From positions 1,387,001 through 1,451,000 of the forward strand of contig NZ_CP119392.1 of NCBI RefSeq assembly GCF_029224025.1: a stretch of DNA of 64,000 nucleotides, written 5' to 3'. Each line of letters starts with the position of its first letter. Within the stretch, counting starts at the first letter, position 1. This document shows, one piece after another, positions 1 to 64,000 of this stretch. The stretch comes from Rhodanobacter sp. AS-Z3 (GTDB lineage Bacteria > Pseudomonadota > Gammaproteobacteria > Xanthomonadales > Rhodanobacteraceae). The translations under genes were made by a program, and so were the position numbers. A model generated the notes under the pieces. That model was not told the DNA's origin and did no database searches. It saw only the letters and a list, made by a program, of their open reading frames with translations.

Positions 1-250
1 ATCTTGAATTTCGCCCCTTGTGAGGCGGTGAGTCGCGGACGACAGGCCCGCAGGGGGATCGGCACGATGCCGATCCCTTTTCGCCAGCACAGGGATGTGC
101 TGTCGAAAAGCCCGGCCGCGGCTCACGGACTTGTCGGGCGTAGCCCGGCAAGCGCCGAGGAGGGTCGCCTTCTCTTGGTTACTTCTCTTGGCGACTCAAG
201 AGAAGTGACTCGCCCGCCGCAGGCGGACGAAACGCTTTTCTACTGACTGG
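1..250. repeat. Intergenic region with several short inverted repeats
   Basis: No convincing gene lies in the first 400 bases. The stretch holds the terminator-like hairpin at 55-81, a small palindrome at 87-102 and a 10-bp inverted repeat (ACTTCTCTTG at 181-190 with CAAGAGAAGT at 197-206, loop of 6). The style resembles dispersed intergenic repeats of Xanthomonadales, but copy number cannot be judged from one window. Confidence 0.4.
55..81 (+). terminator. Terminator-like hairpin in intergenic repeat DNA
   Basis: A perfect 10-bp stem (55-64 with 68-77, loop CGA) is followed at once by four T residues. This is the shape of a rho-independent terminator for a gene entering from the left of the window. 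No gene ending just upstream is visible, so the assignment rests on structure alone. Confidence 0.5.
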
Positions 251-400
251 GTCCCTCAGGTCAAGCACGTTCAGCGGATCGTGAGGAGGCGATATCCCAA
301 GTGGCGCCCTGATTTCGGCTGTCCAGCGGATCAGTGTGTCTCGCTGCACAGATGCGCCGCCCCGCTTGACGCCACCCCCCACCATCGTCACCCTCTGCCA

Positions 401-1573
401 ATGAATCTCCTGCTGCTCCGCAACGCATTGGTCTACGCCCCCGAACCCCTCGGCCACCGCCACCTGCTGCTCGGTGGCGGCAAGATTCTGTGGATGGGCG
501 CCGAACTGGCGGATCTTCCCGCCGCGCTGTCGGTGGAAACGATCGACCTGGAAGGGCGTCGGCTGTTGCCGGGGCTGATTGATGCGCATGTGCATGTCAC
601 CGGTGGTGGCGGCGAGGCGGGTTTTCGCACGCGGGTGCCGCCGCAGGGTGTGTCGCGGTTTACCCGCGCCGGTATCACGACGGTGGTCGGCTTGTTGGGT
701 ACGGATGATGTGGCGCGCGGGCCGCAGGATTTGCTGGCGACGGTTTATGCGTTGCGCGAGGAAGGTTTGAGTGCGTTCGCGTTCAGCGGCGGCTATCACG
801 TGCCGCCGCGCACGTTAACTGGCAGTGTGCGTGGCGACCTGGTTTTCATCGAGGCGTTGATCGGGTTGGGCGAGGTGGCTATCAGCGACCATCGATCCAG
901 CCAGCCCACGCTGGACGAATTGCTGCGGCTGGCGGCCGACGCGCACGTGGCTGGTCTGATGACGGGCAAGGCCGGCATTCTGCATCTGCATCTGGGTGAC
1001 GGGCCGCGCGGGCTGGAGTTGGTGCATCAGGCGCTGGTGCAGAGTGAGCTGCCGCCGCGGGTGTTCCATCCGACTCACGTGAATCGGCGCAAGGCGCTGT
1101 TCGACGAGGCGCTGGCGCTGGCCGCGCAGGGCTGCACGGTCGACCTCACCGCGTTTCCGGTGGAAGAGGGCGAGGATGCCTGGAGTGCGTCGGACGGGTT
1201 GTTGCGCTACCTGGATAGCGGTGCGCCGGCGGGGCATGTCACGGTCAGCTCCGATGCCGGTGGCTGCCTGCCGGTGTTTGATGGGGAAGGGCATGTCTGC
1301 AGCATGGGCGTGGGTGAATCGGGCGCGTTGATCGAAACCCTCAACGAGACGGTTCGTCGTGGTGTGCCGCTGGAACGGGCGCTACCCGCCTTCAGCAGCA
1401 ACCCGGCGCGCTTGCTGCGCCTGGCAGGCAAGGGGCGGGTGGCGGTTGGCGCCGACGCCGACCTGCTGGTGCTGGATGCCAATGGCGCGGTGCACGATGT
1501 GTTTGCCGCTGGCGTGGCGCACGTACGCGCTGGTCAGGTGCTGCGTCACGGCATGTTCGAGGCGGCTGGCTGA
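401..1573 (+). CDS. iadA: Beta-aspartyl (isoaspartyl) dipeptidase
   Basis: A 390-residue zinc amidohydrolase, the same length as Escherichia coli IadA. It hydrolyses beta-Asp-X dipeptides; here the likely substrate is beta-Asp-Arg released from cyanophycin. Visible family marks are the HVHVTGGGGE metal-binding segment near residue 66, HLHLGDG, HPTHVNR and the late SSDAGG active-site loop. The ATG at 401 was chosen because the family N-terminus (a short beta strand, then LLLGGGK) starts there; an upstream in-frame extension to 281 looks non-coding. It lies directly upstream of cyanophycinase and synthetase on the same strand, which fits the last step of cyanophycin breakdown. Confidence 0.9.
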   Translation: MNLLLLRNALVYAPEPLGHRHLLLGGGKILWMGAELADLPAALSVETIDLEGRRLLPGLIDAHVHVTGGGGEAGFRTRVPPQGVSRFTRAGITTVVGLLGTDDVARGPQDLLATVYALREEGLSAFAFSGGYHVPPRTLTGSVRGDLVFIEALIGLGEVAISDHRSSQPTLDELLRLAADAHVAGLMTGKAGILHLHLGDGPRGLELVHQALVQSELPPRVFHPTHVNRRKALFDEALALAAQGCTVDLTAFPVEEGEDAWSASDGLLRYLDSGAPAGHVTVSSDAGGCLPVFDGEGHVCSMGVGESGALIETLNETVRRGVPLERALPAFSSNPARLLRLAGKGRVAVGADADLLVLDANGAVHDVFAAGVAHVRAGQVLRHGMFEAAG

Positions 1574-1664
1574 GTGGTCTGCGGGCTGGCATTGGCAACG
1601 GTTGCGATACACTGGCTGAACGTGCAGGTCGCGCGTTTCCGTTCTGAAACAAGGCAAGTCACCG

Positions 1665-2513
1665 ATGTGTCCAAGCAGGGTTCAAGAGGGTGGGCAGCGC
1701 GGCTGGATCGTTCCGATCGGCGGCGCCGAACATAAGGAGCACGATGCGCGGATTCTGGAGCGTTTTGTCGCGCTATGCGGCGGTAGCGAGGCGGATATCG
1801 TCGTCATTCCGACCGCCAGCCAGCTGCCCGATACCGGCACGCGTTACGAACAGATTTTCTCCGGCATGGGCGCCGGGCGCGTCACCGCACTGGATTTCGA
1901 CACGCGTCGGGATACCACCGAAGCGAATCGGCTGGAGCGCATCGAACAGGCCAGCGGTATCTTCTTCACCGGTGGCAACCAACTGCGTATCGCCACGCTT
2001 ATTGGTGGCACGCCGATCGCCAAGCTGATCCGCACGCGCAACGCCCACGGTGTCCATGTAGGTGGTACCAGTGCCGGCGCCAGCATTCTCAGCGAACACA
2101 TGATTGCGTTTGGCAAGGAAGGCTCGTCTCCCACCGCGGGCAGTGTGCGACTGGCACCCGGGTTAGGGCTGACCAATCGTTTCGTGATCGACCAGCACTT
2201 CCGTCAACGCGACCGGCTCGGCCGCCTGCTGGCCGCGCTGGCCTATAACCCGTTTGCGATCGGTATTGGCCTGGACGAGGACACCGCCGCGTTCATCCGC
2301 CCCGACAACACGCTGGAGGTCGAGGGCAGCGGCGCGGTAACCGTGGTGGATGCCGGCGGTCTGCAGTTCTCATCGATGGATCGCGCTGGCGAGAATGAGC
2401 CGATCTGTCTGCTCGGTCTGAAGGTGCATATTCTCACGGCGGGCGCGACCTTCAACCTGCACACGCGACGCGCTTCATCCGGCACGCTGACGGTCAGCAA
2501 GAACGCCCACTGA
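1665..2513 (+). CDS. cphB: Cyanophycinase
   Basis: A 282-residue peptidase of family S51, cytoplasmic. It cuts cyanophycin (multi-L-arginyl-poly-L-aspartate) into beta-Asp-Arg dipeptides. The nucleophile motif GTSAGAS is at residues 134-140 (Ser136), with FFTGGNQLR just before it and the DEDTAA segment later, all typical of the family. Length is normal (about 270-300). It sits 91 bases after iadA and 139 bases before cphA, so polymer degradation and synthesis are encoded together. No terminator was seen between them. Confidence 0.93.
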   Translation: MCPSRVQEGGQRGWIVPIGGAEHKEHDARILERFVALCGGSEADIVVIPTASQLPDTGTRYEQIFSGMGAGRVTALDFDTRRDTTEANRLERIEQASGIFFTGGNQLRIATLIGGTPIAKLIRTRNAHGVHVGGTSAGASILSEHMIAFGKEGSSPTAGSVRLAPGLGLTNRFVIDQHFRQRDRLGRLLAALAYNPFAIGIGLDEDTAAFIRPDNTLEVEGSGAVTVVDAGGLQFSSMDRAGENEPICLLGLKVHILTAGATFNLHTRRASSGTLTVSKNAH

Positions 2514-2652
2514 TGCCATGGCGCCGGGCAAGCGCTGACACGTTTTCCAGGAGTTTTACGGCGGCTACGGGGCGAATCAGCCCGGTTGTCGCTGGAATGA
2601 CTTACACACCTTTCGCTTGTTGATGAGCCTGCGGGCTTGGGGAGATCAGGTC

Positions 2653-5448
2653 ATGCGCATACTTGAGCGTTCGGTTTTTGTCGGTCCGTCGCTGTACGCG
2701 CATTTTCCGGTCATCCGGCTGGAACTCGATCTGGGTGAACTCGAACAATGGCCGACGGGCAAACTGGGGCCGGCGTTTGTCGATGGTTTGGTCGCCGCAT
2801 TGCCCGGCCTGGCCGAGCACGGCTGTTCGTACCGAGAACCCGGTGGCTTCATTCGGCGCATGCGCGAAGGCGAAGGCACCTGGCTGGGCCATGTGCTGGA
2901 ACACGTGGCGATCGAGCTGCAGAACGTGGCCGGTGAAGATGTGACTTTCGGCAAGACCCGCAGTGCGGGCAAGCCGGGTGTCTATTCGGTGGTCTACGAA
3001 TACGTGCAGAAAGACGAAGGCATCGCCGCCGGTGAACTGGCCTTGCGCCTGCTGGCATCGTTGCTGCCCATCGAGCTGCAGCCACGCGGCAGCGTGCCGG
3101 GTGATTGGGAATGGACGAGCGCACGCGATGAGTTCATCCGTTACGCCCAACGCGGTGCGCTGGGTCCGTCGACCGCTTCACTGGTGCGCGCGGCCGAACA
3201 ACGCGACATTCCGTGGCTGCGCCTGAATCAGCAGTCGCTGGTGCAGCTCGGTCACGGCAAATACCAGCAGCGCATCCAGGCCACCATCACCGGCAAGACG
3301 CCGCACATCGCGGTGGAACTGGCCAGTGACAAGGAAGAGACCAACAAGATTCTCGCCTCGCTCGGCTTGCCGGTGCCGAAGCAGGAACTGGTGCAAAGCG
3401 AAGAAGCTGCATTGCGTGCGGCACGCCGGCTCGGCGTGCCGGTGGTGACCAAGCCTTACAACGGCAATCATGGCCGTGGCATCTCGATCCACCTGAGTAC
3501 CGATGAGGAAATCATCGAGGGCTTCAAGGCCGCGCGTGAACACTCGCGCTCGGTGATCGTGGAGAACTTCCTCAGTGGTGACGATCACCGCCTGCTGGTG
3601 GTCAATAACGAATTGGTGGCCGCGACCAGGCGCACGCCGGGCCATGTGGTCGGCGATGGCGAACACACCATTACGCAACTGGTGGATGGGGTGAACGCCG
3701 ATCCGCGTCGCGGCGTCGGCCACGAAAAAGTATTGACCCGGCTGGTGCTCGACGCACAAGCCGGAATGATGATGGAGCGCGTCGGCTACAACGCGACCTC
3801 GGTGCCGAAGGCCGACGAAATCGTCTATCTGCGCTCCACCGCCAACCTGTCTACCGGCGGTACCGCCACCGATGTCACCGACATCATCCATCCCGACAAC
3901 CGCGACATGGCGGTGCGCGCGATCCGCGCGATCGGGCTGGACGTGGGCGGTGTGGATTTCCTCACCACCAATATCGCCGAGAGCTACAAGAAGATCGGCG
4001 GTGGCATCTGCGAGGTCAACGCGGCGCCCGGCTTCCGCATGCACGTCAGCCCCAGCGAAGGCACCCCGCGTGATGCCGCCGGCCCGGTGATCGACATGCT
4101 GTTTCCGCCAGGCTCGCCGTCGCGCGTGCCGATTGCCGCCGTCACCGGCACCAACGGCAAGACCACCACCGCACGCATGCTGGCGCACATCGCCAAGATG
4201 GCCGGCTATACGCCTGGCCTGACCACTACCGACGGCGTCTACATCGACGGTCAGCGCACGGTGGAAGGCGACATGACCGGGCCGGTATCGGCGCGGATGG
4301 TGCTGGCTGATCCGCATATCGACATCGCCGTGCTGGAAACCGCGCGTGGTGGCCTGCTGCGTGCCGGCATGGGTGTGCGCTCGGTGAACGTAGGCGCGGT
4401 GCTCAACGTGCAGTCCGATCATCTCGGTCTGAAGGGCATCGACACGCTGGAGCAACTGGCCGAGGTCAAGCGCATCGTGGTGGAAGTGGCCACCGACTGC
4501 GCGGTGCTCAATGCCGATGATCCAAACGTGCTGAAGATGTCCGGCTACACCGACGCCAAAGTCATCTGCTACGTCACCATGAATCCCTCGCATGCGCTGG
4601 TGCGCGAGCACGTACGTGCCGGTGGTCGCGCCTGTGCGCTGGAGGCTGGCGTCAACGGCTCGATGATCACGCTGTACGACAAGGGCAGCCACATTCCGCT
4701 GCTGTGGACGCATCTGATTCCCGCCACCATGGAAGGTCGCGCGCTGCACAACGTGCAGAATGCGATGGTGGCAGCGTCGATGGCGTTTTCGCTGGGCATC
4801 AAGCTGGATGCGATCCGTCAGGGGCTGCGCACCTTCGACACCACGTTCTTCCAGACGCCGGGGCGCATGAACGTGTACAGCGAACATCCGTTCAAGGTGT
4901 TGTTCGACTACGGTCACAACGCCCACGCGGTTTCGGTGATGGCCGACCTGGCTGGGCGGCTCGATGTCACTGGTCGACGCATTGTGGTGCTGGCAGGTCC
5001 CGGTGATCGTCGCGACGAAGATCTGGTAGCCATCGCCAATGCGGTGGCTGGTCGTTTCGATCACTACATCTGCCGCCGTGACGACGCCTTGCGCGGGCGC
5101 GACGGTGACGAGGTGCCCGGCATTCTCGCCAGGGCGTTGCGTGCCGCCGGCGTGCCGGACGAGGCCATCTCGATCATCCCTGACGAACAGCTGGCGATTG
5201 ATGCCGCACTGCAGAGGGGTCGCAGCGGCGACCTGCTGCTGGTATTCGCCGATGCACTCGTGCGCTCGTGGAAACAGATCATCAAATTCCGCCCGGCGGG
5301 CACGCCGGAGCAAGCCGACCACCGCGTCCTGGTGGCCGCGCCAGCGGCGATCGGTGAGCCGGCCTTCGATGAAGCCAGCTTTGCCGACCTGGGTGATCTG
5401 GTGCGTGACGAGCGCGGCGTGCGCTTCTCGCGCGAAAGTAACGATTGA
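2653..5448 (+). CDS. cphA: Cyanophycin synthetase
   Basis: A 931-residue ATP-dependent ligase that builds the cyanophycin backbone and adds arginine side chains. The order is the family N-terminal domain (MRILERSVFVGPSLYAH start), an ATP-grasp domain from about residue 215 to 480, and a C-terminal Mur-ligase domain with the P-loop VTGTNGKTTTAR near residue 497 and LETARGGLLRAG after it. The ATG at 2653 is preferred over an in-frame start at 2617 because the conserved CphA N-terminus begins there, preceded by a GGAG-type ribosome site. Length matches the family (about 870-950). It nearly abuts the downstream CphA-like gene. Confidence 0.95.
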   Translation: MRILERSVFVGPSLYAHFPVIRLELDLGELEQWPTGKLGPAFVDGLVAALPGLAEHGCSYREPGGFIRRMREGEGTWLGHVLEHVAIELQNVAGEDVTFGKTRSAGKPGVYSVVYEYVQKDEGIAAGELALRLLASLLPIELQPRGSVPGDWEWTSARDEFIRYAQRGALGPSTASLVRAAEQRDIPWLRLNQQSLVQLGHGKYQQRIQATITGKTPHIAVELASDKEETNKILASLGLPVPKQELVQSEEAALRAARRLGVPVVTKPYNGNHGRGISIHLSTDEEIIEGFKAAREHSRSVIVENFLSGDDHRLLVVNNELVAATRRTPGHVVGDGEHTITQLVDGVNADPRRGVGHEKVLTRLVLDAQAGMMMERVGYNATSVPKADEIVYLRSTANLSTGGTATDVTDIIHPDNRDMAVRAIRAIGLDVGGVDFLTTNIAESYKKIGGGICEVNAAPGFRMHVSPSEGTPRDAAGPVIDMLFPPGSPSRVPIAAVTGTNGKTTTARMLAHIAKMAGYTPGLTTTDGVYIDGQRTVEGDMTGPVSARMVLADPHIDIAVLETARGGLLRAGMGVRSVNVGAVLNVQSDHLGLKGIDTLEQLAEVKRIVVEVATDCAVLNADDPNVLKMSGYTDAKVICYVTMNPSHALVREHVRAGGRACALEAGVNGSMITLYDKGSHIPLLWTHLIPATMEGRALHNVQNAMVAASMAFSLGIKLDAIRQGLRTFDTTFFQTPGRMNVYSEHPFKVLFDYGHNAHAVSVMADLAGRLDVTGRRIVVLAGPGDRRDEDLVAIANAVAGRFDHYICRRDDALRGRDGDEVPGILARALRAAGVPDEAISIIPDEQLAIDAALQRGRSGDLLLVFADALVRSWKQIIKFRPAGTPEQADHRVLVAAPAAIGEPAFDEASFADLGDLVRDERGVRFSRESND

Positions 5449-5453
5449 GCGCA

Positions 5454-7226
5454 ATGCCCGACTTCACTCCGTTCGAAGACTCGCGCCGGTTGACCGGTGC
5501 GAACCTGTATTTCAGTGAGGTCGGTGCCGTACTGGAAACCCAGGGCGAACTGCCGGATGAAGCGGCGCTGCAGGCCTGGGGCGCGGCTATAAATAAAGCC
5601 TGCCATGCCCTGGGCTGGCCAGCATCGGCGCCGGTGGTGCGGCAGCATGCCAGCGGTGCTTCGCTGGCTCTGATCGCCCCGCCGGATCAGTTGTTCAGCG
5701 CCACCGAAGTCAACGAATGGGCGTGGTGTTGTGCTTACGAAATGCAGCACGGGCCACTTGCCGCGCGCTGGTATGCGCCCGGCTTTGCGGCCGTGTGGGA
5801 TGAGCCTGCCGCGATGGCCACCTTGCGCGCCTTTGCTGCCGCAGAACGTCAACCCGGCTTGTTGCCGCTGGTACAAGCTGCCGAGCTGCGCGGACTGCCG
5901 GTACTGATCGACGACGAGTGGCTTTCCATCGGTGCTGGCGACGGAGCAGCCTGCTGGCCAATCGCGCAATTGCCGCCGCCCGACATGCTGGACTGGGCTT
6001 CGCTGCATGCGGTGCCCACCGCGCTGGTCACCGGCTCCAACGGCAAGACCACCACCGTGCGACTGCTGTCGGCGATGGCGCAAGCGTATGGCTGGCGCAC
6101 CGGACACAGCTGCACCGATGGTGTGTTTGTGGACGGCGAGGCGATTGAGGCGGGCGACTATTCCGGACCCGCCGGCGCGCGCGCCGTCATGCGCACGTCC
6201 GGGGTACAGGCCGCGATACTGGAAACCGCGCGCGGCGGCCTGCTGCGACGCGGGCTGGCCGTGCAGCACGCGCAGGTGGCGGTGGTCACCAATGTCAGCG
6301 ACGATCATTTCGGTGAGTACGGGATTCATGATCTGTCCGCGCTGGCCGCGGTAAAGCTCACCGTAGCCAGTGTGATTGATGCGTCCGGTCTGCTGGTGCT
6401 CAACGCGGATGACAAGACGTTGCTGGCGCAACCAGCTCGTTTCAGCTGTCCGATCGGCTGGTTCGCGCAAGACGATGCACATCCACAACTGCAGGCCACG
6501 CGCGAGCGCGGAGGCGCTACCTGTGGCGTGCGCGAAGGGCATCTGTGGTTGTCATGGCTCGGACAGCAACACGATCTGGGTGATGTCGACCGCATGCCGC
6601 TCAGCTTCGCTGGACGCGCGCGCTACAACATCGCCAACCTCGCCGCCGCTGCACTCGCCGCCGCGGCGCTCGGCATTGCCGCGGATACCATTGCTGCCAC
6701 TTTGCAGCGTTTTGGTCACGAGCGAGCAGACAATCCGGGGCGCCTGCAACACTGGCAATTCGGCGCACTGCGAGTCTTCGTTGACTACGCGCACAATCCG
6801 GAAGGCCTGCATGGTCTGCTTGAAGTGGGCACCGGGCAACTCGCGGCCGGTCGGCTGGGTTTGCTGCTGGGCCAGGCGGGTAATCGGGAGGAGCCGGCGA
6901 TCCGCGAACTGGCCGCGGTCGCTGCTGGTTTTCACCCCGCTCGCGTGATGCTGAAAGATATAGAAGGCTATATGCGTGGCCGTGTTGCCGGTGAGGTAGC
7001 TGCCATTCTGCGTGACCAGTTGCAACGTGGCGGCGTGTCTGGCGAAGCCATCGTGGAACGTCTCGACGAAGTGGCAGCGGTGCGTGAGCTTCTGGCCTGG
7101 GCGCAAGCCGACGACGTATTGGTGTTGCCCGTCCATGGTGTGGTCGCGCGACAGCAGATCAGTGCGCTGCTCGATGCCTTGCAGGGGCGCCAGTGGCGCG
7201 CAGGGGTGGCGCTGCCAACGCTGTGA
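5454..7226 (+). CDS. CphA-like Mur ligase family protein (CphA')
   Basis: A 590-residue paralogue of the upstream synthetase. It keeps a CphA-like N-terminal part and the Mur-ligase half (P-loop VTGSNGKTTTVR near residue 195, then LETARGGLLRRG, DYAHNPEG and a C-terminal ligase fold) but lacks most of the ATP-grasp domain. Such shorter paralogues are common beside cphA in proteobacteria. The ATG at 5454 is used; a TTG at 5445 overlapping the cphA stop is also possible. It may help polymer assembly or re-ligate beta-Asp-Arg dipeptides, but the exact reaction cannot be read from sequence. Tight spacing implies co-transcription with cphA. Confidence 0.85.
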   Translation: MPDFTPFEDSRRLTGANLYFSEVGAVLETQGELPDEAALQAWGAAINKACHALGWPASAPVVRQHASGASLALIAPPDQLFSATEVNEWAWCCAYEMQHGPLAARWYAPGFAAVWDEPAAMATLRAFAAAERQPGLLPLVQAAELRGLPVLIDDEWLSIGAGDGAACWPIAQLPPPDMLDWASLHAVPTALVTGSNGKTTTVRLLSAMAQAYGWRTGHSCTDGVFVDGEAIEAGDYSGPAGARAVMRTSGVQAAILETARGGLLRRGLAVQHAQVAVVTNVSDDHFGEYGIHDLSALAAVKLTVASVIDASGLLVLNADDKTLLAQPARFSCPIGWFAQDDAHPQLQATRERGGATCGVREGHLWLSWLGQQHDLGDVDRMPLSFAGRARYNIANLAAAALAAAALGIAADTIAATLQRFGHERADNPGRLQHWQFGALRVFVDYAHNPEGLHGLLEVGTGQLAAGRLGLLLGQAGNREEPAIRELAAVAAGFHPARVMLKDIEGYMRGRVAGEVAAILRDQLQRGGVSGEAIVERLDEVAAVRELLAWAQADDVLVLPVHGVVARQQISALLDALQGRQWRAGVALPTL

Positions 7227-7390
7227 TTCGCTGTCTCGGCTGTACAGAAAGCGGGTGCGTCTGGTCATGCAACGCGATGAAGTTGATGACCGGTCAGCGG
7301 CGCGGGTGGACATGGCGATACGCAGCTCGCTTCGCCGTTGCATGCCGGGAGTGCCAGGTCTGGTCAGGCGGTGTTGGAGCTTGCTTCAGA

Positions 7391-7413
7391 GTGTCGAGTA
7401 TTTTTACATGCGG
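7391..7413 (+). promoter_or_regulatory. Candidate activator site shared by both PEP-CTERM genes
   Basis: The sequence starts GTGTCGAGTAT and continues through TTTTTACA to CGG. A closely similar element (GTGTCGGTAT, then CTTACA and CCG) lies at 9533-9556. In both cases the element begins 80-82 bases upstream of the GG of the -24 box, a normal distance for an enhancer site of a sigma-54 activator. In other proteobacteria the PrsK/PrsR pair with sigma-54 controls PEP-CTERM genes; the regulator here is unknown. Confidence 0.5.
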
Positions 7414-7468
7414 ATAATTTGCCGATCGAAGAATCATGGCAACTCATTGACCTAGAAAAGATCGATCA

Positions 7469-7485
7469 TTGGCATGCATGCTGCT
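7469..7485 (+). promoter_or_regulatory. Sigma-54 (-24/-12) promoter of PEP-CTERM gene 1
   Basis: TTGGCATGCATGCTGCT has the invariant GG and GC dinucleotides separated by exactly 10 bases and matches the TGGCAYG-N4-TTGCW consensus at most positions. It lies about 50 bases before the ATG at 7536. Confidence 0.7.
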
Positions 7486-7535
7486 TGATGGTCCCTTGTT
7501 CGTTTTTCGTATTCGATCCAAACAGGGACTCAATA

Positions 7536-8336
7536 ATGCGCTTGTCAACCTTTTGCATGGCGACACTGCTTGCTGTCGGCACCCTCGGCGTCGCTCAGGC
7601 GACACCGGTCAATCTGATTCAGAACGGCGATTTCTCTCAAACATCGCATCCGATCACTGCGCCGACCCAGTTTGGTACGGCTCATAACGGCTCTTTCCAT
7701 GCCACACAGTTCATCACCGACTGGGTCGGCAATAACGGCTACGAAATCTGGTATCCGAGTTCGGCCGCTGCCGCCGGCGTCGATGCGATCGGCGAATACA
7801 CGAGCACCGGTAAGGAAAAGCTGTACGGGCCAATTGCTGCGGCTCCCAACGGCACCAGCACGTTTGTCGGCCTCGACGGCGATCAGACCAACGGCATCCA
7901 GTCCAGCATAGGTCAGCAGCTCGACAACCTCATTGTCGGCGGCATCTATACAGTGACCTTTGACTGGGCCGCGGCGCAGATGCAAAGCCGCTCGGGTGCG
8001 ACGACTGAATACCTGGCTGTCTCCTTTGGCAACGTTTCGAAGAACACCAACACCCTGTCGAATGTCACCCAGGGTTTCACCGGTTGGAATTCAGGGTCAT
8101 TGCAGTTCGTAGCGAACAGCGACTCGGTATTCCTGAACTTCCTTTCGGTGGGTACGCCGGTCGGCTTGCCGCCGATGGCCTTGTTGACCAATGTGTCCGT
8201 GACCCACGATGTACCCGAGCCGCCGGCGTTGGCCTTGTTCGGCGGCGGTCTGCTCGGCCTGGGTCTGTTGACCATGGTTGCGCGTCGCCGCGAAATGCGC
8301 CGTCGTCATATCGGTGGCAACAGCAACTTCGTCTGA
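7536..8336 (+). CDS. PEP-CTERM sorting domain protein
   Basis: A 266-residue secreted protein. It has a cleavable signal peptide (hydrophobic to about residue 24, ending VAQA), a beta-rich extracellular domain starting NLIQNGDFSQ, similar in style to DUF642/choice-of-anchor domains, and a C-terminal sorting signal VPEPPALALFGGG followed by a hydrophobic helix and RRR. This tripartite tail is recognised by an exosortase, which is not encoded in this window. PEP-CTERM proteins are usually exported to the surface or matrix. The ATG at 7536 is chosen because the signal peptide begins there; the upstream in-frame stretch is non-coding. A sigma-54 promoter precedes it and a strong terminator follows. 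Confidence 0.85.
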   Translation: MRLSTFCMATLLAVGTLGVAQATPVNLIQNGDFSQTSHPITAPTQFGTAHNGSFHATQFITDWVGNNGYEIWYPSSAAAAGVDAIGEYTSTGKEKLYGPIAAAPNGTSTFVGLDGDQTNGIQSSIGQQLDNLIVGGIYTVTFDWAAAQMQSRSGATTEYLAVSFGNVSKNTNTLSNVTQGFTGWNSGSLQFVANSDSVFLNFLSVGTPVGLPPMALLTNVSVTHDVPEPPALALFGGGLLGLGLLTMVARRREMRRRHIGGNSNFV

Positions 8337-8346
8337 GTGTTCAATC

Positions 8347-8380
8347 ATGGTCCGGGCGCGCAGGCGCCCGGACCATTTTC
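8347..8380 (+). terminator. Rho-independent terminator after PEP-CTERM gene 1
   Basis: A 13-bp stem (8347-8359 with 8364-8376, loop GCAG), very GC-rich in the core, is followed by TTTT. It starts 10 bases after the stop codon, so PEP-CTERM gene 1 is probably a single-gene transcript. Confidence 0.85.
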
Positions 8381-8393
8381 ATACGTATCTTCC

Positions 8394-9230
8394 ATGAACG
8401 CTCTGCTAGTCGAAATTCTGCGTCTCTCAGTCTGGTTGCTGTTGCTGTGCGCGGTTTTCGTGCCGCTCGAGCGGTTGGCGGGAATCAAGCGACAAGCCTT
8501 TTTCCGGCCGCAGTTTCTGGCTGATCTTGGCTACTACGCGATCAATTCGATTTTTGTCGGCCTGATTCTTGGTACGCCGCTGGTATTGCTTGGCGGCGCC
8601 GTCCATCAGTACCTTCCTTCCGCCATGCACAACTCTATTGCCGCGTGGCCGAGCGGGCTGCGTCTTGCGGCGTCGCTGCTGGTAGGTGAAATCGGCTTTT
8701 ATTGGGGTCACCGCCTCACCCACCAGATTCCCCTGCTGTGGCGTTTTCATGCGATCCACCACAGCGCCAAGGAAATCGATTTCCTCACCAACACCCGCGC
8801 ACACCCGGTCGACATGGTGTTTGCCCGCACGCTCGGAGTTATCCCGGTGCTGGCGCTTGGGCTGACCGGTGACAGCACCACGGTCACGGCATTGTTCCTG
8901 GTGCTCGGTACGCTGTGGGGGTTCTTCATCCATGCCAATGTCCGCTGGCGTTTCGGCTTGCTGGAACGTGTCATCGCCACACCCTTCTTTCACCGATGGC
9001 ATCACACCAACGATGAGCGGCGCGATAACAACTATGCCGCGATGCTGCCCTTCGTTGATTACCTGTTTGGTACCTACCAATCCCCGGACCACTGGCCGGC
9101 CGGATACGGCATCGACGCACCGATGCCCGCGTCGCTGGCGGGTCAGCTACTGGAGCCGTTCATGCCAGTAGCGGCGCCCATGACTTCACTGGACGACCAC
9201 GGTAGCCAGCGTGGCGGTCCAGCAGGCTGA
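8394..9230 (+). CDS. Sterol desaturase / fatty acid hydroxylase family membrane protein
   Basis: A 278-residue integral membrane di-iron enzyme. The three histidine clusters of the superfamily are visible as HRLTHQ, HAIHHS and HRWHH, embedded among four or so hydrophobic helices (residues 8-28, 44-66, 85-103, 150-180). Family members oxidise lipid substrates, but the substrate here is unknown and sterol synthesis should not be assumed. The ATG at 8394 is chosen over an earlier in-frame start at 8337 that falls in the terminator. It lies between the two PEP-CTERM genes, with no evidence of a shared transcript. Confidence 0.8.
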   Translation: MNALLVEILRLSVWLLLLCAVFVPLERLAGIKRQAFFRPQFLADLGYYAINSIFVGLILGTPLVLLGGAVHQYLPSAMHNSIAAWPSGLRLAASLLVGEIGFYWGHRLTHQIPLLWRFHAIHHSAKEIDFLTNTRAHPVDMVFARTLGVIPVLALGLTGDSTTVTALFLVLGTLWGFFIHANVRWRFGLLERVIATPFFHRWHHTNDERRDNNYAAMLPFVDYLFGTYQSPDHWPAGYGIDAPMPASLAGQLLEPFMPVAAPMTSLDDHGSQRGGPAG

Positions 9231-9532
9231 TCAAGCCAGGTGGCGGCAGTTCAGCCGCGGATTCTGTGGCGGAATTCGCGGTGCCAGCGGCTGGGTCTTT
9301 TGCGACCGGAGTACACCCGCGAAGAGCGCATCAGGCTCTCCGTTTGACGTCACGTTGAATCCGACCCGCCATGGCTCCATTGGGAAAGCGCTCGCGACTT
9401 TTCGAACTGCATGTGTCAAGGCGGAATATTTGCGACAACCAGCCACCCACTGCTCGATTTTGAGAGCTTCCGCCCGATGTCCGGAAGCAGCACGTCGTCG
9501 GCGCCAAAGCCTATTGCGATCGGGGCTGCGTG

Positions 9533-9556
9533 GTGTCGGTATCTCTTACAAAACCG
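9533..9556 (+). promoter_or_regulatory. Candidate activator site, copy 2
   Basis: GTGTCGGTAT followed by CTTACA and CCG aligns with the element at 7391-7413 with one base inserted or deleted. It begins 82 bases upstream of the -24 GG at 9615. Confidence 0.5.
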
Positions 9557-9612
9557 TTGTTTTCCCGACGTGGCCTCGTAGATAACCATAAACAAATCAA
9601 TAGAATAAGTAG

Positions 9613-9629
9613 TTGGCACGATCTTCGCA
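9613..9629 (+). promoter_or_regulatory. Sigma-54 (-24/-12) promoter of PEP-CTERM gene 2
   Basis: TTGGCACGATCTTCGCA carries a perfect TGGCACG -24 half and a GC -12 dinucleotide exactly 10 bases after the GG. It is the best sigma-54 match in this part of the window and lies about 38 bases before the ATG. Confidence 0.8.
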
Positions 9630-9666
9630 TAGGCGTAGCTAATACCACAGCAAGGAGCGCGACAAA

Positions 9667-10530
9667 ATGTCCACCAAGTTTGTTTCCAAAAACCGCTGGC
9701 TGATGCTGGCAGCAATCGCATTTGCAGTCGTCGTCATGCCCGCTGCCCAAGCCGGTACCGTGGCGACCGGCTTTGACACCAATACGCTCGCCGCCAACGA
9801 CGACGGCTATACGTCTGCGGTCAACTTGGGGTTCTCAGTAAATTTCTTCGGTAACAGCTATTCCAGCTTGTTCGTGAATAACAACGGCAACGTGACGTTC
9901 CAGTCTGGCCTGTACAACTACACGCCTTATGGCTTGGGCAGCGGATACACCGGTGTTCAGCCGATCATCGCTCCGTTCTTTGCCGACGTGGACACGCGTG
10001 CCAGTGGCAGCGGTCTGACCAGCTACGGCAACGGTACGTATGCCGGGAACCAGGCCTTCGGCGTCACGTGGCCGGGCGTCGGATATTTCAACTCAAATGC
10101 GGACAAACTGAACACGTTCCAGTTGATCATCGTCAACCGGTCGGATATCACCGCCGGCGACTTCGACTTCTACTTCAACTATGACCAGATTCAGTGGGAA
10201 ACCGGCAGCGCCAGCGGCGGTTCGAATGGGCTTGGTGGTACTTCCGCTGCGGCTGGCTACAACGCTGGTCAGGGCAATCTCGCGGGTACCTACGGACAGT
10301 TCTCTGGTTCGTTGACCAACGGAGCCTTGCTCGATGGTGGTCCGAACTCGCTGGTCGCTGGCACCAATGACGGCGTCGTTGGGCAGTACCTGTTCCAGGT
10401 ACGCAACGGCACCGTCACGCCGCCGACTTCCGTACCGGAACCGTCTTCTCTGGCCATGTTGGCGCTCGGTCTTTTTGGCCTGTTCGGCCTTGGTATCTTG
10501 CGTCGCAAGCAGAACGGTTTCCAGGCTTAA
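9667..10530 (+). CDS. PEP-CTERM sorting domain protein with NIDO-like domain
   Basis: A 287-residue secreted protein. A signal peptide (residues 1-29, ending AAQA) is followed by a NIDO-like beta domain: the segments LFVNNNGNVTF, PIIAPFFADVDTR and NTFQLIIVNRSD are characteristic. A glycine/serine/asparagine-rich stretch leads to the sorting tail VPEPSSLAMLALG, a hydrophobic helix and RRK. The clear SD AAGGAG ends 8 bases before the ATG. It has its own sigma-54 promoter and a very strong terminator, so it is monocistronic. Role unknown; PEP-CTERM proteins with such domains are often biofilm- or floc-associated. Confidence 0.88.
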   Translation: MSTKFVSKNRWLMLAAIAFAVVVMPAAQAGTVATGFDTNTLAANDDGYTSAVNLGFSVNFFGNSYSSLFVNNNGNVTFQSGLYNYTPYGLGSGYTGVQPIIAPFFADVDTRASGSGLTSYGNGTYAGNQAFGVTWPGVGYFNSNADKLNTFQLIIVNRSDITAGDFDFYFNYDQIQWETGSASGGSNGLGGTSAAAGYNAGQGNLAGTYGQFSGSLTNGALLDGGPNSLVAGTNDGVVGQYLFQVRNGTVTPPTSVPEPSSLAMLALGLFGLFGLGILRRKQNGFQA

Positions 10531-10550
10531 GTTCAAGGTTGTGTTGATAC

Positions 10551-10597
10551 ACGCCTGTGTCGACGTCAGCTTGTTTGACGTCGACACAGGCGTTTTT
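10551..10597 (+). terminator. Rho-independent terminator after PEP-CTERM gene 2
   Basis: An 18-bp perfect stem (10551-10568 with 10576-10593, 7-base loop) is followed by a T run (10593-10597). It is one of the longest perfect stems in the window. Confidence 0.92.
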
Positions 10598-11015
10598 GCT
10601 TTGATGATTTCGCGGACCTTCTCTTCGCGCCGAATGTGCGGGTAACTTGCGAAACTTTGGGACGAAGGCAAAGCTTGTCTGTAGGCAAGAGTTGCCAACT
10701 GCACACCAGAGACTGAACTGCTCCGCTTGATTTCGGCTCACTCCCCGCAAAGATATTTGATGGCTGACGCTGACGCAGATTTATTCGCCCGTACTCGGCG
10801 GTGACGCCCGTAAGCGCCTTGGTGCCTGGCTTCCTGCAGTCCACTGAGAAGCGTCGCGTGACTGGGTGCTTCTCGCTAGGAATGTTGTTCACTTCCATGG
10901 AAGGGATTTCTGCGGGCCCGCGATTAAGCCACTTGCGGTCGGTAATGTGTCCGCAAAACGTATGCCCTTGCTTTGCTAAGGATGGCCAGTGCCACGCAAG
11001 CGCCTTGTCACGCTT
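10598..11015. other. Gene-poor stretch
   Basis: About 420 bases without a supportable gene. Short open frames exist on both strands but show no recognisable protein features, start signals or continuity with neighbours. No promoter or repeat was recognised. Confidence 0.5.
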
Positions 11016-11510
11016 CTACTGGCGTGGCTGCCGTGCAATGCGCACCAGATAAATGATGATCGCCACGTTGCCGACCAGCGTGGCCAGCTTGAGCCAGCCG
11101 AAGTGGTACAGCGTTTCGTAAAGCTCCAGCGGAATCAGCGAGCCGGTGGCGATCACGGTGAACCATTCGGCCCAGTGCTTGCCTAGCCAGAGCCCCACGC
11201 CTTCGATGGCGAACAGCACCGCGTAAGCGACGGCCACGGCGCCGACCGCGACGAATTTGCTCGGGCCGAATTCTTGCAACATCTCTACCAGCTTCCAGCG
11301 CAAGCCGTCGCTGTCGGCCAGCGAAAGGTGCTCCAGCCAGTGCACCAATTGATCGAAATTCTGCTCGTGATAGAAATGGAAGGCAGCCGCCGCCACCAGA
11401 ACCAGACAAACGGTCTTGATGATTTCGTAAACGGCGATGATGCGCAGGCCGGCGTGATGCTGCTGGGACGCCTGCGCCACGGACGCAGCGGTCGATTTGG
11501 GATTGGGCAT
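11016..11510 (-). CDS. DUF2127 domain membrane protein
   Basis: A 164-residue small membrane protein. After a hydrophilic N-terminus comes the segment GLRIIAVYEIIKT with a first helix (about residues 22-43), then helices near 86-106, 113-131 and 138-158. The layout and motifs (IEGVGLWLGKHWAEW, PLELYE) match the DUF2127 family, whose function is unknown. It is transcribed alone, divergent from the methyltransferase at 11737. The start is the only reasonable ATG. Confidence 0.8.
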   Translation of the reverse strand: MPNPKSTAASVAQASQQHHAGLRIIAVYEIIKTVCLVLVAAAAFHFYHEQNFDQLVHWLEHLSLADSDGLRWKLVEMLQEFGPSKFVAVGAVAVAYAVLFAIEGVGLWLGKHWAEWFTVIATGSLIPLELYETLYHFGWLKLATLVGNVAIIIYLVRIARQPRQ

Positions 11511-11736
11511 CTGACAGTGACTGGGAAGGCAGCTTCCATTGTCGCTGATCTGCTGCCGAATGAACTGTGTGGGATGGCATGGTCAAGCCCGCACATGGGC
11601 CAACGTGGGCCCAAGATGTTAGGTTGGCGTCATCCGCGGGCCAGCCAGCGGGTGCGGGCATTCCCGTGCGTGTGGATGCAGGCGCGGCGACCCAGTTGGT
11701 TCGCACTTTGACCCCCTCCTGTTGCAGAGAACCGCC

Positions 11737-12564
11737 ATGCCACACCGCGACTCACATTCGCCCACTGCCGATGTCGTCCGGGACACATTGGAGTCGGGTT
11801 CCGGCAAGGAAGCTCATGGTCCCTCGGACGTAGGTTTGCGCGACGCCAAACGCGGCGGTTGGTATGACGAAAAAACCGGCGAGCTGTTTCGTGGGATGCC
11901 GATTGGGTCTCAGGATGTAGTCGTGGACGTGGGTTGCGGTGCCGGCGTCAACAGCGTGTTTTGCGCGCGTCAGGGCGCACACGTTCATGCCATCGACCGG
12001 GAGCCGCAGCTGATCCGCGAGCTGCGCGCGCGGTTGAGCATCGAAGGTGGCGGCACGCATGTTGCGCTGGTTAGCGACGCCAATCCGTTACCACTGGAGG
12101 ACGGCATCGCCACGCGGGTGATTTGCACCGAGGTTTTGCAGCACGTCGATGAGCCGCAACAGATGCTGGCCGAGCTGGTTCGGATTGGCGGTTCCGGCGC
12201 CATCTACCTGCTCAGCGTGCCAGGTGCCTTGCAGGAAGGCTTGCAGGAAAAAGTGCTGCCGCCGGCATATCGTAAGTTGCCGGGTGGCGCCTTGCGGGTG
12301 ATCGGTCGCGACGAGTTTGCCCAGTGGGTCACCGCCGCCGGGTTGGTGGTGGTGGAACACACCAGCAACGGATTTTTCTGGTCAATGTGGTGGGCCTTGT
12401 TCTGGGGCTGCAACGTGGAACTGTATGACCCCGCCCATCCCGTGCTCGATCACTGGACCGCTGCCTGGCAGGCGTTGCTGGATATGCCGCAAGGGCAACA
12501 GCTGAAACGGCAACTGGATGACTTCATGCCAATCAGCGAGATCATCGTGGCACGCAAGCCCTGA
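11737..12564 (+). CDS. Class I SAM-dependent methyltransferase
   Basis: A 275-residue soluble protein with a Rossmann-type methyltransferase fold. Motif I is VVDVGCGAGVNS, motif II carries the acidic HAIDRE that binds the SAM ribose, and VICTEVLQHVDEP is the post-I/II segment typical of the Methyltransf_11 type. The substrate cannot be deduced. The ATG at 11737 is preferred to a TTG at 11722. Downstream lies only a decayed gene fragment, so it appears to be a solitary gene. Confidence 0.8.
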   Translation: MPHRDSHSPTADVVRDTLESGSGKEAHGPSDVGLRDAKRGGWYDEKTGELFRGMPIGSQDVVVDVGCGAGVNSVFCARQGAHVHAIDREPQLIRELRARLSIEGGGTHVALVSDANPLPLEDGIATRVICTEVLQHVDEPQQMLAELVRIGGSGAIYLLSVPGALQEGLQEKVLPPAYRKLPGGALRVIGRDEFAQWVTAAGLVVVEHTSNGFFWSMWWALFWGCNVELYDPAHPVLDHWTAAWQALLDMPQGQQLKRQLDDFMPISEIIVARKP

Positions 12565-12649
12565 GAATGCTGCTTCTGGGCCGTGCTTGCGTATCCAGAT
12601 CGAGCTCGTTCCCGCAGCGAATTCAGCGACGAAGTGCAACACTTGGACA

Positions 12650-12892
12650 GCTCATCGCTTGGGCACGGCACTTGCGCACCGCTTGGGCCTCGAACCGACT
12701 TTCGAGGGCATGGAAACACAGGCGCCACGTGATTCCCTTGCCGGCATCGGCTGCACCGTTTATCAGGCTTACTACATCAGCCGTCCGTTGCCGTTGGCAG
12801 AGTCTGCGGTATGGCTGCGCGCGGCGCCGCCGGCCTTGGCCGATGAGGTGTGCCGATTCCGGGTCAGGACGCACCTGCGTCGTCAGCACTGA
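12650..12892 (+). pseudogene. Remnant of an EAL-domain (c-di-GMP phosphodiesterase) gene
   Basis: In the frame ending at 12892 the translation reads ALAHRLGLEPTFEGMETQ, then IGCTVYQAYYISRPLPLAE. This is the C-terminal end of an EAL domain: the usual forms are ALAHxLGLxVVAEGVET and QGYxFSRPLP. Only about 55-60 residues are recognisable. The catalytic EAL, DDFGTG and lysine regions are absent and there is no suitable start, so this is a decayed fragment rather than a working enzyme. It lies in an otherwise empty 390-base gap between the methyltransferase and DUF4197 genes. Confidence 0.65.
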
Positions 12893-12956
12893 TGGTCGCG
12901 CCATCGACATCCTTGCAGGGCTACACTGATGGTCCTGCCGCCCTTGGGAGTTCGTC

Positions 12957-13754
12957 ATGCGCAACGCAATTCGCTACTGGCTGCTCGGAATCGCTCTCGC
13001 TGCGGTAGTCGTGCCGATCACTGCCCTGGGTTCGAGTCAGTTCAAGGACCTGCTCAACAAGGTCAAGCAGTCCACGCATGGCACCAATGCGTCGCAACTT
13101 GGCAGCAACCTGCCCAACAGTGATATCGCTGCCGGTCTCAAGGAGGCGTTGGCCAAGGGCACCACGAACGCGATCAGCAGTCTGGGGCGCGATGGTGGTT
13201 TCTGGAACAACAGCAAGGTACGCATTCCTTTACCGGGCAAGCTGGAGCAGGCCGGCAAACTGGCACGACAACTGGGGCAGGGCGCCAAGGTGGATGCGTT
13301 CGAGCTGAGCATGAATCGTGCGGCCGAGAAGGCGGTGCCGCAGGTGGCGCAGATCTTTGGTGACGCGATCCGCAAGATGACCGTCGACGATGCGCGAGGC
13401 ATTCTCACCGGCGGCGATCACGCGGCCACCGACTTCTTTCGTCGCGTCGCTGGCGATGCGCTGACCGCGCGTATCCACCCGATCGTGGCGCATGCCACGG
13501 CGGGTGTCGGCGTTACCCAGAAGTACAAGTCGTTCACCAGCGGTGGTACGGGTGGCGAGCTGGCCAGCGTGCTGGGCTCGCTCGGCGGCAGCAAGTCGAA
13601 CAAGGGCGGCAACGCGCTGGATCTGGATGACTACGTGACGGCGAAAACGCTGGATGGCCTGTTCACCAGCATCGGCGAGCAGGAGCAGTCCATTCGCCAC
13701 AATCCGGGCGCGCGCACTACCGATCTGTTGAAGAAGGTGTTCGGTGCTCACTGA
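12957..13754 (+). CDS. DUF4197 domain protein, exported
   Basis: A 265-residue protein with an N-terminal signal or anchor (residues 7-25). The body matches the DUF4197 family: SDIAAGLKEALAKGTTNAIS, a KVRIPLPGKLE segment and the later DYVTAKTLDGLFTSIGEQE block. The family is periplasmic and of unknown function. Start at the ATG 12957. It lies 76 bases before peptide deformylase on the same strand, so a shared transcript is possible. Confidence 0.85.
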   Translation: MRNAIRYWLLGIALAAVVVPITALGSSQFKDLLNKVKQSTHGTNASQLGSNLPNSDIAAGLKEALAKGTTNAISSLGRDGGFWNNSKVRIPLPGKLEQAGKLARQLGQGAKVDAFELSMNRAAEKAVPQVAQIFGDAIRKMTVDDARGILTGGDHAATDFFRRVAGDALTARIHPIVAHATAGVGVTQKYKSFTSGGTGGELASVLGSLGGSKSNKGGNALDLDDYVTAKTLDGLFTSIGEQEQSIRHNPGARTTDLLKKVFGAH

Positions 13755-13830
13755 ACGGTAGCTGCGGGCGGACTTGTGCCGCTGCGGCTGCGACCACAGA
13801 ACGGAGAAATACAGGCATGAGGCTTTCCAC

Positions 13831-14367
13831 ATGATTCGTGAAATCCTGAAAATGGGTGACCCGCGTTTGCTGCGTGTCGCGCCCATCGTTCCCGCCGCGA
13901 TGGTCGGCGGCGCAGAGCTCGATGCATTGATCACCGACATGTTCGATACCATGCGTGTCGCCAACGGTGTGGGCCTGGCGGCGCCGCAGATTGGCGTCGA
14001 CCTGCAACTGGTGATCTTCGGCTTCGACACCAACGAGCGCTATCCCGAGGCGCCCGCGGTGCCGCGCACGGTGCTGCTGAATCCCGTAATCACGCCGCTG
14101 TCGAAAGACATGGAAGATGACTGGGAGGGTTGTTTGTCGGTTCCTGGTCTGCGTGGTGTAGTGAGCCGCTACAGCCTGATTCGTTACCAGGGCATAGACC
14201 CGCAGGGCGTGGCGATTGATCGCGTTGCCGAAGGTTTCCACGCTCGGGTGGTGCAGCATGAATGCGACCATCTGATTGGCCGTCTGTATCCCTCGCGCAT
14301 TACCGACTTCAGCCACTTCGGCTTCACCGACGTGCTGTTCCCCGGGCAAGAGATCGCCGACGACTAA
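13831..14367 (+). CDS. def: Peptide deformylase
   Basis: A 178-residue metalloenzyme that removes the N-formyl group from new proteins. All three family motifs are present: [11 protein letters not shown] (motif 1), WEGCLSVPG (motif 2, metal-binding Cys) and QHECDHLIG (motif 3, HExDH). Length is typical. The ATG at 13831 begins the normal [14 protein letters not shown] start; an in-frame extension to 13774 is unlikely. It is not next to fmt, so this may be one of two deformylases in the genome. Confidence 0.93.
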
Positions 14368-14414
14368 ATTCGATATGATGCGGCAATCGTCGATGACGGA
14401 ACGGGCGGCAGGAC

Positions 14415-15611
14415 ATGGCGATTGTGCGGGTGTTTTTGCTGTTCCTTTGTTGTGCAATGGCAAGCGTGGCGTGGGCAGGTTCCCGGGCGGTGTCCCACGC
14501 TGCCGGTGATGCCTCGAGCGAACTTGATCGCGCGATTCACGCGCTCTGTTCGAAACAGGTCGTACTGCTCGGTGAAGACGGCAGCCACGCCGGTGCAACC
14601 ACGATCGCGGTGAAGGCGCAGCTGGTCAGGCGACTGGTGCAAGAGTGCGGCTTTGGTGGGGTGGTTTTCGAGAGTCAGTTCTACGACATGTTGGCGTTCG
14701 ACCACGCCGTTGTCGCAGGTTTGGCGCAACACAAACAACTTGCCGATGGTATCGGTGCACTGTGGTCTCACTATGCAGCGTTCGCGCCGCTGGAGGATTG
14801 GCTGTTTGCCGAAGCGGCAGCAGGTCGGCTGCGGGTAGGCGGCATGGACCCACAGGCCGGTGGCAGCGACGGACGTTATTCGGCTGATCAATTGCCGGTG
14901 GTGTTGTCATCCGTGCTTGCAGGTGACCGGCGCATGGAGTGCGACCTCATCATTGGTCGGCATGATCGCTGGGAGTACGACGAAGTACATCCTTTTGATG
15001 GCGCAGCGTTGCCATCCCTGCGCGCATGCATTCGCGACATTCGCGAGAAATTGGCGGCTTCCCATGGGGGCCCTTCTTCTGCGTTGAGCGCCATGGCGAA
15101 CTCATATGCGAACTATCTGGATTTCGCGGCGGATGATCCGCAGGGTTTGCGTGACCGCGGGATGTATCAGAACCTCATGTGGCTTCGTAAACAGTGGCCG
15201 GCCGGGACGCGCATCGTGGTCTGGTGCGCGAGCGTACACGCGGCGAAGACGCTGGCGGGCTCGAACACGCCCGTGCGGCCACTCGGAAGTTACGTGAGCG
15301 AGGCGCTGGGTAACCACGCGGCAGCCATTGGCTTCAGCGCACTTGGCGGTAGCTACGGACACGTCGGTGGTCGCGGACTGCCACGCATGCTCGCTCCCGC
15401 TTCGCCGGGAAGTCTTGAGTCCCGCACCTTCGCCACGACCGGGCCGCGCAGCCTGCGTTTCGTCGATCACAAGCAGTTGCAGGCGCTTGGCCGTGTGTCC
15501 GCCCGCGCGCTTGAATACGGTCATTCCGAAACTTTGGACTGGTCGACCCTGCTGGACGGAGTCATCGTGTTGCGCGAAGAGACGCCAGCAACCGTGATGC
15601 CCCAGCGCTGA
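14415..15611 (+). CDS. Secreted erythromycin-esterase-like protein
   Basis: A 398-residue protein with a signal peptide (residues 1-21, ending AWA). The mature part begins like erythromycin esterase superfamily proteins: VVLLGEDGSHAGATT carries the conserved Glu and His near the catalytic centre, followed by ECGFGGVVFESQFYD and, later, RIVVWCASVHAAK. True EreA enzymes are cytoplasmic and open macrolide rings; an exported relative may act on another substrate, so resistance should not be assumed. An SD-like GGCAGGA precedes the ATG. It stands alone between def and an acyltransferase. Confidence 0.7.
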   Translation: MAIVRVFLLFLCCAMASVAWAGSRAVSHAAGDASSELDRAIHALCSKQVVLLGEDGSHAGATTIAVKAQLVRRLVQECGFGGVVFESQFYDMLAFDHAVVAGLAQHKQLADGIGALWSHYAAFAPLEDWLFAEAAAGRLRVGGMDPQAGGSDGRYSADQLPVVLSSVLAGDRRMECDLIIGRHDRWEYDEVHPFDGAALPSLRACIRDIREKLAASHGGPSSALSAMANSYANYLDFAADDPQGLRDRGMYQNLMWLRKQWPAGTRIVVWCASVHAAKTLAGSNTPVRPLGSYVSEALGNHAAAIGFSALGGSYGHVGGRGLPRMLAPASPGSLESRTFATTGPRSLRFVDHKQLQALGRVSARALEYGHSETLDWSTLLDGVIVLREETPATVMPQR

Positions 15612-15724
15612 AGTGTTGGTGCAGCGTTGCGGGCCGGGCTTTGCGTGATGGCGTGCTCCTGCAGTTGCCGGCGAGGCCGGCACTCGTCGATGATTCGACA
15701 CATCGTCCTGATGCGCCTTCATCC

Positions 15725-16924
15725 ATGCAGACCGTGGAAGCCACTTCGCCTGTTCCCGTTGCCGCAGCCCAGACGCGCAATCCGGGCATCGATCTGTTGC
15801 GCGGGCTGGCCATCCTGCTGGTGGTGCTGCACCACCTCGGGCTGCGTATTCCGCTCAAGAAAACCGCACTCGCCGACGTGTTGCCCGCGTGGCTGCTCAG
15901 TGGCTTGAACTACAACGGCTACGAGGCCGTGTTCGTGTTCTTCGTGATCTCCGGTTTCCTGATTGCGGCGAACGCGTTGCAACGCTGGGGCAGTCTCGAA
16001 CGCCTCGATGTGCGGGTTTTCTACGCGCGGCGTTTCGCCCGCATCATGCCGTGCCTGTTGGCGCTGGTAGCGGTGCTCAGTGTGCTGCACCTGTTCGGCG
16101 TGCAGGATTACACGATCAACCGCGCGGGCCAGTCATTGCCGCGTGCGATGGTGGCGGCACTCGGCTTGCATCTGAACTGGTACGAAGGGCAGACCGGCTA
16201 TCTGCCGGGCAACTGGGATGTGTTGTGGTCGCTGTCGATCGAGGAAGTGTTTTACTTATGTTTCCCGCTGGTCTGTCTGCTGACGCGTCGACGCGTGGTG
16301 CTGCTGCCTCTGCTGGTCACGCTGGCGTTGTCGATGCCGTGGACGCATGCGGCCTTGCACGGCAACGAGATCTGGCAGGAGAAGGCTTACCTGCCGGGCA
16401 TGTCGGCCATTGCCGTGGGTGTGCTCGGCGCGCTGTTGGCGTCGCACTGGTCATCGCCATCCCCACGCGCCAGATTGCTGCTCGGATGGCTTGGCGCGAT
16501 CGGGCTCGCCGCGGTGATGCTCGATGGCAGCGTGCTTTGGCAACTGTTGCACGACGGCTATCTGCTGCTGTTGGCTGGCTCGGCCTTGTGCCTGCTGCTG
16601 GCCAGCCAGCAGCGACAGATACGTGGCGCATGGCAGCCCTGGCGTGGATGGAACGGGTTGCGCGCCTGGGGACGCTTGAGCTACGAAATCTATCTCACCC
16701 ATATGTTCGTGGTGTTTGCGCTGGTGCGCTTGTACCGATGGGTCGGTGGTGATCCACGCCTCGGTTTCCTGTGGTATCTGCCGGCACTGCCCCTGTGCTG
16801 GTTGCTCGGTGCGGGCGTGGAGCGTTGGCTGTCGCTGCCGTGCGAACGCTGGCTGCGAGCGTGGCTGTCGCCCAAGATTCGGCTTGCCGATTCCGCGTTG
16901 GCGGCAGCACCCATGTCGCCCTGA
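15725..16924 (+). CDS. Acyltransferase 3 family membrane protein (OafA/YrhL type)
   Basis: A 399-residue integral membrane O-acyltransferase with about ten hydrophobic helices. The hallmark N-terminal segment GIDLLRGLAILLVVLHHLG contains the family's RG and catalytic-region histidine, followed by FFVISGFLI and YARRFARIMP. Such enzymes acetylate surface polysaccharides, lipopolysaccharide or peptidoglycan; the acceptor is unknown. The ATG at 15725 is chosen over 15641 because the family domain starts about 20 residues later. No glycosylation neighbours give context. Confidence 0.85.
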   Translation: MQTVEATSPVPVAAAQTRNPGIDLLRGLAILLVVLHHLGLRIPLKKTALADVLPAWLLSGLNYNGYEAVFVFFVISGFLIAANALQRWGSLERLDVRVFYARRFARIMPCLLALVAVLSVLHLFGVQDYTINRAGQSLPRAMVAALGLHLNWYEGQTGYLPGNWDVLWSLSIEEVFYLCFPLVCLLTRRRVVLLPLLVTLALSMPWTHAALHGNEIWQEKAYLPGMSAIAVGVLGALLASHWSSPSPRARLLLGWLGAIGLAAVMLDGSVLWQLLHDGYLLLLAGSALCLLLASQQRQIRGAWQPWRGWNGLRAWGRLSYEIYLTHMFVVFALVRLYRWVGGDPRLGFLWYLPALPLCWLLGAGVERWLSLPCERWLRAWLSPKIRLADSALAAAPMSP

Positions 16925-17110
16925 GGGCAGGGTTGACGCGCGCGACACAGCCTCCGATGTGGGTGTCGGCGGACTGGCGCTGGCGGGTGTAGCCAGCGGC
17001 GATCACTCAAGTCAGCCGGCGCGTGGACGATATCTTGACTAAGTCACGTGGAAACTAACGGGCGTGATCGGCTTGGCACTGCACACCCCGTGCTGATGCG
17101 CAGTGACTGC

Positions 17111-17569
17111 ATGGATGACCCCCTGGTTGCCAAAGCAGTGCCCAACAACACGGTGAACGCGGGTTTCCGAATGAACAGTGAGGTTTGGAACATTGCCAAT
17201 ATGACCCATGCTCGCAAGCCACCATTGCGTCACCAGGTCAACTGGGACGATCCCGATCTGAAGTCGCTGCTCGACAAGACAGACGGTTGGGGCCTGGATA
17301 ACCGGGGTGTGTTTGACCCGGTGGAATGCGAGTTGCATGTGGGCTGGGGCGCCGGTGCAGCCAGGTCGGCCACGTTGGTGTACGAAGCCAACGGCGTACT
17401 GGTGATCGAGGCCGATTTCATCATTCCCGTATCAGAACATGTGCGTATCGACTACATGCAGGCCGGTGCTTTGCGGTCCAGCTGGGGGACGGTGGCGGAA
17501 GCGCGCGCCGGGAAACGCGTGGAAGATCACGCCAATGGCATCCATGTGTATTGGGTGCACTTGCGCTGA
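17111..17569 (+). CDS. Hypothetical protein, possibly PilZ-like
   Basis: About 152 residues if started at the ATG 17111; starts at 17048 (GTG), 17096 or 17171 are also possible because no clear SD decides. The C-terminal half (residues about 75-150) alternates short beta strands and ends with a run resembling a PilZ barrel, but the canonical RxxxR and D/NxSxxG motifs are not clearly present. I do not assign a function. It has no operon partner. Confidence 0.45.
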   Translation: MDDPLVAKAVPNNTVNAGFRMNSEVWNIANMTHARKPPLRHQVNWDDPDLKSLLDKTDGWGLDNRGVFDPVECELHVGWGAGAARSATLVYEANGVLVIEADFIIPVSEHVRIDYMQAGALRSSWGTVAEARAGKRVEDHANGIHVYWVHLR

Positions 17570-17652
17570 TTTTGTCCACCAGCGGAACGCACTGACATGT
17601 TCTCCCATGATTGAATGCATCGGCCGTCCTTGGCCGACCTTTCAGTTGGTGC

Positions 17653-18405
17653 TCAGTGTTTGTCAGCTGTCTGCGCGGCCTGCTCTTTCTCCGCGGCGGC
17701 TTTGGCCGAGTCGGCGTCGTCGAACTGCCAGGCGGGCTTGCTCTTGCTGTCGACGTCCAGTTTCGCGCGGGTGAGGCCGTCGGTGCCGTTGATCTGGACG
17801 TGAACGCTGTTGGCGTCGGTACCTAGTTCAATGCCAGCATCCCGTGCCTTGGGATCACCATAGTTGATGTACATGCCGGCGAAATTCTCCTTGTCATCGA
17901 CCATCAGGCCGATAGCCTCGTACGGAGGGGTGGCACGATCGAGCGCGATCCCGACGCGCCCCTGGCCCATGAAAGCCATGCCGCCACGCTCGCTACCCTT
18001 CGTGTCGTACAGCGTCATGCCGTAATTGTCGCCATCGCCCCTGCGCTTGTAAGTCTTGCCGTCGATGTGCAGTGCGGGAAGTTGCCCGAGCGCGAGGCGA
18101 TCAGCACCGGTCTTGCCGAGAAAAATGATGCCGTCCGAAGCATCGTCCTTGCGCGTGCGCTCCTTGCTCGCCGGAGCCGGCGCACCGATCAGGATGCGAT
18201 CGTGTCCCTGGGCGTCGGTGATCACCAGGCCCTGCGCGCGCAGGATCGAGTCGGACTTGGCGGGGGCGTCCGGTTTGCGCAACAACGACATCGCGGCCAG
18301 CGCAATCACCGCCAGCAGCGCGATGATTACCAGTACGCGCAAACGGCTTACTTCACGTTGCAGGCGGTTCCAGTCTTCCATGCGAACGTCGGTCTGATCA
18401 GACAT
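17653..18405 (-). CDS. Hypothetical membrane-anchored protein
   Basis: A 250-residue protein with a short cytoplasmic N-terminus, one membrane helix (about residues 24-42) and a periplasmic domain made of repeating beta segments such as GIIFLGKTGADRLALGQ, GMAFMGQGRVGIALD and DAGIELGTDANSVHVQING, spaced about 40 residues apart. The C-terminus is lysine/alanine-rich. I do not recognise the family. It is divergent from the small gene at 18584 and convergent with the gene at 17111. Confidence 0.65.
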   Translation of the reverse strand: MSDQTDVRMEDWNRLQREVSRLRVLVIIALLAVIALAAMSLLRKPDAPAKSDSILRAQGLVITDAQGHDRILIGAPAPASKERTRKDDASDGIIFLGKTGADRLALGQLPALHIDGKTYKRRGDGDNYGMTLYDTKGSERGGMAFMGQGRVGIALDRATPPYEAIGLMVDDKENFAGMYINYGDPKARDAGIELGTDANSVHVQINGTDGLTRAKLDVDSKSKPAWQFDDADSAKAAAEKEQAAQTADKH

Positions 18406-18583
18406 GCGTTTTCCTTGTGGGTGAGGGAGTCTGCACGGTCGTTGGACTATATGGCGCGGCCGACCATCGGGCAGACCTCGAGATTACCGCGATCACAAAC
18501 GCCTTGTCGCATGCGGAAACATTGATCGAACTTGCGATGGCGTAGAGTGGGTGCGGGGCGGAATTCCGCTTGGGAGAAGTTTG

Positions 18584-18841
18584 GTGAAAAAAGAAGATGA
18601 GACACACATGCAGATCGTCTCCGCTGATATCAGTTCGGAATCGCTCAGCGGCATGGTGATTTTTCGGCCGCACTGCGTGTCACGTACGGGCCGTAATGTC
18701 GCCGAAGCGGGCAAGAGCGGCAACTGGTATGCGCTGCGTCCAGCCGAGGTGCGCAGCTTTGCACGCGCGCTGCTGGATGCCGCCGATGCACTCGATTTGA
18801 AAACCAAGATGCAGCACGCGGCTAAGTCCGCGGTGGTGTGA
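18584..18841 (+). CDS. Small hypothetical protein
   Basis: About 85 residues, starting at GTG 18584, which has a GGGAGAAG ribosome site 4-7 bases upstream; an ATG at 18608 is the alternative. The sequence looks like a real soluble protein (SGNWYALRPAEVRSFARALL near the middle) but the family is not recognised. It ends 36 bases from the end of pyrF, which is convergent. Confidence 0.55.
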   Translation: MKKEDETHMQIVSADISSESLSGMVIFRPHCVSRTGRNVAEAGKSGNWYALRPAEVRSFARALLDAADALDLKTKMQHAAKSAVV

Positions 18842-18876
18842 TCGATGCACCGGCGACGTGCCGGCGCATGCTTCAT

Positions 18877-19695
18877 TCAGCCGTGCCGATGACGGTTGAC
18901 GGTGTCGCGCAATGCGCTGGCGGCAGCACGTGCGGCCAGTGCAAAATCTTCGCCGTTGCCGGCGTAGAGGATCGCTCTCGATGAACTGATCAGCAAGCCA
19001 CTGTGGGCCTTGGTGCGGCCGTGTTTCAGCACGGCTGCCACGTCGCCACCCTGGGCGCCGATGCCTGGAACGAGCAGCGGCATATCGCCGACCACGGAAC
19101 GTACTTTGCCCAGTTCTTCCGGCCACGTTGCGCCGGTGACCAATGCACAATTGCCGTGGGCATTCCAGTCGCGGGCGATGGTTTCGGCCACCCGCAGATA
19201 TAGCGGCGCCCCACCGCAATCCAGTGCCTGGAAATCGGCGCCCCCCGGGTTGGAGGTGCGGCAGAGCAGGATCACGCCCTTGTCGGCATGATCGAGAAAC
19301 GGCTGGATCGAGTCGCGCCCGAGATAAGGGTTCAACGTCACCCCGTCGGCGCGATAGCGCTCGAACGCTTCACTGGCGTAGTGCTGTGCCGTGCTGCCGA
19401 TGTCACCGCGCTTGGCGTCAAGAATCACCGGCACGCCGGGATGCTTTTCGTGGATATGTGCGATCAGCCGTTCGAGAGTTTCTTCCGCGCGCAAAGCGGC
19501 GAAGTGCGCAATCTGCGGCTTGAAGGCGCAAACCAGATCAGCGGTGGCGTCAACGATGGCGGCGCAGAACGCGAACACCGCATCCGGCGCGTCGCGCAGA
19601 TGCACAGGAAATTTTGCCGGCTCCGGATCAAGCCCGACGCAGACCAGTGAGTCGTGGTCTTTCCAGGCTTGTTGCAGCGACTGCATGAAGTGCAT
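18877..19695 (-). CDS. pyrF: Orotidine 5'-phosphate decarboxylase
   Basis: A 272-residue cytoplasmic enzyme for the last step of UMP synthesis. It belongs to the longer 'type 2' OMP decarboxylases. The catalytic segment [14 protein letters not shown] is present, as are the N-terminal [11 protein letters not shown] and the phosphate-binding [10 protein letters not shown] loop. The start at 19695 ([11 protein letters not shown]) is favoured because it has a purine-rich site upstream and matches the family N-terminus; 19728 would add 11 doubtful residues. It follows ettA on the same strand after a 100-base gap holding short repeats. Confidence 0.92.
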
Positions 19696-19798
19696 CGACG
19701 TTTCCCGATCAGAAGTGAGTGCAGACAAGCGAGGAGTGAGAGAAGGCTCAATCGCGTGCCCTCTCGTTGTTCACTCCGCCACCCTCGTTTCTGCCAAA

Positions 19799-21466
19799 TC
19801 AGGCCAGCTTCTTGTACTTCACCCGGTGCGGACGCGCGCCTTCGTCGCCGAGGCGACGCTTCTTGTCGGCTTCGTACTCGTTGTAGTTGCCGGGGAAGAA
19901 CTCGACGTGCGAATCGCCTTCGAACGCGATGATGTGGGTGGCAATGCGGTCAAGGAACCAGCGGTCATGGGAGATCACGATGGCCGAGCCGGGGAATTCG
20001 AGCAGCGCATCTTCCAGCGCACGCAGGGTTTCCACGTCCAGATCGTTGGACGGCTCATCGAGCAACAGCACGTTGCCGCCCTGCAGCAGGGTCTTGGCCA
20101 TGTGCAGGCGACCGCGTTCACCACCGGACAGGCTGCCGACGATCTTCTGCTGGTCGGTGCCCTTGAAGTTGAAGCGGCCGATATAGGCGCGCGACTGAAT
20201 CTCGAAGCTGCCGATGGTGAGGATGTCCGAACCGCCGGAAACCTCCTGCCACACGTTGTTCTTCGGGTCGAGCGCGTCACGGGACTGGTCGACATAGGCC
20301 AGCTTGGTGGTGAGGCCCATTTTCACTTCACCGGAGTCCGGCGTTTCCTTGCCCATGATCATCTTCATCATGGTGGATTTGCCGGCGCCGTTCGGGCCGA
20401 TCACGCCGATGATTGCGCCCGGCGGCACCTTGAACGACAGATCCTCGATCAGCACGCGGTCGCCGAACGACTTGGTGACGTTCTTGAACTCGATCACTTC
20501 CTGGCCCAGACGCTCGCCCGGCGGAATGAAGATCTCGTTGGTTTCATTGCGACGCTGATAGTCGACCGAGTTCAGCTCCTCGAAGCGTGCCAGACGGGCC
20601 TTGCCCTTGGACTGGCGACCCTTGGCGGCCGAGCGCACCCACTCCAGTTCCTTCGCGATGGCCTTCTGGCGCGACTTCTCGGAGCTGGCTTCCTGTTTCA
20701 GGCGGGCGTCCTTCTGTTCTAGCCATTCGGTGTAGTTGCCCTTCCACGGAATGCCGCGGCCGCGGTCCAGTTCGAGAATCCACTCGGCCGCGTTGTCGAG
20801 GAAGTAGCGATCATGGGTGACCGCCACCACGGTGCCGGCGTAGTCATGCAGGAACTTCTCCAGCCAGTCCACCGACTCGGCGTCGAGATGGTTGGTCGGT
20901 TCGTCGAGCAGCAGCATGTCCGGCTTGGACAGCAGCAGGCGGCACAGCGCCACGCGGCGCTTCTCGCCACCGGACAGCGGCCCGATGATCGCGTCCCACG
21001 CCGGCAGGCGCAGCGCATCGGCGGCCACTTCCAGCTGGCGCTCCAGCGCATGGGCATCGTTCGCGGCCAGCAGGTTTTCCAGCTTTTCCTGTTCCTTCGC
21101 CAGCTTGTCGAAATCCGCACCGTCTTCGGCGTAAGCGGCGTAGACCTCTTCCAGCCGCTTCTGTGCATCGAGGATGACCGCGACGCCTTCCTCGACCACT
21201 TCACGCACGGTCTTGGCCGGGTCCAGGTCAGGTTCCTGCGCCAGGTAGCCGATCTTGGTGCCGGGCTGCGCGCGCGCTTCGCCCTGGAAGTCGGTATCCA
21301 CGCCGGCCATGATCCGCAGCACGGTGGACTTGCCCGCGCCGTTGACACCGAGCAGGCCGATCTTGGCGCCAGGGAAGAAGCTGAGCGAGATGTCCTTGAT
21401 GATCTGCCGCTTGGGCGGGACCATCTTGCTGACACCGTTCATGGTGAAGATGTATTGCGAGCTCAT
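19799..21466 (-). CDS. ettA: Energy-dependent translational throttle protein (ABC-F ATPase)
   Basis: A 555-residue soluble protein with two ABC ATPase domains and no membrane segment. Both P-loops (GVNGAGKST and GPNGAGKST), both signature regions (LSGGEKRRVAL and LSGGERGRLHMAK) and two Walker B motifs (LLLDEPTNHLD, LLLDEPSNDLD) are visible. EttA binds the ribosomal E site and gates entry into elongation according to the ATP/ADP ratio. The start MSSQYIFTMNGVSKMVPP is exactly the family N-terminus. Length matches E. coli EttA (555). Confidence 0.95.
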   Translation of the reverse strand: MSSQYIFTMNGVSKMVPPKRQIIKDISLSFFPGAKIGLLGVNGAGKSTVLRIMAGVDTDFQGEARAQPGTKIGYLAQEPDLDPAKTVREVVEEGVAVILDAQKRLEEVYAAYAEDGADFDKLAKEQEKLENLLAANDAHALERQLEVAADALRLPAWDAIIGPLSGGEKRRVALCRLLLSKPDMLLLDEPTNHLDAESVDWLEKFLHDYAGTVVAVTHDRYFLDNAAEWILELDRGRGIPWKGNYTEWLEQKDARLKQEASSEKSRQKAIAKELEWVRSAAKGRQSKGKARLARFEELNSVDYQRRNETNEIFIPPGERLGQEVIEFKNVTKSFGDRVLIEDLSFKVPPGAIIGVIGPNGAGKSTMMKMIMGKETPDSGEVKMGLTTKLAYVDQSRDALDPKNNVWQEVSGGSDILTIGSFEIQSRAYIGRFNFKGTDQQKIVGSLSGGERGRLHMAKTLLQGGNVLLLDEPSNDLDVETLRALEDALLEFPGSAIVISHDRWFLDRIATHIIAFEGDSHVEFFPGNYNEYEADKKRRLGDEGARPHRVKYKKLA

Positions 21467-21563
21467 GCAACCTCCGAAAGCGTGCGCCGCGGCGCCGGCA
21501 AGCCGGCTGCGGAAAGGGAATTCGTCAAACCGCGCATTATAAGACAGCAGGGGTCAGGCAGGA

Positions 21564-21608
21564 GGGGTCAGAGTGCCTTTTCGCGTTGCGAAAACGCACT
21601 CTGACCCC
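21564..21608. repeat. Palindromic repeat of the GGGGTCAGAGTGC type
   Basis: A 13-bp inverted repeat (21564-21576 with 21596-21608) encloses a second 7-bp inverted repeat (TTTTCGC with GCGAAAA), giving a nearly perfect 45-base hairpin. Elements beginning GGGGTCAGAGTGC are widespread intergenic palindromes in Xanthomonadales genomes. It lies in the divergent region between ettA and glyA. Confidence 0.65.
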
Positions 21609-21691
21609 GATCCAGGCTTGCGGCTGGCTGCAAACGCGCGTCAGCGCTACACTTTCCGGCTAAACCCACTCCCCATCTGCCGAGGCCAGTA

Positions 21692-22945
21692 ATGTTTCCG
21701 AAGAACTGCACGATCGCCGGTTATGACGATGAACTGGCCAAGGCCATCGCGGATGAGGGTCAGCGCCAGGAAGATCACGTCGAACTGATCGCCTCGGAAA
21801 ACTACGCCAGCCCGCGGGTGATGGAAGCGCAGGGCTCCAAGCTCACCAACAAGTACGCCGAGGGTTATCCCGGCAAGCGTTACTACGGTGGCTGCGAATA
21901 CGTGGACGTCGCCGAGAAGCTGGCGATCGAGCGGCTGAAGCAGTTGTTTGATTGCGACTACGCCAACGTGCAGCCGCATTCCGGTTCGCAGGCCAACCAA
22001 GCCGTGTACCTCGCCCTGCTGCAGCCGGGCGACACCATCCTGGGCATGAGCCTCGCCCATGGCGGCCATCTCACCCACGGCGCCAAGGTCAATGTCTCCG
22101 GCAAGCTGTTCCACGCCGTGCAGTACGGCGTCGACGAGAACGGCCTGATCGACTATGACGAAGTGCAGCGCCTGGCGACCGAGCACCAGCCGAAAATGCT
22201 GGTCGGCGGCTTCAGTGCCTACTCGCAGGTGGTCGACTGGGCGCGCATGCGCAAGATCGCCGATTCGGTCGGTGCGATCTTCTTCGTCGACATGGCGCAC
22301 GTCGCCGGTCTGGTCGCCGCCGGCGTCTACCCGAGTCCGCTGCCGCATGCCCACGTCGTCACCTCGACCACGCACAAGACGCTGCGCGGTCCGCGCGGCG
22401 GCATCATCGTGGCCAAGGGTGCGGGCGAAGAGATCGAGAAAAAGCTGCAGTCGATCGTGTTCCCCGGCATCCAGGGCGGCCCGCTGATGCACGTGATTGC
22501 GGCCAAGGCAGTGGCGTTCAAGGAAGCACTGGAGCCGGAATTCAAGACCTACCAGGCGCAAGTGGTGAAGAACGCCAAGGCGATGGCCAAGGTGTTCATC
22601 GAGCGCGGCTACAAGATCGTTTCCGGCGGTACCGAGAACCACCTGATGCTGGTCGACATGATCGGCAAGGAAGTCACTGGCAAGGCCGCCGAGGAAGCGC
22701 TCGGCAAGGCGCACATCACGGTCAACAAGAACGCCGTTCCGAATGACCCGCGCAAGCCCTTCGTCACCTCCGGCCTGCGTGTGGGCACGCCGGCGGTGAC
22801 CACCCGTGGTTACGGCGAGGCCGACGTGGTCGAGCTGGCCAACTGGATGTGCGACGTGCTGGACGCGCCGGAAGACGACGCCGTGATTGCCCGCGTGCGT
22901 GAGGCGGTGACCGCGCAGTGCCGCAAGTATCCGGTTTACGGCTGA
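21692..22945 (+). CDS. glyA: Serine hydroxymethyltransferase
   Basis: A 417-residue PLP enzyme that interconverts serine and glycine and charges tetrahydrofolate with one-carbon units. The PLP lysine lies in [16 protein letters not shown]. The N-terminal [13 protein letters not shown] and the middle [10 protein letters not shown] are standard SHMT motifs. Length equals that of E. coli GlyA (417). It heads the conserved glyA-nrdR-ribD order, 82 bases before nrdR. Confidence 0.97.
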
Positions 22946-22949
22946 GATG

Positions 22950-23022
22950 GGAACGAGTGAAGAGGAGTGAGAAATGAGTAACGGTAAAGTCCCTCGGTAC
23001 TCACTCCTTCCCACTCGTTTCT
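22950..23022. repeat. Short inverted repeat of the GAGTGAGAAATGAG type
   Basis: The glyA-nrdR gap contains AGAGGAGTGAGAAATGAGTA and, inverted, TACTCACTCCTTCCCACTC. Similar words occur before ettA's downstream neighbour (19708-19780) and in the ribB-ldcA gap (27010-27042 with 27160-27188), so this is a small local family of intergenic inverted repeats. Confidence 0.5.
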
Positions 23023-23027
23023 GACCC

Positions 23028-23540
23028 ATGCATTGCCCCTTCTGCCAGCACGAAGACACCCGCGTGATCGACTCCCGGCTGACCGAGGACGGCAGCAGCG
23101 TGCGGCGTCGGCGCGAGTGTCCGCAGTGCGGCGAGCGCTTCAACACCTATGAGACCGCCGAGCTGAAGCTGCCGGCGATCGTGAAGAGCGGCGAGCGGCG
23201 CGAGACCTTCGACGAACGTAAATTGCGGGTGAGTTTCGAACGTGCGCTGCAGAAGCGCCCGGTGTCCAGCAACGACGTCGATGCCGCCGTGCGGACGATC
23301 ATTAACGATCTGCGTCGCAGTGGTGATCGTGAGGTGCCGTCGCGGCAGCTCGGCGAGTTGGTCATGCGCGAGTTGAAGAATCTCGACCAAGTTGCCTACG
23401 TGCGTTTTGCTTCGGTGTATCGCAAATTCGAGGACGTGCAAGCGTTTCGCGAGGAAATCGAGAGGCTGGAGCGCGACCTGCCCGGGCTCGCCGATTTGCA
23501 ATTGCCCTTGCTCGGCGGCGGCAAGCGAGAAGGCAAATAA
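23028..23540 (+). CDS. nrdR: Transcriptional regulator NrdR
   Basis: A 170-residue repressor of ribonucleotide reductase genes. It has an N-terminal zinc ribbon (two CPxC pairs: CPFC and CPQCGERF) and an ATP-cone domain (about residues 49-139) that senses ATP/dATP. The family usually ends near residue 150-170, as here. It binds NrdR boxes at nrd promoters, none of which is in this window. Its position between glyA and ribD is the normal order in this group. Confidence 0.95.
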
Positions 23541-23681
23541 CACAGCATCCGCAGGACGCTTCAGTTTTCCCTTAAGAGCGTACCCTCTCCACAAGTGACT
23601 TCCTTCGGTCGTGCACGAAAAGCGTGTGATATCACGACATTCTTCGCGTACAGAGTGCGCTCCTACCAAAGGTGTGACATC

Positions 23682-24779
23682 GTGACCGACTCTTTTTCGG
23701 CTGTTGATCACGCCCACATGGCGCGGGCACTGCAGTTGGCGGAACGCGGCCTGTTCACGACGCAGCCGAATCCGCGCGTCGGCTGCGTGATCGCGCATGG
23801 CGATGAAGTAGTCGGCACGGGTTTTCACCAGCGCGCCGGCGAACCGCATGCCGAAGTGTTTGCGTTGCGGGAAGCCGGCGTGCGTGCGCGCGGCGCCACG
23901 GCTCATGTGACGCTGGAACCGTGTGCCCACCACGGACGCACGCCGCCATGCGCCGATGCGCTGATCACTGCCGGTGTGCAGCGCGTGGTGATCGCCAGCG
24001 AGGACCCGTTCCCTCAGGTCAACGGTCGCGGCATCGACAAGCTGCGCGCGGCCGGCATCACCGTCGAGACGGGGTTGCTGCGCGAGGCGGCACGCGAATT
24101 GAATATCGGCTTCTTCAGTCGGATCGAACGCGGCCGTCCGTTCGTGCGGGTGAAGTTGGCGATGAGTCTGGATGGGCGCACTGCGCTGGCCAATGGCGAA
24201 TCAAAATGGATCACCGGCGAAGCGGCGCGTGCTGACGTGCAACGCTGGCGCGCGCGCAGTTCGGCAATCCTCAGCAGCAGCGGCACCGTGCTGGCCGATA
24301 ATCCTCGGCTCACCGTTCGGCTGCCCGAGGACGAAGCGTTCAATCAATCACTGCGCGTAATTCTCGATCGCCAGTTGCGCACGCCCTCGCACAGTCATGT
24401 GCTGGATGGTTCAATGCCGACCCTGCTGCTGCACGGCGCCGCACCAGGCTGTGCGGATGACCGTTTTGCGCGGGTGGAGCGGATGGTCGTGGCGACACGG
24501 AACGAGATGCTCGATTTGCACGCCGTGCTCGGTCTGCTGGCCGGCCGTGGCTGCAACGAAGTGCATGTCGAGGCTGGCCCGACCTTGTGCGGCGCACTGT
24601 TTGCGGCCGGCTTGGCCGATGAGTTGCTGTTGTATGTGGCGCCGCTATTGCTGGGCGATAGCGCCAGACCGTTGCTGCAATTGCCCACGCTGGCCGACAT
24701 GGCGCAACGCTGGCAGCTCAGTGTGAAGGATCAGCGTCAGTTGGGGGCGGACTGGCGGCTGCGCCTGCGTCCTGCCTGA
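23682..24779 (+). CDS. ribD: Bifunctional riboflavin deaminase/reductase RibD
   Basis: A 365-residue enzyme with an N-terminal deaminase domain (zinc site HAEVFALREAG and EPCAHHGRTPPC) and a C-terminal reductase domain (from about residue 150: FVRVKLAMSLDGRTA, and EAGPTLCGALF near the end). It converts the GTP cyclohydrolase II product to ARP. The GTG at 23682 is preferred because translation from it gives the usual DFSAxDHxHMARAL-type N-terminus and AAAGGTG precedes it; an ATG at 23718 would truncate the first helix. Confidence 0.92.
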   Translation: MTDSFSAVDHAHMARALQLAERGLFTTQPNPRVGCVIAHGDEVVGTGFHQRAGEPHAEVFALREAGVRARGATAHVTLEPCAHHGRTPPCADALITAGVQRVVIASEDPFPQVNGRGIDKLRAAGITVETGLLREAARELNIGFFSRIERGRPFVRVKLAMSLDGRTALANGESKWITGEAARADVQRWRARSSAILSSSGTVLADNPRLTVRLPEDEAFNQSLRVILDRQLRTPSHSHVLDGSMPTLLLHGAAPGCADDRFARVERMVVATRNEMLDLHAVLGLLAGRGCNEVHVEAGPTLCGALFAAGLADELLLYVAPLLLGDSARPLLQLPTLADMAQRWQLSVKDQRQLGADWRLRLRPA

Positions 24780-24906
24780 TTTGTACAGGCTGGCCACGTT
24801 GTGAAGGGTGCGCGCTGGCGAACAGTGCATTCCGCCCGATCGTGCGGTGCGCCGCCATCGCAGTGTTAGAATCTCTCGTCGGCTTCGGTCGGCAACCATG
24901 CACAGC

Positions 24907-25079
24907 GTCTTCAGGGCGGGGCGAAATTCCCCACCGGCGGTAGGTTGAAAGGCTCGCGCCCGACAACAAGCCCGCGAGCGCTTCCGGTGATGCCGGAAGG
25001 TCAGCAGATCCGGTCAGATTCCGGAGCCGACGGTTGGAAGCGGGCAACCGTTTCCTCACAGTCCGGATAAAGAGAAGAC
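24907..25079 (+). ncRNA. FMN riboswitch (RFN element)
   Basis: The conserved blocks of the RFN element occur in order: CAGGGCGGGGCGAAATTCCC, CCGGCGGTA, a variable stem, GTCAGCAGATCCGGT, ATTCCGGAGCCGACGGT and GTCCGGATAAAGAGAAGAC. The closing P1 stem pairs GTCTTC (24907-24912) with GAAGAC (25074-25079). It senses FMN and represses the genes behind it, here ribE and probably ribB and onwards. The 134-base expression platform before ribE contains small hairpins but no T run, so translational control is more likely than termination. Confidence 0.96.
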
Positions 25080-25213
25080 GGCACGGCGCAAGGCCTGGCG
25101 GCCGTGCGTCTGGCCTCATGCCTTGAGGCGTACTCGCTCACACCATGCGGGATACGTTTCATGAAAGTCCATGCACCCAAGCGGTTCATCACCCTCCTGC
25201 CGGAGTCGTGCTG

Positions 25214-25855
25214 ATGTTTACCGGCATCATCCAGACCGTGGGCCGCATTGCGCGCCTCGAACCGCGTGGCGGTGATGTGCGCCTGCATGTCGATACGGTC
25301 GAACTTGACCTGTCCGACGTGCAGCTTGGCGATTCGATTGCCGTCTCCGGCGTCTGCCTCACCGCAATCACGCTGGAGGCGCGCGGATTCAGTGCGGACG
25401 TATCGAACGAAACCCTGTCGCTGACGTCGCTTGGAAAGCTGAAGGCGGGCGATCCGGTGAATCTCGAGAAAGCGTTGCGATTGGCGGATCGACTGGGTGG
25501 CCATCTGGTGTCTGGCCATGTCGATGGCCTGGGCAAAGTGGCATCGATCACTGCCGATGGCCGTTCGCAGCGTTGGACCTTCGAAGTACCGGCGGCGATC
25601 TCGCGCTACATCGCCGCGAAAGGCTCGGTCTGCATCGATGGCACCAGCCTCACGGTGAACGAGGTCAACGGACACCACTTCGGTGTCAACCTGATCCCGC
25701 ATACGGTCGAGCACACCGCGTTCCATGCGCGTCGCGTCGGCGATGCGGTCAACATCGAGGTGGATGTGATCGCACGTTATGTCGAGCGGCTGCTGTCCAG
25801 CGGTGAAGCGCCGCGCTTGGACGAAAAATTTCTGAAGCAACACGGCTTCGCCTGA
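25214..25855 (+). CDS. ribE: Riboflavin synthase, alpha chain
   Basis: A 213-residue enzyme that dismutates two lumazine molecules to riboflavin and ARP. It consists of two homologous beta barrels; both repeats are seen (MFTGIIQTVGRI with SGVCLTAITLE, then VSGHVDGLGKV with DGTSLTVNEVN). The ATG at 25214 is the family start; an in-frame reading back to 25145 enters the riboswitch expression platform. It is called ribC in E. coli nomenclature. Confidence 0.95.
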   Translation: MFTGIIQTVGRIARLEPRGGDVRLHVDTVELDLSDVQLGDSIAVSGVCLTAITLEARGFSADVSNETLSLTSLGKLKAGDPVNLEKALRLADRLGGHLVSGHVDGLGKVASITADGRSQRWTFEVPAAISRYIAAKGSVCIDGTSLTVNEVNGHHFGVNLIPHTVEHTAFHARRVGDAVNIEVDVIARYVERLLSSGEAPRLDEKFLKQHGFA

Positions 25856-25864
25856 TACTCGTCT

Positions 25865-25887
25865 CCTTCTCCCCGCGGGGGAGAAGG
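25865..25887. repeat. Palindrome between ribE and ribB
   Basis: CCTTCTCCCC (25865-25874) pairs perfectly with GGGGAGAAGG (25878-25887) around a 3-base loop. There is no T run on the plus strand, so it is unlikely to terminate the operon. It resembles the short palindromic repeats found between genes in this group and may protect or process mRNA. Confidence 0.5.
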
Positions 25888-25914
25888 GAAAACCTTCCAT
25901 CCGGATTCTTGCCC

Positions 25915-27006
25915 ATGCCCTTCAACACCATCCCCGAAATCCTCGAAGACATCCGTGCTGGTCGCATGGTGGTGATCCTCGATGACGAAGACCGCGAGAA
26001 CGAAGGTGACCTGATCATGGCCGCGCAGATGGTGCGGCCGGAGGACATCAACTTCATGGTGCGCGAGGCACGCGGCCTGGTCTGCGTCACGCTGACCGAG
26101 CAACGCACGCGCCAGCTTGGCCTGAAGCCGATGGTCAGCGACAACACCTCGTCGTACCACACCAACTTCACCGTCTCGATCGAGGCTGCCGAAGGCGTTA
26201 CCACCGGCATTTCGGCGCACGACCGTGCACGCACCATCCAGGTGGCGGTGAAGGGCGATGCGAAGCCGCAGGATCTGGCACAGCCCGGCCACATCTTCCC
26301 GCTCACGGCGCAACCGGGCGGCGTGTTGACGCGCGCGGGTCACACCGAGGCTGGCTGCGATCTGGCTGCACTGGCCGGGCTGGAGCCTTCCGCGGTATTG
26401 ATCGAAATTCTGCAGGAAGACGGCTCGATGGCGCGTCGCCCGGAGCTGGAAGTCTTTGCGGCCAAACACGGACTGAAGATTGGCTCGATTGCCGACCTGA
26501 TTCGCTACCGTCTGGAAACCGAGAAGACCGTGCAGCGCGTGCATGATGAAGTGGTGGATACGGAGTTCGGCAGCTTTCGCCTGATCGCCTATCGCGACGT
26601 GATTCGCCGCGGCCTGCACTACGCGATGGTACGTGGCACCGTTGATGACGGCACGCCGGTGCTGTCCCGCGTGCATGTGCGGAACACCTTGTCCGACGTG
26701 CTGCACCTCAAGCGCGACGATCTGGGGCTGACCGTCACCTCGGCGTTGCGCCGCATTGCCGATGAGGATCGCGGTGTGTTGCTGGTGCTGTCCGGCGAAG
26801 ACACTCCCGAAGCGTTGCTGGCTCGCCTGCAGGGCCAGCCCAGCATTCAGCCAGCGGAAGATGCGCAGCAGCAGGAGTGGCGTCAGCTGGGACTGGGCGC
26901 GCAGATCATGGCCGACCTCGGCGTGCGCCAGCTGCGCGTGCTGGGCACGCCGCGCAAGCTGGTCGGTCTGGCGGGTTTCGATCTCGAAGTGGTCGAGTAC
27001 GTTTGA
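25915..27006 (+). CDS. ribB: 3,4-dihydroxy-2-butanone 4-phosphate synthase with degenerate GTP cyclohydrolase II domain
   Basis: A 363-residue RibBA-like protein. The N-terminal RibB domain is intact (MVVILDDEDRENEGDL, HIFPLTAQPGGVL, RAGHTEAGCDL). The C-terminal part keeps the end of the RibA fold (LGLGAQIMADLGVR, LVGLAGFDLEVVE). However, the zinc-binding triple-cysteine region, normally GSLRCDCGxQL, reads VRNTLSDVLHLKRDDLG with no cysteine, and the RGIGL catalytic loop is missing. The RibA half is therefore probably inactive (RibBX type) and a separate ribA should exist elsewhere. The ATG at 25915 starts the family N-terminus. Confidence 0.9.
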   Translation: MPFNTIPEILEDIRAGRMVVILDDEDRENEGDLIMAAQMVRPEDINFMVREARGLVCVTLTEQRTRQLGLKPMVSDNTSSYHTNFTVSIEAAEGVTTGISAHDRARTIQVAVKGDAKPQDLAQPGHIFPLTAQPGGVLTRAGHTEAGCDLAALAGLEPSAVLIEILQEDGSMARRPELEVFAAKHGLKIGSIADLIRYRLETEKTVQRVHDEVVDTEFGSFRLIAYRDVIRRGLHYAMVRGTVDDGTPVLSRVHVRNTLSDVLHLKRDDLGLTVTSALRRIADEDRGVLLVLSGEDTPEALLARLQGQPSIQPAEDAQQQEWRQLGLGAQIMADLGVRQLRVLGTPRKLVGLAGFDLEVVEYV

Positions 27007-27190
27007 GGCGAAAAGTGAGTGTGGAGGAGTGAGAAACGAGAGGGGCTGCGCGCGGTCCCGCGTGTAATCTATCTACAAATCGAGTTGGTTCCGGCTGGTC
27101 GTGAGGTCAGCGGACGGGCCGGGAAAATCCATTCCGTCTGCATTCTTGCCACGTACACTCTTTTCTCACTCGTCTGAACTCATTTCTCCC

Positions 27191-28114
27191 ATGACCCGTA
27201 TCCGCCTGATTGCCCCTTCCGGTTATCCGCACGATCGTGCGGCGATGACGCGTGGCGTTGAACGCCTGCAGGCGGCTGGCTGCAGCGTGAGCGGACTGGA
27301 CGTGCTCGATCGCACCGAGCAACGCTACGCCGGCAGCGATGCCGAACGTGCGGCCGACCTCAATGCGCTGGCGACACGTGAGGTCCTGCCGGATATCGCG
27401 CTGGCCATCCGCGGTGGCTACGGTGCGACGCGCTTGCTGGAGGCGCTGAACTACGACGCGCTGCGCGAGCGTCTGACTGGCAGCAACACCTTGCTGGTCG
27501 GCTACAGCGATTTCACCGCGGTGCAGCTGGCGCTGCATGCGCGCAGCGGCCTGTACACGTTCAGTGGGCCCATGCTGGGCCACGACTTCGGTGCGGCGAC
27601 ACTCAGTGACTTCACCTGGCAGCATTTCTGGGGCACCGTGCGCGCGCCGTCGAATGAAGTCACATGGAACACGACGGCGGACACCGAGCTGGATGTCGAA
27701 GGCCCGCTGTGGGGTGGCAATCTGGCGGTGCTGTGCAGCCTGATCGGTACGCCGTATTTCCCGAACATCGACGGCGGCATCCTGTTCGTCGAGGACGTTG
27801 GCGAGCGGCCGTTCCGGATCGAACGCCTGCTGTACCAGTTGCATTTGTCCGGCGTACTCGGGCGTCAGCGTGCGCTGCTGCTGGGTGACTTCAGTCAGTG
27901 CCGCGCGGCGGATTACGATAACGGCTATGGCCTGGCCGAAAGCTTCAACCAGATTCGCCGGGCCAGCGGCCTGCCATTGGTCGATGGCTTGCCGAACGGG
28001 CACGAGCCGGACAAGTTCACCCTGCCGTTTGGTGCGCCGGCCCGCTTGCGGGTGTCCGCCGGCAAGGCTCGGCTGGCTTTCAGCGGCTATCCGCACTTGC
28101 CGCCGAGCTGCTGA
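27191..28114 (+). CDS. ldcA: LD-carboxypeptidase (muramoyltetrapeptide carboxypeptidase)
   Basis: A 307-residue family S66 peptidase that trims the terminal D-alanine from recycled murein tetrapeptides in the cytoplasm. Marks are the N-terminal [25 protein letters not shown], the nucleophile loop [12 protein letters not shown] and the later [16 protein letters not shown]. The ATG at 27191 was selected at the conserved N-terminus. It is inserted between ribB and ribH, which are often adjacent in relatives, and follows a 184-base gap with short repeats. Confidence 0.9.
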
Positions 28115-28221
28115 GCGACCTGCTGGCCGGGCACGGCTGCAAACGCGGCAAGCAGGAGTGCCGGCAAACCCGTAAAATGGCCGGTCTGCATGGGCCATGC
28201 GTCCAATCAAGGAATTCTGCA

Positions 28222-28686
28222 ATGAAGATCATCGAAGGCGATTTCGCCACGCCCAAGGGCCGTTTCGCCATCGTCGCCGGCCGATTCAACGGCTTCGTCG
28301 TGGAGCAGCTGGTGGCCGGAGCGCGCGACGTGCTGGTGCGGCACGGCGTGAAGGATGACGCGATCGACCTGATCCGTGTGCCGGGCGCCTGGGAAATCGC
28401 GCTGGCCGCGCACAAGCTGGCCAACTCCGGCAAGTACGCGGCGGTGATCGCGTTGGGCGCGGTGATCCGTGGTTCCACCCCGCACTTCGATTTTGTTGCT
28501 GGCGAATGCGCCAAGGGCCTGGCCCAGGCAGCCTACAGCTCTGGCGTGCCGGTCGCGTTCGGCGTGCTGACCACCGACAGCATCGAACAGGCAATCGAAC
28601 GCTCGGGTACCAAGGCCGGCAACAAGGGTGCCGATGCCGCGATCGCCGCGCTGGAAATGGTCAACCTCTACGGGAACCTCGGATGA
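28222..28686 (+). CDS. ribH: 6,7-dimethyl-8-ribityllumazine synthase
   Basis: A 154-residue enzyme that joins ARP and dihydroxybutanone phosphate. Visible motifs are [39 protein letters not shown] and [12 protein letters not shown], matching the substrate pockets of the pentamer. The ATG at 28222 is chosen at the family start with AAGGAA upstream. Its stop overlaps the nusB start by four bases (ATGA), indicating translational coupling. Confidence 0.95.
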
Positions 28687-29135
28687 GCCAGCGCGCGCAG
28701 GGCATCGATATGCAGGCACGTTCGCGTGCCCGTCGCCGCGCGCTGCAGGCGCTGTACGCGTGGCAAATCAGCGGCAGCCACATGAATGCGGTGATCGACC
28801 AGTTCCGCCACGAGCAGGACATGGAAATTGCCGACCTCGAATACTTCGAGGATCTGCTGCATGGCGTGGAGAAAAACGTCGATGCACTCGACGAGGCGCT
28901 GCGTCCGCACATCGACCGCGAAGTGGCCCAGGTTGATCCGATCGAACGCGCCGCCCTGCGGCTGGCTGCCTACGAATTGAAATTCCGCCCCGACGTGCCG
29001 TACCGCGTGGTGATCAACGAAGCGATTGAGGTTACCAAGCGCTTCGGTGCCGACCATGGCCACAGCTACGTCAACGGCGTGCTGGACAAGTTGGCCAGCG
29101 AGCTGCGCGTGACCGAGAAGAAGCACGATCGCTGA
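28683..29135 (+). CDS. nusB: Transcription antitermination protein NusB
   Basis: A 150-residue all-helical RNA-binding protein that, with NusE, nucleates rRNA antitermination complexes on boxA. Typical segments are [15 protein letters not shown] near the N-terminus, the middle [16 protein letters not shown] and the C-terminal [13 protein letters not shown]. It begins in the ribH stop codon (ATGA, 28683). An internal ATG at residue 10 is an alternative start. Confidence 0.95.
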
Positions 29136-29156
29136 GCGGCGTACGGAGTTCGGCCG

Positions 29157-30125
29157 ATGGAATTCCGACTGATCGAACGTCTTCGCGAACTCACCGCGCA
29201 GCAGCGCGATGACGTGGCGCTGAGCATCGGTGATGATGCCGCGCTGCTGGTGCCGCCGGTTGGTCAGCATCTGGCGATAGCGCTCGACACCCTGGTTGAA
29301 GGCGTGCACTTTCCGCATGGCACTGCTGCCGCCGACATCGGCTGGAAGGCGCTGGCGGTGAATCTGTCCGACCTTGCCGCGATGGGCGCCAGCCCGGCCT
29401 GGGCGCTGCTCGGGCTGACCTTGCCGAACGCCGACGCCGACTTTGTCGAAGGCTTTGCCGAAGGCTTCAGCAAACTGGCCAGACCGCATCGACTGGCCCT
29501 GGTCGGCGGCGACACCACGCGCGGCCCGTTGGCGATCAGCGTCACCGTGCATGGCTTCGTGCCGCCGGGCCAGGCGCTTGTTCGCAGCGGTGCCCGGATC
29601 GGTGATGCGGTGCTGGTGACCGGTACGCTGGGCGATGCGGCGGCGGGTCTGCAGGCCTTGCAGCAGCCACTGGCTGATGACGACAGTCGCGCCAACCTGC
29701 GTGCCTTCCTGATCGAACGATTGAACCGACCCATGCCGCGGTTGTCCGCTGGCGTGGCGTTGCGTGGAAAGGCCAGCGCCTGCGTCGATGTTTCCGACGG
29801 TCTGCTCGCCGACCTCGGACATATCTGCGCGGACAGCGGCGTTGCCGCGGAAATCGATGCTGCGCTGCTGCCGCGCTCTTCGGCGCTGATGGCGTTGTAC
29901 GACGAAGCCAGTGCATTGCAATTCGCGCTGAGTGGCGGTGACGATTACGAACTTTGCTTTACCGTACCCGCGCAGCGCGTGGCCGATGTTCAGGCCGACC
30001 TGTCGCGGTTGGGTTGTGGGGTCACCCGGATCGGCCGCATCGTCGAAGGCGACGGCGTACGGGTGCGCGCTGTGGATGGCGAATGGATGACTACGAATCA
30101 CGCCGGTTGGGAGCATTTCGCGTGA
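29157..30125 (+). CDS. thiL: Thiamine-monophosphate kinase
   Basis: A 322-residue enzyme that phosphorylates thiamine phosphate to the active diphosphate. It shows the PurM-like fold motifs: SIGDDAALL, DTLVEGVHFP, VNLSDLAAMGA, GGDTTRGPL, VSDGLLADLGH and SGGDDYELCF. The start codon is 21 bases after nusB, and its stop overlaps the pgpA start (GTGA). Confidence 0.95.
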   Translation: MEFRLIERLRELTAQQRDDVALSIGDDAALLVPPVGQHLAIALDTLVEGVHFPHGTAAADIGWKALAVNLSDLAAMGASPAWALLGLTLPNADADFVEGFAEGFSKLARPHRLALVGGDTTRGPLAISVTVHGFVPPGQALVRSGARIGDAVLVTGTLGDAAAGLQALQQPLADDDSRANLRAFLIERLNRPMPRLSAGVALRGKASACVDVSDGLLADLGHICADSGVAAEIDAALLPRSSALMALYDEASALQFALSGGDDYELCFTVPAQRVADVQADLSRLGCGVTRIGRIVEGDGVRVRAVDGEWMTTNHAGWEHFA

Positions 30126-30646
30126 GTGCCAAGAAGACTCTGACAAGTGAGCAACGCCGCGCGCTGCTGGCCACGCCTGCAGGCTGGCTGGCGGCCGGCT
30201 TCGGCTCGGGTCTGGCACCGGTGGCGCAGGGAACCTTCGGTTCGCTGGCGGCTTTCCTGCCGTGGTTGTTATTGCGTGAACTGCCGCTGTGGGCTTACTT
30301 GGGCGTGCTGGTTGCGGGTTTCGCGCTCGGCGTATGGGCCTGCAATGTCGCCGGCCGTGCGCTGCGCGTCGACGATCACCGCAGCCTGGTCTGGGACGAA
30401 TTCATTGGCCAATGGATCGCGCTGATCCCGTTGCTGGTCCCTGCAGTGTTGCCGGGTGGCCAGATGCATTGGTGGATGCTGGTGCCCGGCTTCGTGCTGT
30501 TCCGCCTTTTCGATGTCTGGAAGCCATGGCCGATCCGCTGGCTGGATCGCCGCGTGAAAGGCGGCTTCGGCGTGATGATCGACGACGTGATCGCCGGTGT
30601 GTTTGCCGCGCTCGTGCTCGGGCTCGGACTGCAACTGCTGCGCTGA
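30122..30646 (+). CDS. pgpA: Phosphatidylglycerophosphatase A
   Basis: A 174-residue membrane enzyme that dephosphorylates phosphatidylglycerophosphate. The family motifs GFGSGLAPVAQGTFGSL and VWDEFIGQWIAL are present, with hydrophobic helices at about residues 46-73, 104-121 and 150-172. GTG 30122 is taken as the start because it overlaps the thiL stop by four bases and gives the normal N-terminal length; longer readings enter thiL. Confidence 0.92.
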   Translation: MSAKKTLTSEQRRALLATPAGWLAAGFGSGLAPVAQGTFGSLAAFLPWLLLRELPLWAYLGVLVAGFALGVWACNVAGRALRVDDHRSLVWDEFIGQWIALIPLLVPAVLPGGQMHWWMLVPGFVLFRLFDVWKPWPIRWLDRRVKGGFGVMIDDVIAGVFAALVLGLGLQLLR

Positions 30647-30775
30647 GCCTCCGCGGGATCCCGAGGTGCTGATGCATTACTCACATGCGAAGCGCAACAA
30701 TGCACGCTGATCGATTTGTCGTGGCCGGCATGCAGCGTTGCCAGCCCGTGTTTTCCGAACTTGAGGAATCTGCCC

Positions 30776-31750
30776 ATGCAATACCGCCGTCTCGGTACTT
30801 CCGGCCTGCAACTGTCCGCGCTGTCGTTCGGCGCCTGGGTCACCTTTGGCAAGCAGGTGGGTCGCGGCGCGGCACGCGACATGCTGGCGCTGGCGCACGA
30901 ACGCGGGGTGAATTTCTTCGATAACGCGGAGGTCTACAACAAGGGTGTGGCCGAGCAGGTGATGGGCGACGTGTTGGCTGATCTGCGCTTTCCCCGCGAC
31001 AGCTATTGCGTCTCCAGCAAGGTGTTCTTCGGCGCGGTCGACAACCCGCTGCCGACCCAGCGCGGGCTGTCGCGCAAGCACGTGATGGAAGCCTGCCATC
31101 AGGCACTGCAGCGTTTGCGGATGGACTATCTCGACCTGTACTTCTGCCATCGCCCCGATCCGGATACGCCTATCGTCGAGACGGTGGCGGCGATGGATAC
31201 GCTGATTCGGCAGGGCAAGGTGCTGTATTGGGGCACCAGCGAATGGCCGGCTGAAGCCATTCACGAGGCGCATCGGGTGGCGCGCGAAAATCATTTCTAC
31301 GCGCCGGTGATGGAGCAGCCGCAGTACAACTTGTTGCATCGCGAGCGGCTGGAAGTGGAATACGCGCCGTTGTACGAAGCGTATGGCATGGGCACCACGA
31401 TCTGGTCGCCGCTGGCCTCGGGTCTGCTCAGCGGCAAGTACAACGACGGCATTCCGGCGGACTCGCGGCTGGCGCAAGCGGACTACAGCTGGTTGCGCGA
31501 GGACGTGCTCGGCAAGGGCGATGAGCGACTGGGCAAGGTGCGCGCATTGCAGCCGGTGGCTGATGAGCTGGGCTGCAGTCTGGCGCAGTTGTCGATCGCC
31601 TGGTGCCTGCTCAATCCGCATGTTTCCACGGTGATGCTCGGTGCCAGCCGGCTTGAGCAACTGGAACAAAACCTGGCGGCGCTGGAGGTGTTGCCTCAGC
31701 TGGACGCAACGGTGGCGCAGCGCATCAGGTCGATCGTCGAAGCTGGCTGA
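30776..31750 (+). CDS. Aldo/keto reductase, voltage-gated K+ channel beta-subunit type
   Basis: A 324-residue NADPH-dependent oxidoreductase with a TIM barrel. MQYRRLGTSGLQLSALSFGAW, NFFDNAEVYNKG (catalytic Asp and Tyr), SSKVFFG, DLYFCHRPDPDTP and the C-terminal cofactor loop LGASRLEQLEQN are visible and close to the Kv-beta/YghZ-like branch. Substrate unknown. TTGAGGAATC provides the ribosome site before ATG 30776. It is probably a single gene. Confidence 0.88.
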   Translation: MQYRRLGTSGLQLSALSFGAWVTFGKQVGRGAARDMLALAHERGVNFFDNAEVYNKGVAEQVMGDVLADLRFPRDSYCVSSKVFFGAVDNPLPTQRGLSRKHVMEACHQALQRLRMDYLDLYFCHRPDPDTPIVETVAAMDTLIRQGKVLYWGTSEWPAEAIHEAHRVARENHFYAPVMEQPQYNLLHRERLEVEYAPLYEAYGMGTTIWSPLASGLLSGKYNDGIPADSRLAQADYSWLREDVLGKGDERLGKVRALQPVADELGCSLAQLSIAWCLLNPHVSTVMLGASRLEQLEQNLAALEVLPQLDATVAQRIRSIVEAG

Positions 31751-31780
31751 ACCGCGGGTTGTGTGGGCGGACGGTGGTGG

Positions 31781-31808
31781 TTGACAGGCAAATGAGAATC
31801 ATTATCAT
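31781..31808 (+). promoter_or_regulatory. Fur-box-overlapped promoter of hemP
   Basis: A perfect -35 box TTGACA (31781-31786) and a -10 TATCAT (31803-31808) are spaced 16 bases apart. AATGAGAATCATTATCAT (31791-31808), a strong match to the Fur consensus, covers the spacer and the -10 box. Iron-loaded Fur would block RNA polymerase directly, so hemP should be induced by iron starvation. Confidence 0.88.
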
Positions 31809-31840
31809 CGAAGCCATCACCCTCGGCCCGTGGAGCAGCC

Positions 31841-32044
31841 ATGCCCGTCTTGTCACTCAACTCGCCCACATCGTTGTCTCCGCGCCCGCATGCGGTCTCG
31901 TTGCAGCTTGCCGTTTCGGTGCCCACACGGCGGGTTTCCAGCCACACGCTGCTGGAAGGTGAGCGTGAACTGGTGATCCAGCACCAGGGCAGCGAGTACC
32001 ACTTGCGGCTTACCCGCAATGACAAATTGATTCTCACCAAATAG
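31841..32044 (+). CDS. hemP: Hemin uptake protein HemP
   Basis: A 67-residue small protein. The C-terminal half VSSHTLLEGERELVIQHQG, ending in YHLRLTRNDKLILTK, is diagnostic for the HemP family, including the final TKNDKLIL-type signature. HemP proteins are needed for haem uptake and often affect expression of the haem receptor gene. The N-terminus here is longer than usual, and an internal start cannot be excluded. GGAG lies 6 bases before the ATG. It sits directly behind a Fur-box promoter. Confidence 0.85.
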   Translation: MPVLSLNSPTSLSPRPHAVSLQLAVSVPTRRVSSHTLLEGERELVIQHQGSEYHLRLTRNDKLILTK

Positions 32045-32144
32045 TCGGTCGTCACGCACGTTCCGCTGCGCGACTCACCCTTGTTGCCTCAGCCAGTGTG
32101 CTCCTCCGCGAGCGCCAGCCGGGCCTTCCCGCCTGAGGTATTCG

Positions 32145-32726
32145 ATGTTCATTTCCCTAGTCCACCGACTGCAGGATCTGCAGCGCAGCAAGCCGGGCTC
32201 GACCATCAGCTGTCGCCGTCTGCAAACCGCGCCGATGGGCTTGATCGAGCGCTTGCCGGAACTCGGCAAGGTGCTTTATGTGCCGATGTGTCCCCGTGGT
32301 GCAACGACGAGCGCGCTGCCGCGCGGCCTGCTGGTCGACATGATGCAACTGGCGCCCTTGCTGCAGACGCGCACGCTTGTCGCGGCCAGCACGATTACGG
32401 TGGAAGGACCGCGCGAGTGGATCGATTGCCTGGATCGCGAAGGCCGCCGTTGTGCGCGACTGCATTTGTTGCCGGATACCGACTACCTCGCGTGGGATCG
32501 CCTGCTTGAGCAAGGCCGTCCGATGCACGGCGACGGACTTTCGCGCGGGCTGCGACAGCCGCTCCCGGCCTGCGCCAGGCTGCTGCGTTTTCATACCCGT
32601 CGGCTCGCTGGGCTCACCGTGCTCGGCGCCGAAGTATGCGGGCCGGTTTCCTCGCTGGGCCGCCAGCTTGCCGGCCAGATCGCGCGTAGCGAAGCGGTGC
32701 CGCTACAGATGGCGAGCGGTGACTGA
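32145..32726 (+). CDS. Hypothetical protein downstream of hemP
   Basis: A 193-residue soluble protein with a good GAGG ribosome site. I do not recognise the family. Visible features are a basic N-terminal third, the segment EWIDCLDREGRRCARLHLL and the aromatic DYLAWDRLLEQG. Its spacing of 100 bases from hemP and lack of its own promoter suggest it belongs to the Fur-controlled transcript, so a haem- or iron-related role is a reasonable inference. It ends just before the regulatory region of the permease array. Confidence 0.6.
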   Translation: MFISLVHRLQDLQRSKPGSTISCRRLQTAPMGLIERLPELGKVLYVPMCPRGATTSALPRGLLVDMMQLAPLLQTRTLVAASTITVEGPREWIDCLDREGRRCARLHLLPDTDYLAWDRLLEQGRPMHGDGLSRGLRQPLPACARLLRFHTRRLAGLTVLGAEVCGPVSSLGRQLAGQIARSEAVPLQMASGD

Positions 32727-32732
32727 TCGCGG

Positions 32733-32787
32733 CGGACGGCTACCTGTCCGGCTGTTCGTCCGGCTGTCCGTGCACTGTCCGCGGACA
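32733..32787 (+). promoter_or_regulatory. Cluster of TGTCCG sites: candidate enhancer for the co-encoded sigma-54 activator
   Basis: Within 55 bases the word TGTCCG or its complement CGGACA/CGGAC occurs five times (near 32733, 32745, 32765, 32776 and 32782). The last two form the perfect 12-bp palindrome TGTCCGCGGACA (32776-32787). It is centred about 70 bases upstream of the -24 GG, the usual position for dimers of an NtrC-type activator. Confidence 0.65.
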
Positions 32788-32851
32788 CAGCATGCTGCAT
32801 GCCGCGCTGCGTAACTGATTGATATGACGCGACTGATTGCGTTCCTGACGG

Positions 32852-32867
32852 TGGCACACGGATTGCA
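32852..32867 (+). promoter_or_regulatory. Sigma-54 (-24/-12) promoter of the permease array
   Basis: TGGCACACGGATTGCA matches the TGGCACG-N4-TTGCA consensus at all but one conserved base, with GG and GC separated by exactly 10. It lies 45 bases before the adaptor gene. No comparable promoter was found inside the array. Confidence 0.82.
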
Positions 32868-32911
32868 AAGATCCTTGTGCAACCGCGCTTTACGCGGACA
32901 GGAACGGCACG

Positions 32912-34183
32912 ATGATTCGCGACACCTCTGCGCAGGACAAACTGGTTCAGGTCCAACCCAACCGCAAACGCCGGATGATCCTGATCGGTGCCGGCGTGCT
33001 GATGTTGGCCTTGCTGGCGTGGCTTGCGCCGGGTATTGGCCGGTTGTTCTCGGCGTCTGCCTCGGTGAGCAGTTCGCGGCTGGCATTTGCCACGGTTGAG
33101 CGTGGCCCGTTCGTTCGTGACATTGCCGCCGAAGGCAAGGTCGTTGCCGCGGTCAGTCCGACTTTGTACGCCACTTCTGGCGGCGCGGTCACACTGAAGG
33201 TGCACGCGGGCGACACGGTAAAGATCGGCCAGGTGATGGCCACCATTGTGAGCCCGGAGCTGACCAACAAACTGGCGCAGGAGCAGAGCAACGCCGACGC
33301 GATGCAAGTGGAATACCTGCGTGCGCAGATCGAGGCGCGCAAACAACGTTCGGCGCTGCAGGAAGCCTACGACAACGCCGGCATCGATCAGACCACGGCC
33401 GAGCGCAACCTTGACCGCTACCAGAAGGCGTTCGACAAGGGCGCGGTGTCCAGCATGGACGTGGACAAGGCGAAGGATTCGCTGGACAAGGCGAAGATCG
33501 CCACCACGCACGCCAAGGCCAATCTCGGTCTGGACAACGACAGCCTCAACTTCGACATCCAGTCCAAGAAGCTGGCGCACGAACGTCAGTTGCTGATGGT
33601 GAAAGACCTGCAGCGGCAGGTTGACGATCTCAATGTGAAGTCGCCGGTGGACGGGCAGGTCGGCCAGCTGTTCATCGCCGAGCGTGCCACCGTGGCGAAG
33701 GACGCCCAGTTGTTGAGCGTGATCGACTTGTCTGCGCTGCAGGTGGAAATGCAGGTGCCGGAAAGTTTTGCGCGCGATCTGGGCATTGGCATGTCCGGTG
33801 AGATCAGTGGCAACGGCCATACCTGGAAGGGTCTGGTCAGCGCGATCTCGCCCGAAGTCGTCAACGGCCAGGTTGCCGCGCGCTTGCGCTTCGACGGCGA
33901 AACACCGAAGCAGTTGCGCCAGAACCAGCGCCTGTCGGTACGCGTGCTGCTGGACAAGCGCGACAACGTGCTGACCGTGCAGCGCGGCTCCTTCGTCGAC
34001 GAATCCGGCGGCAGCTATGCGTACCTGGTGCGCGACGGCATCGCCAAGAAAACCCCGATCCGTGTCGGCGCTTCCAGCATCGACAAGGTGGAGATTCTTG
34101 AAGGCCTGAAGGAAGGCGACAAGATCGTGATCTCCGGCACTGACAGCTTCAAGGGTGCGGCGACCGTCGCGATCAGCAACTGA
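32912..34183 (+). CDS. Periplasmic adaptor (membrane-fusion protein, HlyD/MacA type)
   Basis: A 423-residue protein anchored in the inner membrane by one helix (about residues 23-41), with the rest periplasmic. It has the adaptor layout: a split lipoyl domain (GGAVTLKVHAGDTVKIGQVM; VKSPVDGQVGQLF) around a long alpha-helical hairpin (about residues 120-235, rich in K, A, Q and D), then a beta-barrel domain and a membrane-proximal domain ending KEGDKIVISG. Adaptors of this kind link MacB-type permeases to an outer-membrane channel; no TolC homologue is in the window. It is the first gene behind the sigma-54 promoter and the only adaptor for fourteen permeases. Confidence 0.88.
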   Translation: MIRDTSAQDKLVQVQPNRKRRMILIGAGVLMLALLAWLAPGIGRLFSASASVSSSRLAFATVERGPFVRDIAAEGKVVAAVSPTLYATSGGAVTLKVHAGDTVKIGQVMATIVSPELTNKLAQEQSNADAMQVEYLRAQIEARKQRSALQEAYDNAGIDQTTAERNLDRYQKAFDKGAVSSMDVDKAKDSLDKAKIATTHAKANLGLDNDSLNFDIQSKKLAHERQLLMVKDLQRQVDDLNVKSPVDGQVGQLFIAERATVAKDAQLLSVIDLSALQVEMQVPESFARDLGIGMSGEISGNGHTWKGLVSAISPEVVNGQVAARLRFDGETPKQLRQNQRLSVRVLLDKRDNVLTVQRGSFVDESGGSYAYLVRDGIAKKTPIRVGASSIDKVEILEGLKEGDKIVISGTDSFKGAATVAISN

Positions 34184-34345
34184 TGAAAGCAGGGAACAGG
34201 GAACGAGGAACGTGCAGATACCGGAGTCCGAGAACTTGTGGCTCGAGCCCGGTGAAGGGCGCAATGCCCGAGTGACCGAAAGCTTGATGTTCCCCATTCC
34301 CCATTCCCCGTTCCCCATTCCCGCTCCAAGCGCCACCACTACCAC
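34184..34345. repeat. GGGAAC / TTCCCC repeat tract between adaptor and ATPase genes
   Basis: The 177-base gap contains GGGAACAGGGAACGAGGAACG near its left end. Near its right end are four tandem copies of TTCCCCA-like heptamers (34289-34321), the inverse of the first. A sister tract with the same words lies at 60300-60417 between phoU and pstB. The two halves could pair into a long imperfect hairpin in the mRNA. Confidence 0.55.
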
Positions 34346-34360
34346 CACCGAGGAACAACC

Positions 34361-35080
34361 ATGCTGAAGATGACCCACCTGTCGAAGGTCTACCGCACTG
34401 AAGTGGTGGAAACCTATGCGCTGCGTGATTTCAACATCGACGTGAAAGAGGGTGAGTTCGTTGCCGTCACCGGTCCGTCCGGCTCGGGCAAGACCACCTT
34501 TTTGACCATTGCCGGCCTGCTGGAAACCTTCACCGGTGGCGAGTATCACCTCGACGGCATCGAGGTGAGCAACCTCAACGACAACGCGCGCTCAAAGATC
34601 CGCAACGAGAAGATCGGCTTCATCTTTCAGGCGTTCAACCTGATTCCCGATCTCAATGTGTTCGACAACATCGAAGTGCCGCTGCGCTATCGCGGCATGA
34701 AGAGTGCCGAGCGCAAAAAACGCATCATGGATTCGCTGGAGCGCGTGGGTTTGGCCTCGCGCGCCAAGCACTATCCGGCCGAACTGTCCGGTGGTCAGCA
34801 ACAGCGGGTGGCAATCGCCCGTGCACTGGCTGGCAGCCCGCGCCTGCTGCTAGCCGATGAACCGACCGGCAACCTGGACACCCAGATGGCGCGCGGCGTG
34901 CTGGAGTTGCTCGAAGAAATTCATCGTGACGGCGCCACCATCGTGATGGTCACCCATGACCCCGAACTGGCCGCGCGTGCGCAGCGCAACGTGCACATCA
35001 TCGACGGCCAGGTGGTTGAGCTTTCCGAAGACCCGCGCTTCCACACGCACGCCGACATGGCCGCGCAATCTCATACCTGA
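34361..35080 (+). CDS. ABC transporter ATP-binding protein (MacB/LolD type)
   Basis: A 239-residue ATPase with Walker A GPSGSGKTT (about residues 41-49), Q-loop FQAFNLIPDL, signature [15 protein letters not shown], Walker B LLADEPTGNLD and switch VTHDPELA. The LSGGQQQR plus EPTGNLD combination marks the MacB/LolD/FtsE class that powers FtsX-type permeases. It is the only ABC ATPase gene in the array, so it presumably serves all seven permease pairs. The C-terminus (HADMAAQSHT) is short, with no extra domain. Confidence 0.93.
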   Translation: MLKMTHLSKVYRTEVVETYALRDFNIDVKEGEFVAVTGPSGSGKTTFLTIAGLLETFTGGEYHLDGIEVSNLNDNARSKIRNEKIGFIFQAFNLIPDLNVFDNIEVPLRYRGMKSAERKKRIMDSLERVGLASRAKHYPAELSGGQQQRVAIARALAGSPRLLLADEPTGNLDTQMARGVLELLEEIHRDGATIVMVTHDPELAARAQRNVHIIDGQVVELSEDPRFHTHADMAAQSHT

Positions 35081-35085
35081 TCGTC

Positions 35086-35174
35086 GGTAGGAGCCCGCTC
35101 GCGGGCGCTGCTTTTGCTGATTCGTTCGACCGTGGTCAAGCCAGGAGCATCGCCCCCAAGCGCACTCCTACGGG
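35086..35174. repeat. Inverted REP-like pair (GTAGGAGC ... GCACTCCTAC)
   Basis: A GTAGGAGCCCGCTCGCGGGC half with its own small stem is followed about 60 bases later by the inverted form ending GCGCACTCCTACGGG. A second copy of this kind lies at 63114-63187. Such paired palindromes are typical REP/BIME elements of Xanthomonadales and Pseudomonas. It separates the ATPase gene from the first permease. Confidence 0.7.
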
Positions 35175-35202
35175 TACGTCGTGATTGCTGAAGGATAGAC
35201 AG

Positions 35203-36528
35203 ATGTTTTCCTACTACCTCGAGTTGGCCGTCCGCAGCCTCCGCCGCAGTCCCGGTCTCACCGCGTTGATGGTACTGGCGATCGGCTTCGGCGTGGCCGC
35301 GTCGATGACCACCTGGTCGGTGTTCCGCGCGGTATCGGGTGATCCGATTCCGTGGAAATCCTCGCAGCTGTTCGTGCCGCAGATCGATATGTGGGGCCCC
35401 AAGGGTCATGCGCCCAACAGCACCGACACCGAGCCACCGGATGCGCTGGACTACATCGACGCGATGGCGATGATGCGTGCCCATCGTGGCAAGCTGCAGT
35501 CGGCGATGTACCAGATATCGCCCTCCGTGGTGCCTTTCGATGCCAGCAAGCATCCGATCAATGTCAGCGGACACGCGGTCTTCAGCGAGTTCTTCCCGAT
35601 GCTCGACACGCCGTTCCTGTATGGCGGCGGCTGGAGCGCTACCGACGACAGTCAGCGCGCCGCTGTGGCGGTGATCAGCAGCAAACTCAACGAGAAGCTG
35701 TTCGCCGGCGCCAACAGCGTGGGTCGCACGTTGAGTATCGACGGCAAGGACTATCGCGTGGTGGGTGTGCTGAATCACTGGAATCCGCAGCCACGCTTCT
35801 ACGACGTGGTCAACAGCGGCGGCTTTTCCACCGGTGCAGAAGACGTCTTCGTGCCCTTCGAACGTGCCATTGCGATGGGCATGCCGAACGATGGCAACAC
35901 CAATTGCTCCGAGACACCGGCGCAATCCGGCTTCGTCGGCATGCAGCAATCCAGTTGCATCTGGATTGCCTACATGGTGCAACTCGATGACGCGGCGGCG
36001 GTTACGGCGTACCGCAGCTGGCTGGACGGCTACGCGAAAGAGCAGCAGCAGGCCGGCCGTTTCAGCTGGCCGCCGAACAACCGGCTGCGTGACGTGCCGG
36101 CGTTCCTTGATCACGAGCAGGTTGTGCCCAGTGACACCAAGGTCTCGTTGCTGGTGGCGTTGGGACTGCTGATTGTCTGCCTGGTCAACACGGCAGGATT
36201 GTTGCTGGCGAAGTTCCTTCGTCGCAGCACCGAGATCGGCGTGCGTCGCGCGCTGGGTGCGCCACGCCGGGCGATCTACGCGCAGTTTCTCACCGAGGCC
36301 GGGATGATCGGTCTGGCCGGCGGCGTGCTCGGACTGCTGCTGACTGGCGTCGGCGTCGCCAGCGTCAGCTGGGTATTGCCGCGGGACATCGCCTCGTTGG
36401 CAAAGCTGGATTTCTCGCTGCTCGGCCTGACCCTGCTGATTGCCGTGTTGGCGACCATGCTGGCCGGTCTGTATCCCACCTTCCGAGCCTCACGCGTGCA
36501 ACCCGCGTGGCAGCTGAAGTCGAATTAG
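35203..36528 (+). CDS. FtsX/MacB-type permease, pair 1 type a
   Basis: A 441-residue permease with one N-terminal helix (about 17-38), a large periplasmic domain (about 40-315) and three C-terminal helices, the MacB topology without its own ATPase. The start MFSYYLELAVRSLRRSPGL differs from the FAYYLDLALRSLKRN of later type-a copies, and the last third is also more divergent (VLPRDIASLAKLDFSLLG). Together with its partner it looks like the founding or most diverged pair. Two periplasmic cysteines (235 and 252) may form a disulphide. The AAGGAT site is 6 bases before ATG 35203. Confidence 0.9.
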   Translation: MFSYYLELAVRSLRRSPGLTALMVLAIGFGVAASMTTWSVFRAVSGDPIPWKSSQLFVPQIDMWGPKGHAPNSTDTEPPDALDYIDAMAMMRAHRGKLQSAMYQISPSVVPFDASKHPINVSGHAVFSEFFPMLDTPFLYGGGWSATDDSQRAAVAVISSKLNEKLFAGANSVGRTLSIDGKDYRVVGVLNHWNPQPRFYDVVNSGGFSTGAEDVFVPFERAIAMGMPNDGNTNCSETPAQSGFVGMQQSSCIWIAYMVQLDDAAAVTAYRSWLDGYAKEQQQAGRFSWPPNNRLRDVPAFLDHEQVVPSDTKVSLLVALGLLIVCLVNTAGLLLAKFLRRSTEIGVRRALGAPRRAIYAQFLTEAGMIGLAGGVLGLLLTGVGVASVSWVLPRDIASLAKLDFSLLGLTLLIAVLATMLAGLYPTFRASRVQPAWQLKSN

Positions 36529-36615
36529 TGCGCTGTCCCTGCGCAAGAAAGCGGCCATTCATGGCCGCACTCCTCGGAAACGCCGGTTTCAATGGGCCAT
36601 AAAAGGAACAACTTC

Positions 36616-37869
36616 ATGACACTGCATCCCATGATCTCGGCGCTGCGGCGGCACAAGGCCGGTGTGGTGTTGATCGCCCTGCAGATCGCGCTGACCCTGG
36701 CGATCGTCTGCAACGCGGTATTCATCATCGGTCAGCGTATCGAACGGGTGAACCGCCCGACCGGCCTGGACGAAAGCAACTTGTTCCTGATCAGCCAGCA
36801 ATGGGTAGGCGCGCCCAGCGGTGATGATGCAGACAGCGTCCAGAAACTGGACAACATGCAGCTGGCTGATCTCGCCGCGCTGCGCAGCCTGCCGGATGTC
36901 GCCTCGGTGGCGCCTGTCAATTCACTGCCGCTGTTGAACTCCTCGTGGAATGGCTCGGTGGCGGTAAAACCGGGTCACGAGTTGCGTGATGGAAACGCGC
37001 GTACCACCTACTACTTCAGTGACGAGCAGATGCTGTCGACGTTGGGGCTCAAGCTGGTCGCCGGACGCAACTTCACCGCAGCTGACGTGCAGCATCGCGG
37101 ATTTCGCGATCAGACCGAACCGTCCATCGTGATCCTGACCAAGGCGCTGGCCGACAAGCTGTTCCCCAAGGGTGATGCGCTGGGCAAGGTGATTTACCTC
37201 GATGGCAGCCCGGCGCCGACCACCATCATCGGCCTGGTCGAGCGCCTGCAGGTTCCTGCCACGGGCAGCTGGACCAATGCGTTTGTCTGGAATTCGGTAC
37301 TGGTGCCGACGCGGCTCAATGCCAACTTCGCGCGCTACGCGGTGCGTGCCCGGCCCGGTCGGCTGCAGGCGGCCATCAAGTCGGTGACGCCTGCGTTGTA
37401 CAAGGTCAACCCGCTGCGTGTGCTGGATGACGACAGCGTCCGCTCCTTCGCCGACATCCGCACCGAGGCCTACCGCGCCGACGTGGGCATGGCGATCCTG
37501 ATGGGCGTGGTCTGCCTGATCCTGCTGGCAGTCACCGCGGCCGGCATCGTCGGACTCACCAGCTTCTGGGTCGGTCAGCGTCACCGGCAGATCGGCGTGC
37601 GCCGTGCACTGGGTGCTCGGAAAATCGACATCCTGCATTACTTCCAGCTGGAGAACCTGGTGATCGCCGGCATTGGCGCGGTGGTTGGCCTGCTGTTGGC
37701 GGTGGGTTTGAACATGCTGTTGATGCAGCACTTCGAAATGGACCGGCTGCCGGTGCCCTACGTGCTGGCCGGTGTTGCGCTGGTGTTGGCGCTGGGGCAG
37801 GGCGCGGTGTTCGTGCCAGCGCGACGTGCTTCCAACGTGCCGCCGGTGGTCGCCACCCGAGCTGTCTAG
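36616..37869 (+). CDS. FtsX/MacB-type permease, pair 1 type b
   Basis: A 417-residue permease with the same four-helix topology. The N-terminal helix carries the type-b signature VCNAVF, and the coupling segment reads RHRQIGVRRALGARKIDILHYFQLEN. The C-terminal helix (ALVLALGQGAVFVPARRAS) departs from the other six type-b copies, which almost all read LWALGQLAVLGPALRAA. Only the extreme end, VPPVVATR, is shared. The periplasmic domain has no cysteine. ATG 36616 follows AAAGGAAC; the gap to the type-a gene is 87 bases, the largest within any pair. Confidence 0.9.
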   Translation: MTLHPMISALRRHKAGVVLIALQIALTLAIVCNAVFIIGQRIERVNRPTGLDESNLFLISQQWVGAPSGDDADSVQKLDNMQLADLAALRSLPDVASVAPVNSLPLLNSSWNGSVAVKPGHELRDGNARTTYYFSDEQMLSTLGLKLVAGRNFTAADVQHRGFRDQTEPSIVILTKALADKLFPKGDALGKVIYLDGSPAPTTIIGLVERLQVPATGSWTNAFVWNSVLVPTRLNANFARYAVRARPGRLQAAIKSVTPALYKVNPLRVLDDDSVRSFADIRTEAYRADVGMAILMGVVCLILLAVTAAGIVGLTSFWVGQRHRQIGVRRALGARKIDILHYFQLENLVIAGIGAVVGLLLAVGLNMLLMQHFEMDRLPVPYVLAGVALVLALGQGAVFVPARRASNVPPVVATRAV

Positions 37870-37947
37870 AACCTCACGACAAACCTCGCCAGCGCAGGCG
37901 TGCTGCTGGCGGATGTCCCTTCGATGCTGACCGATGCTGGAGTTGTC

Positions 37948-38451
37948 GTGAACAAATTCGCTGCGTTGCTGATTGCCATTCCCGTGCTCGCGCTGTCCGG
38001 CTCGCCCGCTGCCTCTGCGGCGGACAAGCAGCAGCCGCCACCGAGCTCAGGCAGTGCGTTGTTCAACACGATATCGGCACTGGATACGGCGGTGTTCGAT
38101 GCGTTCAACCACTGCAGCGTGCCGGCGCAATTGCAGAAGCACGCCAGCTATTTCGCGCCCGATGTCGAGTTCTATCACGACACCGGCGGGGTCACCTGGA
38201 CACGCAAGGAAATGATCGACAAGACCCGCCAGAACGTCTGCGGCCATTTTCGGCGCGAACTGGTGCCCGGCAGCCTGAAGGTTTATCCGATCAAGGATTT
38301 CGGCGCTATCGAGCAAGGCGTGCACCGCTTCTGCCAGTTCGATACCGGCAAGTGCGATGGCATCGCCGACTTCACCATCGTGTGGCGCCATCAGGGTGAT
38401 GCATGGCAGATCACGCGGGTGCTCAGCTATGGGCACCATGCGGTCGAATAA
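37948..38451 (+). CDS. Secreted NTF2-like (SnoaL/DUF4440-type) protein embedded in the array
   Basis: A 167-residue protein with a clear signal peptide (VNKFAALLIAIPVLALSG to about residue 28, ending ASA). GTG 37948 is the likely start because GGAG lies 5 bases upstream and the signal peptide begins there. The mature part resembles the NTF2-like cone fold: SALDTAVFDAFNHCS at the start, YFAPDVEFYHDTGG and the final FTIVWRHQGDAWQITRVLSY. Such domains bind small molecules or act as enzymes. It is the only non-permease gene between the pairs and may be a periplasmic ligand-binding or modifying partner; that role is an inference. Confidence 0.75.
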   Translation: MNKFAALLIAIPVLALSGSPAASAADKQQPPPSSGSALFNTISALDTAVFDAFNHCSVPAQLQKHASYFAPDVEFYHDTGGVTWTRKEMIDKTRQNVCGHFRRELVPGSLKVYPIKDFGAIEQGVHRFCQFDTGKCDGIADFTIVWRHQGDAWQITRVLSYGHHAVE

Positions 38452-38532
38452 CAGCGGTTCGACCCGTCGCGCACCAAGCATCGTTCCCATCGCAACGCAG
38501 TGAAAGAAAGCATCCGTCCCCGGAAAACACGA

Positions 38533-39825
38533 ATGTTCGCCTACTACCTCGACCTCGCCCTGCGCAGCCTGAAACGCAACAAGGCACTCACCACGCTGAT
38601 GGTGCTGGCGATCGCGCTGGGCATTGGCACCAGCATGACCACGCTAACCGTGCTTCATGTGCTGTCGGGCGATCCCATTCCTCAGAAAAGCGCGCAGCTG
38701 TTTCGTGTGCGCATGGATGTCTTTCCCGATGATCGTTTCGAAACCGGCGAAGAGGCGCCGGAAAATCTGAGTCGTCACGATACGGACGCCTTGCTGCGTG
38801 ATGGTCGCGCCGATCGCCAGGCGGTGATGTCGGCCGGCTCGATGGTGGTGACGCCCGCGCAAGGCGAATTGCTGGCCGTGGAGGCGCGTTACACCACCGC
38901 GGATTTCTTCCCGATGTTCGACGTGCCGCTGCGTTACGGCAGCGCCTGGAGTAGGGCGGACGACGCCGCACATGCGCATGTCGCGGTGATTTCAGATTCG
39001 CTGAATCAGCAACTGTTCGGGGGCAAGAACAGCGTCGGACAGACCTTGCGGGTTGGCAACCAGGGCCTGCGCATCGTCGGCGTGCTCGGTGACTGGGACA
39101 TGAATCCGCGCTTCTACGATTTGAGCAACAGTCAGTTCGGCGACAGCGAGCAGGTTTTTGTTCCCATGGATACGGCGCTGGACCTGAAGTTGGCCACCAG
39201 TGGCAGCATGAATTGCTGGGGCAACGTACAGGATAACCATGCGGCGGATGCGCCGTGTCTGTGGCTGCAATACTGGGTCGAGCTGGACTCGCCGACGAAG
39301 GCGGCCGTCTATCGGCAGTATCTGCAGAATTACATTGCGATCCAGCACCAATCGGGGCGTTTCAAGCATTCTGGAAATGTCGCGCTGCAGGATGTCATGC
39401 AGTGGCTGGATCACAACGGCGTGGTGCCTTCGGACGTACGTCTGCAGATGTGGCTGGCATTGAGTTTTCTCGGCATCTGCCTGCTCAACACGGTCGGCCT
39501 GCTATTGGCCAAGTTCCTGCGTCGCAGTGGCGAGCTTGGCGTGCGCCGTGCGCTGGGTGCTTCACGCTCGGCGATCTTTCTGCAGTGCCTCGTCGAGGCG
39601 GCCGTAGTGGGGCTTGCCGGCGGGGTACTCGGCCTGGCCCTGGCCAGTCTCGGTTTGGTGCTCGTGCGCGCCCAGCCTACCGACTATGCGGCGTATATCC
39701 ACATGGACCTGCGCATGTTGCTGTCCACGTTCGCCTTGTCCTTGCTGGTCAGCGTGCTGGCCGGCGTGTTGCCGGCGTGGCGAGCCACGCAAGTAGCGCC
39801 TGCCATCGCGCTGAAGTTGAACTAG
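38533..39825 (+). CDS. FtsX/MacB-type permease, pair 2 type a
   Basis: A 430-residue permease. It begins FAYYLDLALRSLKRNKAL, the consensus for copies 2-5, followed by the LSGDPIP motif at the end of helix 1. The periplasmic cysteines are 228 and 242. The coupling segment LAKFLRRSGELGVRRALGAS near residue 330 faces the ATPase side. The first 150 bases are about nine-tenths identical by eye to those of the pair-3 type-a gene, pointing to recent duplication or gene conversion. It is 28 bases upstream of its partner. Confidence 0.9.
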   Translation: MFAYYLDLALRSLKRNKALTTLMVLAIALGIGTSMTTLTVLHVLSGDPIPQKSAQLFRVRMDVFPDDRFETGEEAPENLSRHDTDALLRDGRADRQAVMSAGSMVVTPAQGELLAVEARYTTADFFPMFDVPLRYGSAWSRADDAAHAHVAVISDSLNQQLFGGKNSVGQTLRVGNQGLRIVGVLGDWDMNPRFYDLSNSQFGDSEQVFVPMDTALDLKLATSGSMNCWGNVQDNHAADAPCLWLQYWVELDSPTKAAVYRQYLQNYIAIQHQSGRFKHSGNVALQDVMQWLDHNGVVPSDVRLQMWLALSFLGICLLNTVGLLLAKFLRRSGELGVRRALGASRSAIFLQCLVEAAVVGLAGGVLGLALASLGLVLVRAQPTDYAAYIHMDLRMLLSTFALSLLVSVLAGVLPAWRATQVAPAIALKLN

Positions 39826-39853
39826 TCGATCCGGTGAACGAAGGACAACACCC

Positions 39854-41077
39854 ATGAACTTCATCCACATTCTTCGTGCCCTGCGCAAGCATCGGATTGC
39901 CGTCGCCCTGCTGGTGCTTGAGATCGCGTTCTCTTGTGCGGTGATTTGCAACGCGCTGTTCCTCATCGGTACGCGGCTGGAACGCATGCACCGGCCTACC
40001 GGTGTCGACGAAAGTCATCTGGTTCAGTTGCGCGTACACAGTGTTGCGCTCGGTTCGCCCGAATCGATCCTGGCGCAGACCCGCACCGACCTGGCGGCCT
40101 TGCGTGCGATCAGTGGTGTCACTGACGCGTCGATCGTCAATCAAACACTGTTTGGCAACAGTTTCAGTTCCAGCGGCGTAAGCCTCAGCGACGACGCCAA
40201 GGCGCCCCGCATCGGGGTGACGCAATACATGGGCGATGCAAGCTTGTTCGATACGCTGGGACTGAAGTTGGCGGCAGGGCGCCAATTCAATGCAGATGAG
40301 TTCGTCACCTCGGCACAACTGGATGGCGGTGTCTCTGGCGTGCCGGTGATGATCACTCGCGCCTTGGCTGCTCATCTGTTTCCAGGGCAGTCGGCGGCAG
40401 GAAAGAACATCTATGCGTTTGGCGCCAACCCGGTGGTCGGTGTGATTGATCGGCTGGTGCAGCCGCGAGACGACGGATCGGTGGGGCAGTACGACTATGC
40501 CATGGTGTTTCCCATCGATCTGGCCTATCCGCGCGGCACTTATTTGTTGCGGGTGAAAGACTCCACTCAACGGCAAGCGGTGATCGAGCGAGCTATCCAG
40601 ACGCTCAAGACGAGCGGGCCGCTACGCCTGGTTTCGTCCAGGAGCGCAACGACGCTTGAAGCGGCGCGCAACAAGTACTACCGCAATGATCGCGCGATGG
40701 CCTGGTTGCTGGTCGGGGTTTGCGTTCTGCTGCTCGTCGTCACCGCCATGGGTATCGTCGGCCTTACCAGCTTCTGGGTAGCGCAACGTCGACGTCAGAT
40801 CGGCATTCGCCGCGCGATCGGTGCGACAAGGGGCGACATTCTTGGTTATTTCCAGACCGAAAACTTCCTGATTTCCAGTTTTGGCATCGCGCTCGGCATG
40901 GTTCTGGCCTACGGCTTCAATCTTTTGCTGATGCTGCATTACGAACTGGGGCGATTGCCCGGTTACTACTTCCCCATCGGTGCGTTGGTGTTGTGGGCAC
41001 TGGGACAACTGGCAGTACTGGGGCCGGCACTGCGCGCCGCCGCGGTGTCACCGGTGGTGGCGACGAGGAACGTGTGA
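39854..41077 (+). CDS. FtsX/MacB-type permease, pair 2 type b
   Basis: A 407-residue permease with the type-b helix signature CAVICNALF and coupling segment RRRQIGIRRAIGATRGDILGYF. The periplasmic domain has the conserved 'SVSLSD...DTLGLKLAAGRQFNADEF'-like middle found in MacB-type domains, but no cysteine. The C-terminus ends VSPVVATRNV. Its stop codon overlaps the next type-a start (TGATG at 41075-41079), so pairs 2 and 3 are translationally coupled. Confidence 0.9.
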   Translation: MNFIHILRALRKHRIAVALLVLEIAFSCAVICNALFLIGTRLERMHRPTGVDESHLVQLRVHSVALGSPESILAQTRTDLAALRAISGVTDASIVNQTLFGNSFSSSGVSLSDDAKAPRIGVTQYMGDASLFDTLGLKLAAGRQFNADEFVTSAQLDGGVSGVPVMITRALAAHLFPGQSAAGKNIYAFGANPVVGVIDRLVQPRDDGSVGQYDYAMVFPIDLAYPRGTYLLRVKDSTQRQAVIERAIQTLKTSGPLRLVSSRSATTLEAARNKYYRNDRAMAWLLVGVCVLLLVVTAMGIVGLTSFWVAQRRRQIGIRRAIGATRGDILGYFQTENFLISSFGIALGMVLAYGFNLLLMLHYELGRLPGYYFPIGALVLWALGQLAVLGPALRAAAVSPVVATRNV

Positions 41078-42375
41078 TGTTTGCCTACTACCTCGAGCTG
41101 GCCCTGCGCAGTCTGAAACGCAACAAGGCACTCACCGCACTGATGGTGCTGGCGATTGCGCTGGGCATTGGCGCGAGCATGACCACGCTGACCGTGTTGC
41201 ACGTGCTGTCGGGTGATCCGCTGCCGGGGCGCAGCAGCCTGTTGTATGCGCCGCAGCTCGATCCACGCGATATGGGTGACTACCAGCCGCAGGCCGAGCC
41301 GCCGGATCAGGTCACCTGGATTGACGGCACGAACCTGCTGCAGGCGCAGCGTGCGGATCGCCAGGCGCTGATGACAGGTGGCTCGGTGGCCATCCAGCCG
41401 ACGCAGTCCGCATTCGATCCGTTTTATGAGACGGCCCGTTACACCACGGCCGATTTCTTTCCCATGTTCGGTGTGCCGTTCCAATACGGCCATGCCTGGG
41501 GCGCCGCGGAGGATGCGACGAGCGCGGCCGTGGTGGTGATCAGCAGCAAGCTCAATGAAAAATTGTTCGGCGGTCGCGACAGTAGCGGGCGCTTGCTGCG
41601 TCTTGAGGGGCACGCGCTGCGCATCATTGGCGTATTGGGCGATTGGCGCCCGAATCCACATTTCTATGATCTCAACGTGAAGAACTACGGTGAGGACGAA
41701 GGCGTCTATCTGCCGTTGTCGACCTCACAGGATTTGCATCTGAAGCATCTGGGCGGCGCTGACTGCTGGGGTAATGGCGGCGACGACGCCACGCATACGG
41801 CGCCTTGCGTGTGGCTGCAGTTCTGGGTGCAACTGGACACGCCAGCCAAGGCGGCTGCGTACCATCAGTTTCTGGTCCATTACTCGCAAGAGCAAAAGAC
41901 GTTGGGCCGCTTTTTGCGTGCACCCAACGTACGCCTGCGCAATCTAATGCAGTGGCTGGACTACGAGCAGGTGGTGCCCGGTGACGTGCGACTGCAGAGC
42001 TGGCTGGCGCTGGGTTTCCTGTTGGTGTGTCTGGTCAATACGGTGGGCCTGATGCTGGCCAAGTTCCTGCGCCGCTCCGCCGAACTGGGCGTGCGTCGTG
42101 CGCTCGGCGCATCACGCCGTGCGCTGTTCAGCCAGTTGCTGGTGGAGTCCGGTGTGATCGGCCTTGTCGGTGGCCTGGGCGGTTTGATGCTGGCCTATTT
42201 GGGGCTGTGGCTGGTACGTCGACAGCCGGCGGACTACGCGCCGTTGGTGCATCTCGATGGCGCGATGCTGCTGCTGACGATCGTGCTGGCGGTGGGTGCC
42301 AGCCTGCTGGCCGGGGTGCTGCCGGCGTGGCGTGCCTGTCACATTGCGCCGGCCCTGCAACTGAAGAGCAACTGA
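41077..42375 (+). CDS. FtsX/MacB-type permease, pair 3 type a
   Basis: A 432-residue permease starting FAYYLELALRSLKRNKAL, with helix 1 at about 17-38, LSGDPLPGRS at its periplasmic end and three C-terminal helices near 308-330, 350-376 and 396-418. The periplasmic cysteines are 230 and 244, inside DCWGNGGDDATHTAPC. The coupling segment is LAKFLRRSAELGVRRALGAS. The start overlaps the preceding stop by one base, and the partner begins one base after the stop, giving the tightest packing in the array. Confidence 0.92.
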   Translation: MFAYYLELALRSLKRNKALTALMVLAIALGIGASMTTLTVLHVLSGDPLPGRSSLLYAPQLDPRDMGDYQPQAEPPDQVTWIDGTNLLQAQRADRQALMTGGSVAIQPTQSAFDPFYETARYTTADFFPMFGVPFQYGHAWGAAEDATSAAVVVISSKLNEKLFGGRDSSGRLLRLEGHALRIIGVLGDWRPNPHFYDLNVKNYGEDEGVYLPLSTSQDLHLKHLGGADCWGNGGDDATHTAPCVWLQFWVQLDTPAKAAAYHQFLVHYSQEQKTLGRFLRAPNVRLRNLMQWLDYEQVVPGDVRLQSWLALGFLLVCLVNTVGLMLAKFLRRSAELGVRRALGASRRALFSQLLVESGVIGLVGGLGGLMLAYLGLWLVRRQPADYAPLVHLDGAMLLLTIVLAVGASLLAGVLPAWRACHIAPALQLKSN

Positions 42376-42376
42376 A

Positions 42377-43609
42377 ATGGACATCCGACCGATTCTTTCC
42401 ACTTTGCACCGGCACAAGATCACCGCATGGCTGTTGATCCTGGAGATCGCGTTGACCTGCGGCATCGTGTGCAACGCGGTGTTCCTGATCAATCAACGCC
42501 TGCAGCGCATGGATATTCCCAGCGGTATCGCCGAGCACAATTTGCTGCAGATCAAATTTGCCTACGTCGGCGATCAAACAGATGCCTATGCGCAGGCGCA
42601 AACCGATCTGGCCACGCTGCAGCAGATTGCCGGGGTGCAGGCGGTGGCCCTGGTAAACCAGCTGCCGCTCAGTGGTCACGCGATGTCGAACAGCGGCATC
42701 AAGTTGCGTCCCCACCAGCGGCAGGCGTCGCTCGAGGTAGCGAGCTACTACGGCCAGAACCTGCTGACGACGCTGGGTGTGCGGCTCATTTCGGGGCGTG
42801 ATTTCCAGCCTGATGAACTGATCGACCTGAAATCCGTCTTGCCCGCGTTGCACGGTGGCGAGCTGAAAGATCTGCCCCACACCGTGATCGTCGCTCAGGC
42901 CGTTGCTGTGCGTCTGTGGCCCGATCAGAGTGCGCTGGGCAAGACGATCTATTTTGGTAACGACATACCGATGCAGGTGGTCGGTGTGAGCGCGCCACTG
43001 GCACGGCCGAACATGCTGCAGATGGGCGCCCAGAACAGCATTGTGTTTCCGATACGCCTGACCGCGGCAGAGGGCGGAAGCTACGTGATCCGCACCAACC
43101 CGCGCGATCGTGAGCAGGTGCTGAAATCCGCTCTGGCTGCGCTCAAGCGCCTCGATCCCAATCGCGTCGTGCTGGAGCAGCGCACCTATGACGAACTGCG
43201 CCAGGACCACTTCCAGGATGACCGCGCCATGGCCGGCATCCTGGTCGGTGTCATCGCTGCGTTGTTGCTGGTCACCGCGCTTGGCATCGCCGGCCTGGCC
43301 AGCTTCTGGGTCGGTCAGCGCCGCCGCACCATCGGTGTCCGCCGCGCGTTAGGTGCCACTCGGGCCAATATCCTGCATTACTTCCAGACCGAAAACTTCG
43401 TGTTGGCCACGATTGGTATCACGCTCGGCATGCTGCTGGCCTACGGCATCAACTTGTTCCTGATGTTGCATTACGAATTGCCACGACTGCCGGCGATCTA
43501 CTTTCCGATGGGCGCGATCACGTTGTGGGTGATCGGTCAGTTGGCGGTGTTGGGCCCTGCATTGCGTGCGGGGGCCGTGCCGCCCGTCGTGGCGACCAGG
43601 AGCGTCTGA
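42377..43609 (+). CDS. FtsX/MacB-type permease, pair 3 type b
   Basis: A 410-residue permease. Helix 1 contains CGIVCNAVF; later helices lie near 285-312, 340-363 and 376-397. The coupling segment is RRRTIGVRRALGATRANILHYF. The periplasmic domain includes the recurring VRLISGRDFQPDEL stretch and lacks cysteine. The last 10 codons (VPPVVATRSV) are shared with pairs 5 and 6. A 70-base gap with an AAGGAG site follows before pair 4. Confidence 0.92.
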   Translation: MDIRPILSTLHRHKITAWLLILEIALTCGIVCNAVFLINQRLQRMDIPSGIAEHNLLQIKFAYVGDQTDAYAQAQTDLATLQQIAGVQAVALVNQLPLSGHAMSNSGIKLRPHQRQASLEVASYYGQNLLTTLGVRLISGRDFQPDELIDLKSVLPALHGGELKDLPHTVIVAQAVAVRLWPDQSALGKTIYFGNDIPMQVVGVSAPLARPNMLQMGAQNSIVFPIRLTAAEGGSYVIRTNPRDREQVLKSALAALKRLDPNRVVLEQRTYDELRQDHFQDDRAMAGILVGVIAALLLVTALGIAGLASFWVGQRRRTIGVRRALGATRANILHYFQTENFVLATIGITLGMLLAYGINLFLMLHYELPRLPAIYFPMGAITLWVIGQLAVLGPALRAGAVPPVVATRSV

Positions 43610-43679
43610 TGAATATCTGCATGAATCACCCGGGCGCAGGGCTTGCACTCCAGCTTGATTCTGGCTTTGAAGGAGCGAA

Positions 43680-44987
43680 ATGATGTTTGCCTACTATCTC
43701 GACCTTGCCCTGCGCAGCCTGAAACGTAACCGGGTACTCACCACACTGATGGTGCTGGCGTTGGCACTCGGTATCGGTGCGACGATCACCACCTTGACCG
43801 TGCTGCGACTGCTCTCGGGTGATCCGCTTCCGCAGAAGAGCGCGCAGCTGTTCTACCCGCAGATCGATCCGAATTCTAAGGACGGCTATCTCGAAGGGCA
43901 GACCAAACCGGATCTGACCATGGCCTATCCGGACGCGATGGCCCTGATGCACGCGAAGCGCGGCACCCGGCAAGCGGCGATGGCGATGACCCAGGCCAAG
44001 ATCATGCCGGACAAGGCGCACGCCCGTCCGTTCTTCAGCGATGCGGTGATGACCACCGCGGATTTCTTCGCGATGTTCGATGCGCCGTTTCAGTACGGCA
44101 GCGGCTGGAGCGAGGCCGATGACGAGAGTGGCGCCGAGTTGGTGGTGATTGCCGGTTTTCTCAACGACAAGCTGTTTGGCGGCACCAACAGTGTCGGCAA
44201 GACCATCCGCGTCGGCGATCACGATCTGCGTATCGTCGGCGTACTCAAGCCTTGGTCGCCGCAGCCTCGTTTCTATACCCAGGGTATGGGTAGCCGCAGT
44301 TACGGGGATGGCGATGCAGTGTTTCTGCCGCTGCGCACCGCGCGGGCGATGGAGATGGGACCGCAAGACACGGAGTGCTATGCCGCCGTCGAGGATTTCC
44401 GGCACTTGGAGACGGCGCCGTGTGAGTGGCTGGGTGTATGGGTTGAGCTGAACAATGAGGGCGCCGTGGCCGGCTACAAACAGTTCCTCGACGGCTACGT
44501 CAAACAGCAGATCGCCATAGGTCGCTTCGTACGACCGGATACCTCGTTGCTCGATCTGATGAGCCTGATGCGCGAGCAGCAAGTGGTGCCGGATGACGTG
44601 CGGCTGCAGGCAGATCTGGCTTTTGGTTTTCTGTTGATCTGTGTAGTCAATACGGTGGGCCTGCTGCTCGCCAAGTGCCTGCGTCGCTCGCAGGAGATTG
44701 GTGTACGTCGCGCGCTGGGTGCCACGCGCAAGGAGATTTTCAGCCAGTTCATGGTCGAAGCCGGTATGGTCGGTCTGGCGGGAGGAGTGCTTGGCCTGGC
44801 GTTTGCCGAGTTGGGGTTGCTCGGCATTCGACATCAGCCGGCGCAGTACGCCAGCCTCGCGCATCTCGATCTCTCGATGTTTGCGTTCACCTTTGTCGTT
44901 GCCCTCGTGGCAAGTCTGATCGCCGGCCTGTTGCCCGCCTGGCGTGCCAGCGTGCTGGCGCCGGCTCCCCAACTGAAAGCGGCCTGA
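43680..44987 (+). CDS. FtsX/MacB-type permease, pair 4 type a
   Basis: A 435-residue permease, with either ATG 43680 or 43683 as start (AAGGAG lies 5 or 8 bases upstream). It begins FAYYLDLALRSLKRNRVL and has the LSGDPLPQKS motif. The periplasmic cysteines are 233 and 248. The coupling segment is LAKCLRRSQEIGVRRALGATR, the only type-a copy with a cysteine just after helix 2. The last helix region reads LVASLIAGLLPAWRAS. The partner begins 7 bases after the stop. Confidence 0.91.
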   Translation: MMFAYYLDLALRSLKRNRVLTTLMVLALALGIGATITTLTVLRLLSGDPLPQKSAQLFYPQIDPNSKDGYLEGQTKPDLTMAYPDAMALMHAKRGTRQAAMAMTQAKIMPDKAHARPFFSDAVMTTADFFAMFDAPFQYGSGWSEADDESGAELVVIAGFLNDKLFGGTNSVGKTIRVGDHDLRIVGVLKPWSPQPRFYTQGMGSRSYGDGDAVFLPLRTARAMEMGPQDTECYAAVEDFRHLETAPCEWLGVWVELNNEGAVAGYKQFLDGYVKQQIAIGRFVRPDTSLLDLMSLMREQQVVPDDVRLQADLAFGFLLICVVNTVGLLLAKCLRRSQEIGVRRALGATRKEIFSQFMVEAGMVGLAGGVLGLAFAELGLLGIRHQPAQYASLAHLDLSMFAFTFVVALVASLIAGLLPAWRASVLAPAPQLKAA

Positions 44988-44994
44988 GGTGAGC

Positions 44995-46227
44995 ATGGAA
45001 ATCCGTCCGATTCTCGCCAGCCTGCGCAAGCATCGTATTCCCGCGATCCTGATCGTGCTGGAAATCGCGCTGGCTTGTGCCGTGCTGTGCAACGCCGTGT
45101 TCATGATCAGCAAACGCGTCAGCGATATTCATCTGCCCAATGCGATCGACGAACAGGGTTTGGTAGCCGTCACCCTGCGAGGCACCGACGACAAGCTCGT
45201 CGGCAGCGACCTTCCGCGTAATCTGGCCGCGCTGCTTGGCATTGCTGGCGTGAAACAGGTAGCCGTCACCAGCAGCCTGCCACTATCCCAAAACAACTGG
45301 GGATGGAGTTTCGGCAGCAGCCCCGACTCGGTCATCTCCGACAAGAAGAACATCAACGTCTCGCTGTATTTCGTTGGCGCTGGCGCCGACCAGGCGCTCG
45401 GCTTGCATCTGCTGCAGGGGCGCTTCTTCAACGCGGACGAGTTCGCCGACAGCAAATTCGATACCGCACCACTGCCCGAGACACACGTGGTGGTGGTGAC
45501 GCAACGAACAGCTGAGCGCTTCTGGCCGGGCCAGTCGGCGCTGGGCAAGACGCTTTATTCCATGCCGCACTACTACAGCGTCGTCGGGGTGGTCGAGGAT
45601 GTGCTTCGTCCCAACATCAACACGCAGAACACCGACAAGTCGTACGAAGACGTGTTCTTCCCGATGAGTGCAGCGGGCAGCAAGGGCGCGCTGGGCTTTT
45701 ACCTCCTGCGCGGTGCTCCGCAGGATCGCGACCGTATCATGCGCGACGCCGAGCAGAAGCTGGCCGAACTCAATCCAGCGGCCATCGCCAAGGGCACGAC
45801 CTACCTGGGCATTCGCGCAAAGTATTTCGCCGACATGAGCTCGATGGCCTGGATGCTGGTACTGGTCTGCGCGGTAATGCTCGCGGTAACCGCCTTCGGC
45901 ATTGTCGGCCTGACCAGTTTCTGGGTCGGTCAGCGACGCCGGCAGATCGGCATACGTCGCGCGGTGGGGGCCACGCGTGGGCACATCCTGCAGTACTTCC
46001 AGACCGAGAACTTCCTGCTCACTTCAGCTGGCGTGCTGCTGGGCATGGGCTTGGCCTTTGGCATCAACCTCTACCTGATGCAGCACTACGAGATGGACCG
46101 CATGCCCTGGTACTACCTGCCGTGCGGTGCGCTCGCGCTGTGGCTGCTGGGCCAGGCCTCGGTATTCGGCCCGGCACAAAAGGCCGCATCGGTACCGCCG
46201 GTGGTGGCGACGCGGGGCATCGGATGA
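44995..46227 (+). CDS. FtsX/MacB-type permease, pair 4 type b
   Basis: A 410-residue permease with helix signature CAVLCNAVF and coupling segment RRRQIGIRRAVGATRGHILQYF. The periplasmic domain carries an unusual asparagine-rich insert (NNWGWSFGSSPDS). The last helix is less conserved (LALWLLGQASVFGPAQKA), and the end reads VPPVVATRGIG. ATG 44995 is preferred, with GAGGTG directly upstream; a GTG at 44989 is possible. A 142-base spacer follows. Confidence 0.91.
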   Translation: MEIRPILASLRKHRIPAILIVLEIALACAVLCNAVFMISKRVSDIHLPNAIDEQGLVAVTLRGTDDKLVGSDLPRNLAALLGIAGVKQVAVTSSLPLSQNNWGWSFGSSPDSVISDKKNINVSLYFVGAGADQALGLHLLQGRFFNADEFADSKFDTAPLPETHVVVVTQRTAERFWPGQSALGKTLYSMPHYYSVVGVVEDVLRPNINTQNTDKSYEDVFFPMSAAGSKGALGFYLLRGAPQDRDRIMRDAEQKLAELNPAAIAKGTTYLGIRAKYFADMSSMAWMLVLVCAVMLAVTAFGIVGLTSFWVGQRRRQIGIRRAVGATRGHILQYFQTENFLLTSAGVLLGMGLAFGINLYLMQHYEMDRMPWYYLPCGALALWLLGQASVFGPAQKAASVPPVVATRGIG

Positions 46228-46369
46228 AAGTCTGCATGAATCATTCACGCTTGTGGTGGACCTCGCCTGTCGCGCGGGTTCGGCTCTGTCCCACACCTCG
46301 TTGGCAGTGGGTGTCGTTCTTCCGTGTCGCTCCGACCGTCCAACCTGTCTCTGTCTTCGAGGGTGAACC

Positions 46370-47692
46370 ATGATGTTTGCTTATTACCTCGACCTCGCCC
46401 TGCGCAGCCTCAAGCGCAACCGGACACTCACGGCGCTAATGGTGTTGGCAATCGCTGTTGGCATCGGTGCCAGCATGACCACGCTGACCGTGATGCACTT
46501 GCTGTCGGGCGATCCGCTGCCGGGCCGAAGCGCGCATATCTACTACCCACAGGTGGATGCATCGCCAGCGGGTTACGCGAAAGGCGGGCCGCTCGATGTG
46601 CTCGACTATCACTCGGCGGTGGATCTTTGGACGGCGCATCGCGCGGATCGCCAGGCGTTGCTCGCCAACAGCGACGTGAAGGTGCAGGCACCCGGTTCGA
46701 CGTTGCCGCCGCTGATGTTGCCGATGCTGGCGACGACTTCTGACTTCTTTGCGATGTTCGACGTGCCGTTCCAGTACGGCAGCGCCTGGACGGCGGAAGA
46801 TGCTGCCAGCCGGGCGCGCGTGGCGGTGATTTCATCCAGCCTCAACGACCGCTTGTTCGGTGGCGCCAACAGCGTGGGCAAGACCGTGCGCCTGAAAGAC
46901 AGTGACGTGCGCATTGTCGGCGTGTTGCAGAAGTGGCGGCCGTCGCCGCGCTTCTACGATGTGCGCGGTGGTCGTTTTGCCCAGGGCCAGACCTCGTCGT
47001 TCTACGACAAGCCGCAAGACGTGTTCGTGCCGTTCTTCAGCGCGCTGGAGATCAACGACGGTAACTTCTGGCAGTTCACTTGTTGGGGCGCCGTGTCCAC
47101 GCCCGGGCATTTGCAGGACGCGCCGTGTGCGTGGGTGGCGCTGTGGGTGCAACTGGACAGTGCAGCCAAGGCCACGGACTACCGCAGCTTCATGACGCAT
47201 TACGCCCAGGAGCAGAAGCAGTTGGGTCGTTTCGCCAACACCCAGACGCGCATGCCGAGCCTGATGCAGTGGCTGGATTTGAACCATGTGGTGCCCAGTG
47301 ACGTGAGACTGCAGACCTGGCTGGCGTTTGCGTTCCTGGCGATCTGCCTGTTCAACACGGTGGGGCTGCTGCTGGCCAAGTTCCTGCGTCGCAGTAACGA
47401 GATCGGCGTGCGGCGTGCGCTGGGCGCCAGTCGTGGGGCGGTGTTCGCTCAATGCCTGGTGGAGGCCGGCATGGTGGGCCTGGTCGGTGGTATCGGCGGC
47501 TGGTTGCTGACCTTGCTGGGTCTGTGGCTGGTGCGTCAGCAGCCGGTCGAGTACGCCGACTTTGCGCATCTGGACCTTGGCATGTTCGGCCTGACGTTTG
47601 TGCTGGCGATTGCAGCCAGCCTGCTGGCCGGCGTGTTGCCGGCATTGCGAGCCAGTCGCGTGGCACCGGGGCTGCAACTCAAGACGCTTTAG
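46370..47692 (+). CDS. FtsX/MacB-type permease, pair 5 type a
   Basis: A 440-residue permease beginning FAYYLDLALRSLKRNRTL with LSGDPLPGRS after helix 1. The periplasmic domain is slightly longer than in pairs 2-4, with a GRFAQGQTSSFYDKPQ insert, and holds cysteines 238 and 253. The coupling segment is LAKFLRRSNEIGVRRALGAS. It follows a 142-base spacer without an obvious promoter; an AGGGTGAACC ribosome site precedes the ATG. The partner starts 78 bases downstream. Confidence 0.91.
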   Translation: MMFAYYLDLALRSLKRNRTLTALMVLAIAVGIGASMTTLTVMHLLSGDPLPGRSAHIYYPQVDASPAGYAKGGPLDVLDYHSAVDLWTAHRADRQALLANSDVKVQAPGSTLPPLMLPMLATTSDFFAMFDVPFQYGSAWTAEDAASRARVAVISSSLNDRLFGGANSVGKTVRLKDSDVRIVGVLQKWRPSPRFYDVRGGRFAQGQTSSFYDKPQDVFVPFFSALEINDGNFWQFTCWGAVSTPGHLQDAPCAWVALWVQLDSAAKATDYRSFMTHYAQEQKQLGRFANTQTRMPSLMQWLDLNHVVPSDVRLQTWLAFAFLAICLFNTVGLLLAKFLRRSNEIGVRRALGASRGAVFAQCLVEAGMVGLVGGIGGWLLTLLGLWLVRQQPVEYADFAHLDLGMFGLTFVLAIAASLLAGVLPALRASRVAPGLQLKTL

Positions 47693-47770
47693 CGCGCGAT
47701 CACCGCGCAAGCAACCGGCGCTCCATGGCCGGAATCATCACTGGAACGGTTTCCTACAGGTAGTGACCTC

Positions 47771-48985
47771 ATGCAGATCCAACCCATACTCGCTGCCCTG
47801 CGCAAGCATCGTCTATCGACGATTCTGATCGCGCTGGAAATTGCCTTGGCGTGTGCGGTGCTGTGCAACGCCTGTTTCATGATTACCCAGCGCATCAGCG
47901 CGATGCATGTTGACAGTGGCGTGGATGAAGCCGCGCTGGCGACGGTGCAACTGACCGGCTATGAACCGGCCCAGGCCGGCGACGTGGATGCACGGGTGCT
48001 GGCTGCCATGCGCGCGGTTCCCGGTGTGCAGTCGGCGTCGCTGCTGAACTCGATACCGTTCGGCAGTCGCCGTGGTACGGCAGGTCTCACCACCGATGCG
48101 GCTGGCCAGCATTTCGGCGGCGTGGTCGAGTTCTATGTGGGTGGTCCGGGCAGTCTGCATGCGCTTGGGGCCCAAGTGGTCGCGGGCCGTGCATCGCAGC
48201 CGGATGACTTTCAGCCGTTCACCGGATTCATGCCCGATGGTGGCTCCGTGCAAATCACCCAGTCGCTGGCCGAACACCTGTGGCCCGGTGTCGATCCGCT
48301 GGGCAAGGAATTCTGGGTGCTGAAGTCGCACTTCCGCGTCGTCGGTGTGCTGAAAAATCTGGTGCGGCCTGATCCGCTGGGCTGGGCGCCGCAAGAGCGC
48401 CAGTGGTCGGTGTTCGTGCCGGCGCAACCTGGTCCGTACCTCACCGGAAGCTATTTGTTGCGGGCGAATCCCGCCGACCTGCCGCGGGTGATGCGTGATG
48501 TTCTCGCGGCCGTTGCCAAAGCCGTGCCGAACGTGGTGATTGATCGGGAAAACAGCCATGCGCTGACCGAACTGCGCCACGACGTATTCAAGCCCGATCG
48601 CGCGATGACCGGCATGCTGATCGGCGTGATCGTGGCCTTGTTGCTGGTCACTGCGCTGGGCATCGTCGGTCTCGCCAGTTTCTGGGTGCAGCAGCGGCAG
48701 CGACAGATCGGTATTCGCCGCGCCATCGGCGCCACCCGCGGCGACATTCTGCGCTACTTCCAGACCGAGAATTTTCTGATCGTCAGTGGCGGCATCGCGC
48801 TGGGCATGCTGCTGGCGTATGGACTCAATCTGGTCCTGATGCAGCACTACGAATTGCCGCGCTTGCCGGCGTATTACCTGCCCATCGGCGCGCTGGTGCT
48901 GTGGGCGCTGGGGCAGTTGGCAGTGCTCGGACCGGCGCTGCGCGCCGCGGCGGTGCCGCCGGTGGTGGCGACAAGATCGGTGTAG
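47771..48985 (+). CDS. FtsX/MacB-type permease, pair 5 type b
   Basis: A 404-residue permease, the shortest in the array. Helix 1 reads CAVLCNACF, with one extra cysteine inside the membrane. The coupling segment RQRQIGIRRAIGATRGDILRYF and the following TENFLIVSGGIALGMLL are nearly identical to pair 7 type b. The periplasmic part contains no cysteine. The end is VPPVVATRSV. The next pair starts after 55 bases. Confidence 0.91.
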   Translation: MQIQPILAALRKHRLSTILIALEIALACAVLCNACFMITQRISAMHVDSGVDEAALATVQLTGYEPAQAGDVDARVLAAMRAVPGVQSASLLNSIPFGSRRGTAGLTTDAAGQHFGGVVEFYVGGPGSLHALGAQVVAGRASQPDDFQPFTGFMPDGGSVQITQSLAEHLWPGVDPLGKEFWVLKSHFRVVGVLKNLVRPDPLGWAPQERQWSVFVPAQPGPYLTGSYLLRANPADLPRVMRDVLAAVAKAVPNVVIDRENSHALTELRHDVFKPDRAMTGMLIGVIVALLLVTALGIVGLASFWVQQRQRQIGIRRAIGATRGDILRYFQTENFLIVSGGIALGMLLAYGLNLVLMQHYELPRLPAYYLPIGALVLWALGQLAVLGPALRAAAVPPVVATRSV

Positions 48986-49040
48986 TGCAAATGCGGTTGT
49001 CGGAGTTTGCAGCGTTGTGGATTTGACGAGGGAGAAGGGA

Positions 49041-50360
49041 ATGTGGGGTTACAACATGGAACTGGCGTGGCGCGGTTTGCGGCATTTTCCGCGGATCACG
49101 TTGTTGAATGTGTTGGCGTTGGCCTTGGGTCTTGGCGCCACGGTAACGGCGCAAACCGTGACGCGGCTGTTGTCGGGTGATCCACTGCCCAATCGCAGTG
49201 GTTCGTTGTACGCCGTGCAAATGGATGCGCGCAGCAAGGCAGACATCAAGGAGTCCAGCTCGTCCCGGCTCCCCGACCTGTTGCCATGGCTGGACGTGCA
49301 ACAGTTGCAGCACGTGCGGCCGGCAACCCCGCAGACGGCGGTGATCAATACCGACTTTCTGACCGTCAGCGGTACCGTGGGTGGAGCGGTGAAGGAAGTG
49401 AAGAATGTTTCCGGTCTGCAGGTGCAGAGTGCGTTCTTCGACATGTTTGCTGTGCCCTTGCTGCAGGGGCGCGCCTGGAGCACCCGTGATGATGAAGCGG
49501 CGTTACCGGTTGCGGTGATCTCCAGTGAGTTGAGTCACCGCCTGTTCGGCGACGCCTCGGCGCTGGGGCAGTCCGTGCAGATCGGCGGCAAGTTGTTCCG
49601 CGTGGTGGCCGTCAGCGGCGTGTGGAAGCCGTACCCGCATTTTTATGGACTGGGCATGTGCGTTTACGCATGCCCGGCCGAAGAGGTTTTCATTCCAGTC
49701 GCGGCGGCGCGGGAGCAGGGCGTGCGACTGGCCAGCTTCTCGACCTGTGGCACCCAGTCGATCACCAAGCCCGATGCCGCGATATGTCCGTATCTTGGTT
49801 TTTGGGTTCAATTGTCCACGGCGGAACAGCGCGCCGATTATCGGCAGATGCTCACGCGTTATGCCGATACGCAACATGCCGCGGGTCGGTTCGCGAACGG
49901 CGGCGCATCGGCGGTGGGTCTGCAGGATGTTCATGTCTTTCTTGATGCACATCATCTAGTGCCGGTGAGCGCGCGCTTCGGCGTCTGGTTGTCGTTGTCA
50001 TTCCTGCTGGTGTGTCTGGCCAATGTCGCCGGCCTGTTGCTGACCCGTTTCCTGCGCAGTTCGGTGGAGTTGGGTATTCGGCGTGCGCTGGGCGCATCGC
50101 GTCGCGCGATCTTTTCGCAGTGTCTGCTGGAAGCGGGCTTGATTGGCGTCAGCGGAGGCGTGCTGGCGTTGCCGCTGGTCGGGCTGGGTTTGTATCTGGT
50201 GCGCCTGCAGCCGGTCGCTTACGCCAGTGTCATCCGACTGGACTGGTCGGTGGCGTTGACGCTGTTGCTGCTTTCGCTGGTGGCCAGCCTGGCCATTGGC
50301 ACGGTACCGGCGTGGCGTGCCTCGGTGGTGGAACCGGGCCTGCAAGTGAAGGAGAACTGA
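49041..50360 (+). CDS. FtsX/MacB-type permease, pair 6 type a
   Basis: A 439-residue permease that is clearly divergent at its N-terminus (MWGYNMELAWRGLRHFPRI) though it keeps LSGDPLPNRS and the coupling segment LTRFLRSSVELGIRRALGAS. Its periplasmic domain has four cysteines: the conserved positions (236 and 249) plus an extra close pair in GMCVYACPAEEV, making it the most cysteine-rich copy. GAGAAGGGA precedes ATG 49041; the TTG at 49017 is a less likely start. The partner starts one base after the stop. Confidence 0.91.
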   Translation: MWGYNMELAWRGLRHFPRITLLNVLALALGLGATVTAQTVTRLLSGDPLPNRSGSLYAVQMDARSKADIKESSSSRLPDLLPWLDVQQLQHVRPATPQTAVINTDFLTVSGTVGGAVKEVKNVSGLQVQSAFFDMFAVPLLQGRAWSTRDDEAALPVAVISSELSHRLFGDASALGQSVQIGGKLFRVVAVSGVWKPYPHFYGLGMCVYACPAEEVFIPVAAAREQGVRLASFSTCGTQSITKPDAAICPYLGFWVQLSTAEQRADYRQMLTRYADTQHAAGRFANGGASAVGLQDVHVFLDAHHLVPVSARFGVWLSLSFLLVCLANVAGLLLTRFLRSSVELGIRRALGASRRAIFSQCLLEAGLIGVSGGVLALPLVGLGLYLVRLQPVAYASVIRLDWSVALTLLLLSLVASLAIGTVPAWRASVVEPGLQVKEN

Positions 50361-50361
50361 G

Positions 50362-51612
50362 ATGAGCTTGCGTCATATCGCCTCGGCCTTGCGCTTCAGT
50401 CGGCTCACCGCTTTCTTCCTGATTCTGCAGACGGCGCTGGCCTGCGCGATTGTCTGCAATGCCTTGTTCTTCATCGCGCAGCAGGCGGCACCGATGCTGG
50501 CTGCCACGGGCGTGGTTGCCGACCAGGTGTTGTATGTCGACCAGATTGCCTTCCCGAGCACGCTCGATCAGGCGACCGGCAGTGTCAGTGGTGGCGCCAA
50601 CCTGGCTGACCTTCGCGCGTTGCAGGCGCATGTTCGTGCCATGCCTGGCGTGCAGTCCGTCGCGCTGGATCTGGGTATGCCTTATACCAGTGGCTTCAAC
50701 GCCGAGGGCAACTGGCTGGATGAAAAAGGCAACACATCCGCAGCAGCCACGCTGTACATGGGTGACCATCTTGTGGATGCGCTGGGTCTGCAGCTGATCG
50801 AAGGGCGCGACTTCCTGCCTGAGGAAATTCAGCCCACGCATGGCATGGAAATGGATGCCTCGGTGGCCATCATTACGGCCGATGTCGCACAGCAACTTTT
50901 CCCCGCCGGTCATGCGCTAGGCCAGCGCATCGTGATGGGCAAGGACGCGGATGCCTTGCGGCCGGTAGTCATCGGTGTGGTGAAGTATCTTGCGGCACGT
51001 CAGCCCACGGACACCGAGCACGCCAATGCCACCGTGATCATGCCGATCATTCCCGGCGACGGATTTTTCATGGCCAACGCGGTGGTGCGCGCCAAGCCGG
51101 GTCAGACGGATGCCGTGGCGCGAGCGTTGCCGGCGCAGCTACGTGAGGATCTGCATTTGTCGCCAACCGCTGAACCACGCGTGCGCCGTTTCGAAACGTT
51201 GCGCGATGACTATTTCAGCGCCAACCGGAACATGATCCTGTTGCTGCTGGGCGTGACCCTTGCGGTGGTCGCCATCACCGTCATCGGCATCATGGGTCTG
51301 ACCGGCTTCTGGGTGCAGCGGCGTCGTCGCCAGATTGGTATTCGGCGCGCATTGGGTGCCACCCGTGGCGACATCCTGCGCCAGTTCCTGCTGGAAAATT
51401 TTCTGGTCGTCAGCGTCGGCATTGTGTTCGGCATGCTCGCCGCTTATGCCGGAAATTTGTGGTTGATGACGCATCTGGAAATGGCCCGGTTGCCGCTGTT
51501 CTGGTTGCCCGTAGGCGCGCTGGTGCTGTGGGCGCTCGGACAACTGGCCGTGCTGTCGCCGGCGCTGCGGGCGGCAGCGGTGCCGCCGGTGGTAGCGACG
51601 AGGAGCGTGTGA
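50362..51612 (+). CDS. FtsX/MacB-type permease, pair 6 type b
   Basis: A 416-residue permease with helix signature CAIVCNALFF and coupling segment RRRQIGIRRALGATRGDILRQF. The N-terminus (MSLRHIASALRFSRLT) lacks the LRKHR seen in most type-b copies. The periplasmic domain has a distinct glycine-rich start (DQATGSVSGGANLADL) and no cysteine. GGAGA precedes the ATG. The C-terminal 25 residues return to the common form (LWALGQLAVLSPALRAAAV), suggesting local sequence exchange with neighbours. A 145-base spacer with a small hairpin follows. Confidence 0.91.
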   Translation: MSLRHIASALRFSRLTAFFLILQTALACAIVCNALFFIAQQAAPMLAATGVVADQVLYVDQIAFPSTLDQATGSVSGGANLADLRALQAHVRAMPGVQSVALDLGMPYTSGFNAEGNWLDEKGNTSAAATLYMGDHLVDALGLQLIEGRDFLPEEIQPTHGMEMDASVAIITADVAQQLFPAGHALGQRIVMGKDADALRPVVIGVVKYLAARQPTDTEHANATVIMPIIPGDGFFMANAVVRAKPGQTDAVARALPAQLREDLHLSPTAEPRVRRFETLRDDYFSANRNMILLLLGVTLAVVAITVIGIMGLTGFWVQRRRRQIGIRRALGATRGDILRQFLLENFLVVSVGIVFGMLAAYAGNLWLMTHLEMARLPLFWLPVGALVLWALGQLAVLSPALRAAAVPPVVATRSV

Positions 51613-51642
51613 TGGGCACATCCGTTGATCATTCGCGCGCAG

Positions 51643-51659
51643 GGCGGGCACTGCCCGCC
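51643..51659 (+). other. Small hairpin in the pair 6 - pair 7 spacer
   Basis: GGCGGG (51643-51648) pairs with CCCGCC (51654-51659) around a 5-base loop. There is no T run, so full termination is unlikely. It may attenuate or mark an mRNA processing site within the long array transcript. Confidence 0.35.
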
Positions 51660-51757
51660 ATGTTGGCGTGGGGTGATCGGGTACGCCGTCGGCGGACAGT
51701 GCTCGTACTACGTGTCACCGGTGCATTGCGACCCACTTTCGCTTCCGCAGGAGACTC

Positions 51758-53074
51758 ATGATGCTCGGCTACTATTTTCATCTGGCACTACGCAGCCTCA
51801 AGCGCAACAAGCTGCTCACGGCGCTGATGGTGCTGGCGATCGGGCTGGGCATCGGTGCGAGCATGACGATGATTACCGTGCTGCATGTGATGACCAGCGA
51901 TCCGCTGCCGGCTCGCAGCGCACAGCTGTTCACGCCACATCTCGATCCGTTGCCACTGGACTACAAGCAGCACGGTGATAGTCCTGATGCCAGCGACAAC
52001 CTGACCTGGCGTGACGCCATGGCCTTGCTGAAGGCGCATCGTGGCGTGCGGCAGGCGGCAATGGCGGGTGGCTCGCTGCTGGTGCATCCGGCACAGACAG
52101 GGTTGCAACCTTTCTACGTGGATGGTCGCTTTGCCACCGCGGATATCTTCGCGATGTTCGGTGTGCCGTTCGAACGCGGGCAGGGCTGGTCCGCGGCAGA
52201 CGATGCGGCACGTGCGCGCGTGGTGGTGTTGAGCGAAACCCTCAACAGGAAATTGTTCGGCAATGCCGACAGCATCGGTCAGAGGGTACGGCTGGGCGAC
52301 GGCGATTATCGAGTGGTCGGCGTGACCACCGATTGGCGCCCGCAACCGATGTTCTATGGCGACATGTCGGCGCAGCAGTTCGCTGATCCCGATCAGTACT
52401 TCCTGCCGCTCTCCGTGGCGGTCGACCTGAAGCTGGATATCAATGGCAATCGTTCAAGCTGGGTCAAGGCGGTGGACCACGGCATGCTGACCAGCGACGG
52501 CATGTCGTGGCTGCAGTTCTGGGTACAACTGGATGGCAGCCAACAGGTGGCTGACTATCGCCGTTTCCTGCTCGACTATTCGGCCGAACAAAAAGCGCTG
52601 GGCCGGTTCCAGCGCCCGCCGACCAACGCGAAGCTCTACAGCTTGATGGGTTGGCTTAGCCACGAGAATCTGGTGCCCAACGACGTGCGCCTGCAAATGT
52701 GGCTGGCGCTGGGCTTCTTGTTTGTCTGCATGACCAACATCGTCGCCTTGCTACTGGCCAAGTTCCTGCGTCGTAGCGGTGAAATCAGCGTGCGCCGCGC
52801 GCTGGGTGCGCGGCGGCGCGATGTGTTTTTACAACTGGGCGTGGAGTCCGCGTTGATCGGGGTGGCCGGCGGCTTGCTGGGTTTGCTGATTGCGCAGTTG
52901 GGCTTGTGGAGCATCCGGCGTCGCCCCGACGACTATGCCCATCTGGCACAAATGGACGTTTCAATGCTGCTGGGCACGATCGCGCTGGCGATGGGTGTCA
53001 GCGTGGCCGCCGGCTTGTTGCCGGCGTGGCGCGCCTGCCGCGTGGCACCCGCCCTGCAACTGAAAACCCTGTGA
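51758..53074 (+). CDS. FtsX/MacB-type permease, pair 7 type a
   Basis: A 438-residue permease beginning LGYYFHLALRSLKRNKLL. The motif after helix 1 is changed to MTSDPLPARS, the only type-a copy without SGDP. It is also the only one that has lost both conserved periplasmic cysteines: the segment reads NRSSWVKAVDHGMLTSDGMS. The coupling segment is LAKFLRRSGEISVRRALGAR. CAGGAGACTC gives a good ribosome site before ATG 51758. Its partner starts 17 bases after the stop. Confidence 0.91.
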   Translation: MMLGYYFHLALRSLKRNKLLTALMVLAIGLGIGASMTMITVLHVMTSDPLPARSAQLFTPHLDPLPLDYKQHGDSPDASDNLTWRDAMALLKAHRGVRQAAMAGGSLLVHPAQTGLQPFYVDGRFATADIFAMFGVPFERGQGWSAADDAARARVVVLSETLNRKLFGNADSIGQRVRLGDGDYRVVGVTTDWRPQPMFYGDMSAQQFADPDQYFLPLSVAVDLKLDINGNRSSWVKAVDHGMLTSDGMSWLQFWVQLDGSQQVADYRRFLLDYSAEQKALGRFQRPPTNAKLYSLMGWLSHENLVPNDVRLQMWLALGFLFVCMTNIVALLLAKFLRRSGEISVRRALGARRRDVFLQLGVESALIGVAGGLLGLLIAQLGLWSIRRRPDDYAHLAQMDVSMLLGTIALAMGVSVAAGLLPAWRACRVAPALQLKTL

Positions 53075-53091
53075 CGATGAGGATTGCCGCG

Positions 53092-54324
53092 ATGAACCTG
53101 CGTCCCATACTTTCCAGCTTGCGCCAACATAAGCTCACCGCCTTCCTGCTGACCATGCAGGTGGCCTTTACCTGCGCCATCGTCTGCAACGTGGTGTTCA
53201 TGATTGCCGGTCGCATGCAGCGCATCAGCGTGCCTACCGGCATGGCCGAAAACGAGTTGTCGGTGATCGCCAGCACGGGCATCGAAAAGGGAGCAAATCC
53301 TCAGGCTCTGCATGCCGCCGATCTGGCAACGCTGCGCGGAGTTCCTGGTGTGCAATCGGTGGTGGCAGTCAGCTATTCGCTGCCACTGAACCAGAACGAG
53401 GGGTCCCGCGGCCTCTGTCCGAGCAAGGAAGCGATGGATCGTGCGATGCAGCGGAACTCGATCGAAGGCAGCGGTTGCATGGAACCTGCCGTATACGACG
53501 GTACACCCGGCCTGATCAAGACGTTGGGCCTGCACTTGGTGGCGGGTCGTGATTTCCAGCCGGAGGAATACGTGAGCGAGGGCAAACCCGCCGTCGCCAT
53601 CGTTACCCGCGCGCTGGCGCAGCATCTGTACCCGGGCAAGCAGGCGCTGGGGCAAAGCATGTACGACGGCGACAATTACATCCGCATCGTGGGCATCGTC
53701 GACACGCTGCTGCGGCCGAACCTGCGTGCGCCGGGCGTCGACGGCGACAGCATGATCTGGCCACAGCGTCCGGCTCATTTGAGTGTGCGCTACGTGATGC
53801 GCAGTGCCCCGCAGGATCGCGCCCGCGTGCTGCAGGCCGCTTCGGCTGCCTTGCTGAAGCTCAACCCGAATCGGTTGATCAATCCGAAGCGCATGCAGAC
53901 TTACCACGAGATCCGCGCCGAATACTTCCAGCGTGACACCACCATGATTGGCCTGTTGATCGCCTCGGCACTGGGCCTGCTGTTCGTCACCGCGCTGGGG
54001 ATCACCGGGCTGGCCAATTTCTGGGTGCAACAACGCACCCGCAGCATCGGCATTCGCCGTGCGATTGGTGCCACTCGCGGCGACATCCTGCGTTACTTCC
54101 AGACCGAGAATTTCCTGATCGTCAGCGGCGGCATCGTGCTGGGCATGTTGCTGGCCTTTCTGCTGAACGCGGTGCTGATGCAGCACTACGAGTTGCCGCG
54201 GCTGCCATGGTTCTATTTGCCAATTGGCGCGCTGGTGCTGTGGGCACTGGGCCAGCTGGCGGTGCTGGGTCCGGCATTGCATGCTGCGGCGGTACCACCC
54301 GTGGTGGCGACACGCTCCATCTGA
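53092..54324 (+). CDS. FtsX/MacB-type permease, pair 7 type b
   Basis: A 410-residue permease with helix signature CAIVCNVVF and coupling segment RTRSIGIRRAIGATRGDILRYF. It is the only type-b copy with periplasmic cysteines (109 and 129), which flank a local insertion (CPSKEAMDRAMQRNSIEG). ATG 53092 has GAGG 9 bases upstream and gives the standard MNLRPILSSLRQHK start; ATG 53077 would add five residues. The end is VPPVVATRSI. It closes the permease array. Confidence 0.91.
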   Translation: MNLRPILSSLRQHKLTAFLLTMQVAFTCAIVCNVVFMIAGRMQRISVPTGMAENELSVIASTGIEKGANPQALHAADLATLRGVPGVQSVVAVSYSLPLNQNEGSRGLCPSKEAMDRAMQRNSIEGSGCMEPAVYDGTPGLIKTLGLHLVAGRDFQPEEYVSEGKPAVAIVTRALAQHLYPGKQALGQSMYDGDNYIRIVGIVDTLLRPNLRAPGVDGDSMIWPQRPAHLSVRYVMRSAPQDRARVLQAASAALLKLNPNRLINPKRMQTYHEIRAEYFQRDTTMIGLLIASALGLLFVTALGITGLANFWVQQRTRSIGIRRAIGATRGDILRYFQTENFLIVSGGIVLGMLLAFLLNAVLMQHYELPRLPWFYLPIGALVLWALGQLAVLGPALHAAAVPPVVATRSI

Positions 54325-54418
54325 GCGCCATGCACTCTGGCACGTGAGGAGGCGACTCATGCCAGTCACAATCGCTGCGTTCGTGCCCGCTTTGTTCACC
54401 ACTCAAGGATGCCGTTTG

Positions 54419-56245
54419 ATGAAAATTTTACCGATGCTGATTTGCGCGACCCTGCTGGGTTCGGTGACCCAGATCGCCCCGTTGCAGGCGATGCCGGCGG
54501 CGCAGGCGATTGCCAAGGGTGATGTGGGTAGCCGGGTGCAGGCGCTCAACGCCTTGCTGGCCGAGCAGTGGCAGTACAACCTGAAGAACAGCCCTGAATT
54601 CGCCACCATGCTGGGCGACCTGCGTTACAACGACCGCTGGAGCGATGCGTCATTGGCTCGCGTGCCGATTGAGCGCGAGGCGACGGAGGACTTCCTCAAG
54701 CGTTTCGAAGCGATCGATACCACCGGCTTCGCGGACAGCGACAAGCTCAATCAGCAACTGATGGTGCGTCAGCTGAAAGACCAGCTTCGCGGCGATGAAC
54801 TCAAACTCTACGAGATGCCGCTGGATCAGATGAGCGGCGTCCATCTCGGACTGGCCGGCTTTGTCAGCTCGATCCCCTTCAACAACACCAAGGAATACGA
54901 CGACTACCTGACCCGCCTGAAGGCGGTGCCAAAGTTGTTCGATCAAGTGACCGAGGTGGCGCGCCAGGGCCTGCGCGACAAGATGATGCCGCCGAAGTAT
55001 CTGCTCGAAAAAGTCGCGGTGCAGATCGACAGCATCGAGAAGCCAGCCGGCATGGATAGCGTGTTCGCCGAACCGTTGAAGCATTTCCCGAAGTCCGTCT
55101 CGGCCGCTGATCAGAAACGCCTGCACGACGCGATTCTTGCAGCCATCGATAACGATGTGCGCCCGGCATACGTGAAGCTTGGCAAGTTCGTGACCAACGA
55201 CTATGCGCCGCACGGGCGCAGCGAGCCGGGTGTGTGGAACCTGCCCAACGGCGAGGCGATTTATCGCTATGACGTCGAACAGATGACTACAACGAAGGAG
55301 ACGCCGCAGCAGATCCACGACATTGGCCTGGCCGAGGTCAAGCGCATCGAAGGGGAGATGACGAAGATCGCGCAGGCGCGGGGTTTCAAGGATCTGGCCA
55401 GTTTCCGCGCGTCACTGAAGACCAACCCGAAAACCCATGCCAGCTCGCGTGAGGACATCCTCAATCGCTATCGCGGCTATATCGCTGGGATGCAGCCGGA
55501 ATTGCCGAAGCTGTTTGGCTTGCTGCCGAAAACCAAGGTCGTGGTGATGCCGGTGGAGAAGTTCCGCGAGAAGGAAGCGGCGGCCGCCGAATACCATCCG
55601 GGTACGCCCGATGGCTCGCGACCGGGACAAATCTTCGTCAACACCGGCGACTTCGCCAACCGCAGCGTGTTGAGCATCGAATCCACGGCATATCACGAAG
55701 GCATTCCGGGTCATCACCTGCAGCTGTCGATTGCGCAGACCTTGCCGAAGCTGCCGCCGTTCCGTCAGCAAGCCGGCTACACCGCGTACATCGAAGGCTG
55801 GGCGCTGTATGCCGAGCAACTGGGCAAGGAGGTTGGTTTCTACAAGGATCAGCTGTCCGACTACGGTCGCCTGTCCGACGAGCTTTTGCGTGCGGACCGA
55901 CTGGTGCTGGATACCGGCGTGCACTACAAGCACTGGACGCGGCAGCAGATGGTCGATTATTTCCACGCCCATTCCAGTCAGGACGAACCGGACGTGCAGG
56001 CTGAAACGGATCGCTACGTCACCTGGCCGGGCCAGGCACTGGCGTACAAGACCGGTGAGTTGAAGATACTCGAATTGCGCGCGCGCGCGGAAAAGGCACT
56101 GGGTGCGCAGTTCGACATTCGCGCCTTCCACGACGAGATTCTCAGCGGAGGTGCCTTGCCGCTGGACGTGCTGGAAACTCGCGTAGACAACTGGATTGCT
56201 GCAGTGAAGGCGGGCACGGCGCCGGCACATCCGGTCGCGATCTGA
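54419..56245 (+). CDS. Secreted DUF885 family zinc metallopeptidase-like protein
   Basis: A 608-residue protein with a signal peptide (MKILPMLICATLLGSV, cleaved near residue 24 after LQA). DUF885 proteins are predicted zinc hydrolases with a modified HExxH motif; here AYHEGIPGHHLQLS places the metal ligands at about His426, Glu427 and His431-432, and EGWALYAEQLG supplies a downstream helix typical of the family. Length is normal (about 580-620). AAGGA precedes ATG 54419. It lies 94 bases after the last permease on the same strand, so it may degrade or process peptides handled by the array. The substrate is unknown. Confidence 0.85.
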   Translation: MKILPMLICATLLGSVTQIAPLQAMPAAQAIAKGDVGSRVQALNALLAEQWQYNLKNSPEFATMLGDLRYNDRWSDASLARVPIEREATEDFLKRFEAIDTTGFADSDKLNQQLMVRQLKDQLRGDELKLYEMPLDQMSGVHLGLAGFVSSIPFNNTKEYDDYLTRLKAVPKLFDQVTEVARQGLRDKMMPPKYLLEKVAVQIDSIEKPAGMDSVFAEPLKHFPKSVSAADQKRLHDAILAAIDNDVRPAYVKLGKFVTNDYAPHGRSEPGVWNLPNGEAIYRYDVEQMTTTKETPQQIHDIGLAEVKRIEGEMTKIAQARGFKDLASFRASLKTNPKTHASSREDILNRYRGYIAGMQPELPKLFGLLPKTKVVVMPVEKFREKEAAAAEYHPGTPDGSRPGQIFVNTGDFANRSVLSIESTAYHEGIPGHHLQLSIAQTLPKLPPFRQQAGYTAYIEGWALYAEQLGKEVGFYKDQLSDYGRLSDELLRADRLVLDTGVHYKHWTRQQMVDYFHAHSSQDEPDVQAETDRYVTWPGQALAYKTGELKILELRARAEKALGAQFDIRAFHDEILSGGALPLDVLETRVDNWIAAVKAGTAPAHPVAI

Positions 56246-56250
56246 AAGCG

Positions 56251-56280
56251 GTTGCCGCCCTGGTCCGTCGGGGCGGCAAC
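56251..56280 (+). terminator. Hairpin between DUF885 gene and response regulator
   Basis: A perfect 10-bp stem (GTTGCCGCCC with GGGCGGCAAC) and 10-base loop start 6 bases after the stop codon. No T run follows, so it could be a rho-independent pause site, an attenuator or an mRNA 3'-end protector that lowers regulator expression relative to the array. Confidence 0.4.
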
Positions 56281-56373
56281 GTTGAGCAGGCGTCATGCCT
56301 GCTTGAATAGTTCGATAGTCATGGCAACCTTTATCGCTGGAGCGGCATCCATGTCCGCATGTGCAGAAAAAAG

Positions 56374-57717
56374 ATGACCCGTACGGTTCTGATCATCGAC
56401 GACAACCCCGCCGTAGGCGAGGCGCTTTCGTTGGCGTTGTCGCTGCATGAGATCCACGCGCTGGTGGCGATGACCCCCGAAGAAGGGCTCGCGACGCTGC
56501 AGCGCGAAGCGGTCGACGTGGTGATTCAGGACATGAATTTCACTGCCGACACCACCTCGGGCGAGGAAGGTGTGGCGCTGTTCCGCGCGATCCGCGAGCA
56601 GCATTCCGATTTGCCGGTGATTCTGCTGACCGCGTGGACGCATCTGGAAACCGCGGTGGGGCTGGTCAAGGCCGGTGCTGCGGACTACCTGGCCAAGCCG
56701 TGGGACGACAACAAGCTGCTGGCTACGGTGGAGAACCTTCTGGAGTTGTCCGAGTCCACCCGCGAGGTCACCCGCAGCCGGCGCGAACGCCGCTTGCGGC
56801 GTGAGACCCTGCAGAAAAAATACGACCTGGACAGTCTGGTGTTCGCCTCCGAGGCGATGGCCCGCACGCTGGATCTGGCTTGCCAGATCGCCCGTTCCGA
56901 GGTGTCGGTGCTGATCACCGGTCCCAATGGCACCGGCAAGGAGCGCATCGCGGCGATCATGCATGCGAATTCGGCGGTGAAGCGCGGTCCGTTCGTGGCG
57001 GTGAATTGCGGTGCGTTGCCGGGGGAATTGATCGAGGCCGAGTTGTTCGGCGCCGAAGCGGGCGCATATACCGGCGCCAACAAGGCGCGCGAAGGTCGCT
57101 TCGAGCTGGCCGATGGCGGCACCTTGTTCCTCGACGAGATCGGCAACCTGCCGTTGCCCGGCCAGATGAAGCTGCTGCGCGTGCTGGAGACCGGCCAGTT
57201 TGAACGGCTCGGTTCCGGCAAGACACGCCATGCCAAGGTGCGTGTGCTGTCGGCAACCAACGCTGATCTCAAGGCGATGATTCAGGCGGGCACGTTCCGC
57301 GAGGATTTGTACTACCGGCTCAACGTGATTGAAGTGAACCTGCCGGCATTGGCCGAACGCAACGACGACATCCTGCCCTTGGCTGATTTCTTTCTGGCGG
57401 GGCGCGCGGAACTCGGCGACGCGGCGCGCGAGGCCCTGCTCGGGTATCCATGGCCGGGCAACGTGCGCGAGCTGAAGAACGCGATCGAACGTGCGGCCTT
57501 GCTCGCTGGTGGAAACGCGATCACGCCGGAGTTGCTCAACCTGCCGCAGCATGTGACGACCGCGGTACGCAATCTCGATGAACCCAGTCGCGAGGTAGTC
57601 GAGGCGGCCCTGCACAAGGTGGGTGGTGTGGTTAGTCGCGCGGCGCAACAGTTGGGCCTGTCACGTCAGGCGTTGTATCGACGGATGGAACGTTATGGTC
57701 TGGCGCCCGCGCCGTGA
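56374..57717 (+). CDS. Sigma-54-dependent response regulator (NtrC family)
   Basis: A 447-residue activator in three parts. The receiver domain (1-120) has acidic DD at 9-10, phospho-acceptor Asp53, Thr86 and Lys108. The AAA+ domain has Walker A GPNGTGKE (183-190), the sigma-54-contacting GAYTGA loop (230-235) and Walker B GGTLFLDE (248-255). The C-terminal Fis-type helix-turn-helix (about 404-440) includes AAQQLGLSRQALYRRM. ATG 56374 is preferred over 56359. It is followed by its kinase. The -24/-12 promoter and TGTCCG palindrome before the adaptor gene are the obvious targets, so it probably switches on the whole array. Confidence 0.93.
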   Translation: MTRTVLIIDDNPAVGEALSLALSLHEIHALVAMTPEEGLATLQREAVDVVIQDMNFTADTTSGEEGVALFRAIREQHSDLPVILLTAWTHLETAVGLVKAGAADYLAKPWDDNKLLATVENLLELSESTREVTRSRRERRLRRETLQKKYDLDSLVFASEAMARTLDLACQIARSEVSVLITGPNGTGKERIAAIMHANSAVKRGPFVAVNCGALPGELIEAELFGAEAGAYTGANKAREGRFELADGGTLFLDEIGNLPLPGQMKLLRVLETGQFERLGSGKTRHAKVRVLSATNADLKAMIQAGTFREDLYYRLNVIEVNLPALAERNDDILPLADFFLAGRAELGDAAREALLGYPWPGNVRELKNAIERAALLAGGNAITPELLNLPQHVTTAVRNLDEPSREVVEAALHKVGGVVSRAAQQLGLSRQALYRRMERYGLAPAP

Positions 57718-57784
57718 GTGGCTCGGTGGCTGGTGCTGACCAGGTGGCGTAAAAGGAATACGGGTTCTTCCAGGGAGCAAGCTC

Positions 57785-58120
57785 ATGCGTTATCGAATGG
57801 TGGTTTTTCTTTCGGCCTGTGTCATGACGTGGGCAGCTGCCGCGCAAGACACGTCCTCGGCCACGGACAAGGGTGGCCGTTGGGCGGAACCCGCGCCGGC
57901 GTCCAGTGCGATCACTTACCGTAGTGACGCGCTGCCTGCAGCGAAGTCGTCCAGCAGTCCGTTCAAGGTCAAGGCCAGGCGCGTCGATCTTCCGGGCGAT
58001 CAACCGCCACCCGGCGCGACGGACAAGGCTGCAGTCACCGGCGCCGAGCGGCCGTGGCAAAACGGTCAGGCGCCGGTCCAATGCGCCGAATCGCCGCATG
58101 CCGTCGGCTGCCCGCTTTGA
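57785..58120 (+). CDS. Small secreted hypothetical protein between regulator and kinase
   Basis: A 111-residue protein with a signal peptide (MRYRMVVFLSACVMTWAAAAQ). The mature part is low in hydrophobic residues and rich in P, S, A and K, with no recognised domain; it ends with two cysteines (PVQCAESPHAVGCPL) that could form a disulphide. GGGAGCAAGCTC provides the ribosome site. Its place between the two-component genes suggests an accessory or sensory role, which is only a guess. Confidence 0.6.
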   Translation: MRYRMVVFLSACVMTWAAAAQDTSSATDKGGRWAEPAPASSAITYRSDALPAAKSSSSPFKVKARRVDLPGDQPPPGATDKAAVTGAERPWQNGQAPVQCAESPHAVGCPL

Positions 58121-58148
58121 CTCTGCGCCTGCCCCATGAGGTCGGCTG

Positions 58149-59534
58149 ATGTGGCGTCGGCTGAATTCGCTGCGCGGACGCCTGACCATCCTGCTGGCGG
58201 TGGCTGCGTTGGCGGGCGCGGCGATCTACGCGGGTGTCACCCAGTGGCCGCTGCCGCAGTTGCTGCTGTGGATGCGCAAGGATCTGGCCCTGACCATCCG
58301 CGCACCGATGCAAGTGGGCATTTACGGCGGCCTGCTGGCCAGTGCGATCGTGTTGTTGCCGCTGGCATTCTGGCTGGCCGGTCTGGTGATGGCACCGGTC
58401 AGTCGTCTGCTGCGTGCGCTTGAAGGTGCGGTAGCCAGTTATCGCGACGGTGATTTCAGCTTCTCCATCGCGGTCAATCGCCGCGATGAACTGGGTGAGT
58501 TGATCCGCATGCACAATGCGCTGGGGCAAACCCTGCGCGAGCAACGCCAGCATCTGGTGCAGCGTGAGCTGCTGCTGGACACGGTGGTACAGAACACCCC
58601 GGTGGCGCTGGTGCTGACGGATGGGTCCGGTCGGGTTGCCTATTCCAACATCGCCTCGCGTCATTTGTTCAACGAGGGTCGCAGCCTCAACGGGCTGGAT
58701 TTTTCCACCTTGCTCGCCGAGGTACCCGAAGCCCTGGGCAAGGCGGTGGAAGGTGGCAAGGATGCCTTGCTCAGCGTGGAGATGGAGGGCAGCGAAGAGA
58801 CCTTCCATCTTTCGCAGCGCGCCTTCCGTTTGCAGGGCCGGCCGCATCAGTTGCATTTGTTCCGGCGCATGACGAAGGAGTTGTCGCGACAGGAAGTGGC
58901 GACGTGGAAGCGGGTGATTCGGGTGATCAGTCATGAGCTCAACAACTCGCTGGCACCGATCACCTCGCTGTCGCACTCCGGTGCCGAGCTGGCCCGACGC
59001 GGTCAGCTCGACCGCTTGCCCGGCGTCTTCGCCACCATCGGCGAGCGCGCGTTGCACCTGCATCGGTTCATTGCCGGCTACGCCAGCTTTGCCAAGTTGC
59101 CCACGCCGCAGCTGGCCGAAATTACCTGGAAGCCGTTCCTTGATGGCCTGGCCCTGCATTGTCAGTACGTCCTTGCAACGCCACTGCCGGAACGGCCCGG
59201 ACATTTCGACGCCGCGCAGATCGAACAGGTGCTGATCAACCTGATCAAGAACGCGCACGAGTCGGGTGGCCCGCAAGACGAAGTCACCCTATCCCTGCTG
59301 GAAGTTGGCAACGAACTGCGCATCGAAGTCGCCGATCGTGGCCCCGGCATGAGCGAGACCGTGCTGGCGCAGGCCTTGCTGCCGTTCTATTCGACCAAGC
59401 GTTCCGGCACGGGGCTGGGCCTGGCACTCGCCCGCGAAATTGCCGAGGCACATGGCGGTCGCGTGATGCTGGCCAATCGTGAAGGTGGCGGTTTGCGGGT
59501 CAGCTTGCGCTTGCCGACGACCCTGCACCCGTAA
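58149..59534 (+). CDS. Membrane sensor histidine kinase (NtrB/NtrY-like)
   Basis: A 461-residue kinase with two membrane helices (about 10-32 and 56-80), a short periplasmic stretch between them, a HAMP-like linker, a PAS domain (about 135-235), and a kinase core. The phospho-acceptor is His262 in RVISHELNNSLAPI. The N box is INLIKNAHESGG, followed by ADRGPGMSE and FYSTKRSGTGLGLALAREI. The tiny periplasmic region suggests it senses membrane or cytoplasmic signals, or the transporter itself. It pairs with the upstream regulator and ends 9 bases from phoU, which is convergent. Confidence 0.92.
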   Translation: MWRRLNSLRGRLTILLAVAALAGAAIYAGVTQWPLPQLLLWMRKDLALTIRAPMQVGIYGGLLASAIVLLPLAFWLAGLVMAPVSRLLRALEGAVASYRDGDFSFSIAVNRRDELGELIRMHNALGQTLREQRQHLVQRELLLDTVVQNTPVALVLTDGSGRVAYSNIASRHLFNEGRSLNGLDFSTLLAEVPEALGKAVEGGKDALLSVEMEGSEETFHLSQRAFRLQGRPHQLHLFRRMTKELSRQEVATWKRVIRVISHELNNSLAPITSLSHSGAELARRGQLDRLPGVFATIGERALHLHRFIAGYASFAKLPTPQLAEITWKPFLDGLALHCQYVLATPLPERPGHFDAAQIEQVLINLIKNAHESGGPQDEVTLSLLEVGNELRIEVADRGPGMSETVLAQALLPFYSTKRSGTGLGLALAREIAEAHGGRVMLANREGGGLRVSLRLPTTLHP

Positions 59535-59543
59535 CGCGATCAG

Positions 59544-60281
59544 TCACGGTTTGTCTTGCTTGATCGACAGTCCGGAGAAATCCGCGCTGGCCGTCTCGTC
59601 GAGCTTCTTGCGTGGTGCCTGCAAGGGTTCACCGGTGACCTGGAACCACACGTTTTCGGCGATGTTGGTCGCGTGGTCGCCGATGCGCTCGATGTTCTTC
59701 GCCATGAAAAGCAGATGCGTGCACGGCGTGATGTTGCGTGGGTCTTCCATCATGTAGGTCAGCAATTGACGGAAGTAACCGGTATAGGCTTCGTCCAGCA
59801 CGGTGTCGTTCTTCCACACCGCGTGCGCGCGCTCGGCGTCGCGATCCCGGTACGCGGCCAGCACGTCACGCACGCCGGTGGCGGCCAGTTTTGCCAGATG
59901 CCCGAGGCCTGTCGCCGGCCGCACCGGCGCCACCATCGACAGCGGGATCGAGCGTTTGGCGACATTGGCCGCGTAGTCGCCGATGCGTTCGATGTCGGCG
60001 GCGATACGCAGCGCGGCGAACACGTTGCGCAAGTCACCGGCCATCGGTGCGCGCAGGGCCAGCAGGCGCACCACATCGTGGCTGACGTCCTGTTCCATCT
60101 GGTCGATGGTGTCGTCGTTGTCGACCACGCGCTGGGCAGCGCGTTCGTCGCGACGCTCGACCACGTCGATCGCCGCCTCCAGTTGTTTTACCGACAACTC
60201 GCCCATGCGCACGATCTCGCCGGTAAGTCGGGTCAGTTCGCCGTCGTAACTCTTGATGATGTGGTCGGTGCCGGTGGTCAT
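59544..60281 (-). CDS. phoU: Phosphate-specific transport system accessory protein PhoU
   Basis: A 245-residue cytoplasmic helical protein made of two PhoU repeats; both metal-binding motifs are visible (IERIGDYAANVA and IERIGDHATNIA). It damps Pst transport and PhoR signalling when phosphate is plentiful. The start at 60281 (MTTGTDHIIKSYDGEL) is the family N-terminus; a longer reading to 60383 enters repeat DNA. It is the last gene of the pst operon. Confidence 0.94.
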   Translation of the reverse strand: MTTGTDHIIKSYDGELTRLTGEIVRMGELSVKQLEAAIDVVERRDERAAQRVVDNDDTIDQMEQDVSHDVVRLLALRAPMAGDLRNVFAALRIAADIERIGDYAANVAKRSIPLSMVAPVRPATGLGHLAKLAATGVRDVLAAYRDRDAERAHAVWKNDTVLDEAYTGYFRQLLTYMMEDPRNITPCTHLLFMAKNIERIGDHATNIAENVWFQVTGEPLQAPRKKLDETASADFSGLSIKQDKP

Positions 60282-60299
60282 GGTGGGCCTCGGGGAGTA

Positions 60300-60417
60300 G
60301 GGAGCGAAGAGCGGGAACAGGGAACGGAGAGCAGGGAACAGGGAACAACGGCCGGAAAGGCAAGAGCTGGTTTTTGCGACCACTCTTGCCGTTCCCTGTC
60401 CCCGTTCCCCGCTTCAA
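60300..60417. repeat. GGGAACA repeat tract between pstB and phoU
   Basis: Contains GGGAACAGGGAACGGAGAGC, then GGGAACAGGGAAC, and an inverted copy CGTTCCCTGTCCCCGTTCCCC near the right end. The words match those in the tract at 34184-34345. The inverted halves can pair in RNA and might limit phoU expression relative to pstB. Confidence 0.55.
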
Positions 60418-61210
<793 letters not shown>

Positions 61211-61218
<8 letters not shown>

Positions 61219-62077
61219 GGGACACCTTGTTGCGGGAAAGGATCAGGCGGGAAACGAGGCTCAGCAGCAACACGAACAGGGTGATCACGAACGCGCCGGC
61301 CCAGGCCATTGCGTGCATCGCGTCACCCGGATCGTTGGCGTACTGGTAGATGATTTGCGGCAGGCTGGACATCTTGTCCAGCGGGTTCAGCGCCATGTAG
61401 TTGTTGCCGAACGCGGTGAACAACAGCGGCGCGGTTTCGCCGCTGATTCGCGCCAGCGCCAACAACACGCCGGTGATGATGCCCGAGCGTGCAGCGCGGA
61501 TCAGGATCTGCAAAGTCAGTTTCCACTGCGGCACGCCCAGCGACAATGCCGCCTCGCGCAGCGTGGAGGGCACCAGCCGCAGCATCTCGTCGGTGGTGCG
61601 CACGATCACCGGCAGCGCGATCAGCGCCAGCGCCACGCCGCCGGCAAAGCCGGAGAACGTGGTGGAGCCGTGGGTGAGTGCGGTGCTAGGCAGCACGATG
61701 ATGGTGTAGACGAACAGGCCCATCACGATCGACGGTGCCGACAGCAGGATGTCGTTGAGGAAGCGGATCGTCTCGCCCAGTTTTGTGCGGTTGGCGTATT
61801 CGGCCAGCCAGGTACCGGCCAGTACGCCGATGGGCGTGGCTATGCCGATGCCGATGAAGTTGATGATCAGGCTGCCGACCATCGAGTTGAGCAAGCCGCC
61901 ATCCTCGCCGTACGCGGTGATTTTCGTGAACAGTTGCAGGTTGAGCGCGCTGATACCCTGGCGCAGGGTCTCGCACAGAATCCAGACCAGAAAGGCCAGC
62001 CCGATCAGGGTAGCCAGCAGGCTGAGTCCCATCGCCAGTGCGTTGGTGATGCGGCGGCGCAGGTACAGGGCGTTCAT
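61211..62077 (-). CDS. pstA: Phosphate ABC transporter permease PstA
   Basis: A 288-residue inner-membrane permease with six helices and the EAA-type coupling loop ([17 protein letters not shown]). The start at 62077 overlaps the pstC stop by one base, and translation from it gives the normal [18 protein letters not shown]-terminus. A longer open reading to 62587 lies inside pstC and is not real. Confidence 0.96.
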
Positions 62078-63090
62078 CAGCGGCCCTCCTTGCTGGCCAG
62101 CCGGCGCAACATCAGTCGCGCGATCAGCAGCACGATGAAGGTGACCACGAACAGCAGGAAGGCGAGCGCCATCAGCGAGGATTTCTGCAGTCCAGCGGCT
62201 TCGCTGAACTGGTTGGCGATGGTCGAGGCGATCGAGGTGCCGGGGTCGAGCAGGGAGGCCGACAGGTGCATCGCGTTGCCCAGCACGAAGGTCACCGCCA
62301 TCGTTTCGCCGAGCGCACGGCCGAGGCCGAGGAAGATGCCGCCGATCACTGCCGAGCGGGTATACGGCAGCACGATGTCCCACGACACTTCCCAGGTGCT
62401 GGAGCCCAGCGCATAGGCCGATTCTTTCAGTCGCGTCGGCACGGTCTGGAACACCTCGCGCATCACCGAGGAGATGAACGGGATGATCATGATGGCCAGC
62501 ACGATGCCCGCGACCAGGATGCTGGCGCCGAACGGATAGTCGCTGCCGAACAGCTTGCCCACGAACGGCACGTGTTCGGCCAGCCACGAAAGCTTGCCGT
62601 CATCGGGCTTGTTGCCGAGGTTGTTGGATAGCCACGGCTTGATGTGTTCGGCGAAAAACGGGGCAAAGATGAAAAGTCCCCACATGCCGTAGATGATCGA
62701 AGGGATGCCAGCGAGCAATTCGATCGCCGAGGCGATCGGCGTGCGCAACCAGCTCGGTGCGACCTCGGACAGATAGACGGCGATACCGAAGCTGATCGGT
62801 ACCGCTAAAGCCAAGGCAATGAAGGAGGTGGCGAGCGTGCCGTAGACCGGTACCAGCGCACCGTAGACGTCGTTGCCGGGGTCCCATTCCGAGCTGACCA
62901 GGAAGTGCCAGCCGAACGTGCTGAAGGCTTCGCGCCCGCCCCACAGCGTGGCGCCAGCCGCTCCGACGAGGGCGGCCAGCACGATCAGCGCACAGCCCTT
63001 CAGCAGCCAGCGGAACAGCCGCTCGTGACGGGCGTCACGGCGGCTGCGTTGCTCCAGCAGGTCAGGTGATGCGTTGGCGGTGTTGGCCAC
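62077..63090 (-). CDS. pstC: Phosphate ABC transporter permease PstC
   Basis: A 337-residue inner-membrane permease. The first helix is near residues 31-52, a periplasmic loop carries the SSEWDPGNDVYGALVPVYG segment, and the EAA loop reads PTRLKESAYALGSSTWEV. It forms the phosphate channel with PstA. Length is typical (about 310-340). It is separated from pstS by 110 bases holding a REP-like palindrome. Confidence 0.96.
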   Translation of the reverse strand: MANTANASPDLLEQRSRRDARHERLFRWLLKGCALIVLAALVGAAGATLWGGREAFSTFGWHFLVSSEWDPGNDVYGALVPVYGTLATSFIALALAVPISFGIAVYLSEVAPSWLRTPIASAIELLAGIPSIIYGMWGLFIFAPFFAEHIKPWLSNNLGNKPDDGKLSWLAEHVPFVGKLFGSDYPFGASILVAGIVLAIMIIPFISSVMREVFQTVPTRLKESAYALGSSTWEVSWDIVLPYTRSAVIGGIFLGLGRALGETMAVTFVLGNAMHLSASLLDPGTSIASTIANQFSEAAGLQKSSLMALAFLLFVVTFIVLLIARLMLRRLASKEGR

Positions 63091-63113
63091 AAGTGTTCTC
63101 TATCGCTAGGGAG

Positions 63114-63187
63114 GGTAGGAGCCCGCTAGGGGGCGATGCGGTTGTCTGAATGCGTAAAGGCATCACCCGCGAGCAGGCTCCTACGAA
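63114..63187. repeat. Inverted REP-like pair between pstS and pstC
   Basis: A GTAGGAGCCCGCTAGGGGGCGATG half and an inverted CACCCGCGAGCAGGCTCCTACG half face each other about 35 bases apart, the same design as the pair at 35086-35174. Such elements between pst genes can stabilise the upstream mRNA so that pstS is made in excess; that is an inference from other operons. Confidence 0.7.
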
Positions 63188-63200
63188 GGCTGATCGAATC

Positions 63201-64000
63201 TCAGTGCTTGAACTCGGCAGCCCAGTAGGCCTCGATCTGACTGACCAACGACGCTGGCAGCGGCACGTAGTCGAGCTCACTCGCCGCTGGCCGGCCACTC
63301 TCCAGCGCGTATTTGAAAAAGTCGAAGGCGGCCTTGCTGTTGCCGGCGTTCTTCGGCGTCTTGTACATGATCATCCAGGTGGTGGCGGTGATCGGCCACG
63401 CCTGTTCGCCGGGTGCATTGGTCATGATCAGGTTGAAGTCTTTCGCGCTGGCCCAGTCGGCGGTGGCGGCGGCAGCGGCGAACGCGTCCGCACTCGGCTT
63501 GATGAAATGGCCGCTGGCGTTCTGCAGGTCAACCCAGGCCAGCTTGTTCTTTACCGCATAGGCGTATTCCACGTAGCCAATCGAACCCTTGATCTGACGG
63601 ACGTACTGCGAAACACCTTCGTTGCCCTTGCCGCCCACGCCGCTCGGCCACTCCACCGCGGTGCCGAACTTGACCTTGCTGGCCCACTCCGGGTTGACCT
63701 TGGACAAATAGTTGGTGAAGTTGAACGAGGTGCCCGAACCGTCCGAGCGATGCACCACGGTGATCTTGCCGGCGGGCAGGCTGATACCGGTATTCAGCGC
63801 GGCAATCTTCGGGTCATTCCAGTTCGTTATTTTGCCCAGGAAAATGTCGGCCAGGGTGGTGCCGTCCAGCTTGATCTGGTCGGCCTGCACACCGGTGATG
63901 TTGATCACTGGCACGATGCCGCCGACCACGATCGGGAATTGGCCGAGTCCGTATTTCTGCAGGTCTTGCGCCGTCATCGGTGCGTCGGAGGCGCCGAAGT
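63201..64000 (-). CDS. pstS: Phosphate-binding protein PstS, N-terminus outside the window
   Basis: The visible 266 or so residues are the C-terminal four-fifths of the periplasmic phosphate-binding protein of the Pst importer. The reading frame runs off the right edge with FGASDAPMT, a conserved PstS segment, so the true start lies beyond 64000 and an apparent ATG at 63977 is internal. Other marks are ITNWNDPKIAALN, HRSDGSGTSFNFTNYLSKV and GSIGYVEYAYA. It is first in the operon; its promoter and any Pho box are not in the window. Confidence 0.95.
   Translation of the reverse strand, partial: FGASDAPMTAQDLQKYGLGQFPIVVGGIVPVINITGVQADQIKLDGTTLADIFLGKITNWNDPKIAALNTGISLPAGKITVVHRSDGSGTSFNFTNYLSKVNPEWASKVKFGTAVEWPSGVGGKGNEGVSQYVRQIKGSIGYVEYAYAVKNKLAWVDLQNASGHFIKPSADAFAAAAATADWASAKDFNLIMTNAPGEQAWPITATTWMIMYKTPKNAGNSKAAFDFFKYALESGRPAASELDYVPLPASLVSQIEAYWAAEFKH

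Follow-up and report, generated by a model that had tools for sequence, protein, structure and literature searches.

ABC exporters are commonly viewed as having one ATPase per pump, and ATPases shared between transporters are known for importers, MsiK and the group II ECF transporters being further cases beside FhuC. In Staphylococcus aureus, FhuC is described as one ATPase that energises several permeases, some of whose loci lack an ATPase (PMC10147376, accessible text). MacB-type systems are given as variants that are homodimeric or heterodimeric, with the ATPase either fused or separate (PMC5985334, accessible text). For Anabaena, HgdD is described as pairing with at least seven MacB-like systems, the DevBCA paralogues (PMC8277102, accessible text). 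There, the shared component is the outer-membrane channel, and each DevBCA paralogue would, judging from its name, have its own ATPase. ADOP genes (TIGR03434) stand, to our knowledge, without neighbouring ATPases. In two Dyadobacter genomes, 28 and 33 genes annotated as ‘acidobacterial duplicated orphan permease’ are reported (PMC11573002, whose accessible text is silent on their ATPases).

The locus described here, from the soil bacterium Rhodanobacter sp. AS-Z3, differs from each of these systems. MacAB–TolC has a homodimeric MacB, which in E. coli carries its ATPase on the same chain, whereas here the ATPase is separate, the permeases form pairs of two types (a and b) and one ATPase gene occurs with up to 17 pairs. 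FhuC-type systems are importers; here, MacB-type pairs are accompanied by an adaptor, and sharing is deduced from gene content. In comparison to HgdD and the DevBCA paralogues, it is the ATPase of the array that is single. Among the literature matches listed, a set mostly outside subscription journals, no report of such an array or of an ATPase common to MacB-type exporters was found.

Organisation of the locus

The source genome is a single contig of 4.09 Mb. The window, by which we mean the whole 64,000-nucleotide stretch analysed (G000:C1:1387001-1451000), carries at 32912–54324 on the + strand an array of one adaptor gene, one LolD/MacB-class ATPase gene and seven a/b permease pairs, as a preliminary description of this DNA had proposed. 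The features of the locus, numbered from the first base of the window, are as follows.

32852–32867, +, sigma-54 (-24/-12) promoter-like site TGGCACACGGATTGCA, 44 bases 5′ of the adaptor start codon, one mismatch to consensus
32912–34183, +, membrane-fusion (adaptor) protein, 423 aa (RND_mfp 125 bits, cut-off 94.9)
34361–35080, +, LolD/MacB-class ATPase, 239 aa (profile scans)
35203–36528, +, permease a1 (motifs; above both Pfam cut-offs)
36616–37869, +, permease b1 (motifs; above both Pfam cut-offs)
37900–38451, +, DUF4440 (SnoaL-like) ORF, 183 aa, between b1 and a2; N-terminus signal-peptide-like by eye
38533–39825, +, permease a2 (motifs; FtsX search)
39854–41077, +, permease b2 (motifs; FtsX search)
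41077–42375, +, permease a3 (motifs; FtsX search; structure modelled)
42377–43609, +, permease b3 (motifs; FtsX search; structure modelled)
43683–44987, +, permease a4 (motifs; FtsX search)
44995–46227, +, permease b4 (motifs; FtsX search)
46373–47692, +, permease a5 (motifs; FtsX search)
47771–48985, +, permease b5 (motifs; FtsX search)
49041–50360, +, permease a6 (above both Pfam cut-offs; most divergent copy)
50362–51612, +, permease b6 (motifs; FtsX search)
51761–53074, +, permease a7 (motifs; FtsX search)
53092–54324, +, permease b7 (motifs; FtsX search)
54425–56245, +, DUF885 protein with HEGIPGHH motif; N-terminus signal-peptide-like by eye
56359–57717, +, NtrC-type sigma-54-dependent response regulator (domain scans)
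58149–59534, +, sensor histidine kinase with HAMP and HATPase_c (domain scan)

The 14 permease genes had been called consecutive and strictly alternating. Their a/b order stands, and they are not consecutive, as the DUF4440 ORF separates b1 from a2. The motifs by which the two types had been told apart are present, with a6 deviating (‘NMELAWRGLRH’). Whole-genome searches recovered all 14 array permeases with FtsX and 13 of them with MacB_PCD (b3 was missed); Pfam cut-offs were checked singly for three permeases, a1, b1 and a6. Since the genome is one contig, the copies share only 34–58% identity and the same architecture recurs in many other assemblies, the array is real and not a contig artefact.

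From the adaptor through b7, intergenic gaps range from -1 to 177 bases, and a sigma-70 promoter scan of 32700–52500 gave one match compared with the 3.8 expected from shuffles, making it plausible that these genes lie on one transcript. Homologues of the DUF4440 ORF were seen within the arrays of two other genomes (G047 and G036), and the DUF885 protein was found at the same position in many arrays.

Protein identities and predicted fold

Copies of type a are 36–58% identical to each other and those of type b 34–49%. AlphaFold2 models of a3 (pLDDT 82) and b3 (pLDDT 92) have the type VII fold, a four-helix permease with a MacB-like periplasmic domain between TM1 and TM2, and their best structure match was 5xu1, followed by LolCDE, MacB and the heme exporter HrtBA. 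By predicted fold, types a and b would be type VII (MacB/LolCDE) permeases. The array ATPase scores as a type VII ATPase (LolD 219, FtsE 214 and MacB 213 bits), with 5xu1_A and MJ0796 as its best solved sequence matches, and the RND_mfp match places an adaptor in the operon as in MacAB-type systems. The MacB equivalog PRK10535, a fused ATPase-permease, was matched at 18–57 bits by the permeases and at 213 bits by the ATPase, against a cut-off of 966. By gene content, the locus has one ATPase gene for several permease pairs, as in the shared-ATPase class.

Two further families show partial likeness. The NCBIfam ADOP model (803 positions) aligns with a over 5–401 and with b over 410–801, i.e. 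its two halves, and the a/b pair resembles a duplicated permease that has been split. However, a and b are two separate genes, each scoring 147–188 bits (four permeases scanned) and so below the 622-bit cut-off, and the array has an adjoining ATPase; most scattered pairs (described below) are like ADOP in having none. Among NCBIfam models, the ATPase is best matched by DarD of the darobactin exporter DarBCD (258 bits), the adaptor matches DarC (89 bits) and b7 weakly matches DarB (19 bits), but all three fall below the curated cut-offs (375, 450 and 700, respectively).

One close ATPase gene accompanies many pairs in the Rhodanobacteraceae

Type-b genes (E ≤ 1e-60) and ATPase genes (E ≤ 1e-100) were counted in 147 Rhodanobacteraceae genomes from the best 12 permease and best 19 ATPase candidates per genome. 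Type b was present in 138/147 genomes with 1 to at least 12 copies: a single copy in 37 genomes and more than one in 101, ten of which had at least 12. The expectation that related operons usually contain one pair therefore fails in close relatives, 101/138 having two or more. The ATPase was also present in 138/147 genomes, as one copy in 137 and two in G078, the count covering copies at E ≤ 1e-100 and leaving more diverged duplicates outside it. At these thresholds, a single ATPase was accompanied by at least two type-b genes in 99 genomes. It is established at the level of gene content that, within the thresholds set, one close ATPase gene accompanies many pairs across the family. To this extent, the original idea of one ATPase for seven heterodimers is well supported. 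An ATPase dedicated to a single pair, which would have counted against that idea, was absent from 137 of the 138 genomes and found in G078 only, again at E ≤ 1e-100.

The two sets of 138 genomes differ by two members. G133, a one-contig genome, has type b only; its ATPase match spans 132/239 positions and is followed by nine a genes. G180 has the ATPase only, on a 3.5-kb contig whose end falls within a. When scored in full, Dyella mobilis (G063) had 17 type-b genes, of which seven belong to the array and ten are scattered, together with one adaptor and one ATPase at 94% identity (the next at 57%). G144, with matches at the same coordinates, likewise gave 17 when fully scored, compared with 12 in the capped count. 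The adaptor was single (E ≤ 1e-40) in 14/14 genomes searched, and in eight genomes searched to 1e-60, further ATPases were 48–57% identical to the array ATPase. Family genomes with one pair (G070, G083, G111 and G114) keep the adaptor, ATPase, a, b and regulator. G066, in which two palindromic copies of the array share one contig (with two ATPases and 18 type-b matches), was left out of the tree and counts; the palindrome is probably an assembly artefact.

Outside the family, all 11 type-a genes (E ≤ 1e-60) in nine genomes from other families of the order had an ATPase within 0.2 kb, and G036 and G047, of one further family, had one and four pairs, respectively, each with one ATPase. The nine genomes thus have ATPases and pairs at 1:1, and sharing of the ATPase seems to have arisen with pair expansion.

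Permease pairs scattered outside the arrays

In 22/23 distinct scattered pairs, there was no MacB-type ATPase within about 5–10 kb on each side. These 22 pairs correspond to 26 stretches minus an array tail (L156) and three repeats (L055, L057 and L068). The 23rd, in G078, adjoins a 71%-identical ATPase. The best score to the array ATPase model beside the 22 pairs was 47 bits, on the opposite strand, compared with 398–563 bits for intact array ATPases. The gene map showed no adaptor adjoining the scattered pairs read. In the genome containing the window, an additional a/b pair lies next to an IS3-type transposase ORF at a distance of 1.05 Mb, and no ATPase was found in the 14-kb stretch around it.

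The scattered pairs retain the coupling segment of the arrays. The a gene precedes b in 23/23, and one pair is a single in-frame a-b ORF. Their coupling segments (18 pairs) are 83% and 87% identical to the array consensus, compared with 87% for array members and 21–57% for six permease halves that have their own ATPases.

Several scattered pairs adjoin other regulators, including LytTR with a kinase (twice), a BlaR1-type M56 peptidase and LysR. Other neighbours included kinases, TauD, an acyltransferase, an outer-membrane efflux protein and unrelated genes. Scanning 20 of the 159 called neighbouring proteins gave no common substrate hint.

Promoters and adjoining regulators

Within the 300 bases 5′ of the adaptor, a sigma-54 site (≥10/12) was present in 85/85 loci, mostly at a distance of 59–63 bases from the adaptor start, where the background rate would be 0.03 per 300 bases; this set includes many repeats of the same genomes and a second system of the genome containing the window. 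The same scan was positive for the ATPase in 0/90, DUF885 in 0/21, the regulator in 2/45, the kinase in 1/37, b in 30/518, a after b in 31/401 and a after the ATPase in 13/99. Within the window itself the pattern (≤2 mismatches) gave 29 matches compared with 19.4 expected and is weak when taken alone. A kinase and response regulator end most arrays that could be read through to the end. Since the NtrC-type regulator adjoins the array, we infer that it is likely to control it. Among scattered pairs, a site of 11 or 12/12 lay within 110 bases in only 5/17 (a sixth was at -245), which points to partial co-regulation. In the second system of the genome containing the window, a sigma-54 site is located at about the estimated start.

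Inheritance and divergence of the pairs

Alternation of a and b exceeded chance, holding for 435/438 neighbouring permeases (copies ≥300 bits, neighbours ≤1500 bases apart; fragments in G007, G016, G027 and others dropped). The exceptions were G030, where one a is split, and G016 and G018, each with a lone b. These lone b genes, together with interrupted a copies in G030 and G007, indicate that not every copy is needed. The median spacing was 14 bases from a to b versus 77 from b to the next a.

Co-inheritance was analysed in 224 pairs from 59 loci, after dropping permeases that scored <300 bits or covered ≤380 positions and pairs with an a-b gap ≥400 bases. Distances between a genes correlated with those between their b partners at 0.88, compared with 0.05 (largest 0.11) in 500 within-genome partner shuffles, and the best a and best b fell in the same pair 6212/7417 times (1351 expected). 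Partners are thus inherited as fixed units, which fits cognate heterodimers; the pairs had been thought interchangeable, which in the sense of mixing is not borne out. At the cut used, the a tree contained large cross-genus clades of 42, 31, 29, 28, 23 and 13 members (support 0.59–1.0). Five of the clades hold a1, a2/a3, a4, a5 and a7, while a6 falls in none, alone among the 224 pairs. With clades common to several genera, the pairs are mostly old, distinct units and not the product of recent amplification.

The copies diverge in their periplasmic domains and keep their coupling segments. Across all seven, coupling segments are 78% (a) and 81% (b) identical, versus 40% (a) and 30% (b) for the periplasmic domains, a pattern that the preliminary description had noted and that the alignments bear out. 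Orthologue-like genes (tree distance <0.6) share 74% identity in their periplasmic domains.

Proposed mechanism and alternative explanations

One ATPase energising all pairs would be the simplest explanation of these data. We think it likely that the locus encodes an exporter of the MacAB kind, with a single ATPase and adaptor working for many cognate heterodimers that differ in specificity. In such a hub-type type VII ABC export system, the ATPase dimer and one periplasmic adaptor would be made together with many a/b heterodimers. Each pair would act as a cognate unit: near-identical coupling segments would let it recruit the common ATPase, and its own periplasmic domains would set specificity. 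The 3′ histidine kinase and sigma-54 activator would respond to an envelope signal by activating the operon from the -24/-12 promoter 5′ of the adaptor. As substrates, amphipathic or peptide-like compounds are most likely; the system would pick them up in the periplasm or at the inner membrane's outer face and pass them out via the adaptor and a TolC-type channel whose gene lies elsewhere. We infer the physical sharing of the ATPase, as well as stoichiometry, direction, regulation and substrate, from the gene content and sequences described above. Envelope-active peptides or amphiphiles are a reasonable guess, prompted by the neighbouring DUF885 protein, with its HEGIPGHH motif, and the kinase.

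Alternatively, the ATPase may serve the first or a few pairs, with the rest borrowing other LolD/MacB-class ATPases, e.g. the one belonging to the two-fused-permease system at 1.287 Mb. Candidates for borrowing exist, as the genome containing the window encodes eight other ATPases ≥39% identical to that of the array (closest 56%), and in G078 one pair does come with an ATPase of its own. However, all eight have an FtsX-type permease of their own within ~3.2 kb. Furthermore, no second close ATPase is always present: in G027, G060 and G064 the array ATPase was alone at E ≤ 1e-60, yet these genomes have 11, 5 and 13 type-b genes, respectively. Array and scattered coupling segments are also alike and differ from the six control halves, and we regard borrowing as quite unlikely. 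Free mixing of any a with any b, giving up to 49 heterodimers instead of seven, could draw on the coupling segments common to all copies, on probable co-expression and on the persistence of a lone b in G016 and G018. The co-inheritance of partners, the tighter a-to-b spacing and the one known a-b fusion nevertheless make it very unlikely.

The copies could also be redundant dosage copies, or BceAB-like sensors signalling to the kinase, instead of transporters of distinct substrates. The kinase and response regulator ending most arrays would suit a sensor, some copies are interrupted, and FtsEX, of the same class, is described as transducing signals without transport. Dosage copies would not be expected at 34–58% identity in clades spanning genera, the third-position data (below) reveal little homogenisation between copies and the adaptor fits export; overall, we consider this explanation unlikely.

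If one ATPase does drive all the pairs, export specificity would multiply without more motors, a single MacB-class ATPase sufficing for up to 17 pairs. The array would then offer a natural library for distinguishing type VII residues that choose the substrate from those that couple to the ATPase, and the powering of permeases without an adjoining ATPase becomes testable. With less assurance, we lean towards extending the proposal genome-wide, such that the single-copy ATPase and adaptor energise 17 or more cognate heterodimers, both in the array and dispersed, under their own or a common regulator. This would provide a MacB-superfamily counterpart of the shared-ATPase importers and explain the energy source of ATPase-less ADOP-type permeases.

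Sequence exchange between copies

Gene conversion was considered as the cause of the conserved helices and rejected, as third-codon-position identity was nearly alike within and between genomes. The difference for copies in different slots was -0.002 to +0.032 (25-codon windows), small and mostly positive, and selection is the more likely cause of helix conservation. An ATPase at 1.025 Mb was tried as a LolD rate comparator and set aside, since 11/14 genomes had no match at E ≤ 1e-75 and it is therefore no universal LolD. Among the b genes of the window, up to 81/100 bases are common in 3′ segments, and local exchange between these genes may have occurred.

Related systems and scattered permease pairs

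Besides the array, the genome of AS-Z3 (G000) holds a second related system, made up of an adaptor, an ATPase, two fused ADOP-like permeases (frames of 844 and 903 aa), a 293-aa ORF, a sigma-54 regulator and a kinase. Its ATPase is 56% identical to that of the array, and a sigma-54 site with 12/12 matches lies at about the adaptor start. This system and four further loci are as follows.

L002 (G000:C1:1282000-1297000), about 3300-14300: second related system of the array's own genome
L001:6564-9129: eighth a/b pair of G000, adjoining an IS3-type transposase ORF
L165:4748-8037: scattered pair of G078 with an array-like ATPase, 71% identical to the window's
L148:8288-10861: fused scattered a-b pair of G063, a single in-frame ORF of 857 aa
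L163:10623-11123: partial ATPase match of G133, 132/239 positions covered

No ATPase was present near the eighth pair of G000 within the stretch read, and among all scattered pairs read, that of G078 was the sole case with an adjoining array-like ATPase. The G063 pair, a natural ADOP-like a-b fusion, was the one such fusion found. The genome of G133 is a single contig, and nine a genes lie in the region of its partial ATPase match; the short match reflects either a genuine lesion or a sequencing error.

Other genes also adjoined scattered pairs. A BlaR1-type M56 peptidase gene (L151:5273-7117) lay immediately 5' of one pair, and LytTR regulator and kinase genes lay 5' of two others (L145, L146). 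The outer-membrane efflux protein gene immediately 3' of a scattered Luteibacter pair (L160:7292-8653) hints at a tripartite pump. In many arrays the place between the last b gene and the regulator was occupied by a DUF885 protein bearing the motif HEGIPGHH (in the window, at 54425-56245), which may serve as a peptidase of the system.
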